Positions 1-64,000 of a stretch of 64,000 bases of DNA are shown in pieces. The stretch covers positions 3,224,001 through 3,288,000 of the forward strand of contig NEEC01000011.1 of assembly GCA_002189035.1 (NCBI GenBank). Reading direction: 5' to 3'. Within the stretch, counting starts at the first letter, position 1, and every line of letters starts with the position of its first letter. A model generated the notes under the pieces. The model saw only the letters and a list, made by a program, of their open reading frames with translations, was not told the origin of the DNA and did not search any database. A program made the translations under genes and the position numbers. Origin of the DNA: Utricularia gibba (lineage: Eukaryota; Streptophyta; Magnoliopsida; Lamiales; Lentibulariaceae).

Positions 1-1185
1 CAAAGCGTAGAAACGGTCTTCTGAAGAAGGCGTATGAGCTCTCAGTTCTTTGTGATGCAGAAGTTGCTTTGATCATCTTCTCCAGAAGGGGAGGCTCTAT
101 GAATTCTCAAGTTCCAAGTAAGATGATGCTGTTTTTTCATTGTTAATCCTTATGCCCTGTCTAAGAGCCATTCAGGACACAGACATGCTTCGAGTTTCAA
201 ATTGCTTGTTTTCACCCACGAACTGTGCATATTCTTACCAGTTCAACTGCCTGTTTACACACATAGGGAGCTAATGCATGATTTTGCTCGTTTCAGTGTG
301 CAGATGCTGATACAAAAGTATTTAGAACACAGGAAAGAACAAGTCACTGGCCCGGAGGCAGAAGAACGCATTGAGGTTTGTCTTAACAACACCATGCGCC
401 ATGGTTTGCATGTCACTGATGTAAATCATATTTTCTTGGTGCAGCAACTGAAGCAAGAGGTCACGGTCTGCCGACAGAAGATCCAGTGGCTGGAGGCATC
501 CCAAAAGTGAGCCAGTTTGAGTCGCATCTGTTTTAGCATGAAAACTAATTCTTCTGGATGAGATATATCAGGAAGCTTTTAGGACAGGAGCTCGGGGCAT
601 GCTCGATGGAGGAGCTGCAGGAAATTGACAATCAGCTAGAGATAAGCCTGAACAAAATAAGATCGAGGAAGGTATGATGGTGTATTTGACACCATGAACA
701 GAATCTGAATTTTTTTGTCTTGACTGAGGATGATGTATAATCAATCACCTAACGCTGTCTGAGAGCTGATATCACAGGCTCAGATGTTCAAAGATCAAAT
801 TTCAAAGCTTCAAGAAAAGGTAATAAAAATATCTCTCCTCACTTCCTGTGCTGGTTTTCTCTCCTCAATCACTAGATTCTCAGATCCTTCTCGGGATCGC
901 AGGAGAAGTTATTGCTACAAGTGAATCAAACACTCAATTTCAGGGTAAATATTTTCGATCTTATTCCATGACAGTTCTAAATCAAAGCACTCACGTACCA
1001 TATCCATGACCAAAGAAACTATCTTTGAGGTATTTCATTGCTGAAGGTTTTACATGAAGCTTTTTTGAACACTACAGCTGCAGTGCGAGTACAAGCATAT
1101 GGAAACAGGAAGCTGCTCCCAAAGCACGCAGCACTCCGAAGTGGTGACTGAGTTGTTCATCGGCCTACCAATAACGAAGAACTAG
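1..1185 (+). CDS. SOC1/AGL42-71-72-class MIKC MADS-box transcription factor, 5' truncated, frame break in exon 1
   Basis: DNA-binding regulator of the TM3/SOC1 clade, which controls flowering time and meristem identity. The window opens inside the MADS domain ([20 protein letters not shown], then IIFS). Exons fit at <1-117, 297-375, 445-506, 572-671, 778-819, 903-944 and 1078-1185; internal lengths of 79, 62, 100, 42 and 42 nt are the usual MIKC pattern. Exon 4 carries the K-box core ([18 protein letters not shown]) and the last exon the SOC1 motif ([11 protein letters not shown]) before TAG at 1183-1185. The frame breaks near 88-94: exon 1 as written reads [11 protein letters not shown] where the family has RG-x-LYEFSSS, and one extra base restores both the motif and the phase-2 junction with exon 2. 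This is probably a sequence error. The C-terminal motif makes the clade fairly certain; which paralogue it is remains unclear. Confidence 0.9.
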
Positions 1186-2080
1186 CAAATGGTGTTGTGT
1201 TGTTTCAGTTAAGGAGTCATTTTGTATGACAATGATGCTTCATCACGCACTTACCATGCAAGTGCTGGGTAACCATCTGCTCCGTCTGGGGCGTATTAGT
1301 ATTCAATGAACTGGACAACATGGGATTAAGAAGAACTTAGCAGATAAATAAACAAGAACAAAAGGTTTCAACCAAACTCCCCAAGATTTGACTTGTCTTT
1401 TGAATCGCCATTCTCTCCGATGAAGAATGGAAAGGCACACATGCTGAGATGCTCTTTCAGCCATAAACCATTCAAGGGAACTCGTAACCAGCTCACGCTC
1501 CTCCGTCCTTCAAAACCCCTAAATCAGTCGCCTCCTTCCGCTCATCAGTGCGCAGACCAACAACGACTACAGAGGCAATACCCATCAACGAATAATGCGT
1601 AAGCATGAAGTCAAGGAGGAAGCTGAATACTTACGATTACATCATTCGCGAGGTCAAAGGAAATCAAGTACCAGTAACGTCTTCCCCTGAAAAAAAGTGG
1701 AGGGAATTCCGCATAGATCGCTTCCCTTCCCTTCCCTTCTTCCGCCACCGAGATTCTTAGGTGGGAACTGACGGGTCGGGTCGGGTCAAGCGAGGAGACG
1801 GTGATGGGTACACAAATCCAGGTTTAAAAAGAACCAGAGGATACTTGAGTGGGGCCCCGTATCATCCAGTACCCGAATCTTTGGAGCCAAAATATACCGG
1901 GGGCGACTATCAAATATGAAACACATTCTGATCCAGCAATGAGCAAGCACCAAGATTCAATTTTTAAAAAGCTTCAGAGATCACTATCAAATATCAATAA
2001 ACAGAACAGAATGGTAGCCCTGAGAAATGCACAAAATTCAAGAGTGTTGTAATGTGGAAGGTTGATGAAATTCTGTTGTG
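1186..2080. other. Intergenic spacer, no supported gene
   Basis: Lies between the 3' end of the MADS-box gene and the 3' end of the golgin-like gene, so it should mainly hold two convergent 3' UTRs. Short open frames near 1393-1602 and 1849-2052 show no domain, no splice support and unremarkable composition. A small repeat of cccttcc and gggtcg motifs is seen near 1725-1790. Confidence 0.6.
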
Positions 2081-3606
2081 TCAGCTCCTACCATCCACAT
2101 CAAAACCTGCTCCTGTCCAACCTGGCTCACCTGGGCCTCTACCTTTAGGAACTGCTCCTAATCCCTTGCTTTTCCCATGATGACTACTTTTCTTCTTAGC
2201 TTTTCCTTCTCCATCGACTGAAGGGTGTTCGTTATGGCCTCTATCTGGGATCCCAGTATTGGCTCCTCTGGCTGCATTTCCTTTGGTTGCTTCTGGTGCA
2301 GTTGGAGCTGAGGAAGAATCTTGACCAACACTAGCTTCTGCAGGTTTCTGACTCGCAATCTGGGTGTGTAATGTACAAATAGCAGCTCATCATGAATCAG
2401 TACTAAGAGGAAAACGTAGCAGGAGAGGGGGGAGGTTCTCATTTGCAACCCTCTAGCACAGTCGGGTTGTTCAGATATTGCAAGTCTAATAAATAGAGAT
2501 GATGAAACTATGAGGTGAAAGGAATTACATTGGGACTGGAAATGGAAGATCTGCTGGGGTTCAAAGCCTCCAGCCGCCGCTTCAGCTCCTCCAGCCTAGA
2601 TAATTGAGAATTGCTGCTTTCCAACACCTGTTCAGAAGTGAAAAGACAAGAACATTGTTTCCATACATCGATCTTTTAAAACGAATTTTATCGGCTCGTG
2701 AAACTAAATATCCACCAGATTGTTTAGATCTTCACACAGCTTCTGCTTAGCAGCCTCCTCATCCTTCACGGCTTTTGCAGCTGCTTCCCATATCTACAGA
2801 TTGGATAATGCCATCATCAAAACGACATAGACATGAAGCGTATTAGAAGAGCCGCTACCTTTTTCGCTTCCTCTTCTTTCAGCTTTGCTACACGGACCCT
2901 CTCGGTGGCTGCTTCAATTTTCTTGCGCATGAGTTCAAGTGCTGATTCAAGGGGAAACATAATCTATCAATTGCGGAACATATTCTGAGAAACCCCACAA
3001 GTAGATTCAAACATTGAAACCACACCAGCTTTCTTTGGGCCAGAGGTAAGCTTCATTTCCATGCTAAGATTTGCTAATTCTCGCTCGACATCACGAATCT
3101 TAGAGTAATTTTCATCAATGTACCTGAAAGGAAACAATCTCATGAAGTTACCACAAGGATCAGGCTGTTTTATCCTCCTAAAAGCTGAATGACGCTAGAA
3201 AAAAAGCAATGAAATATTAGGCCACATATGACTAGAAAGGATGAACTGAAAGAGCATCAAAGCCAAAATGATCCCGAATCTTTAGAAAAACAAAGTAGGA
3301 TACACTGGAAATGAAAGTACACAATTGCGTCAGCTAACGGAAAGTCAACTCACTTCCTCAATTGAAGCTGCTCTTCCTCGATCACCTGAACACAAGTGCA
3401 GGAACAACAAAAAGCAATCAAAACAGAGCAGCATTCATAATGCCGACCTCAATTGAAACACTCAATTCCCGATCACAAGTTTCTGAAGCAGAAAACAAGC
3501 ACACCTTCTCGGTGTAGGCAATGACCGGAGACTCCCGGGCGAGACCGTCGGGCCCGATCTCCGGCAGTAACAACCGACTCGCATTTTGGCTTGCATTTCC
3601 GGCCAT
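2081..3606 (-). CDS. RAB6-interacting golgin-like coiled-coil protein (DUF662 family)
   Basis: Plant protein of the GORAB/DUF662 family, probably a Golgi-associated or cytosolic coiled-coil protein; its molecular role in plants is poorly known. Seven exons read on the minus strand: 3606-3505, 3385-3354, 3123-3026, 2941-2859, 2793-2716, 2627-2529 and 2359-2081, totalling 771 nt (256 residues). The N-terminus MAGNASQNASRLLLPEIGPD is followed by a long charged heptad region (VIEEEQLQLRKYIDENY, then RVRVAKLKEEEAKKVWEAAA) and a basic, Gly-rich tail ending GWTGAGFDVDGRS, which is characteristic of the family. ATG at 3606 is the first in-frame Met. The next gene upstream, OMA1, lies on the same strand 418 bp away. 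Family assignment is good; function is inferred only from the family name. Confidence 0.85.
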
Positions 3607-4024
3607 CAGAATCAAATCCCGGTGATCAGGCTCCCAATTCCGGCAGAGGCAGTAATTTTCACATGCTTATATAATAGATCGGAATCTATTGCCCGGAAAA
3701 GTAATTGGTCCTAAACCCCTGCCCTAATTCTACCCCTAAAGGCGATTTCCTTCTGGGTTTGGTCCGGCCCAACTTGTTTTCATCACAGGGACCTCTCAAA
3801 CAAGTAAAAAGTGCACAGCACAGCACAGTATGAATTTGAATGAAACAGGAACAGGGGATCTGATCTTCGTACAAGCTACAAACAGATAAACGAGTAGGAG
3901 AAGCGCTGTCAGAATCAAGATTCTCGGGCAGATGCCCAGTTTATTCGCAAAGTTGAAAACATGTATCCATGGCTCACTTATGTCAGCGAGCATGGCTGGG
4001 GCATTAGATTTGTGGGGTGGTGCT
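3607..4024. other. Spacer between OMA1 3' end and golgin-like promoter
   Basis: This 418 bp stretch holds the 3' UTR of OMA1 and the promoter and 5' UTR of the golgin-like gene, both on the minus strand. A small repeat, cacagcacagcacag, sits near 3814-3828. No gene is seen. Confidence 0.5.
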
Positions 4025-5811
4025 TTAAAGGAATCCTTCGATCCTGCGGCCAGCCACTGCTTCCCTATAGATGGTGAGGGCCTCCTCCATGACTTTGGCC
4101 TCAGAAAGAGTTTGAGCTCTCTTCTTGCCAGAAGGGTGAGTTGTGAGGTAGTCTTTGAGGGCGGAATCGCCCACGATTTTTCCCAACTTTTCGTATACCT
4201 GGGGAGCCACTCGGGGGTCATAACCTGCTGATGCTAGCAGCAGAATTCCGATGTAATCTGCTTCCATCTCCATCCTGAAAAGATCCACGAAACCAAAGAT
4301 CTAGATGCATCTTTTTCGGGTACTTGAACCACACACATTGGAAAGCAGAAAACAACTCAAGTGATATCAGCAATGGATACAACAGAGAGTCTGATCAAGA
4401 AAAATTGTAAGATAAACAAAATTCCGTGAAGGAAAGCAGGACTTATCAAGCTTCTTAGAGTTCGTCTAAGGGCCACCAGGGAGAGGTACTCCGGATTGCA
4501 GTATTTACATGAGATGATCCAACAAGTTATTTTGGAATACTTTTACGAGCTTATGGACTACCCAGTTCATTCAGAAAGTCTGAGTTATAATGAATCAGGA
4601 TTGGACAGCCCATATCATTCAACGGCACAGACTCAAGATGAAAAATGCTCATAAAATCACCTTCTAGAGAAAGGGAGTCGTAAGAAAAGAGTTGACATTG
4701 TGTTGACAATATCAGGGATGAAAAATTGGTACAGAATCAACTGCAAGATTGTCAGCCAGAGATTCTTAGATATTTGCTCCGCACCGTGCCTGGCAACTGC
4801 ATGACCAACCTGCAAAGGAAACAGCACTGGTTTCTCCATAAGAACCAAGGACAAAATGTAACTCCCTTTCATCTGAAAAGTTACCTCATGTGCAACAACG
4901 GTTGCGATCTCGGCATCCGCTCTAAAATGCTTAAGCAAGCCAGTGAAGACGACAATCTTACCACCGGGTAAACAAAAAGCATTGACCACTGGCTGGTCAA
5001 CCACAATAACCTCCCATTTCAGCCCCTCCAAATGCGCAGTCTCAGACTTCTTACCCTTCTCTTGGCCCACTTTCCTACTCTTCTGAACCCAACTGTCATC
5101 AAGGATCTCGTCATCCTGGTGCCAAGTCTCTTCCTCCCCAATCTTACTACTCAATGTCTTAAAAGTATCTTGGGCTTGGGCCTCATCAAGAGGCAAGCTC
5201 GAAATCTCAGGCGAGTATCGTAAATCGCTCCAAACTTGTTCCTTTGTCAAACCCTTCTGCAAAGCATCAATTATATCCTGTGCTATACTCTGAACCTTTA
5301 TACTATCGGGATGAAGGGGCGGCAAAATCTTCCCTCTGAACTGATTTCTAATTTGCCTAAACTGGCTGTCTCCCATCTCCCTTTCAAGATTCCTAGACAA
5401 AAGTACAAAATGGGTTCTCTTTGTGTAAGGAACAGTTTCTAGATTCCCAAAGTAAACGGAAATCACAACCCCAGCACTCACCAGAACCACAATCAAAGCA
5501 TTTCTTGGATTTTGAATCCACCTCCTGAATCCTCTGGGCCTAAAGTGATGAACCTGGAACCTGTCGACGTAATAATATCTCTTAGCGCCATCAAGAAAAG
5601 GGTTTTGCCGCTTAATTTGCTTCGCCCCATTATGCAACGACGGATTTCTAGCAACGGGGTGACAGATCTTTGACACGATCGAACTGTTAAGGCTATGTTT
5701 CGAAGAAAAAGATTGAAATTCGCGAATTTGGCTTCTGGATGCTACTGCTCTCAAGGCACAGCTGCGAAAAGTGGCCGAAATCAATCGGGCTGATCCTCTA
5801 TACCAACCCAT
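4025..5811 (-). CDS. OMA1: Mitochondrial inner-membrane metalloendopeptidase OMA1 (M48 family)
   Basis: Zinc protease of mitochondrial quality control; in yeast, animals and Arabidopsis it cleaves inner-membrane proteins under stress. Three exons, 5811-4885, 4809-4661 and 4274-4025, sum to 1326 nt (441 residues). The N-terminus is Arg/Ser-rich and suits a mitochondrial presequence. One membrane segment (ALIVVLVSAGVVISVYFG) lies near residue 115. The catalytic HExxH motif spans the first intron: exon 1 ends ATVVAHE and exon 2 begins VGHAVARHG, giving HEVGH. The third zinc ligand lies in exon 3, within MEMEADYIG(I/L). The length fits OMA1. The ATG at 5811 starts a divergent pair with the gene at 6886, across an AT-rich spacer. 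Confidence is high from the motif and overall similarity. Confidence 0.93.
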
Positions 5812-6885
5812 GACCCCAACTCACGGATGACAAAGTTGCAAACAAAATACGGCTCATGCAATTGCGCGGAAACCCCGACAACGCAAGGACAAAACTTCCA
5901 GATTGACGAAGACGCTGGCTTGCCCCCGAAGAAAGAAAAAAAACTTCAGTCTTGTTCCCATACCATGGATCTTGGGCTTAAGGAGTGGGTCGTCTCCACT
6001 GTTGGGCTTCCGTGGGCAAGCAATGGCGGTCTCATTCTCAACCACGGACGGTAGGCAAGGCAACTAAGAGGAACCCAAACTGCTTCAATTATGACTTCTG
6101 CAGTTGGAAGCCATGGAACAGCAGGTGTAAGGTAATGTGGATTTGTCCGAACTCTTGACAAAGGAAATATGCAATAAACGGACTCCCTCAATTTCAAACG
6201 TTTTATCTAGTTATGTCATGACATTTCAACCATACACACTAAACATGATATTCAATTATTAATATTTTTTCTTGCCTTCAACTTGAAATTTCTTGATTAT
6301 GTTGTTAGATAATTGAAAAATAAAAACGAAATAATCAAATTTATGAAAATTTGTATATTATTAATATTTGATTAAATTTAATATTTAATAATATTATTTA
6401 TATTTTTTGTGTAATCTAACTTCACATGTACTTATACAATCTATAGAATATTTAATTTCATCATAACAACGTTAAACCTAATTTTAAAATAAATCTAATT
6501 TCTTTTAATTTAAAATTAATTTTTAATAATTGAGTTTAATAAATTAATTATATGCCTTGTTAATAATAATATATACTTATAATTTTTAAAACAAAAAATA
6601 TTCGTATTTATTAATAATTAGCACATCTAATCTAATTAAATAGAAATAGGAAGTATGCAGTTGACTAAAAATAAATCATATTTTTTAAAAATTCTATTAT
6701 TTTTTAAATATAATATTCGTATTTTAATAATACAACTATTTATGAAACGTTATTTTGAAATTAATGTAGGTTTGAAACGCGCCAATGGTATAATACCGTG
6801 ATTATGAGTAGTGCATGCCGTGAGGGAGTTCTCCTAGTCGCCATTCTACCGTTTCTTTATCTCTGTCCCGTTTCACACACCAAGA
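5812..6885. other. AT-rich bidirectional promoter region between OMA1 and the 6886 gene
   Basis: About 1.07 kb separates two divergent start codons. The part from about 6220 to 6780 is very AT-rich with many short poly-A and poly-T tracts and TAATATT-type words. I see no open frame with coding character, no terminal inverted repeats and no target-site duplication. Confidence 0.6.
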
Positions 6886-8387
6886 ATGAAGAGTCTGAGG
6901 AGGATCATCACGGCGATACACAAAGTGTTTTCCGATCAGGATCTCAGGATTCCGGTCATCATCTTCCTCATCATAACCTTTCTCGCCTGCGTTTCCTTGC
7001 CATTTTCTTCTTCTCCCTCGTTTTCTTTCCCCAGAAGCGCTGCGCTGCAGACGCCGCCTTCCTCGGATACGTCGGACCTTGTGAATAAGTCGAGAATCGC
7101 GGTGTGCTTGATCGGTGGCGCTCGGAGATTCGAGCTCACCGGACCCTCCATAGTGGATAGACTTCTCCGAGCATATCCCAACTCCGATCTTTTTGTGAAC
7201 ACCCACTTGGATTCCAACTCGTATAAGCTGTTTCTATTGAACGATGCGCCGCGAATCACCGCCGTCAGGATATTCACCCAGCAAACATTACCGGAAAGTG
7301 AGGCGGCGGTCAGGGTCCTAACCCCCATGGGCTCACCCAACGGCGTCCAGGTACTCGGTAGGACATTTTGATGATCCCTGTTAAGGTTTTTAATCTCCAC
7401 TTCAGTTCCACCGGAGAGATTCGGGTGGCCGCCGAGAGTAGGGCAGTCACGTAATTTCACATTCGTGCCCGCGTAGTCCCACTCCTAATCCCATTGTTTA
7501 ATCCAGCCCCGTCAATAAATAAATAAATTAAATTAATGGTGCCCGTCGTGCCCGGCTGCCCTTTTATTTTTTATTTTTTTAAAATTATTTATTTTTGTAC
7601 TCAAAATTCCTGACAGGGATTGCTACAGTACTTCAGTCTGGTGGAAGGCTGCTTGAGAATGGTTCAGCAGCACCAGGGGAAGACGAACTTCACGTACGAT
7701 TGGATCATCCGAACCCGAGTGGACGGATATTGGTCCGACCCGTTAGGCGCCGGTAGCTTTATTCCCGGGAAGTATACTGTTCCGGTGGGTTCAGCCTACG
7801 GTGGTTTGAATGATCGTTTCGGTGTCGGGGATTACAACACATCGCTGATCGCCTTATCGCGATTCTCTTTGATTCCTCGGCTCGACTCCGCGGGCTTGGC
7901 TGGGCTCAACTCAGAGTCTGCTTTCCGGGCTCAGTTCACCCTCCACGGCGTCGAGTCTGCCGCCGTGGGGGTCCCATTTTGCATCGTCACAGATCGAACA
8001 TTCATGTTTCCTCCGTGGGAGAATTACGTACCGGTGGTGGCCATGTCGAGTGGGGGGCCGTTAAATGGGTCCTACTGCAGGCCCTGCTCCGCCGTCTGCA
8101 TCGGTTCTTGTGCTAGTTCGATGACGAGCGTGTGGCACAACTGGTGGAGGGCGATGGGGTGGGGCGGCGATCGGATTGAGATTTGCGATGCCGAAGGGAA
8201 GATGGAGAAGGGATGGGAGGAGGTGTTCGATGGGATCGCAGGGGAGAAATATGCTGCCATCAGAAGAGGAATGAAGGACTTGAATCTGAGTAGCTGCATT
8301 CGTGAACTTGGCAAGCTGCAGAATCGTACGGGTCACTGGGATGCCCCCACTCCCACGAAGATCTGTGAGCTTGCCCTGAAACACTAG
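6886..8387 (+). CDS. Type II membrane protein of unknown function, glycosyltransferase-like
   Basis: I recognise this as a conserved plant family without an assigned role (possibly the one listed as DUF7796) but cannot give a function. Two exons, 6886-7350 and 7617-8387, sum to 1236 nt (411 residues) with a phase-0 junction at SPNGVQ/GLLQYFSLVEGC. A short basic cytosolic tail is followed by one membrane anchor near residues 22-40 (IPVIIFLIITFLACVSLPF), then a lumenal domain. It contains IAVCLIGGARRFELTGPS and IIRTRVDGYW, resembling the nucleotide-sugar and acidic motifs of Golgi glycosyltransferases, and a Cys-rich stretch (YCRPCSAVCIGSCASS). The start is the first ATG with the anchor. It converges on NEET, 238 bp away. 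Gene structure is firm; the enzymatic role is a guess. Confidence 0.8.
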
Positions 8388-8624
8388 CATCAAAGACCCT
8401 ACCTTGCAATGAGATTCAGGGAACCCAAACTTGGGAGATGCTTCCTATTCATTCATGGCGGATCCTGCAATTTATGTATGGTTTTACACTGAGCAACGAT
8501 GTATGGATGAACAATTGGAGTTATGTAGTGTCCAAGTACCGATGGAACAGAAACAAGTCAACAGGGCATCATCGGAGAAGGTAAAAAGTGAGGCTCCAAT
8601 AGCAGATAAACAGCATACACACAC

Positions 8625-9127
8625 TCACTGCTTCTTCAACAGCAGCGGTCCGACGTTATCTCCGGCAGCCTTGTTGTGCTTCACATGGCTACCGTCGCAC
8701 AGAGGGAACGTCCCAGACCTCCAGCACCTGCACCACAGAAACCAATTCAGCAGTCCCATCCTGTCTACTGTAACGACACACTACATTGGGAGCAATCGAG
8801 ACTTGCGATATGTATGAAAATTGAAAGATGCTTCCTCTTTCAGAAACACCCATCAGCATCTGATAACCAAATTGAGGACCCAGAATCTCCAAAAAAGGAA
8901 TTAGGGAAAAGGATGGTTATTCTCGTCTCGAACCTGCAGTAGGCGGTAACGGGCTTTTCAATTTCAGCGATGACGACAGAATCCACCACTTTATCTTCAG
9001 TCTTACGAATGCCCGGATTGATGGATTCCGCCCGCATCGCCACCATCCGGCGCTTCGTAGCAGCCGCGGGAGAGGCGCGCTGGCCGTAGGAAAACCCTCC
9101 AACAGCGATGCAAGCCAGAGACGCCAT
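8625..9127 (-). CDS. NEET: CDGSH iron-sulfur domain protein NEET
   Basis: Small organelle-targeted 2Fe-2S protein; Arabidopsis NEET works in iron and reactive-oxygen homeostasis in plastids and mitochondria. Two exons, 9127-8934 and 8727-8625, give 297 nt (98 residues). The cluster-binding signature [17 protein letters not shown] is complete, with three Cys and one His as ligands; the intron falls inside it, after the first Cys (TGC-AG/G-TGC). The Ser/Ala/Arg-rich N-terminus ([20 protein letters not shown]) is typical of a transit peptide. The protein ends GPLLLKKQ. It is divergent from the TBL gene, with start codons 840 bp apart. In Arabidopsis I recall NEET (At5g51720) lying two loci from OMA1 (At5g51740), as here. 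Very confident. Confidence 0.96.
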
Positions 9128-9967
9128 GGACGTACCGGAGTTTTGTTATCTGAATCCTAATCTTCCTAGGGCTTCGGTCGCATATGCCGATTTGTGGTGG
9201 TGGTGGACACGCTCCATTGAAGGTGCACGGAGATTAGGTGGACCCTATCTCACACACTAACTCTGTTTCAATTGGGCCGTAACTCCAATAAGTGGGCCTA
9301 TGAGAATTGGGCCATGAAGGTTTCTTTTGGAAGAATCAGAATGTTGTCGGTGACGGTGACCCATCCTTCTTCACCCACCGTAGATTCGGCCATAATGGGC
9401 GGTTTATTCTTGCATTTCCTTAAACAATCGTCTCTAATCTCCGAACTTGGATCTTCCTGAGGGATCGAAATTGCGTGTCTTTTTTTTTTGTGCTGATTCT
9501 GGAATCAGCGTTGCTTTTGATAGAATTGGAAGACGCCCATTTTATTACAATGTGAAGATTTGGTTTTTTTTTTCCCGGTCTGAAGTGTGAGTGCTGGAGG
9601 AATGCCGTAGGATTCTCGTTGACCTTTTGCTAGTTTGTGAAAAAAAAGGAGTTAATTCTAGTTCGTTTTCCTGAATAAGTCGCAGAATGTCGATTGTGTT
9701 GTTGGCGGTTGCTTACCATATGTAGGCAATAGACTGGAGCTCTTATTTCGTATGTTTATTGCTGTTGGGCGGGGGGATAGTTTCTTAATGATACTGTTGA
9801 TCGAAATTTTGTTGAGGACTGCTGTGCATGACTGTGGTTTCTTGTGGGCATATTGCTATTGGGCAAGCAAGAGCATTTCCTAAAGAGATTTTGATAAGTT
9901 GCCAGCTACTGATTTCTAGATTTGCTTGGTGGAAGGTGTACTCTTTCCAGGAAGAGGAGAGGAAGTC
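9128..9967. other. Divergent promoter and TBL 5' leader
   Basis: Separates the start codons of NEET (minus) and the TBL gene (plus). Sequence from about 9480 to 9960 is T-rich with several possible splice signals, so a 5' UTR intron of the TBL gene is plausible but not shown. Upstream ATGs exist, for instance at 9828, but do not extend the TBL frame. Confidence 0.5.
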
Positions 9968-11907
9968 ATGGCTTCAATTCCTTCAAAAGAATGGCCTAAA
10001 ACTCCCTTTCCCAAAACTCTCGTATCCATTGTTTCTTTAGCTGGAGGGCTTGCTTTTTTCGTACTCCTGGCATCATTCTTTTTGATCTCTAGACCGGTGG
10101 TGTTTCACCCTGGGGCTTCTTTCAGTTACTCGGTTACAGAGTTCAACAACACTTCTAATCCTGACTTAGAGGGTGGGGAATCAAATTTAACGGTTTTGAA
10201 TGATCCCACCAAGAGTCATGTTTCTGTGGGATATCCCTCTAGTTTTCCTGAATCCAGCATAAATGGAAAGGAAATTGTAATCCAACAAACCCGATCGCAG
10301 AATTTGGATGAGCGTTTGTCAGATACACCACCAGGAGAATCGCGGAACTCAAATGATAATCTTTTGCTTTTGAAGGTTGCTGAAGAACCTGGTGATCAAA
10401 ACTCTGGTAATGCTGAACAGGGGAATGAGCCAGTTTCCAATACCAGCACAACAGGGGGCTCGTCAGCTTCTGCTTCCAATACCAACTTGAGTCAAATTCT
10501 TGTTGCTGATTCAGGTCCATTTCTTTTCTTTTCTTGAATCTGATGATTTTCCATTTCCGTTTGTGCTAGAGTTTTACTTGTGGTTTAGAGCTAAAAAAAG
10601 TGGAAAATACCTCTACACTGGCTTCATTCTTTTTCGTGATGCTTGGTGTGATCAATGCTGCAGATTGTGATCTTTATCATGGAAAATGGGTATATGATTC
10701 AGCTGGACCGTTGTACAAAAATGATTCATGCCCAATTATCACGCAGATGCAGAACTGTCAGGGGAATGGAAGACCTGACAAAGATTATGAGAATTGGAGA
10801 TGGAAACCGGCAGAATGTGATCTCCCTAGGTTTGACCCCAAGTCATTCCTGAAATTGATGACAAATAAAACATTGGCATTCATTGGTGATTCAGTTGCTA
10901 GAAATCAAATGGAATCCATGCTCTGTATTTTGTGGCAGGTAATTACCTTCTAGTGTATGTTTTGTGTCCTTTACTATGCAAGTATCAGTGTGTTCTACCA
11001 TATGCGTTAAACTAACACTGTTTCCATGCAACTTTTGTTGCCTACAACGGATCATCCAGACTTTGCTTGCATTAATCTGAACTTAACCCGCTGCAATGTT
11101 TGGCCCCTCTTGTAGGTAGAGGTGCCCAAAAACAGAGGCAATCGAAGAATGCAGCGTTATTACTTCAGATCAACATCCACCACGATTGTTCGAATATGGT
11201 CCTCATGGCTCGTCCATCAAACAAGCGACCCATTCAGCTATGCACCTGCTGGTGTTGCAAAACTCCATCTTGATGCTCCAGATGAAGTCTTTATGCAATA
11301 CATCACAGATTTTGATGTCATTGTCCTCTCCTCCGGCCACTGGTTCGCCAAGCAGTCTGTTTATATTCTGAACTCAGAGATCGTAGGAGGGCAGCTGTGG
11401 TGGCCAGATAAATCCCGACAGAAGAAGGTGGACAACATTGAAGCCTTCGGCATTTCAGTGGAAACAAGCCTCACTGCCATGGTCACTCATCAGAACTACA
11501 CTGGTCTCACCATTGTGCGCTCCTTTTCACCCGATCATTATGAAGGCGGGGCATGGAACACCGGAGGATCCTGTACAGGAAAGACAAGCCCGGCCATGGA
11601 AAGTGGGATGCTTGAAAATCCCTTCACCAGTATAATGCACAAGAAGCAGGTGGCTGGATTCGAACGTGCGTTGAAGAAGAAGAGCAACAAGTCGAAACTG
11701 AAGATGATGGACGTCACTCAGGCCTTCTCCTATCGCCACGACGGCCACCCCGGTCCGTTCCGGAGCTTAGATCCTAACAAGGTCACTGCGAGAGGCCCCG
11801 ATGGCCGGCCTCCGCCGCAGGACTGCTTGCATTGGTGCATGCCGGGCCCTGTTGATACATGGAACGAGCTTGTTCTAGAGATTATACGGAAAGAGTTTCA
11901 GGGATGA
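9968..11907 (+). CDS. TBL17: TRICHOME BIREFRINGENCE-LIKE polysaccharide O-acetyltransferase, TBL17/YLS7-like
   Basis: Golgi type II membrane enzyme that transfers acetyl groups to cell-wall polysaccharides. Three exons, 9968-10514, 10664-10938 and 11116-11907, sum to 1614 nt (537 residues) with consistent phases. A signal anchor near residues 17-40 (LVSIVSLAGGLAFFVLLASF) is followed by a long Ser/Asn-rich stem, then the PMR5N region (CDLYHGKWVYDSAGPLY) and the PC-esterase domain. The GDS motif (TLAFIGDSVARNQMESML) and the C-terminal DxxH motif (DCLHWCMPGPVDTWN) supply the catalytic Ser, Asp and His. I start at 9968 because it precedes the anchor and no earlier in-frame ATG exists. The stem and order of motifs match YLS7/TBL17. 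It converges on FKBP, with stops 568 bp apart. Confidence 0.93.
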
Positions 11908-12475
11908 GAAGTAGCATGTAGGCCTTGTTGCTTCTCTTTCTCGTAAGGAAAAAAAAAAAGAAAGACAGAAATTCAGGATGCTTAGCAATTCCATTACTTT
12001 ATTTTTGGAAAACTTATATTTTTTACCAAACGGATACCAAGCTTTTTTTCTCGTAACTTTGAAGTGTTATGTTGTGGATTTTGTAGATTTGAACGATTTG
12101 AAAGATATTGCATCAAAATTAAATCATGAAATATATGTCATTTGTTTGTAGAAGATTACTCAAATAAGATCATACCAACACCCAACACTCCTCAGGATCG
12201 CTTGCTTACCCAGGATAGGAGCATCTCGCAGGGGTTGCCCGATGCCTCTTCTTCTCATTAGAAGCACAAGCTTCCAGATGCTGACTGATGAAGACTTACT
12301 TCTTAGAGTTGGTTCTTAAAGGGGGCTTGTGTTTTGGGATCTGAATGTGTGACACCAAGATTTTGAGAATAATTTGGAGTAGCAAAAACATGAAGATCTG
12401 GAGTTGACAGAATGATGAACGTCGGATGTCAAAAGGATGGGCGCGCAGCTGCAGCAACATCACTACGGGGATCTT
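11908..12475. other. Convergent 3' spacer between TBL and FKBP
   Basis: Two tail-to-tail genes end on either side. The sequence is AT-rich around 11950-12170, as expected for 3' UTRs and polyadenylation signals. No gene is seen. Confidence 0.5.
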
Positions 12476-15176
12476 CAGCAGACATCGACCAACTCAACAT
12501 CAAACACCAGCCAAGAGTTTGGAGGTATCGCTGGGCCACAACCTTTTGCCCCATACCTGCAGAAGCCATTTATTCATGGAACATCAAATCTCTGGTTTAA
12601 CCAACTTCGAAGACAATTCGAAAAAGGAAACCAGCAAACAAAGAGACAGCACAAGCGGCTTCATACCCCATAGCTGGAGGAATTGTGAGTCTGCGCTTGT
12701 CACCAGTTCGCATTCCTGTTCAAGTGAAGTGGGAATGAAGGTCAACTGTGAAGCACTAAAAAAGGCCAGAACAATTTGCATTTAAGAGAAAAGTGCGGAG
12801 AGAGTTACCATTAACACCTACATCCCAGCCCTTGATAACTTGCCCAATACCTTCACCAGTGAAAACATTTTATGAGTGGGAGGAATATATAGCTGAAATT
12901 GACCCACGAATTATGTAAACTTTGCTTGCCTAATCGGAATTTGAAGGGTGCTTTTCCAATGTTGGAATCAAAAATTTTTCCAGTCTTCTTCAGCTTCCCA
13001 ATGTAATGGACGCTCACCTATAAAGCAGAACATGGAACAGGCATGATTTACTAAATACGTTTAGAGAAGATGGAGAAACATCAACTCCAGAGATGTTTCA
13101 CGGCAATATGGAGAGTCTTACCTTTTTCCCAGGGGAAGCTCTTTTTCCATCTGGTTTTCCCATTTTCAACTCTTCCACTACCAAACCATTTGGAAATGAT
13201 CTCACTTGGAATGGTTCGGATTCTTTGGATCCTGTCTCGTCAGTTAACTTTTCATCCGACTTGGGTGTCATGGAGGCTTCTTGCTGGTCATTCTTATTCT
13301 TCTTTTTTTTGTTCTTCTTCCTGAAAAAGTTACAATAATAAGTCAGTCGACCCCGGTCACGAGCTATCTAGCAATTGCCATGGCTACAACCTTAAAAAGA
13401 GGCGAGAGTGATAAAAAAGGGTTCATGCTAAAATTCAGCAAGATATATCGAATGCAGACAATGCAAAACTTACTTCTCCAGTGATGTTTTTGTCTGGCTT
13501 ACGGATGCATCCACAGGGGACTCTTCTTTTCTGCAAGAATTTAGCTTTTCATCTACAGGAACTTCTTCCTTATCCATCGACTTATTCTTCTTCTTTTTAT
13601 TTTTTTCAGAATTCACCGAAGGTTCACATGTAGTGCTTTCCCTGTTAGGTAGAAGAAAAGAGTTTGATGTTTCAATCAACTGAAATCATGCTACATGGGC
13701 AATATCAACATGTATCTGGGGAGTTTAAAAGCAGAAGATCCAACAATAGCTCTAAAATGAGTGGAATTTAACTATTAAATTGGAAAATTACCAACCTTGC
13801 ACGTTTCCTATCTTGAACAGCATCACTGGTCCTTCTTTTCAAGCTTGCTTCACAAGGTACATCATCTTTTTTATCCTCCAGTTTATCACTAACTGCCTTC
13901 AGGCCAGGTTTTGAAGAGCTGATTTTATTTCCAACGGAGGACAAGGGGAATCCGTCTTCATCTTCACTTTCAGAGAGGGCAACTGCAGTTCCAGTGTTGA
14001 CAACAATTTGTTTGCTCTTCTCATTATTTCCAGTTGCTGTCGACTTGTCTGACCTCTTATTTGAATCGTCAGGCATTGCAGGTTCACTAGGTTTTTCATC
14101 ATCAACAATTTCTTCAATGGTGACTGCCATTCAAGTACATGGTTACAGACAACTCTTCGACCTTATCAAATCACAGAGCTCAATAAATTGCACAATATCA
14201 TTATTAAAACAAAGCCATCTTGGTCAAGATCTAGTGAGAAAAAAAAAAAACAGATGCTGCTTGGATCCGCTCGAGAAATGCATGCTGAAATATAGATTTA
14301 CCACCTACTTTCACATAGTAATACCTCCAGAATTGGGAGCCGAAGAAGGGTGCATGCCAATGTCATCACTGAACTCATAATCGTCTTCCGATCCAAACTC
14401 TAATGGATCATCATCGCTGTCAGATTCAGTCACCATAATGTCCTCTTCATATGCATCACTTCGACAAGACAAAAGGGTTAAAGAAATACAAATATGCAAA
14501 CTGGAAAAGTAATAAGAAATTCAAAATATACCACTAAATCACCAATAGATGCAGATTTTGTTGATACAAAACAAATAACAGGTTAGATGATATCATGATA
14601 GCGAAGGATACGAGCCATAATCATCTCCCTGGTAACCCTGATCCTCCTCATCACCATAAAAGAAGCCAGATAAATGCACACTACGAGGGCCAACGACTGA
14701 GAAGGTGACTTCATCTTCCTCTTCAAACTCAAGGTTCAAGGCGCACGTCTCGAGCTTTTCAGGCAACAATGAACACAAGTAAATAGGCTTCTTATTTCCA
14801 ACTTTACACTGCACGATGCTCCTCTCAGTCGAAAATCCAGGACCTAATGTTGCCTAAAGAGCAATACACGCGAAATTAGACGGACGCGTTAAAATGGCAT
14901 CGATCGCCTCCGTAACACTGAATACACTGATAAATATCAAGAAACTATTGAAGTTTCCCTCTCCAATACGTACCTGAGAAACATGAAGCCTCCCTCTGTC
15001 ATCATCCGGCCGATGAACATATGGTTTCTTGGACTTCAACTCAACTCCTGTTTTCAAGACAAGTCGTAAGGGGCAAAAGGAAGAACGCCCATTAACACAC
15101 GAATCACAAAATTGGTTGACTACAGTAGAGAAACACAGAACACGTAGGAAGACCGGTGTTTACCCCAGAAGGCCAT
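12476..15176 (-). CDS. FKBP53: Nuclear FK506-binding peptidyl-prolyl isomerase, FKBP43/FKBP53 type
   Basis: Immunophilin acting as a histone chaperone in the nucleus. The first exon is only 13 nt (15176-15164, MAFWG), followed by 15047-14974, 14853-14612, 14458-14325, 14123-13796, 13641-13474, one near 13325-13125, and four FKBP-domain exons ending at 12476. The N-terminus ([20 protein letters not shown]) and the beta-rich part with [17 protein letters not shown] are the nucleoplasmin-like module. A long acidic and Lys-rich linker follows ([16 protein letters not shown]), including basic nuclear-localisation stretches. The C-terminus is a complete FKBP domain: [19 protein letters not shown], then [20 protein letters not shown], then [16 protein letters not shown] and TGA. 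The isomerase pocket residues look present. I cannot separate FKBP43 from FKBP53. Confidence 0.92.
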
Positions 15177-15569
15177 GGTTGCCGTTGCTTCAATCCGATG
15201 GCGACGACAGACTAAACTAGCTAAACCCTAAAACCCGCCTTTAACATACTTTCAAGAATTCATGCTTTAGCCCCTATAAAACTTACTTTCTCGAAACTGA
15301 CCCCCAGAGTATTGTTTATTAGTTTATTACACATTGGCCCTTCTTGTTCCAGAGCGTTCGTTTTCAGTTCTGAAACAGTTCGATTTCAGGGAAATTGAGT
15401 TCCTCTCCATTCTCATGAGGGTTCATTCTTGTTTTCTTCGCAGCGCTCTGCGGCGAGATGTTCATTTCTGTTCACGGAAAAGTATGAAGATTGAAGAAGC
15501 AACTACATCAGGAGTCTGCATTCTCGACAAAGATAACAGGAGAGGAACTTGCATTCTATCCCCCATTTT
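15177..15569. other. Spacer between LRR pseudokinase 3' end and FKBP promoter
   Basis: 393 bp holding the FKBP promoter and 5' UTR and the 3' UTR of the LRR gene (both minus). No supported gene. Confidence 0.5.
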
Positions 15570-17973
15570 TCAATTGCAAAGTTGAGATAAAATGATCTCC
15601 ATGGACGGCCTTGCATCAGGAGACTCGTTGGTGCACGACACAGCAAGTTTTGAAAGCCGCGCAGCCTCAATCTCACACACCCGACCTCGGAGATTCGCAT
15701 CCATGAAATCTAGGTTACCGGACTCGGCTGCTCCACGAGTGGATGCTGCAATGTTCAACTTTCCAGAGAGGATCTGAAAAACCAGCACCCCGAATGCGTA
15801 AATGTCGCTTTTTGGGGTAAATCGGCCGGTGGTGGTGTATTCAGGGGCGAGATATCCCATGGCGGCACTGGCTTTCAGGGCGGAGAAGACGGTGTCGTTG
15901 GTCAGAATCTTGTAGAGACATGAGTCGGAAAGCAGTGGCTTTGAGTTGTGGGCGATGAACACATTCTTGGCTGAGATGTTTTGGTGAACCAGAGTAGGCT
16001 TGTTCACCTTCGAGCTGTGCAGGTACTCAATCCCTAATCGAAGCCAAAGGAGAACGTCAAGAAATGTACAAAAAAAGCATGAAAATGGATTCCACCCTGG
16101 TTTTGCTTACCTTTGGCGACGCCTTCGACAATGGAAAGTCTGGTTTTCCAGTCAAGAATTTGGGTGTCTCCGTCTTCGAGATCAAGATACTGAAACAGAT
16201 TCCCATTCGGAATCAAATCGTAGACAAGGAAACACAGTCCACGCCCTTTGGAGCAACAAAAGCCTCGCAACTTGACCAGATTCTCATGCCTCAGAGAAGT
16301 GATCATATTGAGCCCCTTCAAGAACTCAGCTTCTTCAGACTTGAAGCAACTCTTCGTGATTTTCTTAACAGCCACAGCAGACCCATCTCTCCATGTTCCC
16401 TTGTATGTCACTGCGTAGCTGCTCTTTCCGAGGAAATTCTTCTCCGCGAAATACTGAGTCGCATTCTCCACCTCCTGGAGGTTAAGCCTGAAGTTCTTCA
16501 TAACTTCCTGCGAAAAACCAAAGCGCCGGTCCTCTGCTAGAGGATCCCATCCACTGGAGTACTCCAAACTGACCAGGGGGGAGCCGTTTTTGTCACCGGA
16601 GCCATTGCTATTACCCGTGCTGGGACGGCTGTTTCTTGCATCACAAGAACTTCCATGTTTCTGCATCCGCATCTTGTATACCGAGAGAAGTGCTGTTCCG
16701 GCGGCGAATACAACGAAGGCAAACACTACAAATCCCACGGCCACGGAAGCTTGTGAGGTTTTGGGTGTCTTCGAGCAAGAGTTGTGGGTGCAGTTCAAGT
16801 TCAAGTCAGCTGTTTCAGGGATGTTCTTCGATGGAACTCCAGTCGACCCTTCTGAGTAATAGGGCTCCGGCATTTGCGAATTCCGGCCAATGGAATCACT
16901 GCAGCTTCTCAGCAATGGAAATCCAAACCCACATAAACCAGGGTTGTTTTCGTACCGAAATCCATCAGCCAGCCTCTTCAATGCTTCAAGCATCACACCA
17001 GAAAAATGTCACTCTCTACTGAAAATAAGCAACTAGGCAAAAATGTATTCACATTAAATCCAAACTTCCGGTTTTACCAAGAGGGACGTTGCCGGAGAGA
17101 GAGTTGTTTCGGACATCGAGGACTTCCAGCATCTGCGCATCAGCTAGTTTAGAGGGAATCGATCCAAAGAAACGATTATCACTCACGTCTAGTCTCGTCA
17201 AAGATGCCATGTCTCCTAAGCTAGCAGGGATTGCCCCAGTCAACAGATTTGATTGCAGAGCAAGCACACTGAGCTTGTTCAGAGAGCCAAGCTGATTTGG
17301 TATACTTCCAGTGAAACGGTTATAGCAGAGCTGCAAAACTACATTGCAGGAAAAAAAAAAGGAAACAAACAACATCAGTTTTCATCAGGCTTCGAAGGAG
17401 GCAGAGAGGTTAGATTGAAGCATTTGCCCTGAAGTTTTCACACCCAAATGAATGTACTCCAGTAGCAAAGATTGGAGCTTTACGAGGAAGCTACGCTGTT
17501 AATGAGAAAGACTGTTTTTTTATTGCTAAAACTACGATCTAGTTACCTTGCAAACTCTGCATGCTTCCAAGTGCAGCCGGAATTTCCCCAGAAATATTAT
17601 TTACATTCAAGTACAAATCGGTGAGCTCAGCCAAGTTCGCAACTTCCACCGGTATATCTCCAGACAGGGAATTATAGTGCAGATACAAATTTGTCAAGTG
17701 CTTCAGCCCACCAACCGCCGGCGACAGTCTTCCGGTGAGCCCTCTTCCTTGCAGTGAAATGTTGACCACCTGCCCATTCTCATTGCAAGCCACACCTTCA
17801 AAGGCGCCTCCACATGGGTCGCCTGATGCAACCCAGGAACCCAAATGCAGATTCTCAGGGTCAAGACTCGCTTTCAAGTCGAGCAACGAAGTCAACTCAG
17901 AAATGCGGTCAGCTGAGGAGATCCCAACAAGGAGAAGACCAAGAGCGAGAAACAGAAACGGAGAGGAACCCAT
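15570..17973 (-). CDS. LRR receptor-like protein with degenerate kinase domain (pseudokinase)
   Basis: Plasma-membrane receptor-like protein whose ligand is unknown; it resembles Arabidopsis At5g51560. Four exons, 17973-17547, 17338-17078, 16983-16111 and 16033-15570, total 2025 nt (674 residues). A signal peptide (SPFLFLALGLLLVGISSA) precedes the LRR N-cap (SLLDLKASLDP, GDPCGGAFEGVAC), about five or six LRRs, a membrane segment (VAVGFVVFAFVVFAAGTALL) and a kinase-like domain. The ATP-binding Lys is kept (AVAVKKI), but the catalytic loop reads HQNISAKNV instead of HRDxKxxN and the DFG site reads DSC, so phosphotransfer is unlikely; APEY is kept. The junction after SMQSLQ adds VLQ from the next exon, which fixes the acceptor at 17338. 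Confidence in structure is high; the signalling role is inferred. Confidence 0.92.
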
Positions 17974-18387
17974 GTCCAGAAATGCAATCTCAACAGCTGG
18001 GAGAAACCCCTGCCTTCTTCTACAGCTGTAAAGCTTTCCTTCTCCTTGCAAGAGATTTTTGCAAAAATGAGTTGGAATCTCGTCACAGAAAAGAAAAGCG
18101 ACCACTGCAAAGTTCCCTTTTCAACAGTCAACACCAAGGCAGCAAAAGCGTATGAAGAAGAAGCTCAGCACTCGCCTCGCTCTCCAGATATGCCATGTAC
18201 ATACATACAGCTACGTGAAGTCTCCCATAAAGCAAGGGAATCGTGCCAAGCGCAGGCAGGCCAGGCCATAAGCTACACAGTTGAAAGAGAGAGAGAATTT
18301 TGTCGTATCGAGATTCACAACGCGTCGGAGTCAGAACATAGAATCTCCGACCGTAGATCGTTTCCAAAGTGGAGCGAGAACCGTTCG

Positions 18388-18590
18388 TAATGTGGAAGGG
18401 GGAGACGGCAGGAACATGCGATTTATCGAATGGCAGAACCAGGGCCAATCTCGTAATTTCACGTTATCATCACACGGACATGTGGGCCGGTGTGGAAGCG
18501 AGAGGCACTAACATGCGATATATCGAATGACAGGACAGGGGGCGAATCTCGTAATTTCACATTATCATCACAAGCACATGTGATCCGGGC
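18388..18590. repeat. Two tandem copies of a roughly 101 bp unit
   Basis: Copy 1 runs from about 18388 to 18490 and copy 2 from about 18491 to 18591. Both contain GTGGAAG, then AACATGCGAT-TATCGAATG, then AATCTCGTAATTTCAC, TTATCATCACA, ACATGTG and CCGG in the same order, with scattered substitutions. The copies sit upstream of the LRR pseudokinase start and could be part of its promoter. Confidence 0.8.
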
Positions 18591-18599
18591 GTAATGGGG

Positions 18600-19560
18600 A
18601 TTTTTATACTATGTTTTTTCCCTTCATTGAGTTGTCACAGAACCAACACCCCATCATCCAACTTGTTTTAAAATGCTACTGGATCCAAAAATAACTTAGA
18701 GTTAAATCTATGGTATTATTTTTTACATTCTTAACATGAGTTTTAATACGTCGAGTTTTTAATTCTTTGTAGACACTTCAAATTCGTACTGTATTATATA
18801 TTCAATACATCATACATTGATAGAATATATGCAACATAATACCATTTTAATGAAAATAATTAAAATATTATATGATATTGTAATTAAATCAAATAATATT
18901 ATATCAAAAAATTAAAATAAATTATCAAATATATAAGAAATTATGAATCAATAATAATCTAACATGTTTAATTCTTTTGTATATAATTCATATTTATTGT
19001 ATACTTAAGTTTACTACATACTTAATAGATCCATTGAGTTCTTGGTCTCAATATGGTATCAAATTATTTACCTTACTCATAGTTTGGATAGCAAATATGA
19101 ATTTCATGATTTAGTTTGAGTTTGGGTTAAAATAAGTAAGAAGTTACATTGGATTTACACAATAAAAATTAAATCAACCTTATCAAATGAATAAGAGTTT
19201 ATAAATCATTAATTATCAGTTGAGATCAATATTTTTAAATATGATTTATATTTATTGTATAATTTAAATTCACATTTGTTTGTCCAATTTTTAATTTCAT
19301 TAAGTATTCTAAACGTTGTATGAAATATCATTTAAAGGATATTAAGATATGTTTATTCTTGTTTCATTAAAAACACTTCAAAAAAAGTGATTTAAAAGTT
19401 GAAATGTTTAGAAATGTTACAATATTTCTGCTTCAAAAAAATCAAAATTAGTTTCCGTTTTGAATAAAAATAACTTTAAAAACACTTAATTTACTATCCT
19501 ACGTACATTATATATGAGATGAGTTTAACTAAAAGCATCATTTTAATTTTGTACGAGTGA
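18600..19560. other. AT-rich intergenic block
   Basis: Strongly AT-rich, with many ATAT and poly-A or poly-T words and no coding-like frame. I see no LTR, terminal inverted repeat or transposase remnant. Confidence 0.6.
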
Positions 19561-21477
19561 TTTTCCGCTATCTCGAAAATGATGTAGTTGTCACCTGATG
19601 TCTGATTCCCCCATCCACCAAACATGCACGGGCACGTACCGAGAAAGAAATAAGGAGCTGGGTGGGTGGCTGCCGGACTGAGTAGCGTATACGGATACTC
19701 ATTAGCATATAAAACGCTCGTGTGTGTGTTTTCTTGCAGAGCGGAGGAGAAGACGAGGGTGAGGGACGAAGGACGGAGCTGAAGCCTTCCTTCTGCGCAA
19801 ACTGCACAGGCGCAGAGCAGAGGAGTGGTGTCGATAAGGTGGATGGATGCACGATCATGAATGCGCAGTGGGTGACTTGTGGATCGCATCTCGGAAGGCG
19901 TGGGGGAGTAGATAAACGTCGTTCTCCGCCTCAGAGGAGATTGAATTGAATTGCCTGCGAGAAAGATGAAGCTTTAAATACTCAGTCGACCAGGTGGTCC
20001 GCTCCGCCTTCCTGCCCATTCATCATCACTCCCATCTACCCCGACATAATCATCCGCCGCATGCTCCCGGCCCCGGTGGACTGTTTCATTCTCCCCAACC
20101 GAAGAGAAGCTCGGCGCGGAATCGGTTCGCCGTCGTGTGGGGGATCCGATGGTAATTGGACGGCCCAATGGGTTAAATCGGCCCAATATATCAAGGCCCA
20201 GGCGGATGCCCCGAGGTGTAGTATAGTAGATACACGTACGTCTCGATTAGGCAGCCGTCAACCCCTGCCTGCGGTTGGCTGATTCGACTGGATGCGCCGG
20301 CGCTGTCCGTGTCTTCGATTCGGTACGATTTCCGGCTAAGCATTTTTCAGATGGAATTTGCATGAGAAGTTGATCTCCTGCATAGAGGTGATATTAATCC
20401 GGCTAAGCCCGGGAAGTCTGGCCTTGAGGAACCTCGGGAGCACTTTGTCGTCACAGAACGTCTTATGCATCTCGATTGAATAGTATTAGGGCTAGGTTAT
20501 CACGAGGCAGATTTCGTTTGTGTATGGCTAGTCGTTTCTTCACTCTTCGACTTCGTTGCAATTTCATCGGAGTTGGATTGTGCTATCCTTGACAGTTGGT
20601 TCATGTTGCTTCCTTTCTCGACGGCCCAGTCCGCGAGTCTTTTGACAAGAAATTTCCCTGTGATGAAGGTAACTTTACAACGGGATTCCATTCCAGGATT
20701 CCACATTTGCTTTTTGCATGAGCTGGTTTAGTTCGATCAAACCACTTTCTTTTCTTCTGGTGTCATATTATTCAGCAATCGCACTGCAATCTGCAAGATG
20801 ATATACTCGATCCTTGCTTTTTCCACAGGTACTATCCTGGAACAGATTCGAACTCGGGGTACACAAGCATCTGGTCAACCTTTCAGCTCCCCGGATGTGG
20901 TCAAGCAGATCACCTTAATCAAAATAGAACCTGGTGTCGAGGTTGAGGTCACCATTGAACAATCTCGAGGATATGGAATTGGATGACTCCAATGTGTTGC
21001 CCGATGGCATGCCACGAGATACGGCAATTCAAATAAACAAATGGAGTTGATTCAAATGAACAAATGGAGTTGATGCATTAGGTTGATCTACCTACTCATG
21101 ATTGGCCTATCGGAATTCGGCCGGCAGCAATTCAGAGAATGGTAAATGGCGGCATGCAGGGTCATAAACAAGAGTAGGTCTCTCATTGAATAAGGGAGCA
21201 TTAACTTTTTTTTGAACGCGGATGAATGTTCAGATGGGAATCTCATTAAAACCGTCCCACGCTTTTGGCTTGGGGCTTCCGTAGGCCCTGGGACGTCCCC
21301 GCCAACAAGGGGAGCTCCGACGAAATGCGCAGTGGCTACTCAGCGATCGGACGGTTCAGGTTTCGCCGATCACAGGGCCCACCGTCCTCCGCCTAGGCCA
21401 GTAGGCAGCATTTTATGGCGAGCAGAGTCATCTCGCCAAGCGCCATTATTCTTTGAAGGATTTCAGTTTATTTCTCG
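19560..21477. other. Gene-poor GC-richer stretch upstream of EXORDIUM-like
   Basis: Holds several short open frames that I do not recognise. One, on the plus strand at 20798-20986, ends [16 protein letters not shown] and looks more protein-like than its surroundings, but I find no convincing exon partners. A TATA-like word, CATATAAAACG, lies at about 19707. A tandem pair of about 23 bp is at 21027-21072. The rest should be EXORDIUM-like promoter and 5' UTR. Confidence 0.4.
21027..21072. repeat. 23 bp direct repeat, two copies
   Basis: The word ATTCAAAT(A/G)AACAAATGGAGTTG occurs twice in tandem with one difference. It is short and of no clear function. Confidence 0.8.
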
Positions 21478-22488
21478 ATGGTTATGGGGACGCCGGCGGT
21501 GGTCATTCGGGTTCTGCTCCTGTTCCTGTTATTTGTATTCCGTGCTGTGCCGATGGTATGCTGGAGGCCGTGGAACTCCTCGGAGTCTCTCTACGGTGGG
21601 TCTAAAAAATACGAAGGGTCGTCGGACCTGGTGAAACTCAAGTACCACATGGGGCCGATTCTCGCGGCGAACATCACCGTTTATCCAATCTGGTACGGGG
21701 AATGGACGCCCTCACGCAAGCGCATTATCCGCGACTTCATCGCCTCCATCGCCGCCGTCGATACACGGAAGCCTTCCGTTGCCGGTTGGTGGAAGACGGT
21801 GCGACTCTACACCGACCAAACAGGGGCGAATGTCTCCGGCACGGTGGTCCTGGGTGAGGAGAAAAACGACCGATTCTACTCGATTGGGAAGTCGCTCAAT
21901 CGCCTCTCCGTACAATCGATTATCAAATCCGCCGTGTCCGCGAAAACGCGGCCGCTGCCGGTTAACCCAAAAGGCGGCGTCTATCTCATCCTCACGGCGG
22001 AGGATGTTTACATGGACGATTTCTGTAACAACGTCTGCGGGTTTCATTACTTCACATTCCCCTCCATCGTCGGCTACGCTCTGCCCTTCGCCTGGGTGGG
22101 AAATTCGGGCAAGCTTTGCCCCGGCGTCTGCGCTTACCCGTTTTCAGTGCCCGATTACATGCCGAGAGTGACGGCCGTGAAGTCACCAAACGGCGACGTG
22201 GGTGTCGACGGAATGATCAGCGTCATCGGCCACGAGCTGGCGGAGCTATCGACCGACCCATTCATGAACGCCTGGTTCGCCGGCGACGACCCTGTATTTC
22301 CGGTGGAAATCGCGGATTTGTGTGAGGGTATTTACGGGACTGGAGGCGGCGGGTCGTACACGGGGGAGATGCTGAACGATGAGGATGGCGCCACCTATAA
22401 CATGAACGGAATCCGACGCCGGTTCCTTGTCCAGTGGATTTGGAACCGTGACCTTAGTTACTGCACGGGGCCCAATGCCGTCGATTAG
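21478..22488 (+). CDS. EXL3: EXORDIUM-like secreted (phosphate-responsive 1) protein
   Basis: Extracellular protein of the PHI-1/EXORDIUM family, tied to brassinosteroid- and sugar-dependent growth; biochemical activity is unknown. A single exon of 1011 nt encodes 336 residues, as usual for this family. A signal peptide (RVLLLFLLFVFRAVPMVC) is followed by the family core: YHMGPILAANITVYPIWYG, a Cys-rich part (DDFCNNVCGFHYF, LCPGVCAYPF) and the conserved VIGHELAELSTDP. The C-terminus NMNGIRRRFLVQWIWNRD is also typical. ATG at 21478 has a second in-frame Met at 21484; either would keep the signal peptide. I recall Arabidopsis EXL3 as At5g51550, beside the LRR gene At5g51560, the same pairing as here. 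Confidence 0.94.
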   Translation: MVMGTPAVVIRVLLLFLLFVFRAVPMVCWRPWNSSESLYGGSKKYEGSSDLVKLKYHMGPILAANITVYPIWYGEWTPSRKRIIRDFIASIAAVDTRKPSVAGWWKTVRLYTDQTGANVSGTVVLGEEKNDRFYSIGKSLNRLSVQSIIKSAVSAKTRPLPVNPKGGVYLILTAEDVYMDDFCNNVCGFHYFTFPSIVGYALPFAWVGNSGKLCPGVCAYPFSVPDYMPRVTAVKSPNGDVGVDGMISVIGHELAELSTDPFMNAWFAGDDPVFPVEIADLCEGIYGTGGGGSYTGEMLNDEDGATYNMNGIRRRFLVQWIWNRDLSYCTGPNAVD

Positions 22489-23019
22489 CCACCAGGATGC
22501 ACCTTGTTATAATATATCCGATAAATGGGGGACACAAACAAATTCCGAACAGTGTCTTTTGTTACCAACAGTGCTGATTTATCGTACCCAATGATGAATG
22601 AATTAGGGGTTGCTCACACGGATGGTGAAAATGAGCAGAACAAAAGCTGGGGAGACAAATGATTTGTTCTTTCTGGTTTACTGTTGCTTGTCTTGCTTGT
22701 AAGCACATTATTGATGCTTGTGAGTCAGCTCTACGTGTTTTTTTTTTATCTCCTGTTGTCTTGTATGAACAGAGGCTGCAAGTGGGAACGAAGGCATGGG
22801 GAAATATTATCTCTTCTTCCCATCTCCGTTTTCTACATGCGAAACCAAAACAAAAATAACAATGACGCCATTAGAATCGAGTACGGATTCCAGGACATGG
22901 TGGATCGAGGAGATGCAGAGGAGTCTCCGTTGTACCTGGGAAACCAAACACATGGAAGGAAGGATGGTTAGTAATGAATCAACAATGATAGCGCTTTTCC
23001 TTTCCTTGTCAAGATAGTA
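22489..23019. other. Convergent 3' spacer between EXORDIUM-like and SKU5-similar
   Basis: Both neighbours end here, so this should be two 3' UTRs. Short frames around 22659-23017 show no domain. No gene supported. Confidence 0.5.
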
Positions 23020-25642
23020 TTACCTTTGCAGGTGGCGCAATGCACCGCAGTAGAGTGCATTGTCGGGTACAGGATTCACAGTCTTGTTGCTGGTATCCTC
23101 GGGGTTAACTATTCTCATGTAGGTTTCCTGGCCAAGATACCACCTGTCGAGATTTTCGCTCCTGAGATTCCAGACGCCCACGTTGTCTAGGGAAACATAC
23201 ACTGCAGTCCACCCTCCCACAAAGACCTGGGAAGAGATGGCCATTGAGATCAATGAACAAAACTGAACGAACCTCAATCAATCTTACCTGCACTGTGGAA
23301 CGGGATATTGCATCCCATCTGTTGTAAGAGCCTCTGCAGTTTTCATTCCATTCACCATATCCCATCCTGTAAGCAGACAATGTCAATCACCACTCTATGA
23401 TCAGATATACCGCAAGGTTATAATACTTGCGAAGCACATACCCAACCACAAAGAATGAATAACCATCAAGATGGAACGACTGAACAACAGTGTCATTGTT
23501 CTGCAGCACTATTTCTATGAACCCCTTGTATGTAGCATTGAAGATGGATACGTCCCTAGCAGGTGGCCGACCCAGAGGGTCAGTCGGGAAGTCCAGCTTG
23601 TAGGCACCCTTGACGTTGTATGCATCAGCAAGATTTATTGGGGTATCAGGGTTTACAAATGAAATTCCGTTATATGCAGCTCGTGACACCCCTCCAATCA
23701 ACATCGGAGATTGAATTCTGAGAAAATAAGCATCTGAGACATTGATGGATCCATAATGAAATGAACCTTGTGGATTGGGACGAGCCCCGCTTGCAGAACC
23801 ATTTTGCCTGATCCATGTTTCCTAAATGAGAACACATTATTGGACATGAAACAAATAAGGATCACGGATCCAGGTACCTGATGGATATGGCTTGATTCAG
23901 TGAATAAGATGTGTCATAGACATCATTCGGAGAGGGGGAAGTGGGCCGGATGCCGGTCCCTTGGAGTTGGAGTAATGCAGAACGGCAACACCAGTCACAC
24001 TCTGCCAAAGGGATTCGTTGACAAATCTCGCACTTGCTACAACGTAGTAGTCACTGGTTGCATTCTGGTCTGTGAAGAGAAGGAAGGAGTATGACTGGCC
24101 AACATGGATGTCCAAGCTACTGTAATTCTGCATTGTAGTGTAGTAGCCCTCTGTTTCTACCAAAAGCAAATTATGGTTCTGAATTCGAAAGTTCAAGCAA
24201 GTTGAAGTTCCCACATTATGCACTCTAAGACGATACGTTTTTCCTGCCAGGAGAAAGTACAGACCATAGTTTGCTAAGCTGAGCAATAACGAAGGCAGCA
24301 GTTGAAACTTTCAAAAACTTACCAGGATCCACGCTAAATGATTCATATTCAATGCCATATGGAACTAGAGTGGTGTTGTATCTATACGGGCCTTTTCCAT
24401 TAATCAGAACACCATCCGGCATGCCCAACTGGCTTCCATTGTCAAGTGCAGCCCTCAGGGCCTGATATCATAATGGAGGAGGCAAAATGATGCAGAGAGA
24501 TAGAAGAATGCATACAATTATAACAGATGAAATAGACTGCATCACCACCTACCGTATGATTACGAATATACCAGTCGCCAATAATTATAACTATTTCCCC
24601 GTCAGGGGTAGCAAAAGGAACCGGAATGATTTCTCGGTTCATGATAACAAAGGGGCCAAAACCACCAGAAGCTCTCTGCAGGTTCAATGACGGGAAGTAG
24701 AAGAAGCTACCAATCTGATCCTTAACCTGAAACTGATAGGTCCAGTTCCATCTTGGGGGTATTGGGCAGTTCGTTCCAAGAAGACCGTCCTGCCATGAGG
24801 AACGGCGGATTTGAATGCCAGGCCTAAGAAACAGAGCAATCATCTTCTCAGAGAAGTAGAAAGAGAGGAATATTATATTGCTCATAATCCACTAGTTTTT
24901 CCCACCATGTTACGAGTAGATTCTCGTTTAGCTTATTCTTGACATTCACCACAACGTTGTTATTGGTTGTGACATTAATAACAGGACCCGGGAACTTCTT
25001 GTTAACAGCAATAACCTACAAGCAGCAATCTGTAAGTATGAATTCGTAGCAAACGATCCAAATGATAAACCCACTGAATGAAATATCTAAAGCAGAAATG
25101 AAGAACAAAACAGTATCCATGTTCAATGGCCAACTAAGACAGAGACCAAATCATGTTGTAAACACATAGCACGGGAATATATTTCCAGGGCCACCCTTTA
25201 TGCAACAGTGAGTCCATCGTGGTCCTAACAAATAGCGAATCAGACAAGGTCCCCTTCTTATTCATCACTGTTGGGAATGAAACTGAGAGAAACCACTAAA
25301 TACATGGCATGAAAAGTTGTCAACTTTCTTCTCCGAGAATAAAAGCATAAAGTAAGAATCGCAGTAATCTAGACTGAAAAGCACCAGGAAGCAAGGTAGC
25401 TTTCCATTACATTTACGGAGAAAGTTGAACGAATGAGAACCCACTAAAAACTTAAACCAAGAATCGAAATTTGGACAAGCACGAAAAAAAAAAGAATGTG
25501 GCCATAATCGTTTGACCTGTTGAGGAACTCCAAGCGGAGAAACAATAGCGTAGGAGAACTCCAAGTCGAAGTACACAAACGGGTCGGCAGCAAAAGTAAC
25601 GCCGATCACCAAAGCAATGCAGATCCAGAACGAACACCCCAT
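23020..25642 (-). CDS. SKS2: SKU5-similar multicopper-oxidase-like protein, one frame break
   Basis: Secreted cupredoxin protein of the SKU5/SKS family, which affects directional growth and cell-wall integrity. Eight exons: 25642-25517, 25015-24906, 24823-24553, 24461-24323, 24243-23878, 23807-23442, 23366-23288 and 23226-23020. A signal peptide (WICIALVIGVTFAADP) is followed by three cupredoxin domains, with VTTNNNVVVNVKNKLNENLL, RRSSWQDGLLGTNCPIPP and ETWIRQ-type motifs. The usual oxidase HWHG site is replaced by TWPGIQ, as in other SKS proteins, so it is probably not an active oxidase. It ends CGALRHLQR with no GPI signal. In exon 5 a run of five C (forward G, 23934-23938) leaves the frame one base short: reading switches from GPLPP to a stop, while the expected SPNDVYDTSYSLNQAIS lies in the next frame. 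The missing base also explains the total of 1664 nt. Confidence 0.92.
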
Positions 25643-26559
25643 TGCGACGTCTCAGGCAATCAACACAGTCAACCAAGTTTCCGTTCCTAAGCCCCTGCCC
25701 TGCCCTCACGTAAGTTAAGACCGATCAGCCACCGAAATGCCAAGATTCTTGAATCACCGCCGTAAAAGTCGCAACAAAAAGTCTCCTTTTTTGTGGTATT
25801 CACAAAACAGAGAGGAAGTAGTAGTCTGGAGTACCCTCCAATCTCCGCGGCAGTTACGACGTTATTCTCTTTTGCAGGTGCAGACTTTCAACTTATTCTG
25901 CGCTCCACTGCGGCAGAGAGAGAGAGAGATAACGGAAGACGCACCGGCTACTCCCCCAGCCGGTCCGCGTTTCTCAACAACCCCAAAGCGTCTTGTATAA
26001 CTAACCCCCCGGCTACTGGCTAGAGGCGGTGGATCATTATTCATTCATTCACATTGTAGGGCGGGCGGGCGGCGGGGGATGTGGGCCCACCTCCCATAAT
26101 ATCCGGACGATGTGGGCCCCGGAACACTTATCGAGCCCAGCCGGTGCCAAAGATTCCTTTGCTTTCCATTTGTATCGAATGGCGTTTGGCGGCCGCCACC
26201 GGCCACAGTGCAGCATCATTCACGATCCGTACAATAACTCCACAGATCATGTCCATGCTTTTATTTGCCCTGGTCAACCATCCTGTCCCTTTTGTGCAAG
26301 TTTTTGTGCATCCAGAGTTGAAAAACAGATGACCCAGTGACGGCCGTGGTGCGTTGCCATGAGCAAAAGCTGAAGTTTCAACCTGCTGTGATGAATGACG
26401 CCTGCTGATTGCTTCACATGACTTTTAACACATTGTGAGATAGAGTTGGCTGTGCACAGTTTAGCGCATGAGCATTGCATTTGGAAAGGGGCTTCAGAGG
26501 GGATCAGATCAGCAAGCAACAGAGGGATGTGTCCGGGTCACGATGCCTTCTCCCTCCTT
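25643..26559. other. SKU5-similar promoter and spacer
   Basis: Contains the promoter and 5' UTR of the SKU5-similar gene (minus) and then anonymous sequence. The GA run GAGAGAGAGAGAGA lies near 25917-25930. No supported gene; open frames here on both strands lack domains. Confidence 0.5.
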
Positions 26560-26775
26560 TCAGGGGATGAATTTGACCCTTGATTGGTCGTTAAACGTCT
26601 TAGAAGCATAAGCCCACTCTGCTCGTAGCCCAATGTGGGAAGCCAGTTTATCATCATACAGTGTGGCCTGGCCTTCAACCCACGTTTGATCCTTGGCCTG
26701 TTGTCTGACGTGTCCGGCCCGTAGCTGGAGTCCACACGAGCCGGACACGGGGCTACATCCAGATCCCAGTGGCAT
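26560..26775 (-). pseudogene. Fragment of a second acid invertase gene
   Basis: Read on the minus strand, this stretch encodes IGLRAEWAYASKTFNDQS, a decayed match to [20 protein letters not shown] of the intact invertase next door (about 28480-28560). At the DNA level 26588-26610 and 28489-28511 share 21 of 23 bases. Upstream residues (a W in a KDQTWVEGQA context) could match the NRWTPDDPA region. Nothing else of the gene is recognisable around it, so it is a remnant of a tandem duplication or a gene-conversion scrap. No functional product is expected. Confidence 0.65.
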
Positions 26776-27369
26776 TCGATAGAGGTAAAATAGATTATTT
26801 ACAAATCAGCATTCAGCAACACTTTTAATTGGTCTGCGGAAAAGGAAAAAGGATATGGATGACGGAAGGGGCAGAGGAAATATGCAGACGCAACGAAGCA
26901 TGGTTAGGAATTGAAGCATTTACCTAAAAGTTAAATCCAATTCAGGAACGCCGTCCTTCGCCAAGATACCATCGAGTTGGTCTAAGCGTAGTCTAAATCT
27001 CCCATCCGGAAATCCTTCTCCGGCAGCAAACGACTCCGGAGAGATCGGATTCCAGCAACATGGCGATGGAAGCGTTGCGCCTCGTCCGCATGGTCAGACG
27101 GCGTAGCCTGGGAGGAACCGCCGTAAACATCGCCGGTCATCTAATGTCGGTTATGGATGGGAGAATTTGATTCGGAATCGGCGCGCGTTCGTTTAAACAA
27201 AGAAAATGCCAAAAAGAATCAGGAATTAAAGTAGCGGTGGAGGATTGGACACGTGGACAATTTTATCCATCCACTGAATGGGGCCCGCCTGTTCAAGCAA
27301 CAATGCACCAATGGGGATGTTTCTTTCTGGTTAGATTGAGCGCCGGTTAGCTCCGGGAACATGGTTGGT
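26776..27369. other. Spacer downstream of invertase
   Basis: Between the invertase stop and the invertase fragment. It may hold the 3' UTR of the intact gene. I looked for further invertase remnants and could not identify any by eye. Confidence 0.4.
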
Positions 27370-29723
27370 TCATCGACTCGGGGACACGTCCTCGCCGGCC
27401 TGATCCCACGTCAAAGTGTAGTCTTGAATTTCGGCCGATTTCATCTTCCAGATCTTCGCCGCCGCCCGCACTCCGGCTCGCGTCGCGTTGTTGAAAAGGA
27501 AGATGCCCAGGGGGCCATCTGCCGCTTCCGTCGGATAAACTCGGGAGGTGATCACTCTTCTTCCCCCCTGAGCAAAGCTCTCCACGATGGAATGGTCCAC
27601 CTACGCCGCAAACCCTTCAGATCTCTAACACAATTAGATCAATCTCAACACAGAGTCAACCTACCAGTGATCGAATGCTCATCTTCTCCCCTTTCAGCAC
27701 CGGGACGCTGCTCCCGTACACCACGTTATTCACGTCGGAAGAAGCCTTGGATGACCTGACAGAAGCAGCCATAGTTGTGAGCAGAGTTAAGCAAGCTTTT
27801 CAGAGTTGCGCCACTGAAATGCACACCTCAACTCGTCGGCGCAGAAATGGTACTCGATGCGGCCATCCGGCTGCTTGGCGATGTAGAAGTAGATGGGCGT
27901 TAACTCCGACAGGTGTCTGGAGGCGAGCACCACAATCCCAAAGGGCCCCAACGCTCCTCTACTGGCTGCGCCGCCGCTAGCCGGGCAGTTGTATCCGGAA
28001 GCATCTTCCGCATCCACCGCTTCAATCGATGGTTCCACCATTTCGAAAGACACCTCTATATCCAACTGCAGAAACCAGTTTCATTACGTTACAAGAGTTG
28101 CTTCTTGGCACCCTGCACCAAAACTGTCTTCTATTCCAAAAAGTATTTAATGAACCTGCGATGCGGCGGAGCCGACATGGAGAGGCACCATGGAACCAGG
28201 TTCAAGCATCACATTCGTGAATTCAAAAAGCTCCCCTCTCAACTTCTCCACCTCCTCCACTGGCCATTGTAGGAGATTTGTCCCTGTTTTTTGATCAAAC
28301 TGGACGGTTCTTGGTATGGACTGCATCCAGAGAACAGATACACAATGCGTCAGCTGGGTAGTGTTCACAAGCGTACAGAAATCAGTTTTTCATGTTACCT
28401 GAACAGAAGCCCAGCCCTTGATGATATCAACACTTTCAGCATCGGTTTCTCTGATCCAACCCACAAAATCCTCCTGTTTTTGTTCTGATCGTAAAACGTC
28501 TTGGAAGCATAGTACTCACCGTAGTCGTATCTCAGACCAATCCCCGCGTCGGAAGCCGGGTCGTCCGGCGTCCACCGGTTCGCTGCCGCATCGTATGTCC
28601 CCAAGGCATAGTAATCGTGCTTATCATCATCCAAGCTCACCTTCAACACATGTTTGACCCCAGGCCCGTTTGCCGATGTATCCAATCCGTGGTGGGAATC
28701 AACAAGAACGGGTAGAAATCGATGCACTCCCACATACCCGTACCCGGAACCGCGTGCAAGTATCCATCCAGAAGCTCGTACTCCACGAAATCGGAGGTCT
28801 CGTAAACGAGGGCTATCCCCGTCTTGTTGATCTTAGACCCGATCGTGATCCGCCACTTTTCACCGCCAGGCGCGAGCCACGCCGTGGTGGGATCCCTAAA
28901 GTCCTTTTTCCCGATCCCGGGCGGAGGGGTGAGGACGGGATTCGCGGGGTGCTTCACCCACTGGAGGAGAAGCGGGTCGGAGAGGTTAGCCGGGATAGCA
29001 AGACATTGGACCTGAACGACGTCGTGGGTGTCGCCGGTGTAGAGCATTACGATTCGCCCGTCGGGGAGGATGGTGGCAGATCCCGTCCATACGCCATTGA
29101 CATCGTAGGAGTGGTCGGGAACCATAGCGTAGGGAAGATGGAGCCAGTGGATGAGATCCCTTGAGACGGCGTGGCCCCAGGTGATATTGCCCCACACGGC
29201 GGCGTCCTGATTGTACTGGTAGAACAGGTGATACCATCCCTTGTGATACAACGGACCTAACAATGAGACAGAATTCGAATTCAAATCAAAGCACCCGGAT
29301 AAAGAGGATTGAGACATGTTGACTGGAACTTACCATTAGGATCTGACGCCGGGAATGGAAATGCCGAGAAAGAAGCAAAAAAAGAGGGTTAGCGAAACTC
29401 ATCCCAGACAGATATTCCTAAGAAATACTTTCCAATTACCAACCATTCATCCAATTCTTGTGGGGCTGAAAGTGGAATGCCGTCCTTTGCCAATTCAGGA
29501 TCTGATTGCTCCACCCGAAGGAGGCCGAATCTCGCCGCAGGAAGACCTTCTCCGACACTCCCTGCGCCGGCCCTCTGGACTCCGGTCGGTTCGAATCGAA
29601 TTCCAGAATAACGGTGAGCAATAGGAAGGATGCCAGCAAAATGCAGATCAGGAACCTTCTCTTCCGGGGCGCCGCCGTGTGAGCGTAGTGAGCTTCCAGG
29701 TCATCTGCCAGAGCGCCGCCCAT
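27370..29723 (-). CDS. Vacuolar-type acid invertase (beta-fructofuranosidase, GH32), two frame breaks
   Basis: Hydrolyses sucrose to glucose and fructose in the vacuole. Seven exons: 29723-29444, 29342-29334, 29256-28399, 28320-28156, 28065-27827, 27755-27665 and 27600-27370. Exon 2 is the classic 9 nt mini-exon that supplies DPN of the WMNDPNG catalytic motif. The N-terminus has a basic tail and one membrane segment ([17 protein letters not shown]), as in vacuolar forms. FRDPTTAW and WECIDFYPV follow; the hydrophobic residue before DFYPV, rather than Pro, is the vacuolar-type signature. Exon 3 lacks two bases: near 28710-28712 (FYPV reads FYPF and then shifts) and near 28460-28462 (RRILWGWIRE reads RRILWVGSE). 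After both, the expected protein continues. Adding two bases makes all phases agree. Either assembly errors or a recent pseudogene. Confidence 0.9.
29334..29342 (-). other. Invertase 9 nt mini-exon
   Basis: The nine bases ATCCTAATG (minus strand) are flanked by CAG and GTAAG. Joined to G before and GT after, they encode Asp-Pro-Asn, the heart of the catalytic DPNG motif. This is one of the smallest known plant exons and is conserved in plant invertase genes. Confidence 0.92.
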
Positions 29724-30594
29724 CTCGTAGCGAGCGTATCCTCCCGAACAACACACACACCCAGAGAGACAGAAGAGAAAAGGCGTCACTTGGATGCCAG
29801 AAACCCCCGCCTCAACCACTATATAAATAAATTCGTCCCGTTAAATAAATAATATTTTACTCACTTGTGGATAAATATTTATTTTTTTAAAAAAAAAGGA
29901 CCAAAAATGATGAACATAACATGTGGTGGACAGCTCTCTTCCGCTGTCCGCCAGACTGAAAATATCACCACACTACTCCATGCCCTTGATTGGAGGATTG
30001 GCGTAAATTTTTTGATCTATTTTTTATTTTTTTAAAAAAATTATAAAGAATAAATTATTAGAAAAAAAAGACAGCCACTGGATAAAATAACACAACTTAC
30101 TGGTCATTTTTAAAAATTAACAATTCTGGCTCTTTACCAATTTTTTACTGATTTTTAAAAGGATGGTTAATTTGTTAATAATCTCCAACTTACAACTTGA
30201 TTTGATATCAAAAAATATCTTTTATTAAATATGTCTGATACGTCAAAATTTGAGAATTAAATATGACAATGAAAATGTTTATATCATTTTCATCAATCAT
30301 ACCAATTTTCAAAATAGTGAAGATGTATGCTCGATCTTCAAATGAAATGAAAGTGGGAGTGGTATGATTTTAGAAGATTGGTGAGATAAAGCACGAGTAA
30401 AAAGGGAGAGTTTTTATTGAAAGAGAAGTGGACACACGCCATGCCATGCCATCTCTTCTTCTTCGTGTATGTACACTGAAACCAGGTGAAAGAAAAAAAG
30501 GAGGGGGTGTTGAAGAAGATGAGTCCTCCCATGGCGGGGTGGGCTGGCTCCCTCGCCCTCTCTACAAATTACAACACCAGGAGTAGTGTAGTGG
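29724..30594. other. AT-rich spacer: invertase promoter and RIN 3' region
   Basis: The part from 29825 to 30330 is AT-rich, with no coding-like frame. It should include the invertase promoter (right of 29723) and the 3' UTR of the RING gene. No repeat structure was identified. Confidence 0.5.
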
Positions 30595-33500
30595 TCACCT
30601 TTGCAGAAGATTATTCACAGTCACCACCACCGAGTTTGTTCTCTGCAGATCCTGCACCACAAAAACCCCCACGCTCGTTTCTCGAGTTTGCAAACTGAGG
30701 CACCAAAAGGGACATGATGTACCTGTAGTATGGTGTTCTCATCGACATGGGGAAGTACTTCCCGGACTGTAGCAGCCATGGCGAGGATGTTTGGTGATGG
30801 AACGGACCTCCCTCTGGGATGCTGCGCTGAGGGGACGCCAGGGGTGGTGGTGTTGGATGCACTGGTGCTGGCTTGGGAGGGGCTGGGAGGAAATAGGCTC
30901 CATGATGTGTCTTCAAGGGCGGTTTGGGCGTATGTTTCACCCACCGCCGCGAGCTGCCGCATTACCATCTGAACTCGGCTGAACCCCGATGGCCCAAGTC
31001 CGCCGCCATCCAACGCCAGCCATCTGGAGTCCACTCCCCTCCGGCTGCATGCAGCAAACACTAACTATTACTACAAGAGACTGGGATCTGTAAACGAGCA
31101 TCGCATAGAAACACAGACCCCCAGTCATTCATCTCTGCGTTCTGAGACTGGCTGGGAAATTCAGCATGGCCAGCCAGATTCTGCCTGTCAAGTCCGGCGC
31201 TGATTTGGCGAGCAAGCTCCTCGTCTCTTGAAGTGTCTGGTGCCATGTGAGCACTCGTCCCATCTGCTGGTCTGTTTGTGAGCGGTTTCCGGCAAGTGGG
31301 GCATGAGTAACTCTCGCTTAAACCTTGGTCCAACCTGCCATTGGCCACCCCGCTTCAGTTCGTGCAAAACCAGAGCAAATGCACATATTCATAACAGCCA
31401 AAACATACCAAGATCTCAAGCACACGAGATGGAACAGATGTTTGCAGGGTAGTTTCTTTGCCTTGGCCATCGGTTCCTAAGGGATTCGTCGTTTGAAACA
31501 CACCATTGAATAATGCAAAGCAGTAAACCAGGGAGGAAAAAAAAAAGAAAACTTTGGAAGTAGTATTACCCTACAGATCGCACACTCATCATTGTATATA
31601 TGAAGCTCTTCAGACGTAGCATCAGGCAGTGCTCCATGGAGTGTTCCTAGAGCAATTCGCAGTTTGATGAATCCTTTACCACGTTTCACCAATGCGGACA
31701 AAAGGGCCTAAAAGCAGCGGTTGAACTTTGAGCGAGAGAAGGAAATGAAGAGAACACAGAAATAACCATTGAAAATTACACGGATGTTTAGGAAAAGGAT
31801 TGCATCAACAATGTGGAATGCCATTCCGTGAAGCCACCAGATGTGCACGTAATGTGCAAGGGCCATGATCATTGTCATAATGTCCAGGAAAAAACCCAAG
31901 TCCCGGACAAGGACGCCTTTGCATTCTCCTATCAAACCTTTTTATCAAAAGAACACCACAGTGGTCAACATATGCAGACCCCAATAGGGAATCAAATATA
32001 AGTTATGACATGTGTCGGCAAGTCTTGACACAGAATGCTCAAAAGTCCGAGTAAAGGTTGGATAAACAGAGATTCTAGCCAGTAGCTCATTAAACTTCAT
32101 TATCAGTGAACAGATTTATAGAATTCTAAGAAGAAACAATAATAAAAATTGCTGACACAAACATGAATATGCTCCATTAACGTTAAGAAATTTTGCAATG
32201 TCATGCCTTTAGATGCCAGAAACACAAAATACCTCCAGGGGTGATACCAAATATTTTAGAGAATCGGCATTTCATGATTCCTGACGTAGAGTGATGCCAT
32301 ATCTCAAGTAACTGAAATCCGTGGACCATAATGGCCTACACTTAAGTTAATTAACTGTTAGTAATGTAAAACCGCCATTATTTCTGTCTAATATTTCTGC
32401 GCAAGGCAGAATTACCTGCAGCGTCTCAAAAGCAATACTACAAGGTTCAAAAAATAACAACAAGTATATTGGTGAGCTTGCTTCTCTGTATATTGTGAGG
32501 CACAACACTATCCTGCAACATGAACCACAACTAAGCCAGAAAATCTAGAATACCACCACAAAAAAGTGAGAAAGCTGCATTTTTTTTTACTTTAAAAATT
32601 GCAAATCCTTCAGCAATAAGCCATAAACATGATTAAGTACTCCAGAAAGCCATATAGTATTTCTAAGTCTAGATTTTGAAAGAATGAATTACAAAAACAC
32701 CAAATGAACAAGAAAATACAGAAAGTAAAAATAAATGTAAGTACCAGAGCATGTCTAAGCAGAAGACTAGTAACAGAGCAGAATATACACGAAAATATGC
32801 CCAAGGAGTAACAGAAGGGCATGCATTCAACCGCTCAAGCCTGTCTCTCGCCAATGCTTGAAACATCTGCCATATGTGCCAAGGATTAATTTGCACAAGT
32901 ACACATTGACCATAGAGTATCAAAAGCTTCTTCAAAACATCAAACAGAACCTTAAGAAAACAAAGCAAGATCAACCAAGTTGACCACAACCCTGCCTGGA
33001 ATACTGCTGGTGGAACAACTAATGGTAGGAACGTTCCCTGCACATTACCCGTTAAAAGTTAGCCAACAACATCGGAAGCATTTACATTTATATTGGTGTT
33101 TAGCCACATCAATTAAATTTGCTTTTGGAAAGAATAAAATTAAGATCAGGCAGGTTGGCAATCAATACTGGTCACAGCAAAATAAAGGGCCTAAGACAAC
33201 CCACAGATTTCAAAATAACATAGGCATATGATCTGTAAGTCGGATAAAAACTCAAACCTGTCAATTTAAAGATGTATTTAAAAACAGGTATCAACTAGGT
33301 AATAGTTTGAGGAACTGAGGAATGCATGCGTATGTTACCTTGTAAATGATGTAATTAACAAGGCGCTCAAGCATTTTCCGGATCTCGGATGTGTACAGCT
33401 CTGAAAAAAATATTTTCTGCATACAAGAGAGGCATGAATCCGGAAACCATACAGCTTGCTCTCTTTGAATCTCTATGTAGAAATATGTGAACCGTACCTT

Positions 33501-33737
33501 TAAACACAGAATTACTGAGATAACTAAGTTTACTGAAAAACTAGCTATCAGTGTGAGAGTTGTACATGAACTGGATATTGTGTCCCAGACATGGCTTGGA
33601 CTTTCGAGGTTAACATGGCCGTTAATCAAAATGTCATCCAACCTATATTTTCCAAGTAACTTTTCTCTCCAATGCAGAAGGCCCACAAGACTCAGAGTGG
33701 TACAAACCACAGAGATGGACAAGAGGTTTACACCCAT
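30595..33737 (-). CDS. RIN3: RIN2/RIN3-type membrane RING E3 ubiquitin ligase (gp78/HRD1-like)
   Basis: Multi-pass membrane E3 ligase; Arabidopsis RIN2 and RIN3 bind the immune receptor RPM1 and promote its hypersensitive response. Twelve exons sum to 1686 nt (561 residues): 33737-33498, 33416-33339, 33037-32951, 32866-32745, 32512-32416, 32335-32233, 31937-31780, 31707-31570, 31476-31409, 31334-31119, 31044-30723 and 30651-30595. Several hydrophobic helices (LLSISVVCTTLSLVGLLH, FLPLVVPPAVFQAGLW, LALVF-type segments) precede a RING-H2 domain: DECAICREPMAKAKKLPC, KHLFHLVCLRSW, then YSCPTCRKPL. A C-terminal CUE-like helix (ILAMAATVREVLPHVDENTI) and DLQRTNSVVVTVNNLLQR, then TGA, match RIN proteins. 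I start at MGVNLLSIS; an in-frame upstream extension exists but is not typical. It is divergent from NOA1. Confidence 0.94.
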
Positions 33738-35178
33738 GGGGAAATATGAAGCCTTTTCACCAGCACCGAAGTCCCAAAAAATCATGAGAGCGAACTTGGC
33801 ATTATCCTCTACCCACAAAAAAAGATATACAATACCATCAGTTGATATTGAATTTTAAAGTATTGGATTGCCTACAATGTCAACGATTTTGTAAAACAAG
33901 AACAGCAGTTTCAATTAGAAGTTTATAAAGTCCACAGAGATGCACAAGAAATGGGATACAAGTGGCCGTTAATAGTGGTTTAATCAGGAATCCTCGCCAC
34001 TCCATACATGAACTACCGTTAAAGTTGAATCAACCAATGGAGCAGCAACCGACATCCCAAAAATGATCCGATAATTTATCAGCAGCTTTCTACAAGAAGA
34101 CATCATATATCCAGGACGAGGATGCGCGTCAAACCCTAATATTGAATGCGAAATACCATCAGGAATTCGGGAAATCAAGAAAGAACAACCGCCAGGACAC
34201 GGGAAACTAATTGGGTTGCCGGAGCGTGATGAAAGGTCAAGAAAAGAACAAAATCAGCAACAGAGTCATCAGCCCATGAAGCAACCACCAAGACATCAAT
34301 GAAAGAAAAGCATCAAGGCAACCGCTTTAGCCCAAGTCCCGTGAGAATTACCATGAGCGATTTGAAGGCATCGGCGTTGAAGTTGCAATCTTTGAATCCT
34401 TTTTCTCTTACCCAGAAAACAGAAAGCAGAGTTTCCGCGAGAGAATAAAGAAACGAAAATTACAGTTGAGTTTCGGTATATTCATTCCCCCAAAAATATC
34501 TCTTGAGCCTATTAAACGACATTGCGCATTTGCATATTCTTAATCCTCCCATTATTTTATCTTGCTCATGTTATTTGACATTTTTCCGAAAAGCCAAAGA
34601 GAAACATTCGCACAGTGCAGCTCCTAATGCTAGGAGTCGAAAATTCTTTGGAAAATTTAATGTGCGCGGAGAATTCCGGTCAAGATAGTAGCTTTCCGAA
34701 TGGATCAATCATCTTGACTAAGCTCCGGCCTCCGGAGTTGAAAGCCTGATTTTTGTTAACTTGGGGTAGATAGATCGAACGATTTGGGGCAGAAATGGAC
34801 GAAAAGAGCAGTTTTTTTTTTGTTCGCCTAAGTGTTCTATCGACATTTCTCCTGTATCGACGAAGTCATTTATGGATTTCGTTTCAGTGCGAAGCGTGTG
34901 GATGAATAACACCGCAAGCTGCGGTAGGATTCATGATCATCAACTGACGATGATAGCTCTGATCACAAAACATAGCTTGTGCGTTGGGGACGAGGTCGGA
35001 GAACAAGAATACAGTGGGATGTTTTTTTTTTTTTTTTTTTTTCAATGGCGAGAATAGAGTACAGTAGGTGTGATAGTTTTTCCTTGACATCATGTTCCCA
35101 AATCACCCCCCCTCTTGCTTAGGGTCGCCCCATCGACCATTTTACTACAACGCTTCCCCGAAGTCATCATCGTCTTCC
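33738..35178. other. Bidirectional promoter region between RIN3 and NOA1
   Basis: 1.44 kb between divergent start codons. A frame on the minus strand at 33984-34178 (containing KLLINYRIIFGMSVAAPLVD) could be 5' UTR sequence or a first exon, but I cannot join it. A T-tract of about 20 lies at 35023-35042. An in-frame ATG at 35092 would extend NOA1 by 29 residues. Confidence 0.5.
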
Positions 35179-38100
35179 ATGGCGCTGGCTGTGGTGCCCG
35201 GTCCGTTATCCTTGTCTTCCTTCAAACCCTTGCGCTTCTTTCGATTCCCTAAAAGCGAACTCCTCTTCCCCAACTCGCATTCTAATCTGATTGTTAACGC
35301 GGAGAAGTCAGATTCTCCGGTAGCAGTAACACCGGAACTCGATGGCAAAGGACCCTCCGCCCCGACCCGAGGAGAAATCTTCCTTCAAAGACGACAGTCC
35401 CAGGCTGCCTCGGACGCGATTCTTTCAGAAGGGAAGAAGATAAAAAGGAACAAGACTGAAGAGAAGGCTCCCACAGCTTTCTCCTTAACTCTTCCTTGCT
35501 GTTACGGCTGTGGAGCCCCATTGCAGACCTCTGAGCCTGAAGACCCGGGCTACGTGGAACTTCAAACCTATAATCTGGTTAGGGATTGTTAATGGGCTGT
35601 TTGAAGTCTTCTACTTCCAACTGATAGCAGCTTATATAGTTGGTTGATGAACTTTTGCAGAAGAAGAAGCACAAACAGTTAAAGAAGGTCCTTTGTGGGA
35701 GGTGCAAGCTTTTGTCGCATGGTCACATGATTACTGCTGTTGGGGGTCATGGAGGGTATTCCGGCGGGAAGCAATTTATTACAGCGGAAGAGCTTCGCCA
35801 CAAGCTGTCACATTTGCGCCATGATAAGGCTCTGATTGTTAAGCTGGTAGTGATCCTAACTTGAGTACAGATGCTGCGATTGCATTCAATTTTATGCATT
35901 GGCCTACTTATTGCATTGTAAATTTTGATAGGTTGACATTGTGGACTTCAACGGCAGTTTTCTGGCTCGTATTCGAGACATTGTGGGGGCGAATCCCATA
36001 ATTCTTGTTATTACAAAGGTGTGCAAGTGCCTAAAGAACATCCTTTTTACTGCTTTTCTTGGATAACTGACACCCCCCCCCCCCCACCCGTTTTGTCAGG
36101 TTGACCTTCTTCCAAGAGGGACTGATCTTAACTGCATTGGTGACTGGGTGGTGGAGGCGACGATGAAGAAGAAATTGAAGTTAGTTTTCTTTGTTTTTGT
36201 GTTCCTTCTCAGTTAGCACATCTTGCTCTTCTGTATTCTGATGGTGGAGATTGTCACATCCATCATGACAAATGCTCTCGACTGTAGTGTGATGAGTGTC
36301 CACTTGACAAGTTCAAAGTCACTGGTGGGAGTTGCTGGAGTTATTTCTGAAATTCAGAAAGAGAAGAAGGTTAGTTTCATCAAGGACTCGCCAAGAAATA
36401 GCAAACCTGGGAACTGCGAAGCCTTAGTGGTTAATGGAGCTTTGAATACTTGTGTTTGCACAATACTTAACTTGCATCCCAACATCTTCATATCATTACC
36501 TTCCTTCCGTTAAAATAATGTATCTTCGCTTTTGCATTATAGGTGGGTATTTAATGCAAATTATCATCCCTCCCAGATGGTTTCTTTCCAACTAACATAG
36601 TTCTGACTATGTTCATTTCAGGGGAGGGATGTCTACATTCTGGTAAACTCTTGCCTCTAATATGGATTTTTCTGTAGTATTTTATCTTGCTGTTTGTTGT
36701 GGCACACTACTTGAGTAAATTCTGCTTTCCTTCTTCGTATATTTTGACTGGACCAGGGAGCAGCAAATGTTGGGAAATCTGCTTTCATTAATGCTGTACT
36801 GAGTAAGCAAATTTCAGTAAAGTTTGTTTAAAATTCTCGTCTCTGTAGGAAAATCCCATACAGAAATAAACCTGTGATAGTTTTTGTTATCTCAGTCTCC
36901 CCTTGTTTTCAGAAATGCTGTCGTATAAGGATCCTATTGCAGCTGCTGCAAGGAGATATAAACCAATCCAATCTGCTGTTCCAGGAACTACATTGGGTCC
37001 CATCCAGATTGAAGCATTCCCAGCTGGAGGAGTAAGTTCATACAATCAAATCTCTGTTCTCTAGTTCCTCTGCCCGTATTATGGTTTATTTTATGTGAGT
37101 AGTATGTTAAAGAGTAAGGTGGGAACTTGCCAATCCCTTTTCCAAGGGGCTTTTTCCCAGAATTCATGCATTATCTCTTTTATTTGGTTAGAAATTGTAC
37201 GACACCCCTGGAGTTCACCTCCACCATAGGCAAGCTGCTGTGATTGATTCAGGAGATTTATCTACTCTTGCACCCAAAAGTCGACTTCGAGGTGAATACT
37301 TTCCGGTATGTTATTGTCCAAATCTACCTGAAGTATGGGCAACGTCTCCCATTTTGTACCAATCTCTTCTTCCCTTCTCCTGATGGTGCAAAAACAGAAC
37401 CCCCAAATTATCTCAGATGGCTCCTTGGCAGACCAAATCCGGTTGCATGGTTTAACAGGTTGCTCTATTTTCTGGGGTGGTCTTGTGCGAATAGATGTCA
37501 TCAAGGTTTCTATCATTTAATCATTGCGGTTCACTGCATTATGCTGGTTTGTTTATTTCTCAAGTGACTCTTTTCAACTTCAGTTGTTGCCTTCAACTCG
37601 GTTGTTGTTCTATGGACCCAAGGCAGTGAAGCTTCACTTGGTGCCAACTCAAGAGGCTGACGAGTTTTACAAGGTCAGACTACTGTCATAGTTTTCAATC
37701 TCCATGTCCGGCCGCTTTCATGAAACTAAGACTGCCACCCAGAAACTCAACTTGGGCTTCCTATTGAGCAAACTGATCTGTTGATTGTGTTTGCAGAAAC
37801 AAATTGGGGTCATTTTGACACCTCCAAGTGGGCAAGAAAAGGCAGCCAGCTGGATGGGCCTTGAAACCAAAAGGGAGTTGCTATTGAACCATCCTGATGT
37901 TGAGAGGTAGCTGAAAAATCATACCACATCATCATGTCAATAAACCGCCTCCCTCATTGATTACATTGATTATCAAGTAACCCCTTGCGCTGTATGTAAC
38001 AAATATGCTGATCTTTCTTTCTTTCTGGTAACCTCAGGCCTGCTTGTGATGTGGCTATATCCGGCCTTGGGTGGATCTCAGTCCACTCAGAAGGTGTGAA

Positions 38101-38272
38101 TACAGTGGAAGAAACTGATGCAGCACCAGCAGCTTTAGTTGTCCATGTTCCCAAACCCGTGGAGGTTTTTGTTCGGCCTCCTCTGCCTGTTGGGAATGCC
38201 GGCGCTGGGTGGTATCAGTACAGGGAGTTGACTGAAATAGAACAAGAACTAAGACCAAAATGGTACTTCTGA
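35179..38272 (+). CDS. NOA1: NOA1/RIF1 plastid GTPase (circularly permuted, YqeH family)
   Basis: Chloroplast GTPase needed for plastid ribosome function, first described as NO-associated protein 1. Thirteen exons sum to 1677 nt (558 residues): 35179-35577, 35661-35846, 35932-36018, 36100-36179, 36288-36369, 36622-36642, 36757-36802, 36913-37031, 37192-37305, 37398-37505, 37584-37673, 37797-37906 and 38038-38272. A Ser-rich transit peptide is followed by a zinc finger (CCYGCGAPLQ, then CGRCKLLSHGH). G motifs occur in permuted order: VITKVDLLP (G4), LTSSKS (G5), GAANVGKSAF (G1), PGTTLG (G2), DTPG (G3). The protein ends RPKWYF. The GVHLHHRQAA and CSIFWGGLVRID blocks also match. I prefer ATG 35179; 35092 is an in-frame alternative. 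Exon 6 is only 21 nt. Confidence 0.96.
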
Positions 38273-38540
38273 ATGACCCTTTCTGCCCTGTTACTGAATG
38301 CCCCCCCCCCCGCTACACACCATGGTTCAAGATGGTGATGAAGAGCCTGTGTCTCAGCCTCTGCCTCCATCTGTCAATCACTTTTGGTGCTGATGACCAT
38401 TCTCAACAAGGAAGAAGACATTGCTTTACATGTCTGTAAACAGGTCATTCATTCCATGGATTGCTGCAACGAGCAATGCACGTGTGACATGATGATCAAC
38501 ACACAGCTTTTTAGTTACAGTGAACTGACTGGACACACTT

Positions 38541-41500
38541 TCAGTATTCGCCTGCTGTTTTACAGGGCTGTGGAGGGGGGTTCCCCTTCCGGTTGGGCTT
38601 GGCTTCGAGCAGCATGGACACGACGTCCCGCATGGAGGGGCGATCGGCCGGATTCCGGCTCGTGCAGAGCAATGCGACCCTAAGGACCAACGTCATTTCC
38701 TCTCTAACGGATGCGAGTGATGCACCGGCATTGGGGTCGAGGACATCGGCGACTCCGTTTCCGGTCTTCACTTTGCACCTAACCCAATCAACTATACCGT
38801 TCCCCTCGCCGAACTCCGCCTCCATCGGTCGTTTCCCGGTCAGAAGCTCCAGCAACACCACGCCGTAGCTGTAGATGTCGCTCCTCTCGTCGACTTGCAG
38901 TGAGCATGCGTACTCTGTTTGATACACTTTCAGGCAGTTAGCTATCGACAGTACGTGAACAATGGAAAAGAGAAAAGCACAAACCTGGGGCGATGTAGCC
39001 GCAGGATCCGGCGATGATGGACATTGATTCATGGCTCTGGAACAGCTTGGCGACTCCGAAGTCCGCTACACGCGCCTCCATGTCGCCGTCGAGGAGGATG
39101 TTACTCGGCTTCAGATCCCGGTGGACGATCGGCGGATCGCAATCGTGGTGAAGGTAGCAAATCCCCTGCGCCACCCCTAGCGCGATTTTGTATCGGGTGA
39201 CCCAATCCGCCGCCGTATCCCCGGCCTTGCTCTTGCCGTGCAACACGTTATCGAGGCTGCCGTTGGGCATGTATTCGTATAGCAGCATGGTGCACTGGTT
39301 GTTGCTGCAGCAGCCCAATAATCTGACAATGTTCCTGTGGCGAACGTTGCCGAGGACTTCGACTTCAGCGAGGACGCCGCGTCGCCATCGGAGAGCGCCG
39401 TCCGTTTGCTTGCCCCAAAGCTTCTTAATGGCGATGATTTCGCCGTTTGGCATCTCCGCCCTGTAGATGGATCCCGTCGCCCCCATTCCAATGATCTCAT
39501 CGCTGATTGCGAGGCTCTCGAGAACGTCATCTGCCGTGAAGTTCAACCTCTGAAATGCCGTCAGTTTCCATGGCCCCTCGAAGTCCGATAACCGGCGCCC
39601 GCACGTGGCATGGAAGAAAACGCTGCCGGCTGTCAGAATGAAGACAACAATTCCGAGAGATGCGGCCAGTATCCAGAGGATAACCCCTGCCGCCTTCTTG
39701 GAGTGACGCCGGATCCCCCCCGGCTCACCCGCCAATCCATCCTTTTCACAGGGCCTATTGAGAACTTCGCCGCAGAGGCCGTCGTTTCCGGCGAACGACG
39801 ACGGATTGAGAGCGGAGAACACGGGCTCAGAGGAGGGGACAGGGCCTGTTAACCGGTTGTACGAAACGTTGAAAATCTCCAGAGTAGTGCAGTTGTTGAA
39901 ATTGGAAGGGATGGTCCCCGTCAAGAGATTGTGGGACAAATCGACATCCGTAATCGACGGAAGTAGAGAAATTTCCCATGGAATTATCCCCGTCAGAGAA
40001 TTCCTGCAAAGATTCAGGCTGATGAGTTTTTCACAGTGGCCGATGTCCCATGGGATTGAGCCTGTCATATTGTTTCCGGTAAGCACAATCTTGTAAAGGT
40101 TTCTGCACCCGATAAAGTCCGGGATTTTTCCGGTAAGAAACGAGTAGCTCGCAGAGAATATCTGCAAGTTTGGAGCTTTCCATATACCTTCCGGTAGCTC
40201 AGAGTTGAAGAAATTCTCAGAAATATTTAACAACTCAAGGTTCGGTGCCTCTCCAATTTCCCTGGGAATCGGACCGGAGAACTTGTTCTTGCTTAGCTCC
40301 AGATAAGTCAAGTTCGGCAAAGACACAAACCCTCCCGGAATCGAGCCGTTGAGGCTGTTGTTGTGAATCCTGACCCGGTTTAAGGCTGTGCAGTTGGTTA
40401 ATGAAGAAGGGATCCCACCGGAAAATCCGTTGGAGAAGAGTATAAGCCGCGTCAGTTTTTGGCCGAGGCAAATATCCGGCGGAATTGGACCGGAAAGGGA
40501 ATTGGAAGAGACGTCCAGCCGCAGAAGCTTCCCATTTGAGCCTAATTTAGGGGGCAGCGTCCCGGACAGGGAATTGTTCCACAGAGAGAGATATTCCAAA
40601 TTGGGAAGCTCACCAATCGCTTCTGGAATTTCACCGGTGAGCTTATTGTTCATCAGTAATAACGTATTCAAGTTCTTCCATCCAGAAACGCCCGCCGGAA
40701 TGTCGCCGGAAAGACTGTTATCCGACAAGTCGAGAATTTGTAACGATACCATTTGAACCCAATTCCCCGGAATCCTACCCGTGAAGTTGTTATTAAAGAG
40801 CAACAAAGTCTCCAGCTTCGCCAATCCTCCAAGCTCCGCCGGAAGACTGCCCGATAAATTTGCATTGGATACATCCAGGTAAACCAAGTTTGCTAACTTG
40901 GAAAACTCAACAGGGAGACCATTGGAGTAAGAGTTGTAGCCAATCTCCATGTGTTGAAGCTGGTACAAGAGTCCCAACTCCGCCGGAATCTGGCCTGAGA
41001 GTGAATTCCCATGCAAATACATCGACTTCAGCTTCGGAAAAACACCAAAACTCGCCGGAATTTCTCCCTCAAAATTATTCCCCCCGAGATTGAGATACTC
41101 GAGATGCTCGAGTGAAACGAATTCTCCCGGCAAAGGGCCGGCGAGATTGTTGCTATAAGCATTGAAAAACTCCAGGTACGTGAGGTTGGAGATCCCCGGA
41201 GAGAAGCTGGAGTTGAAGAAATTGTGATTGATATCCAAAGTCCTGAGACTCCGTAGCTCGAAAATCTCAGGTTGCAGAGCTCCATCAAACGCATTCCGGC
41301 TCAAATTCAAATGCATCAAATCTTCTAAATAACGGATTTCAGGCGGTAGCCTGCCGGAGAGGTTCCGCCCCGACAAATCCAACTTCACAACCCGTTGCGA
41401 ACCCGGGTGGCATTCAACCCCAGACCAGGAGCACCACACCGGAGGACGCCCAGCCCCATACCCCGAATCAACCCAATCAATGAAAGAAGCTTGAGGGTCA

Positions 41501-41618
41501 GTGAGTGAGGACTTGATCGTAAGAAGAGACTGCAGCTCCGGCGGGGCACAGAAGCGGCTGATGAGAAGAGGAAGATCAGCAGCAGGGAAGATGAGAAGAA
41601 GGGCTTCATGGTTTTCAT
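38541..41618 (-). CDS. PXY: PXY/TDR-class LRR receptor kinase (LRR subfamily XI), one frame break
   Basis: Receptor kinase of the clade that perceives TDIF/CLE41 peptide and controls vascular cambium. Two exons, 41618-38985 and 38914-38541, would give about 1002 residues. The signal peptide (SSSLLLIFLFSSAASVP) begins at ATG 41618 but in a different frame from the LRR cap (ELQSLLTIKSSLTDPQASF); one missing C in the run at 41543-41546 explains this and fixes the total length. About 22 LRRs follow, with the PXY-like KAPNLQIFSASYS and GSIPWDIGHCEKLISLNLC, then a membrane segment (GVILWILAASLGIVVFILTA) and an apparently active kinase (IAIKKLWGK, HRDLKPSN, DFGVAK, APEY). Similarity to PXY looks strongest, but the Arabidopsis neighbour order would predict its relative MOL1 (At5g51350). 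Confidence 0.9.
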
Positions 41619-42082
41619 CTTGGGGAGGTGGGACAGCAGCAGGAGTGGAGGTTTTTAAGAGAGGTGCAGGCCGGTATGCTTTTTTGGAGTGCATTTGGCG
41701 CAGGGAATGTTTCGTGTTTCATCATCACTGTCTGGGATTCTGTTCCTGGACAGAAAGAACACAGCCCTGGGGATTCGCCTTAAAATCAACCTCACCTCAC
41801 CTCAGCTCACCCCACTGCACTTCACTTCACTCCACTTCACTGTGGGTAACACCCCTGCAGCTGCAGTTTGTGGGTTAGTCTGGTACAGGCAGCATACAGA
41901 CGAATAGTTAAAACATTCCCAGATGAAAGGTCACCTTCCTACAAAGATGGTCCAGACATACTAGCTTTTCCCCTCCGCATACAACTGGATTCGGAAAGCT
42001 CTAGTTGATAAGGGAGATTTTATAATGATATTATGAGCTCATGTGCAGTTATTGTCATCTGGAACCGGATGGGGTTCATCAC
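41619..42082. other. PXY-like promoter / 5' UTR region
   Basis: Upstream of the PXY-like start. It contains a pyrimidine-rich run of CTCACCTCACCTCA and CACTTCACTTCACTCC words at about 41788-41842, which reads as GA-rich on the gene strand. No gene seen. Confidence 0.5.
41788..41842. repeat. Short degenerate CTCAC/CACTT microsatellite
   Basis: About 55 bp of imperfect 5-bp tandem words (CTCAC then CACTT). On the transcribed strand of the PXY-like gene it becomes a GAGTG/AAGTG-rich element in the probable 5' UTR or core promoter. Confidence 0.7.
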
Positions 42083-42420
42083 TCAAGAGCTGCTGTCATC
42101 ATCCCAATTCCCATCCCTGTTAGTTGCTGCAGGTAGGCGGTGAGGGTACACCGGTAAAAAAGCCCCCCACCGTGGGGCCCAGCTACATTCTGGTCCCCCG
42201 CAAACCCCACCGCCGGGGCCCCCGTCTCTCACGCCCGCTGGAGCCAAAAGCTGCATCTTGGATGGCCAGAGGAAATGAACAGAAAATCGTAGGTACAGAC
42301 AACTGCAACATAAAGCTGTAGTTTCCACTTACAGCAAACCCTGCGCCCTGTTTCTGAATTTCTTTCATATTCATGAACCAGAGATTCCGATGACCGGTGG
42401 TTGCGGGCAAGGAGGGGCAT
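42083..42420 (-). CDS. Possible small two-exon gene of unknown function
   Basis: I do not recognise this gene. Two stretches join in frame at good splice sites: 42420-42340 (81 nt, MPLLARNHRSSESLVHEYER and NSETGRR) and 42256-42083 (174 nt), giving 84 residues. The second part has Gly/Pro-rich PAGVRDGGPGGGVCGGPECS, then WAPRWGAFLPVYPHRLPAAT and NRDGNWDDDSSS before TGA. It has no signal peptide or membrane helix. The clean phase-0 junction and the hydrophilic, non-repetitive C-terminus argue for coding; the small size and lack of known relatives argue against. It lies between the PXY-like promoter and RPC4. Confidence 0.38.
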
Positions 42421-43611
42421 CTGATTGGCCACAACACAACCAACTCAACCACCAAAGTAATTGGAGCGCTGAACCTTGAGAGATTTATTTAGGTGGTGGA
42501 AAAACTTGGCCATTACGAGGTCCCCAGTTCATGATTATATGATGCATCAGCTACAATCATTTCCTTCACCATAATTAGATCATGCCCACTCTTGCTTATT
42601 CTATCCACCCACTGACTCGTCTGAATCACCCTCTGAAAGCAAGCTTTTATTTACCCAGCTAAGCATCTTGACAAACTCCTGCTAAATCCTAATCATCAAG
42701 TTAAGCAAGACAAAGGGTGCACCACCCGGTAGGAGATTTTCAATTCATACGGGACAGGGTATGGTCTGAGTATGTTCCCCTAGTTATAATCATATGTTGG
42801 TTCCATGCGTACCTTGTTATAGAGCTCTGACAGCGAAACCAACAGAACAAATGGATGGAATGGTTTTTCAAAAATCCCATTATGCTGTTTCGGAGGATGA
42901 TGTGCTCCAACTTTGTGACCTTTTTGTTAGTGGAGGAGCCTGCCAAAAAAAACAAAAAAGAAGAGAATCTGGTGAACAAAATGAAGGAATGCCTTTAATC
43001 ATAAGGAGCCTCGTCTTTTCTGATTTCAAACCATCCCAAAAGCAACATCGCATGAGCAAAGCTCGTGATGCTGGTGACACCAAAATAATTTCATCCACTC
43101 TCAGCATTCATGAGGATCCCATGCTTTTTCCCTCAAGTTTTTACATTTTAACTAAGCAGGCTATTCAGAATTTGATGGTTGTCCTTCAATACATTCCCCG
43201 GGTTCTGCAATCTTAAGGCTCACTTATCATGTATCTATTCACCCCTGAAAGCCCAAAGAATATACGCGATGGATGAAGGAGCAAGCCACTGAAGACATGA
43301 TGTTGATGTAAAAACCACTAATGTGACTGAACACTTGATGCAAATCATTTCTAGTTTAGTCTGCTCAGCTATGATGGGCCGGAAGAGACAACAAGAATGT
43401 ATTTATCTGCTGAGACATGGGCAGAAGACCCTCCACGCTCAGGTATTGAGTCAAGGCACACCGTGCAAGATTTTCCGTGTAGTCTTTGTGCCCCCCTATG
43501 GCCGGTTAGGCCTGCACACGAACACCACAGAAATGATTTTCACAAATGAGGGCATCATCTATCAGTAAAATGAGCAGTGCGAATGATCCCTTACCCCTGA
43601 TCATTCTTATG
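42421..43611. other. Spacer between RPC4 3' end and the small gene
   Basis: 1.2 kb with no recognised gene. A plus-strand frame at 42794-43216 (140 codons) has no domain or start context and lies where the RPC4 3' UTR is expected. No repeats seen. Confidence 0.5.
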
Positions 43612-45860
43612 TCAAATTGAATCCTCATCTAAGGCAACAACAGCCCGACAATCCAGTCCTCCCAGAGATGTACAGTTTTTTTTGGTTGTGTCAACCGCCA
43701 TGAAGATTTGGTCACTTGAGATTTCCATACCAGGTGAGACCTGCAAACCAAAATATTAATGTTGATCAATCGAGAATGCTGAAGTATTCACTTGACAAAC
43801 ATAAACCGTGGAGCATGAAGCAAAGGGGACAAGACTTGCATTAAAGAGGATATCTCCCAACTTCAGCTTAACAGACCCACTTTTGTAAATCAACATTTTC
43901 CCCATGAATCCTTCGGGCATATCCTCCAATCTCCGGCCTTTTGAGGCACTCGTACGAGTTGGGGAAGTAAAGCTCCCGGCCTTTTCTTTTCCCTTTACTG
44001 CAGTAGGAGAGTTTCGATACCGTGGCGTGCTAATATTTAATATTTGTCACTCCTTCAAATACTATGAAGAAAACACCTGTATGCCCATTTGTACCTGGCC
44101 CCTTAATAGCTTGCAACATTCCACCTTTCTCACCCTCTGTGGCACAGCCTTGATTCCCAACAAACGGAAGAGTGGGGGGAAATTGGAAGAAAATCATTCG
44201 GGTTTTACTATCACCTTCTTCCTGTATCCAAACACAGAAAATAGAAAAAGACCAAATGTCTAATTTATTCTCCATATGCCCATTTTTACATTTAAACACA
44301 TCCTACATAGTGATCAAGTGGACTACTAACCCGAAATCCAAGATTCCAGGCAGCAGATTTTTCTTCACTGCCTGCACCCTCATACATTTCTTTATCCTGA
44401 AGTTCTGAAGGAAACATGAAGAGTATTTGTAAGAACTGTAGTGCACACATCACATAGCATCAAGTTATTCATGTATTAATCGATGAACAGTACAAATTTC
44501 TTCATGCTTTTATGATACTTTTAGAGGATCCATGTCTTTCTTGTAAGCCATTTTGCAATAGACTATAGAATTCGGGCCTCGTCTACTTGCGTGTATGAAA
44601 TGGGTTAACATCACAATTGACCTATATCGTAAAGACTTATGCAAGTCAATTACTTGAGTTGTCCCTTGTTATCATAAACCTAACCATCTTCTTGTCATTT
44701 TCAGGGTAGCCCACTTTTTTCTAATAATAATTACCAGGATTTCCTAGAGACGGCCTCTTCCAAGGAAGGGTAGTAGGATAGTAGCTGTTCACTTTGTCCT
44801 GCAGAGGCATAAAAATTAACGTGATTAATAAACTCAGGCACCAGGCTACCGCAGGGCCAACGACAAAGATTTGTTCCTATTCCATCATAGTTTGCCAAAA
44901 AAAAAAAAAAAAAAAACACAAAACCAAATTTTTCACCCATGGTTCTTTGTATGCCTCCTCCTCATCGGTTGAACTTCCACTACTCTGCTCAAGATGTTGC
45001 ATCTCATCAGTTGATACTGAGGCAACGACAGCCTTACTGCCTTCACAAGGGAACTCGTTCAAACCAGTTGTAGCAACACCATCGCTGTCTTTAGCTTCTA
45101 TGTCGAGGGTTCTTATAGAAGTTGATGAGCCAGAAGCCACTTCAGGCGCAAATGTAACTTTCACTGGAGCTGAATTTGAATGTTCAATTGAAGATTCTTC
45201 ATAACATGAGAGTCACAAACTGCACAAACAATCCTGGCACACAATAAGCTTACACTTTTTCTCAAGTCTTGCACTCTGCCTGTTTAGACGCTCCTACATG
45301 ATCCAAAAAAATATATGTTGCAAAAGTTCTTGGAATGAAAAAAATAATAAATAAATAAATAGAGGGCAAATCGAAGATATATTTAAGGACAGGGGCGATA
45401 AACAAAAATCCGAAAAAGATTATCCAGATAAACAACAACAAAACAAGAAAGCCCAAGAAACCAAGCAAAGACCCATCAGCGAATACGCCCGGATAAGTAC
45501 ACCGAGAAAAAGAACGTAAATACTTGGAATCGGCGATGGAGAGACGCATTGTTGTCATGATCATCGTCTTCATTTTCAGCACTCTCGACGCTGCATATTC
45601 AACTTCAGTCTCAACACTAAAAAAAGCAACATAACGAACTAAGACAAAAAGTAACTAACTAATCGAAGGTTTTCGTGTGTACATTTCAGTGGCGACCGGC
45701 TGGGGTGCCCTGCGCAGTGGCTTTGGACTAAACCTCAGCTGAACACGTTGAAGACTTAGTGAGGTTTTTGAGCGGCAATTTCGAGGAGGAAAAAAAACGA
45801 AACAACACCCGATTTAAAACAGCACCTTCTTGGGCGGGATGAACGAGAACCAGAATCCAT
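43612..45860 (-). CDS. RPC4: DNA-directed RNA polymerase III subunit RPC4 (C53)
   Basis: Subunit of nuclear RNA polymerase III, which transcribes tRNA and 5S rRNA genes; with RPC5 it acts in initiation and termination. Ten exons total 1017 nt (338 residues): 45860-45826, 45754-45683, 45590-45524, 45293-45254, 45169-44937, 44798-44735, 44404-44331, 44221-44077, 43997-43840 and 43740-43612. The N-terminal basic motif (QLRFSPKPLRRAPQP), SARLEKKSPVKVTFAPE, the YYPTTLPWKRPSLGNP block and the C-terminal GFMGKMLIYKSGSVKLKLGD plus VSPGMEISSDQIFMAV are characteristic. Every junction agrees in phase. The last intron starts with GC instead of GT (exon end at 43840). The first exon was found by working back from the conserved N-terminus, so the ATG is likely but less certain. 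Confidence 0.92.
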
Positions 45861-46133
45861 GAGAACCCGGGAAAAATCTCCGCAACCGGTTGATCGGAAG
45901 AATAAAATGACGAAGATGAAAGAACGGGTGTCGAACTCGTGACCTCCGATTGCGAAAAAGGGATTCGAGATTCTTTCCGCTGAGAAGAGGATTTTTTTAA
46001 TTGTAATTTTAAAATAGAAAATTATTTCAATTAACTCTACGTGTCATCCTCATCCACCCAAAACAGAAGTTTTAATTTTCTTTTTCTAAAGTAGGTCTCG
46101 TCATGGCGGTCACTGCGTTCTCCCCAGTCCTCT

Positions 46134-48792
46134 TCATAGGCCCAAATCTGTTGCCACGTAGTCACCACTCTCGGATGGCATTGGATTTTCATTTTCCGGT
46201 AGCTGCATCCACAATCACACAAAACCCATGATCTTAGAAATGCCAACCGAGCTTTATCAAATGGATGGATGGACATTAGATCATGAAAGCGGAAGAAGGG
46301 CACCACTCACATTTGAAGTGATAGTGGATGAGTATCTGCTGTTGGAGACATCGCTGTGATTCAAGGTGGTGAGGCTCACCATTAGAGGACGCTTCTCGGC
46401 CAATGGCTTGACAAGGGATGGAAAGGATTGGTCTGGCAGCGGCAGCGGAGGGGGTGATGATGAAACTGAAGGTGGCGTTGGTATCCCAAATTGAAACGTG
46501 ACTGGGGAAGACAAACTTTTGCTGGAGTTGGAGTTAATGCTGCTGCAGTTGTCTTTGACCATGTTTGGCCAGAGGAAAGTCCCCTGAGGTTTGCAAATTC
46601 GGAACCCACTCTTTAGCCTTTCTATCTTTGCTGCTTTTTCCTCCGCAGCCTTACCTGCTGTATTTTGAGTTTTACCTTGACCTTCACCTGACTCCTGTGT
46701 AACTTCACTTGCGGCATTTAATGCCTGTACTTGTTGATCTGTGCTTGAACTTTTCTCTACTTTATCTTCAGAGTTGGCTTTTAGGTTTCTGATTCTTCCC
46801 TGTTTCCAGTTATTTCCATAACACCAGTAGAATAGAAGGTTAATCAAATAGTAATCAGCTTCTAAATGGGCTGAGTGAATTTTCTTCAAACAACATGAGA
46901 AATGAAATAAATAATGCACGCAGTCTTTTAGTACCTCCATTTCTTTCACAAAATTTGAAATGCCCATTAGTGATTCATTGTAGTTTTGCTGAAGAAACAA
47001 TGACCCAAAGTCGGAATCCAAGATGCTAAATAAGATTAAAACTGATAACAGCAGATTACCCCTGAGCCAAATTTGCAGTTTGAGAATGCCAAAGTTGCTC
47101 CATTTCCTCCTTCCTTTTCCTCAGAATTGATCTTTTCAAGTTCACTACAATCCACATTCAAATTAGTTGTTAGCATTATCAAGTATGAGATAATCAGCCA
47201 CTCTATAACGTTACCTCCTCAACTTTTCAAGCTCTTCCTTCAACTGCATCTTGGTTGCAACCAACTCCATATCCCTGCATAAAGCAAGTTTTATTTTCTG
47301 ATGTTAACTGTAACATTCGCAACAGTTTCACTAACCTTTTTATTTTCATCACTTCATCATTTAGAAGCTTTAGCTCTCTTGCACAAACGGGGTCCTGGTT
47401 TGGGGAATCACCAGGCTTCCAACCAGGGGGTGGAACCCAGTATGCGTCCCTCACCCCTGCTTCTTTTCTGATGTTAACTAGATCAGCATTCTCCAGCCAA
47501 TACTCCATTGCTCCGTCCGGATTGTGCCGCCTCCTAAACCTCTCCTGGCCTCCGGGAGCTAACTTTCCCGCCATATGCTTGAGAAGATGATCTAATAACC
47601 CTGTATCACCTATCCTCTTCCTTGCTTCTTCCCTAAGCTGAAGCCGCAGAATTGGCTTATCAGCTGTAGCACCTTTAAGTTTCATCACTGCCAAAAGGTT
47701 CTCCTGAGCAAGCTTATACCTGAATAAGGATGCGAGTGTTATGCTACAAATACCATGACTGGCGCTCATAGGTCAGTTATAACACACACTGTGTGGTTAC
47801 CTTTCTGAAGACCAACGCCCTTTCGGATCCCTCAGACTAAGTGCTTCCTTGTATCTGATAATTTTTTGCTTCTTAATGCTATTTTTTTTGGCTTGCGGCT
47901 TTCTGTTCTCATGCCAGTTTTCCTGTTTCTTGGCGATAAGGCTTCTTAAAGGATACCTCTTTCTCTTCAAGTTCTTTTTGTCACACCCCTTCAACTTTTC
48001 TTCTATTTCTTCATCTTCGTCACCGCATCCACTTTCTTCTTCTTCTTCTTCTTCTTCAACTTGCTCCTTGTCATCTTCTTCTTCCTCATCACCCTCCTCC
48101 TCCTCACCTTCTTCTACAGCCATCTCTCGTATATTGTCAGGCACCACATGCTTTTCTTTTTTTATAGATCCTGAAACACCATCAACAAGACTCGAGGAAG
48201 AAATCTGTGTGTTTCCTTCTTTCTCATCATTCTCCATATGCCTTCCTAGATGCTTCACTTGTCTTCTAACTCCCCAGTTGATCATCCCATTTTCTTGTAG
48301 CACAGAGAAACAGGTTCCTTTCTTTTCTACAGAGATGGTGCAATCCCTACACCCTCCACCAATCAACCAGAAAGATTCTGAGTTCTTCTCTTCATGGAAG
48401 ACATGGGGTGGAATTAATTTGAGAAGAACTTTGGGCGCCAACCAAGAATCCATGGAGAACTTCTCGTCCAAAGTCGGGTGCGTTTCCCTTGTGGTGTAGT
48501 TGAAAAATGTTCTCAACGACGACATGCTCGGATACCTTATCACAACAATGAACTCCGTCGTCTGGCAAACCTGGAATTCAAGTAGGGTTCATTACAGAAA
48601 CATCAAGAAACATTGGATTTGGATGAGCGAATGTATCGATCCCACCATGGCAACCCGAATGGACCTCAACTGAGGCGGGCATGTTAGTGGAAGACGATGA
48701 TGATCGATCTCGAAAAGACAACCCTCTCTGATGGGACACCCAATCAGATGATTCTCGCCTTCATCCATGGGGATGTGCATCGGCATCGGCAT
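46134..48792 (-). CDS. SWI1: SWITCH1/DYAD (AMEIOTIC1) meiotic regulator
   Basis: Plant-specific nuclear protein required for entry into meiosis and for protecting sister-chromatid cohesion. Eight exons total 2049 nt (682 residues): 48792-48646, 48561-47801, 47719-47336, 47274-47215, 47144-47060, 46988-46935, 46799-46311 and 46202-46134. The N-terminus has the family motif GCLFEIDHHRLPLTCPPQLR and IRYPSMSSLRTFF. A long acidic Glu-rich block follows, encoded by CTT/GAA repeats near 48030-48115. The conserved domain is strong: WSSERYKLAQENLLAVMKLK, GDTGLLDHLLKHMAGKLAPG, ERFRRRHNPDGAMEYWLENA, then YWVPPPGWKPGD. Coiled-coil segments follow. The last exon ends SGDYVATDLGL; retention of its intron would instead stop at 46281. 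Several ATGs (48792, 48786, 48780 and 48759) are possible starts. Confidence 0.94.
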
Positions 48793-51101
48793 CGGCTCTG
48801 TAGTGAATCGAGAAGCAATAAACAAACTAAGTTTCAGGGAGAAGAAACACGCAGGCAGTTTGAAAGGGAAGACGGAGGCAGTTCATACATACGATACTCT
48901 ACGTGGAGAAACACCAACACGAAAAAAAGGGGTAGGTATCCTACCTTTAGAGAGAAGACACCGGACTGATGAAGGCGGCAGTCGGGCCAAAAGCGGCCGT
49001 TGTACCGCCGTTGTAGCAGTTTTCTCCGCCTCCTTTTGGCAGCACTGTTCCATTACCTGCCTGCAGTTGCAGCGAAAAAACAATCAGTACCTTTTGTCCT
49101 CACTCCCTCAAGCTGCTTTCGCTTATACCCACACAGGGAGAGAGCAAGGAATCAAACAAGGGCTCAAGCAGAACGAAAACCAATGCAAGTCGCTCTCAAG
49201 ACGGTGGTTGCGCATGTATGGCATGCAAACCGTGCGATGCAACAGTGGAGTCTTTCACTTCCACCATGCGATTTCCGCAATCATGCTCCTTGATGGTTCC
49301 TCTGCAAACTAAAAAAGAAAAATGTGGGAGCGCGTGAGCTCGTACGTGTGTGACAGAGGTGACTGACAGACCAGATATCACCCATTACACAGACAAAAAA
49401 CTAACCCACTGAAAAACCAAAACACCAGCCTAACAGGGACACTGCAAATTTTCATTTTTCATGTTCAGGAAGACGCAATGCAGAGAAAACTAAAGCAGTC
49501 GGCGATCTGGGTTTCCCGGAAAGGATGAAACTGGGAGGGAGAGCTTCAAACAACAAACGGGGCTTCACCATCGCCTAAAACTCTAGATTTCACGAATGCC
49601 ACTTAAGTGGATCGGAAAGTCACCACACCAAGGCGCACATTTTCAAATGCAAAATATAACTAACTATGTCGCCACTTTCAATTTATCTATCATACACTAC
49701 GACAAAAAAATTAACATATGATCATTTCTCTAATTATCCAATATAAACCATGAACCAATTACACAAGTACAATTTGAAATATCCAATCATAATTCAAATC
49801 ATGATCGAATCGTTTTTTTTTGTTAATATTTTCCTTATAAAAAACCAAAATGGTTAATTTAAGAGTTGCATCCAATTGATTTTTGTGGATTTTCATAACC
49901 CCATAGAATAAAGACGAAACTTTTATCGTGGTTAAATGATAATTTAATAGTTATTTATTTTTTTCTAATTCAGATTTAATTCAATCTTTTATATAAATAA
50001 TTTATGATCCAAAACAATTTAACTGTGTTTCAACATGATTTTTTTTAAACACTAGCCTAAGGATTCTAATGCAATTTTTTTTTTGAAAATTTGGATTTTT
50101 GGAATTTCAATGAAATAAAACAATTTCAATCAAAATTTAAGTTTATTGGATTATAAAATGAGTTTTATTGAACTAATATTTATTATTAATATTAATTTTT
50201 GCTTTTCTTTACAATTTTGACCATCATATCAAAATTTTGATTTTCAAGTATTATAGAAAAATCTTAAATTTTACTACAATATTTCTTTTTAATAATTAAT
50301 AACATTATTTTTATAATAAAATTTAAAAATTTTCTTTAGAATTTTTAATATTTTAATATAAAAATCGTTCTTATTTGTAATTATTATTATTATTTTTTTT
50401 ATTATGTTTATTTAAAAAAATCTCATTTGATTTTTAAAATTATAGGGAATATATTTTTATTATTTTTTTGAAATGATTAGCCAATTAGGGTGATGCAAAG
50501 CTAAAATGGAGCAAAATATAAAACGAAAAAACGGGTCAGAAGTCAACCAACAAAATCCTTGAGACGATCGTGAGATACGTGTGTGTGTGGCAAATGATAG
50601 ATGAATCTGCCTGGCAGACGTCAATAAGGCCCCTGCTTGTCTGGGATTCTTGGGGAAGACGGATATGGAATGTGATGGTTGTTGACGCTGGGAAAAGTAC
50701 TCAAGTCGTAGGTGGAGCAAGCTCGCCCAGAAATATGAACCCAGCGTCAACTTCTGTGAGCTGTTTACACCTCAAGAAAGCGTAGCGAAGGTAAAAATGA
50801 CCGCCCCTTATGGTTAGGGAGGATCTGCAGTACTCATATTTCGGTTGGTTTGCATCCCCTGAATTTGAAAAGATTGATTTGATTTTTTTATTTCGATTGG
50901 AGTTCATGCTTTGAAGCGTAATGTTTCAGGTGGTTGTTGTCCATGTGCTTATTTCCCTGGTAGAAATGGTTCGAAAGTTGTATTCCGGTAGCTGGGTTGA
51001 TTGACTCTGGGTTTGCAGCTGCACGGACGGATAGGTGAAGAAGAAAGGATCGGCTTCGGGATTTGCTTTTTTTTGTTTGTTTTTTTGAAGCGTTTGAAGA
51101 T
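48793..51101. other. SWI1 upstream region and AT-rich spacer
   Basis: 2.3 kb between divergent genes. Open frames at 48767-49312 are not supported as genes. From about 49640 to 50470 the sequence is very AT-rich. Sequence around 50550-51060 is probably the promoter and 5' UTR of the U-box kinase gene. Confidence 0.5.
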
Positions 51102-54100
51102 ATGCAAATGGCGAAAGGCGGAAGCCCAGAGCTTGAACCCCCAAACTTGGTATGCAATTATTGGGAAATTCTTTTTGTCCTTCTCTACAGCATCTTTGAG
51201 ATTCATATCTTTCTGAGTCTACTCTTTTCGAATCTTTTTTTTTTTTTTTTTTTTTTTGCGTAAAGATTGAGAACCTCGTGATTGTGTTGCCACAGATGGT
51301 TGACCTTGAAGAGAGTAGTGACATCGTCAAGTTGGAGGAGGAAGACATTCACAGAGTTGAAGGCTTGGAGGGACACCTGCCACCGCCATCTTCCATTGTT
51401 GTTGTTGCGGTGAGTGGAAGCAGAAAAGACAAACACACTGTAAAGTGGGCATTAGAGAAATTCGCCCATGAAGAAATGATTTCCTTCCGGATGCTGCACG
51501 TTCGCCCAGTGATAACAAGAATCCCAACTCCTAGTCCGTAATCAGTCTCCTCACCTCTTGTTAATTTGTTTACTGGTGATCCTTTTTTCAGTTCTGTTTG
51601 TAATTGTGCCGCTGCTCATTGCAGTGGGAAACTTTATCCCCATTTCTCAAGTAAGAGAAGATGTAGCAGACGCCTTCAAAAAGGATGTTGAGTGGGAAAT
51701 TGACAAAAAGTTTCTTGGTTGCAAAAGATTGTTCACCCAAAGAAAGGTCCTTATGGAGTTTGATTTGAACAATATGACCAAATGCTCAGTGTTGCTCTTT
51801 CTCATTTTTCAGGTACAAGTGGAACTTGTACAGATTGAATCAAATGATGTGTCGAGCGCTGTAGCAGGGCATGTTTCCGAGCACCGTATTGGAAAGCTCG
51901 TTATCGGTGCTTCATCTCGTAGTATTTTCTCAAGGTTGTTTGCATGATCTTTCACTCTTTGTATTTCATCAGCTGAAGCTAACTCTCATGTTTGTCACAT
52001 TTTTCAGAAATCGAACCTTGTCCTCTAAGATATCAGAAGGCTGCTCAAACTTCTGTGCAGTATATGTGGTCTCTAAGGGAAGACTTTCATCCTTACGGCC
52101 ATCAGATTCAGGAACAAATGGAAGCAGTAAAGACAATGGAAGTGAGACAAGCATGTCGACTGATGATACTTCAAGCCAATCTATGAGCTCTCAAACATGT
52201 AACTCTCTGTTGAATCTTTTCCTTTAACTCATCCAAGTATTTCTAATGCGCATTCGGTTCTTGCTTTTCAGTTTCGATGGACCAGACTTCAATGGAGTCG
52301 TTTTCTGGTTTGCGCCCGGCTCTGCACCAGTTGCAGCAGTTTCAAGCCATATCAGCTTTGAACCAGGCCCTTCTCCATCAAAGAATGCCTTCTAGTGGAA
52401 GTTTAGCATCAACTAACTTATCTCTTATCGATGAAGAGGCTGATGCTACAAGTGCTAATTGCGGTGATGTTTCATCCACAAGCTCTGAAAGTTCATCAGC
52501 TTTTGGAGCTTTAACCTCGGCGGCTAGTACCACTACGCAGGTAATGCATTAAATTCAATCCAATGCAAAGACAGCTTCCCCACAAGATTTGCACAAATGC
52601 ATGTGTATACAGATAGCATGCATTTTTTTTCTGCAGGTTAATGTGAACTTTGAACTTGAAAAATTGCGTGTTCAATTGAGACACATGCGAGGAATGTATG
52701 CTGCAACACAAGATGAAGCAACTGACGTATCTAGAAAGGTGATTTCAGCACCCGAGAAAAGCTATTTGAAGTTTTCCTAACAAAACTAATATGATGTCTT
52801 GTTCTTTTCAGTTAAATGAACTTGTGAAACGTCGAGTGGATGAAGAAGGAAATCTCAAACAAATTTTCTCTAGGGAAGAAAAAGGCAAAGAGATAGCCAA
52901 GGAAATGAATGAAAAATATGAAGCAGCTATAAGGGATGCAGAAATTTTAAACCAGTGTGCAGAAATACAAGCGAGAGAAAGAAGAGATGCGGAGATAAGA
53001 GCTTTACGTGAAGGCAGAGAAAAACAAATACTTGAAAGTGCATTGAGCAACACTTGTCATAGATTTCGCGTCTTTACTTGGCAAGAAATTTTATCTGCAA
53101 CATCATCTTTTCATGAGGATCTCAAAATAGGGATGGGAGCTTATGGAAATGTCTATAAGTGCAATTTTCAGCACACAGTTGCTGCTGTAAAGATCCATAC
53201 AAAAGACGCATGTAGAGATAAGCAATTTTATCAGGAGGTACCACTTTTCTGTAAGATAAAGCAAGTTATGCGTTCTGTGTTTTTTGGTGTAATTGTTGTT
53301 CATGCTTCATTCTTTTTTTTTGTGGATGTACTGTTTTTCAGCTCGAGATACTGAGCCAAAATCGTCATCCTAACTTGCTTATCCTCCTTGGTGCTTGCCC
53401 TGATCATGGTTGTCTTGTATATGAGTTCATGGAGAATGGTAGCCTTGATGACAGGCTTATGAGAAAGAACAATACACCTCCACTTCCATGGTCTGTCCGC
53501 TTCCGAATCGTGTGGGAAGTTTCTTCAGCACTCCTTTGCCTACACCGTACAAAACCAAGAGCTATCATCCACCGTGACCTGAAGCCTGGAAATATTTTAC
53601 TTGATGGTAATTATGTCAGCAAGATCGGGGATGTTGGTCTTTCAGCGATGGTTAGCGATGATGACCCTTCATCTTCAGTTGCATCAAGCGATTCAGCTCC
53701 AGTGGGTACACCCTGCTACATTGATCCAGAATATCAAAGAACGGGAGTCATCTCTCCAAAGTCTGATGTGTATGCCTTGGGGATGGTTATTCTACAAATA
53801 CTTACTGCAAAACCAGCTATTGGTTTAGCTTATACTGTTGAGATTGCAGTTGAAAATGATCGTCTTGAGGAGGTACTGGATCCAGATGCAGGTTCATGGC
53901 CGATTCAAGAAACAAAAGAGTTGTCTTCTCTAGCATTGAAATGCACAGAACTTCGGCAAGCAGACAGGCCGGATTTGCAAGATGAAGTGCTACCCTTCCT
54001 GGAGAAACTGAAGAACCTGGCGGAGAAATCACAAGGTGCCAGTCGGGAGACTGCCCCACAGCCTCCCAACCACTTCATTTGCCCCATACTGAAGGTTGCC

Positions 54101-54354
54101 TATCTTTTCCTGTCTTATGTTGTTGATTTGGTAACAGAGTGACACGTGGTACGCATTGTTTTCAGGAGATTATGAACGATCCCTGCGTTGCCGCTGATGG
54201 CTATACATATGATCGGAAGGCAATAGAGTCGTGGCTAGAGAAGCATGATTCATCTCCTGTCACCAAGGAGCCTTTGCCACACAAAGGCCTTATACCAAAT
54301 TATGCCCTTCTTTCTGCTATCATGGAGTGGGGTGCCGGGAAAGGAGCATGTTAG
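51102..54354 (+). CDS. USP-domain protein kinase with C-terminal U-box (PUB, RLCK IX)
   Basis: Cytosolic protein joining a universal-stress-protein domain, a Ser/Thr kinase and a U-box E3 ligase module. Ten exons total 2460 nt (819 residues): 51102-51149, 51296-51533, 51625-51746, 51813-51934, 52008-52198, 52272-52540, 52637-52738, 52812-53237, 53342-54094 and 54166-54354. The USP domain begins SSIVVVAVSGSRKDKHTVKW with RIPTPMGNFIPISQVR and ends GKLVIGASSRSIFS. A Ser-rich linker and a coiled coil (ELEKLRVQLRHMRGMY) precede the kinase: GAYGNVYKC, VAAVKI, HRDLKPGN, and DVG in place of DFG, as is common in this family. The U-box is NHFICPILKEIMNDPCVAAD plus GYTYDRKAIESWL. Starts at 51108 or 51296 would also be in frame. 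The closest Arabidopsis relatives are PUB34, PUB35 and PUB51 to PUB53. Confidence 0.93.
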
Positions 54355-54705
54355 CCTTCATGTTTTTCTGTCATGATCATGGGACGTAAAAGCACAGACT
54401 AGGTAGAAATGAACAATAATCTCTTAACAGATGAGCAGCAGTACAGATAGAGAGAGAACTGCTCATTAGATTTTTGGCCTGTTCAGATGAAGCTCTATTC
54501 ATGATGGTTGGTTTCCATGAAACAAACTTCATGAAAATTGTAAGCTTTTGTTTCGTCGAATAATAATTCATCCTTGGCACTAGAATGTGCACTCCCACAT
54601 TAAAATTGTGACCCAACAAGCCCTCTCTTTTTTCTTCTTCTTGCTTTGTTCAGTGAGTCCTTACCAGTGATTTTCGAAGGTGGGTTGGACTGTATCAGTC
54701 ACTTC
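54355..54705. other. Convergent 3' spacer
   Basis: Holds the 3' UTRs of the U-box kinase (plus) and the pseudokinase (minus). Nothing else seen. Confidence 0.5.
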
Positions 54706-56013
54706 CTAACCACCCCAAGTGGGTTCCTTGGAAATTTCTTCTAGTTGGCTGAGTATGCGCTTGATGTCAGGGCGAATAAGTCGACAAGGGGAGCAACACG
54801 CCATTGCAAGCTTGAAATACCTTAGAATTCTGTCTTGTGTGGACACCCTGATCTCGCTGCTCAGGCCTACAAGAATATCCGGATGATACAAATCTGTGAT
54901 TCTGTCATCCAGCGCCAAGCTTCTGAGCGAGCTGGGCAAGTAAGAATCTTGACCAGAAATCCTGCCTCTCTCAATTGGTTGTTTTCCCGTGAGAAGTTCT
55001 AGGAATATGAGGCCTAAGCTGTAAATGTCAGATTCTTGAGAAGCATCCTTCATTTTGAGCAGCTCAGGGGCTTTATATCCCTGGGATGTCAACACTTGAA
55101 GCATTTGCTGCTGTGCTGCTGAATTCAGCAGAAGATGTAAGCTGAAATCCGAGACATATGGATTGAGATGGGGATCCAACATCACATTCTTGGACTTCAG
55201 GTTGCCATGAACTATCGGCTTCAGAAATGCTGTATGAAGATGGTGAATCCCCTGTGCAATGCTAATGGAGATTCCACAAATCACAGACCATTTTCTAGCT
55301 TCTGGATTATCACCTAATGAGATGCAGATCATTCAGAAGACTAGTGTGATGTGAAATACTAGAAAAAAAAAAAAGGCAAGATTAATCAACCAGGAACAGA
55401 CAAATTTCTCGGACGTCACTTTTCATCATCATATGAGGACAAGAATCCAGTGTTCGTGAGTAAACAAGAAAAGAAAGATTCTCCACCTATATTCCAATGG
55501 GAGAGAGGAGCAGGACTTACCTCTGATAAACTGAGCCAGATTCCCATATGCATAGAAAGGATGAACCATGAGCTTTTCACCCTTTGGGCCTGCATAAAAT
55601 GCACACAACGGAACCAAATTTGGGTGCTTCACAAGTCCTAACTGCTCTACAATGGGCAGCATCTCCTTTAAATCCACTGTACAAGTAGGCCTCAAGAATC
55701 TAAGCGAAGTAAGAGAATTTGAATGAAGGAAACAAGCTCTGTACAGTGTTCCACAACATGACTTTCCAATGACTTCGCCAGGAGCATCAAGAATTTTTTC
55801 CACACTGAGATCTTCAGCACCCTGAAACTTGATCAGGTCCCAACAATTCACATGTCCATCCCCTCCACCACACTCCAAGGTAGCCGCTACGTCGCAAGAA
55901 GAGGAATGGTCTGACTTTTTTCTTCTCAAACAGCATATAATGAGTGACACTACAGACAGGAATGAGAAAGAGGACAGAAGTATGAGCAGTAGGACTTCAT
56001 GTTCATGCTTCAT
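54706..56013 (-). CDS. Membrane-anchored LRR-less pseudokinase, TMKL1-like
   Basis: Receptor-like kinase-fold protein of unknown partner. Two exons, 56013-55521 and 55313-54706, total 1101 nt (366 residues). There is no extracellular LRR region: the protein begins MKHEHEVLLLILLSSFSFLS with a membrane segment to about residue 28, then a basic stop-transfer (CLRRKK). The kinase-like domain lacks key residues: the glycine loop reads GKSCCGTLYR, the VAIK Lys region reads SLRFLRP, the catalytic loop is HGNLKSKNV instead of HRD, and DFG is DFS (SDFSLHLLL). APELL and SDIYSLGLIFLELLTGK are kept. Catalysis is unlikely; scaffolding is an inference. It is similar in type to Arabidopsis At5g61570 and TMKL1, by memory. 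No in-frame ATG occurs upstream of 56013. Confidence 0.88.
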
Positions 56014-57451
56014 TTTTCTTCCTCCAGGGGAGGTCCTTGATGTTGCAAAGATAGCAGCTCTTTCTGATTTCTTGCCGAAGACGAGGCGAGCCAAGATCAA
56101 AGAATATGGAAGTTAACTGGGATTCTCTGAATTCATCGTGCTCCCCTTTCTGTTACTGGAGAAGGATATCAGAGAAAGTGGTTCCAGCAGTTCAAACAAT
56201 AAACTCCTTTTTATTCAACGCAGTCTTGTTTGTCTTGGTGAAGGGACCTGCCAAACGAGACAGGGGCGAGAAAGAGAGAGGTAGAGTGAGGAGAGAAACT
56301 GGCAGATGGAGCCATGTGACGTCTATTCGAGTGAAAATGATATTCCCTGGTGACCAGAAATTAACATTGGGGGCCCAAATTTGTATCCATACAGAATTTT
56401 TTCCCGGTAGCTAGCGTATGCCTATGACACTGGTTTGCACAGAGAACGGGAGCTACTCTTATACCAGAGGCAGCAAATACGCACACGTGTACTGTTGATA
56501 CAATTCAGGGCTTCAACAAGTTGTCTCCTTTTTACAAGGAAAAGGGGACTCTATCATCCCTGGTACTTTGGCTGTCATTTTAAAAGCTACTCATGGTCCA
56601 TTTATCTCACACACTAATCACAAAAAAATACACTTAGAGTGGATAGTTTTTTAAACACAGTAAAACACAGTGGATATTTTTCAAATTAACTCGTACTTTG
56701 GCTTGTTACACGCATCTCTTTAGTAAATTTATCTCCAGACGCCATCAAGTGCTTTCATTCCCTATCATGTTTAAAAGTACCTTAAAATCATCACGAGCTT
56801 CAATGTAGTATTGCAGCATTAGATCTCGGCAGTTGGGGAGGGGGAAGGACACGCACGATATGGACCAGTCAAATCAAGAGACAAAATGCAGAGAGATGCA
56901 AAGATTCATACTCAACAATCTACTGACAAAGATGAAAAACACATGATCAGATCCATAAATATCGCCAACATAGGGATGCAGGCGCCCATCCTCAGCTATC
57001 TTATCACATCATATGATCAAGAGTATGCACCCCCACAAACGAATGGGGACCTGCATTCACAGACATGGCTCAGACCACCAGATCCATGGTTTAAGGGCAA
57101 GAATGTTGCTTTTCCAGTTAAGTGCCCTGTTGTCTGTCTGCTATGTGTAGAGGGTTCAATGGCAACCAGCCGGCAGCCATCCTTCACGAAATTATTGTTT
57201 TTCCGTAAGTGGAATGAACAATGAACACAAAAATCTCAATCTACACAGACCACTAACCAGAGTACTCGAGGCAAATTTGACTTGAAATTCCGTGGTCGTG
57301 CCTCGTCCGTTTTTTAATGGCTGAAAAGGCCCGTTAGGTCCGTAGGAATGCATACCTAACGGACCGACCAACCCTCAATACGGAAGCTAAATTCCAGCAA
57401 GCTTTCTTTCCGGATTTCTTGGGTTTGGTCTATTGTTTCTTGTCCTATTAG
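56014..57451. other. Divergent promoter region between pseudokinase and PFK
   Basis: 1.44 kb with no recognised gene. A plus frame at 56886-57224 has no domain. A short repeat of AAACACAGT words lies near 56653-56672. Confidence 0.5.
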
Positions 57452-57737
57452 ATGGAAGTTACTGCTCTGGGTCCTGCCTCTCTGGTGCTCTTTCCGATTC
57501 GTAGCAATCCACGAGTCGCTGCACCAGCCAAATCGCCTGCTGATACGCTTGTTCGCGCCCATCGTATTGGCCAGTCGATTAGAAGAAGAAGACCGTTGAT
57601 CCCGCGCCAAAACTGGGCCGCCGGAGTTCGAGCATCCGCCGGGGGTGTGAACGGTGACTTAGTTATTGATGATTTCGCCGTCGAGGATGTTCCGCATTTG
57701 ACGGACTACCTTCCTCATTTGCAGGTTCGCTTTTTTT

Positions 57738-57775
<38 letters not shown>

Positions 57776-60480
57776 CTTTCCGAATATTGATCTCCTCTCC
57801 TCTCCGCTGTTATTGCTACTTTTCCTGCCTTCAGTGTTACCCGAATCCGTTGGAGAAGTCTCAAGCATATGCTATAGTCAAGTAAGCCCAGCTTTCACTC
57901 ATCGTCTTCAAGACACTGCGTGTGCATGATGAGGCTTTTGTTTTTCTTTTTGAGATCATAGGAGAACGTTTGTGAGCCCTGACGAAGTGGTGGCACAGCA
58001 GGTTTAGTGTTTTTTATTGTATGTGTACACTAATTAGATGTATGCTCTGAAAGTTTGCATTTTGGATTCAGGTGGTTGTTCAGAAGGGCAGTCCTAGAGG
58101 AGTACATTTCCGGCGAGCAGGGCCACGTGAAAAAGTAAGCTTGTTCTCCCTTTTTACAGCTATGGGATGTGGCTGTTTTCCCGGCTTGTCGCATACTCCA
58201 GGTTTTCAAGATTCCATCTTTTTCTTCTTCCAGGTATATTTTACTCCAGAAGAAGTTCGAGCATGTATCGTGACATGTGGGGGTTTATGCCCTGGCATCA
58301 ATACAGTTATTCGTGAAATAGTATGTGGCTTGAAGAACATGTATAGAGTAGATGATATTCTTGGAATTCAGGTGAGAAAGAGAATTCAAATATTTTTTTT
58401 ATAGAAAAAGCATTTCTTTTTCATATTAGATTCCTTGTGCATTACCTTGAGAATCATGGCTCTGATTTACTATGTAACAGTACTTTTAGTCCTTCCATTG
58501 TTTTTGTGAAAACAGGGGGGCAATTTTTTTTTTTTTTTTGGTGGACTTGGTTTTAACAGATTCATGGTTCTGCACTTCCCGGTGAAACTGATACCCTGAT
58601 TCATTTTTACTTCAGGGAGGATATCGAGGATTTTATTCTAAAAACACCATTCAACTTACTCCAAAATCTGTTAACAACATTCACAAACATGGTGGAACAT
58701 TCTTACTAACCTCAAGAGGAGGCCATGATACGAATAAAATAGTTGACAATATCCAAGATCGAGGAATAAACCAGGTGAGGTCATTTTTTCCTCTGAGATC
58801 TTGCTGCACATTCAGACAAGGGCAATGTGATGACAGTTCTTAATTTTCAGGTTTACATAATTGGTGGAGATGGTACTCAAAAGGGAGCAGCTGCAATTTC
58901 CAAGGTCGGCCATCAACATGTTCCTGCCCTCTTGTTCACTCCTGAATCTAATGTCTTTTAGGGGTGCTTGATACTTACAGGAAGTTGAAAGGCGTGGCCT
59001 CAAGGTGGTGGTAGCTGGAATTCCAAAAACCATTGACAATGATATTGCTGTAAGTTGCAGTTGTAAGGTCTCCCAGAATATGTTATGGTGTCAACATTCT
59101 TCTGTCCCTGTGACCTTCCCTTCCCTGTTTTGTATGAAATATGCAGTGAGACTGCATTTTGATTCTGTGGAAACCAAATGTGCAGGTCATAGACAAATCC
59201 TTTGGCTTTGATACTGCAGTAGAGGAAGCTCAGCGAGCTATTAACGCCGCACACGTCGAAGTCGAAAGCGTAGAGAATGGAATTGGAATTGTGAAGCTAA
59301 TGGGACGCTACAGTGGTAAAGTGGCTGAACATTCTTCACATCAGCTCTCTTTTCTGAGTCCAGTCCTTGACACTGCTTGATGTCTGTCTTCAGGATTCAT
59401 CGCAATGCACGCAACTTTCGCCAGTCGGGACGTGGTAAGAATCCCTGATGTTAATGCTGCTTCCCTTGCAGAGATTCATTACATGTTATGGCTATGGACA
59501 GGATTGCTGCCTGATTCCAGAGTCACCATTCTATCTGGAAGGCCCTGGTGGGCTCTTCGAATTTGTTGAGCAGAGGGTAAAAGAGAACGGGCATATGGTT
59601 ATTGTGTTGGCTGAAGGAGCTGCACAGGAGCATGTTGCTCAGGACTTTCGTGCATCTGCTGCAAAAGACGCATCTGGGAATCAGCTGCTTCTGGATTCTG
59701 GGCTTTGGTTAACAGAGAAGATTAAGGTACATGGAAAGCCAACCTCTCAGTTAAGCAGCATTTCTTTATCAAATAGCATCATGCTACCAAACTTCAGAAC
59801 AGATTAAATTCACTTTCTTCTATGTTCCAGGATTACTTCTCAAGCGACCGGAAGATGGCCGTGAACATAAAATATATAGGTATCATCAGTGCTCCATACT
59901 TTTCATCAGATCCAGGGGACCTGTTCTCTGTTGAGGCATCTGATCACACAGTTTTTATCTGCTGTCGTTGTGGCTGAGCCCATCTGATCATTATTCATCA
60001 AAACCCCTTCTCATTTACTGTCTGTAGGATGTCAAGTTTTGGAATGTTGATCAGTATGGCTGTTGTGCTGTGCAGATCCTACTTACATGATTCGGGCGGT
60101 TCCCAGCAACGCATCAGACAACTTCTACTGCGCACTCCTTGCCCAGAATGCCATCCACGGGGCCATGGCAGGATACACAGGTTTTACTGTTGGCCCAGTG
60201 AACAGCAGACATGCTTACATTCCCATACGAGTAAGGCTCTCTATCCTATTGTAAAGCAAGCGTTCGGCACTGGATCATCACAAGTGGATTGGTGCCTTGT
60301 TTTTTTACCTGTCAGCGAGTAACGGAGGCACATAGAGTGGTGAAGTTGACAGACAGGGTGTGGGCTCGGCTCCTGGAATCCACAAACCAGCCCACCTTCC
60401 TCGGCTCTGAGGCTGGACAGGATAAGCTGCTGCTACATGTGCCAAGCCATGAGGAAGCAATAGGATCAAAAGCAAAGTGA
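57452..60480 (+). CDS. ATP-dependent 6-phosphofructokinase, plastid type (PFK4/PFK5-like)
   Basis: Phosphorylates fructose 6-phosphate in glycolysis; the plastid isoform group is likely. About 14 exons, beginning 57452-57724, 57835-57881, 57962-58001, 58072-58134, 58234-58371 and 58616-58774, and ending near 60317-60480. The N-terminus ([20 protein letters not shown]) and the Arg-rich region after it suit a transit peptide. Conserved parts follow: [44 protein letters not shown] (the Gly marks ATP rather than PPi use), [10 protein letters not shown] with catalytic Asp, [43 protein letters not shown] and [15 protein letters not shown]. Introns are short. A 27-30 base A-tract lies in the first intron (about 57742-57771). 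It is divergent from the pseudokinase and convergent with RABD2. Confidence 0.94.
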
Positions 60481-60799
60481 TCATTCTTGGGTTGCATCTG
60501 AACTTGTGTTGTTTTGGTATAGATAGTGCAGAACTACTAGGCTCTCCGGTTCTATATGCGTGGGTTGGTCAAAGCTGCAGCATGGGACAACGTAATACGA
60601 AGAATAACCCAGATTTCAATATCAAGACAGAACACATATTTCACAACTGGGAGATTCTCCTGGATAAGCAAGTTACCATGCAAGCACACCCAGTATGAAA
60701 GGAGCTTGTCTGGTCAACCAGATGTAGAATCCAAAGAATAGAAGACTACATACGCTGAGACATCATAGGGATGTAGTGCCAACACACAATCGTGGCATT
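60481..60799. other. Convergent 3' spacer between PFK and RABD2
   Basis: 319 bp holding two 3' UTRs; no gene. Confidence 0.5.
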
Positions 60800-62428
60800 T
60801 TAAGAGCAGCAGCTGCTCTTTTGGGCAACGGGTTGCCCACGGATTTGCACCATTGGTGGCCTTGCGGCATTTGACTGGGGCTGGCTGGCCATCCTGCAGG
60901 TAGGTGTAAACTAGGTGTGAGCACATGGAATGAAGGGCCACAATTACACGTACCATAGGGATTTCAGGGAACTGACACAAGAAACAGTTACCTGTTCTTG
61001 ATGTCGGCAGACATTGCCATGAAAGCCTGTTCCACATTGAAGGCATTTTTGGCACTAGTTTCCATGAAGGGAATACCAATTTCATCTGCAAAAGCCTTCA
61101 AATACAATGGAACGGACGGTCATGATTTTCCACTTGGAAAAATACGCTTATAAAACAAGGGATTACGGATCGTTACCTTTGCGGTTTCATATGGAACGGC
61201 TCTATTCTCGGCGAGGTCAGACTTGTTCCCTACGAGAAGCTTGTTCACATTATCACTGGCATATCGACTGATTTCACTCAGCCACTGTTTCACATTGTTG
61301 AAGCTCTCTTGGTCCGTTATATCATACACTATCTGCAGAAAAAAACGCCCAAGGCGTAAATTAAAGATATACATTGAATAAAGATACCAAATAAAATAAG
61401 AAATAAGTCTAACAATTATTCCATGTGCTCCACGGTAGTAGCTACTTGTTATTGTCCTGAATCGTTCCTGACCAGCAGTATCCCACTGCGAGTAAAATTA
61501 CAAAAAAAAAGGTATACAATGCTTGCCCCGTTGATAGATATAAATGCATCCAGTATGTTCTGGTAAAAACCAGAACATGAAATAAGACAGTCTTACAATC
61601 TGAAGCTTAATAGTCTTGCCATCCTGCTCCACGGTTCTGATTTTCTGAGAACGGAAATAGAGTGATAACCGTGATTCAATTGAAGTACATACAGAAAAAA
61701 ATAGTGCCTTACAAAATCAACTCCAATGGTGCTGATGTAACTGTCAATATATGAATCATCCTGTGTAAATATAGCCAAAAAATCAGGAAATCACTTTCAC
61801 ACAAAGGCAACGCTAAACCGAACCGAAATTCCAGCTTACAGCAAATCTCAGGAGGAGACATGATTTACCAACACCAGAATCTCCGATTAAAAGAAGCTTG
61901 AACAAGTAGTCACTGAACCTCCCCCCAAAAAAACACAACATACATTCTATAGGGTTAGTAACAGGAAGAAAAAAACGACATCTGGGATAATGCTTGGTTA
62001 CAAAATTATGCGAACTAGTGACTCCACCGTGTAATACTAACCCCCATCCCCCATGGAATACATACATACACGCTAAAATCCTACCAACAGTCTAACACGG
62101 GACCACGGCAAACTCAGAGGTCGATTTACATTAATTACAATTTCCACAAATCAAAGATCTTAAAACCACGGGAATAAAGTAAAATTCTCTTCTTCGCGAA
62201 TTGTGTACCAAAAGCCCTAATTCACCTACAGACCAAAATTCCTGATCACGGACGGACATCATCACGAAACCAACGCAAAAATCAAGCACGACCTCAAAAA
62301 ATCTGGCAACAAAATCAATAAGAAAGAAAAAGAAACTGATCCGCGCACAAGGAGATAATAAATGGCAAAGCTTATGAATCCCTCGGAACTTCCGAAAGAG
62401 AGAGGGAAATTTACTATTCAGAACCCAT
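60800..62428 (-). CDS. RABD2: Rab1-class small GTPase, RABD2
   Basis: GTPase controlling ER-to-Golgi vesicle traffic. Eight exons total 609 nt (202 residues): 62428-62415, 61912-61840, 61760-61713, 61644-61597, 61485-61414, 61332-61177, 61095-60992 and 60893-60800. The first exon is only 14 nt (MGSEY). All G motifs are present: [12 protein letters not shown] (P-loop), STIGVDF (switch I), [11 protein letters not shown] (switch II), GNKSDL and ETSAK. The C-terminus is [11 protein letters not shown] then TAA, with two cysteines for geranylgeranylation. The start differs from the usual Rab1 MNPEYDYLF only in the first residues. It is convergent with PFK; 784 bp separate its start from the next gene. 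Confidence 0.95.
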
Positions 62429-63212
62429 GACTGGCGAAATGAATCAACGTTTCCGTCGGCCGGCGGGAGTCACTGGCGAGAGGCGACCTGCGACGGAGCT
62501 GCTATCGTCTTGACCGCGTTATCGGGGAATACGAAGCCTGCCTGGCGCGTCGTGCAAGTCTAAACTAATGTTGCGTCAGTTGCGTCATATTTATAAGAAG
62601 GAAAAGCAGCAAGAAGCCCCCCTCCGCTTTACACGAATTGTACACGGAACCCCATTTACTAATTTCTTATTCATTATTACTAAAATTATTCAAAATCAAA
62701 ATTTAAATTCCTAAAAAATCATGTATAATACTATTTAATTAAATTTTCTTACAAAAATGAATAATTAACTTAGGAATAGAAGGGAAACTTCAGTGCAGAA
62801 AATGGGAGAAATGTTTGCGTGGGGGGAGGAAACACTCCACAGGAGTGTTTTTCTTTGGTGCAATGATGACTGCACCTACACTACCTGCACATTGGGAAGT
62901 TTTGCCGCAGCAATCGGCTGAAGAAGGAAAAAGCATCCTCTGGGGTGATAGTCTCTGAGGTTCACAGACTTTACTGCGGTGCCAATTCCTTTAACTTCAC
63001 CATTGCAAACAACAAACGTTTTCATCAAGGAAATATATCCGAAAAGGTTTGAAGTTAGCAGCGATGAAAGACCCGTCTCTTGCGGTTGAATGAAAAAGAC
63101 ACAGTAGAAGGGAACCAAGGCCTACGCTGGGAGAAACACACATGTGAATCAGGGGTAAATTGGCGTGTTCCATCATCATCTCTCACAAAGCGGGGAAGAT
63201 TTTTTCACCCCC
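62429..63212. other. RABD2 promoter and PABN 3' UTR
   Basis: The right part (about 62790-63212) should be the 3' UTR of PABN and the left part the RABD2 promoter; 62630-62780 is AT-rich. Short frames on the minus strand here are not supported as coding. Confidence 0.5.
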
Positions 63213-64000
63213 CTAATATGGCCTGTAGCGCATGAAGGGGCGCCTAAACCTTGGAAACCTCCTGCAAGAGGGGGAGTTTACATGTTAGGCACAGAACCAA
63301 ACTGGAGCAGCTTCTCTTGGTAAATACATAGTTCCAATAGAACACAAATAGAAAAAAGTATGGATTTGGATACAATGGTAGGATAGCGCACTCATGCGGT
63401 TTACTAGGTAGGCAGGCCAGTTTTTTGACAAACAAATTACAAGAAAGATATCTCTCGTGCTCACCCATAACCATATGGTGGATAAAATGGTGATGGCATG
63501 AAGGCCCTCCTCGGTCCAAAGTAAGGATTTGGACGCCTCCCTCTGAACTGCTTCATTCCAGGAACGTTCGTTCTTTTGGCAGACACCTGAAAAATTAGGA
63601 GACGTAAGGCTGGTTTTTGGAGAGATGAGCGTTTCAATGATCAGACCATGGCCTGCCACTGCAAACCTTTAGTTGGCGGCCATGCAACTCTGACTCATTC
63701 AATAGCAGAGCATTTTGGACAGCCTCCACCTCTACAAATTCAACATAAGCAAATCCCTTGGGCTGAAAGTATTTGTCGGTCAGGATGGTGACCCTGTTCA
63801 CGGTCCCACACGACTGAAAATGTTGCTGCACTTCCTCAGGTGTGCATGCATAGTCTACCTGAGAGTGAAGAGAAAACATGTTATCCAGGAAAATATGTTC
63901 GAGGTATCAGTGGTCTCGCAAATGATTTTTTTCGGAAGCAGGAAGAGTCAGCATTCAAGCTTAACATTATCTATGCACATTACATGGCTAATTCCACCCC
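63213..64000 (-). CDS. PABN1: Nuclear polyadenylate-binding protein PABN (PABPN1-like), 5' part outside window
   Basis: RNA-binding protein that stimulates poly(A) tail synthesis in the nucleus. Three exons are visible: 63858-63667, 63586-63465 and 63261-63213; the first RRM strand (VYVGN) and the N-terminal coiled coil lie beyond position 64000. Exon 1 here carries most of the [23 protein letters not shown], then [20 protein letters not shown] (RNP1 is KGFAYVEF) and ELHGRQLKV. The next exon has the Arg-rich tail start [20 protein letters not shown], then FYPPYGYG, and the last exon ends [11 protein letters not shown] then TAG. Sequence 63859-64000 is intron. I recall Arabidopsis PABN1 as At5g51120, which fits the block order. 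Confidence 0.94.

Follow-up and report, generated by a model that had tools for sequence, protein, structure and literature searches.

Single-base deletions at short G/C runs in conserved genes probably reflect consensus errors of a long-read plant genome assembly

We analysed a 64,000-nucleotide stretch of a plant genome (100.09 Mb in 516 contigs), here called the window and corresponding to contig C255:3224001-3288000. Five frame breaks in four of its genes are very probably assembly artefacts, and the genes themselves, judged from their sequences, would be intact and under purifying selection. An earlier note on this DNA had proposed homopolymer consensus errors rather than five pseudogenes. 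This proposal is supported by the recurrence of such breaks elsewhere in the assembly, the bias toward losses of one base, the dependence on run length and the absence of decay past the breaks. We regard it as a strong inference and not as direct proof. By its size and contig number, the assembly appears to be the PacBio HGAP assembly of Utricularia gibba (88x, contig N50 3.4 Mb; PMC5793159).

Frame breaks in the window

A homoeologous region, 69-89% identical to the window, lies on contig C1 at 7.51-7.57 Mb and served as the internal reference for most genes with a break. Four sites (MADS-box, SKU5-like and both invertase sites) were compared with the duplicated copy on C1. The five breaks are as follows:

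82-83, forward strand: MADS-box gene, exon 1; CC against CCC in the homoeolog, with a -1 shift of the frame
23934-23938, reverse strand: SKU5-similar multicopper oxidase; C5 on the coding strand (G5 on the forward strand), with one base too few for the frame
28710-28712, reverse strand: acid invertase (GH32), break 1; CCC on the coding strand; the run or its neighbour has lost one base
28460-28462, reverse strand: acid invertase, break 2; GGG on the coding strand, one base missing
41543-41546, reverse strand: PXY/TDR-like receptor kinase; C4 on the coding strand where the signal-peptide frame gives way to the LRR frame, with a base probably lost

Each of the four sites checked against C1 lacks a single base at a short run of G or C, directly after which the conserved protein continues. 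These sites lie inside conserved exons, and their flanks are near-identical to the homoeolog. Of the five single-base deletions at G/C runs that the earlier note had described in four genes, the C1 alignment thus bears out four, while the one in the PXY/TDR-like gene is probable and the position of the one in the MADS-box gene had to be corrected. In the latter gene, the window reads TTCT-CCAGAAGG where the homoeolog reads TTCTCCCAGAAGG, and the start codon and upstream frame are present. The alignment is 89% identical with a single gap, so that the -1 shift stands, but the lost base belongs to the CC at 82-83, a few bases away from positions 88-94, where it had been placed.

The deletion in the SKU5-like gene was found where it had been reported: the homoeolog on C1 and a third copy, located on C213, are both intact there and read through in frame. 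In a frameshift-aware protein alignment, the window copy showed 91% aligned identity with one -1 shift, and the Cu-oxidase profiles sit in adjoining open reading frames (ORFs). For the invertase, both proposed sites agree with the C1 alignment and with the protein alignment, in which the homoeolog protein aligns over 287 amino acids with exactly two -1 shifts. The first shift falls at DFYPV (87% identity, frameshift-aware), and the Pfam GH32N profile is split over two frames at this site, with 14-196 in one ORF and 196-266 in the next. At the second site, the window has TTTTGTGGG and the C1 homoeolog TTTTGTGGGG. In SKU5 and at the first invertase site, a missing neighbour of the run fits equally well as a missing run base. 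The C1 invertase homoeolog carries a -1 of its own at a G5 run near C1:7534957, so that neither invertase copy appears intact in the assembly.

For the PXY/TDR-like gene (window 38541-41718), no homoeolog was found by DNA search, and it appears to be single-copy, unlike its neighbours. The frames point to a break at the claimed site: MKTMKPFFSSSLLLIFLFSSAASV is read in one frame and PPELQSLL..., the start of the solved TDR ectodomain, in the next, and the break falls exactly on the signal-peptide/ectodomain boundary. The ectodomain is intact and matches the solved TDR structure 5gij with an E value of 1e-220. The deletion itself is probable, since an in-frame upstream ATG (MHSKK...) gives the LRR frame 926 open codons without any deletion.

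The larger ORFs of the window were also scanned with Pfam profiles, and the result covers the ORFs with Pfam hits. Among the other genes with hits (M48 peptidase, DUF7796, PC-esterase, LRR kinase, Phi_1, two kinases and Ras GTPase), no frame break lacked an intron explanation, and an intron accounted for each inspected case of a domain split between ORFs. The statement that the other genes of the window are unbroken therefore holds for most of the other recognisable genes, as covered by Pfam hits.

The HSP70 family as a control

As a control we chose the HSP70 family (18 loci), since these proteins are essential and closely resemble one another. Breaks were located in this family on C451, C496, C1, C255 and C304. 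Two of the five cytosolic HSP70s that are 92-98% identical to the copy on C98 are broken, each by a single -1, at GGG and CCC. Further -1 shifts occur in an HSP70-like gene on C304 (at G5), an HSP70 on C255:2.81 Mb (two), a tandem HSP70 pair on C1:2.26 Mb (one in one gene, two in the other), and on C451:0.18 Mb and C1:7.41 Mb, and a weak one was seen on C213 at the end of an alignment. The frame-break effect is thus not special to the window. A +1/-1 pair in an HSP70 on C255 turned out to be read-through of an intron and was removed from the counts.

The G5 deletion of the HSP70-like gene is common to contigs C304 and C241 and could be either systematic or real. Around a tandem pair of HSP70-like genes, C241:11334-19294 duplicates part of C304:2234766-2246278 (99.5-99.7%), perhaps as an unmerged haplotype or an overlap. 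We considered using the two contigs as a replicate assembly of one stretch, but the few differences they show suggest copies that have diverged and not run-length noise, which rules out this use.

Base, sign and length of the affected runs

The counts rest on about 43.4 kb of coding DNA, made up of 28 kb from the 18 HSP70-family loci and 15 kb from genes of the window and its homoeolog. This sample, drawn from a single gene family and a single syntenic block, is non-random, and the coding intervals of its window part were set by hand. It holds 17 single-base breaks, including the five of the window, of which one is weak (C213) and one probable (PXY); in this sample, conserved coding DNA carries about one break per 2.6 kb. 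All 17 are -1 and none is +1 (binomial p 1.5e-5 against equal insertions and deletions). The breaks are confined to G/C runs, with 17 breaks among 834 G/C runs of at least 3 bases versus none among 1,229 A/T runs (Fisher p 2e-7), and 13 among 170 versus none among 346 for runs of at least 4 (p 8e-7).

By inferred true run length, 4, 8, 1 and 4 breaks fall on runs of 3, 4, 5 and 6 bases, equivalent to rates of about 0.6%, 5%, 8% and 44%. These lengths take the missing base as a run base and are approximate, as a neighbouring base is possible at several sites; the SKU5 run length was corrected by hand from the sequence in the counts for lengths 5 and 6.

Coding constraint around the breaks

Before as well as after the breaks, homoeologs or close paralogs differ mostly at third codon positions. 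For the HSP70 on C451, the differences at codon positions 1, 2 and 3 number 19, 6 and 204 before the break and 3, 0 and 61 after it. The corresponding counts are 1, 0 and 9 after the second invertase break, and 3, 1 and 4 after the SKU5 break, where the stretch is too short to be informative. Frameshift-aware alignments revealed no in-frame stops accompanying the breaks. Relaxed constraint past the lesion, extra stops and mixed lesion types, all signs of pseudogenes, were absent; the only lesions were -1 shifts at G/C runs.

Real pseudogenes predict mixed lesions and stops, and a likely relic within the homoeologous region serves as a contrast. An exon that we named FKBP-like by eye from its sequence is open in the window (14604-14893), whereas its homoeolog (C1:7517936-7518225) has two in-frame stops by substitution, without a frameshift. 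We consider this homoeolog a candidate for a genuine pseudogene.

Discussion

The pattern is best explained by a long-read consensus that calls G/C runs one base short, with a probability that climbs steeply with run length. The cause would then lie in the sequencing or consensus step, presumably PacBio with HGAP, uncorrected by short reads. The rise of the break rate with run length, the exclusive occurrence of deletions and the presence of breaks in essential genes elsewhere, irrespective of function, are what such errors predict. One point against this explanation is that the HSP70 genes are duplicated, and reads from duplicates may be corrected less well (compare Rh2a/Rh2b, PMC5964635).

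Could the four genes instead be recent pseudogenes, broken by real frameshift mutations after a whole-genome duplication? Most of them are duplicated, so that their loss could be tolerable, DNA slippage favours homopolymers, and the FKBP-like relic lies nearby. However, slippage would strike A/T runs too, yet none of the 346 A/T runs of at least 4 bases is broken, and there are neither insertions nor stops. Such mutations would also leave both invertase copies dead and would have to affect the essential HSP70s at a similar rate, while purifying selection continues past the breaks. We therefore find real pseudogenes very improbable. An alternative start or frame in place of a deletion concerns the PXY/TDR-like gene, in which the upstream ATG and its open frame would allow it; we consider this unlikely, though less so than the pseudogenes. 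The N-terminus from the upstream ATG does not resemble a signal peptide; a typical one is read in the other frame and ends where the ectodomain starts, which makes a deletion likely. The other four sites, being inside conserved exons with near-identical homoeolog flanks, speak against wrong gene models.

The maintained coding constraint would also fit breaks that are real in the DNA and corrected during expression by programmed frameshifting or RNA editing. But we saw no common signal besides the run itself, the sites differ between homoeologs and paralogs, and the correction would be needed in a large fraction of all genes, which makes this reading hardly credible. We give equally little credence to runs that are truly shorter in the plant, where a strong recent contraction bias at G/C runs would have broken many genes that are rescued in expression. 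If true, a large share of the genes in this lineage would be broken and yet rescued.

Errors of the kind favoured here have precedents. For azuki bean, the PacBio assembly not yet corrected with short reads was reported to contain 38,889 deletions versus 8,611 insertions, mostly at homopolymers longer than 3; all 91 indel sites tested by Sanger sequencing were assembly errors, and the uncorrected indels would break more than 1,000 genes (PMC4663752). The present assembly resembles azuki bean Assembly_3 (PacBio RS II, Quiver), as described there, in its homopolymer indels, the large excess of deletions over insertions and the many broken frames. It differs in that breaks occur at G/C runs only, in the coding DNA surveyed, and are apparently denser, although the azuki figures in the part available are whole-genome values not split by base. 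Apparent frameshifts in intact genes are likewise known from Quiver-polished PacBio assemblies of Plasmodium (PMC5964635), but there mainly at homopolymers longer than 14 bp, TA repeats and near-identical duplicates. In the literature, we found no published statement of a restriction to G/C runs or of such a high density.

Since the breaks are very probably consensus errors, the affected genes should not be called pseudogenes. At the density seen, many gene models of the assembly would be fragmented, cut short or taken for pseudogenes. Work on gene loss in this small-genome plant that builds on the assembly needs to check G/C runs beforehand, and short-read polishing is the routine remedy.

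The published truncation of UgDCL3 (PMC8333044) was considered as a product of such an error. A truncated DCL3-like gene on C213:2754001-2764000 agrees with the truncation: its RNase III exons are present, and no recognisable helicase exons were seen in about 5.6 kb upstream when the forward frames were read by eye. On this reading by eye, a G/C-run error does not explain the truncation, and hence not every published claim is affected.
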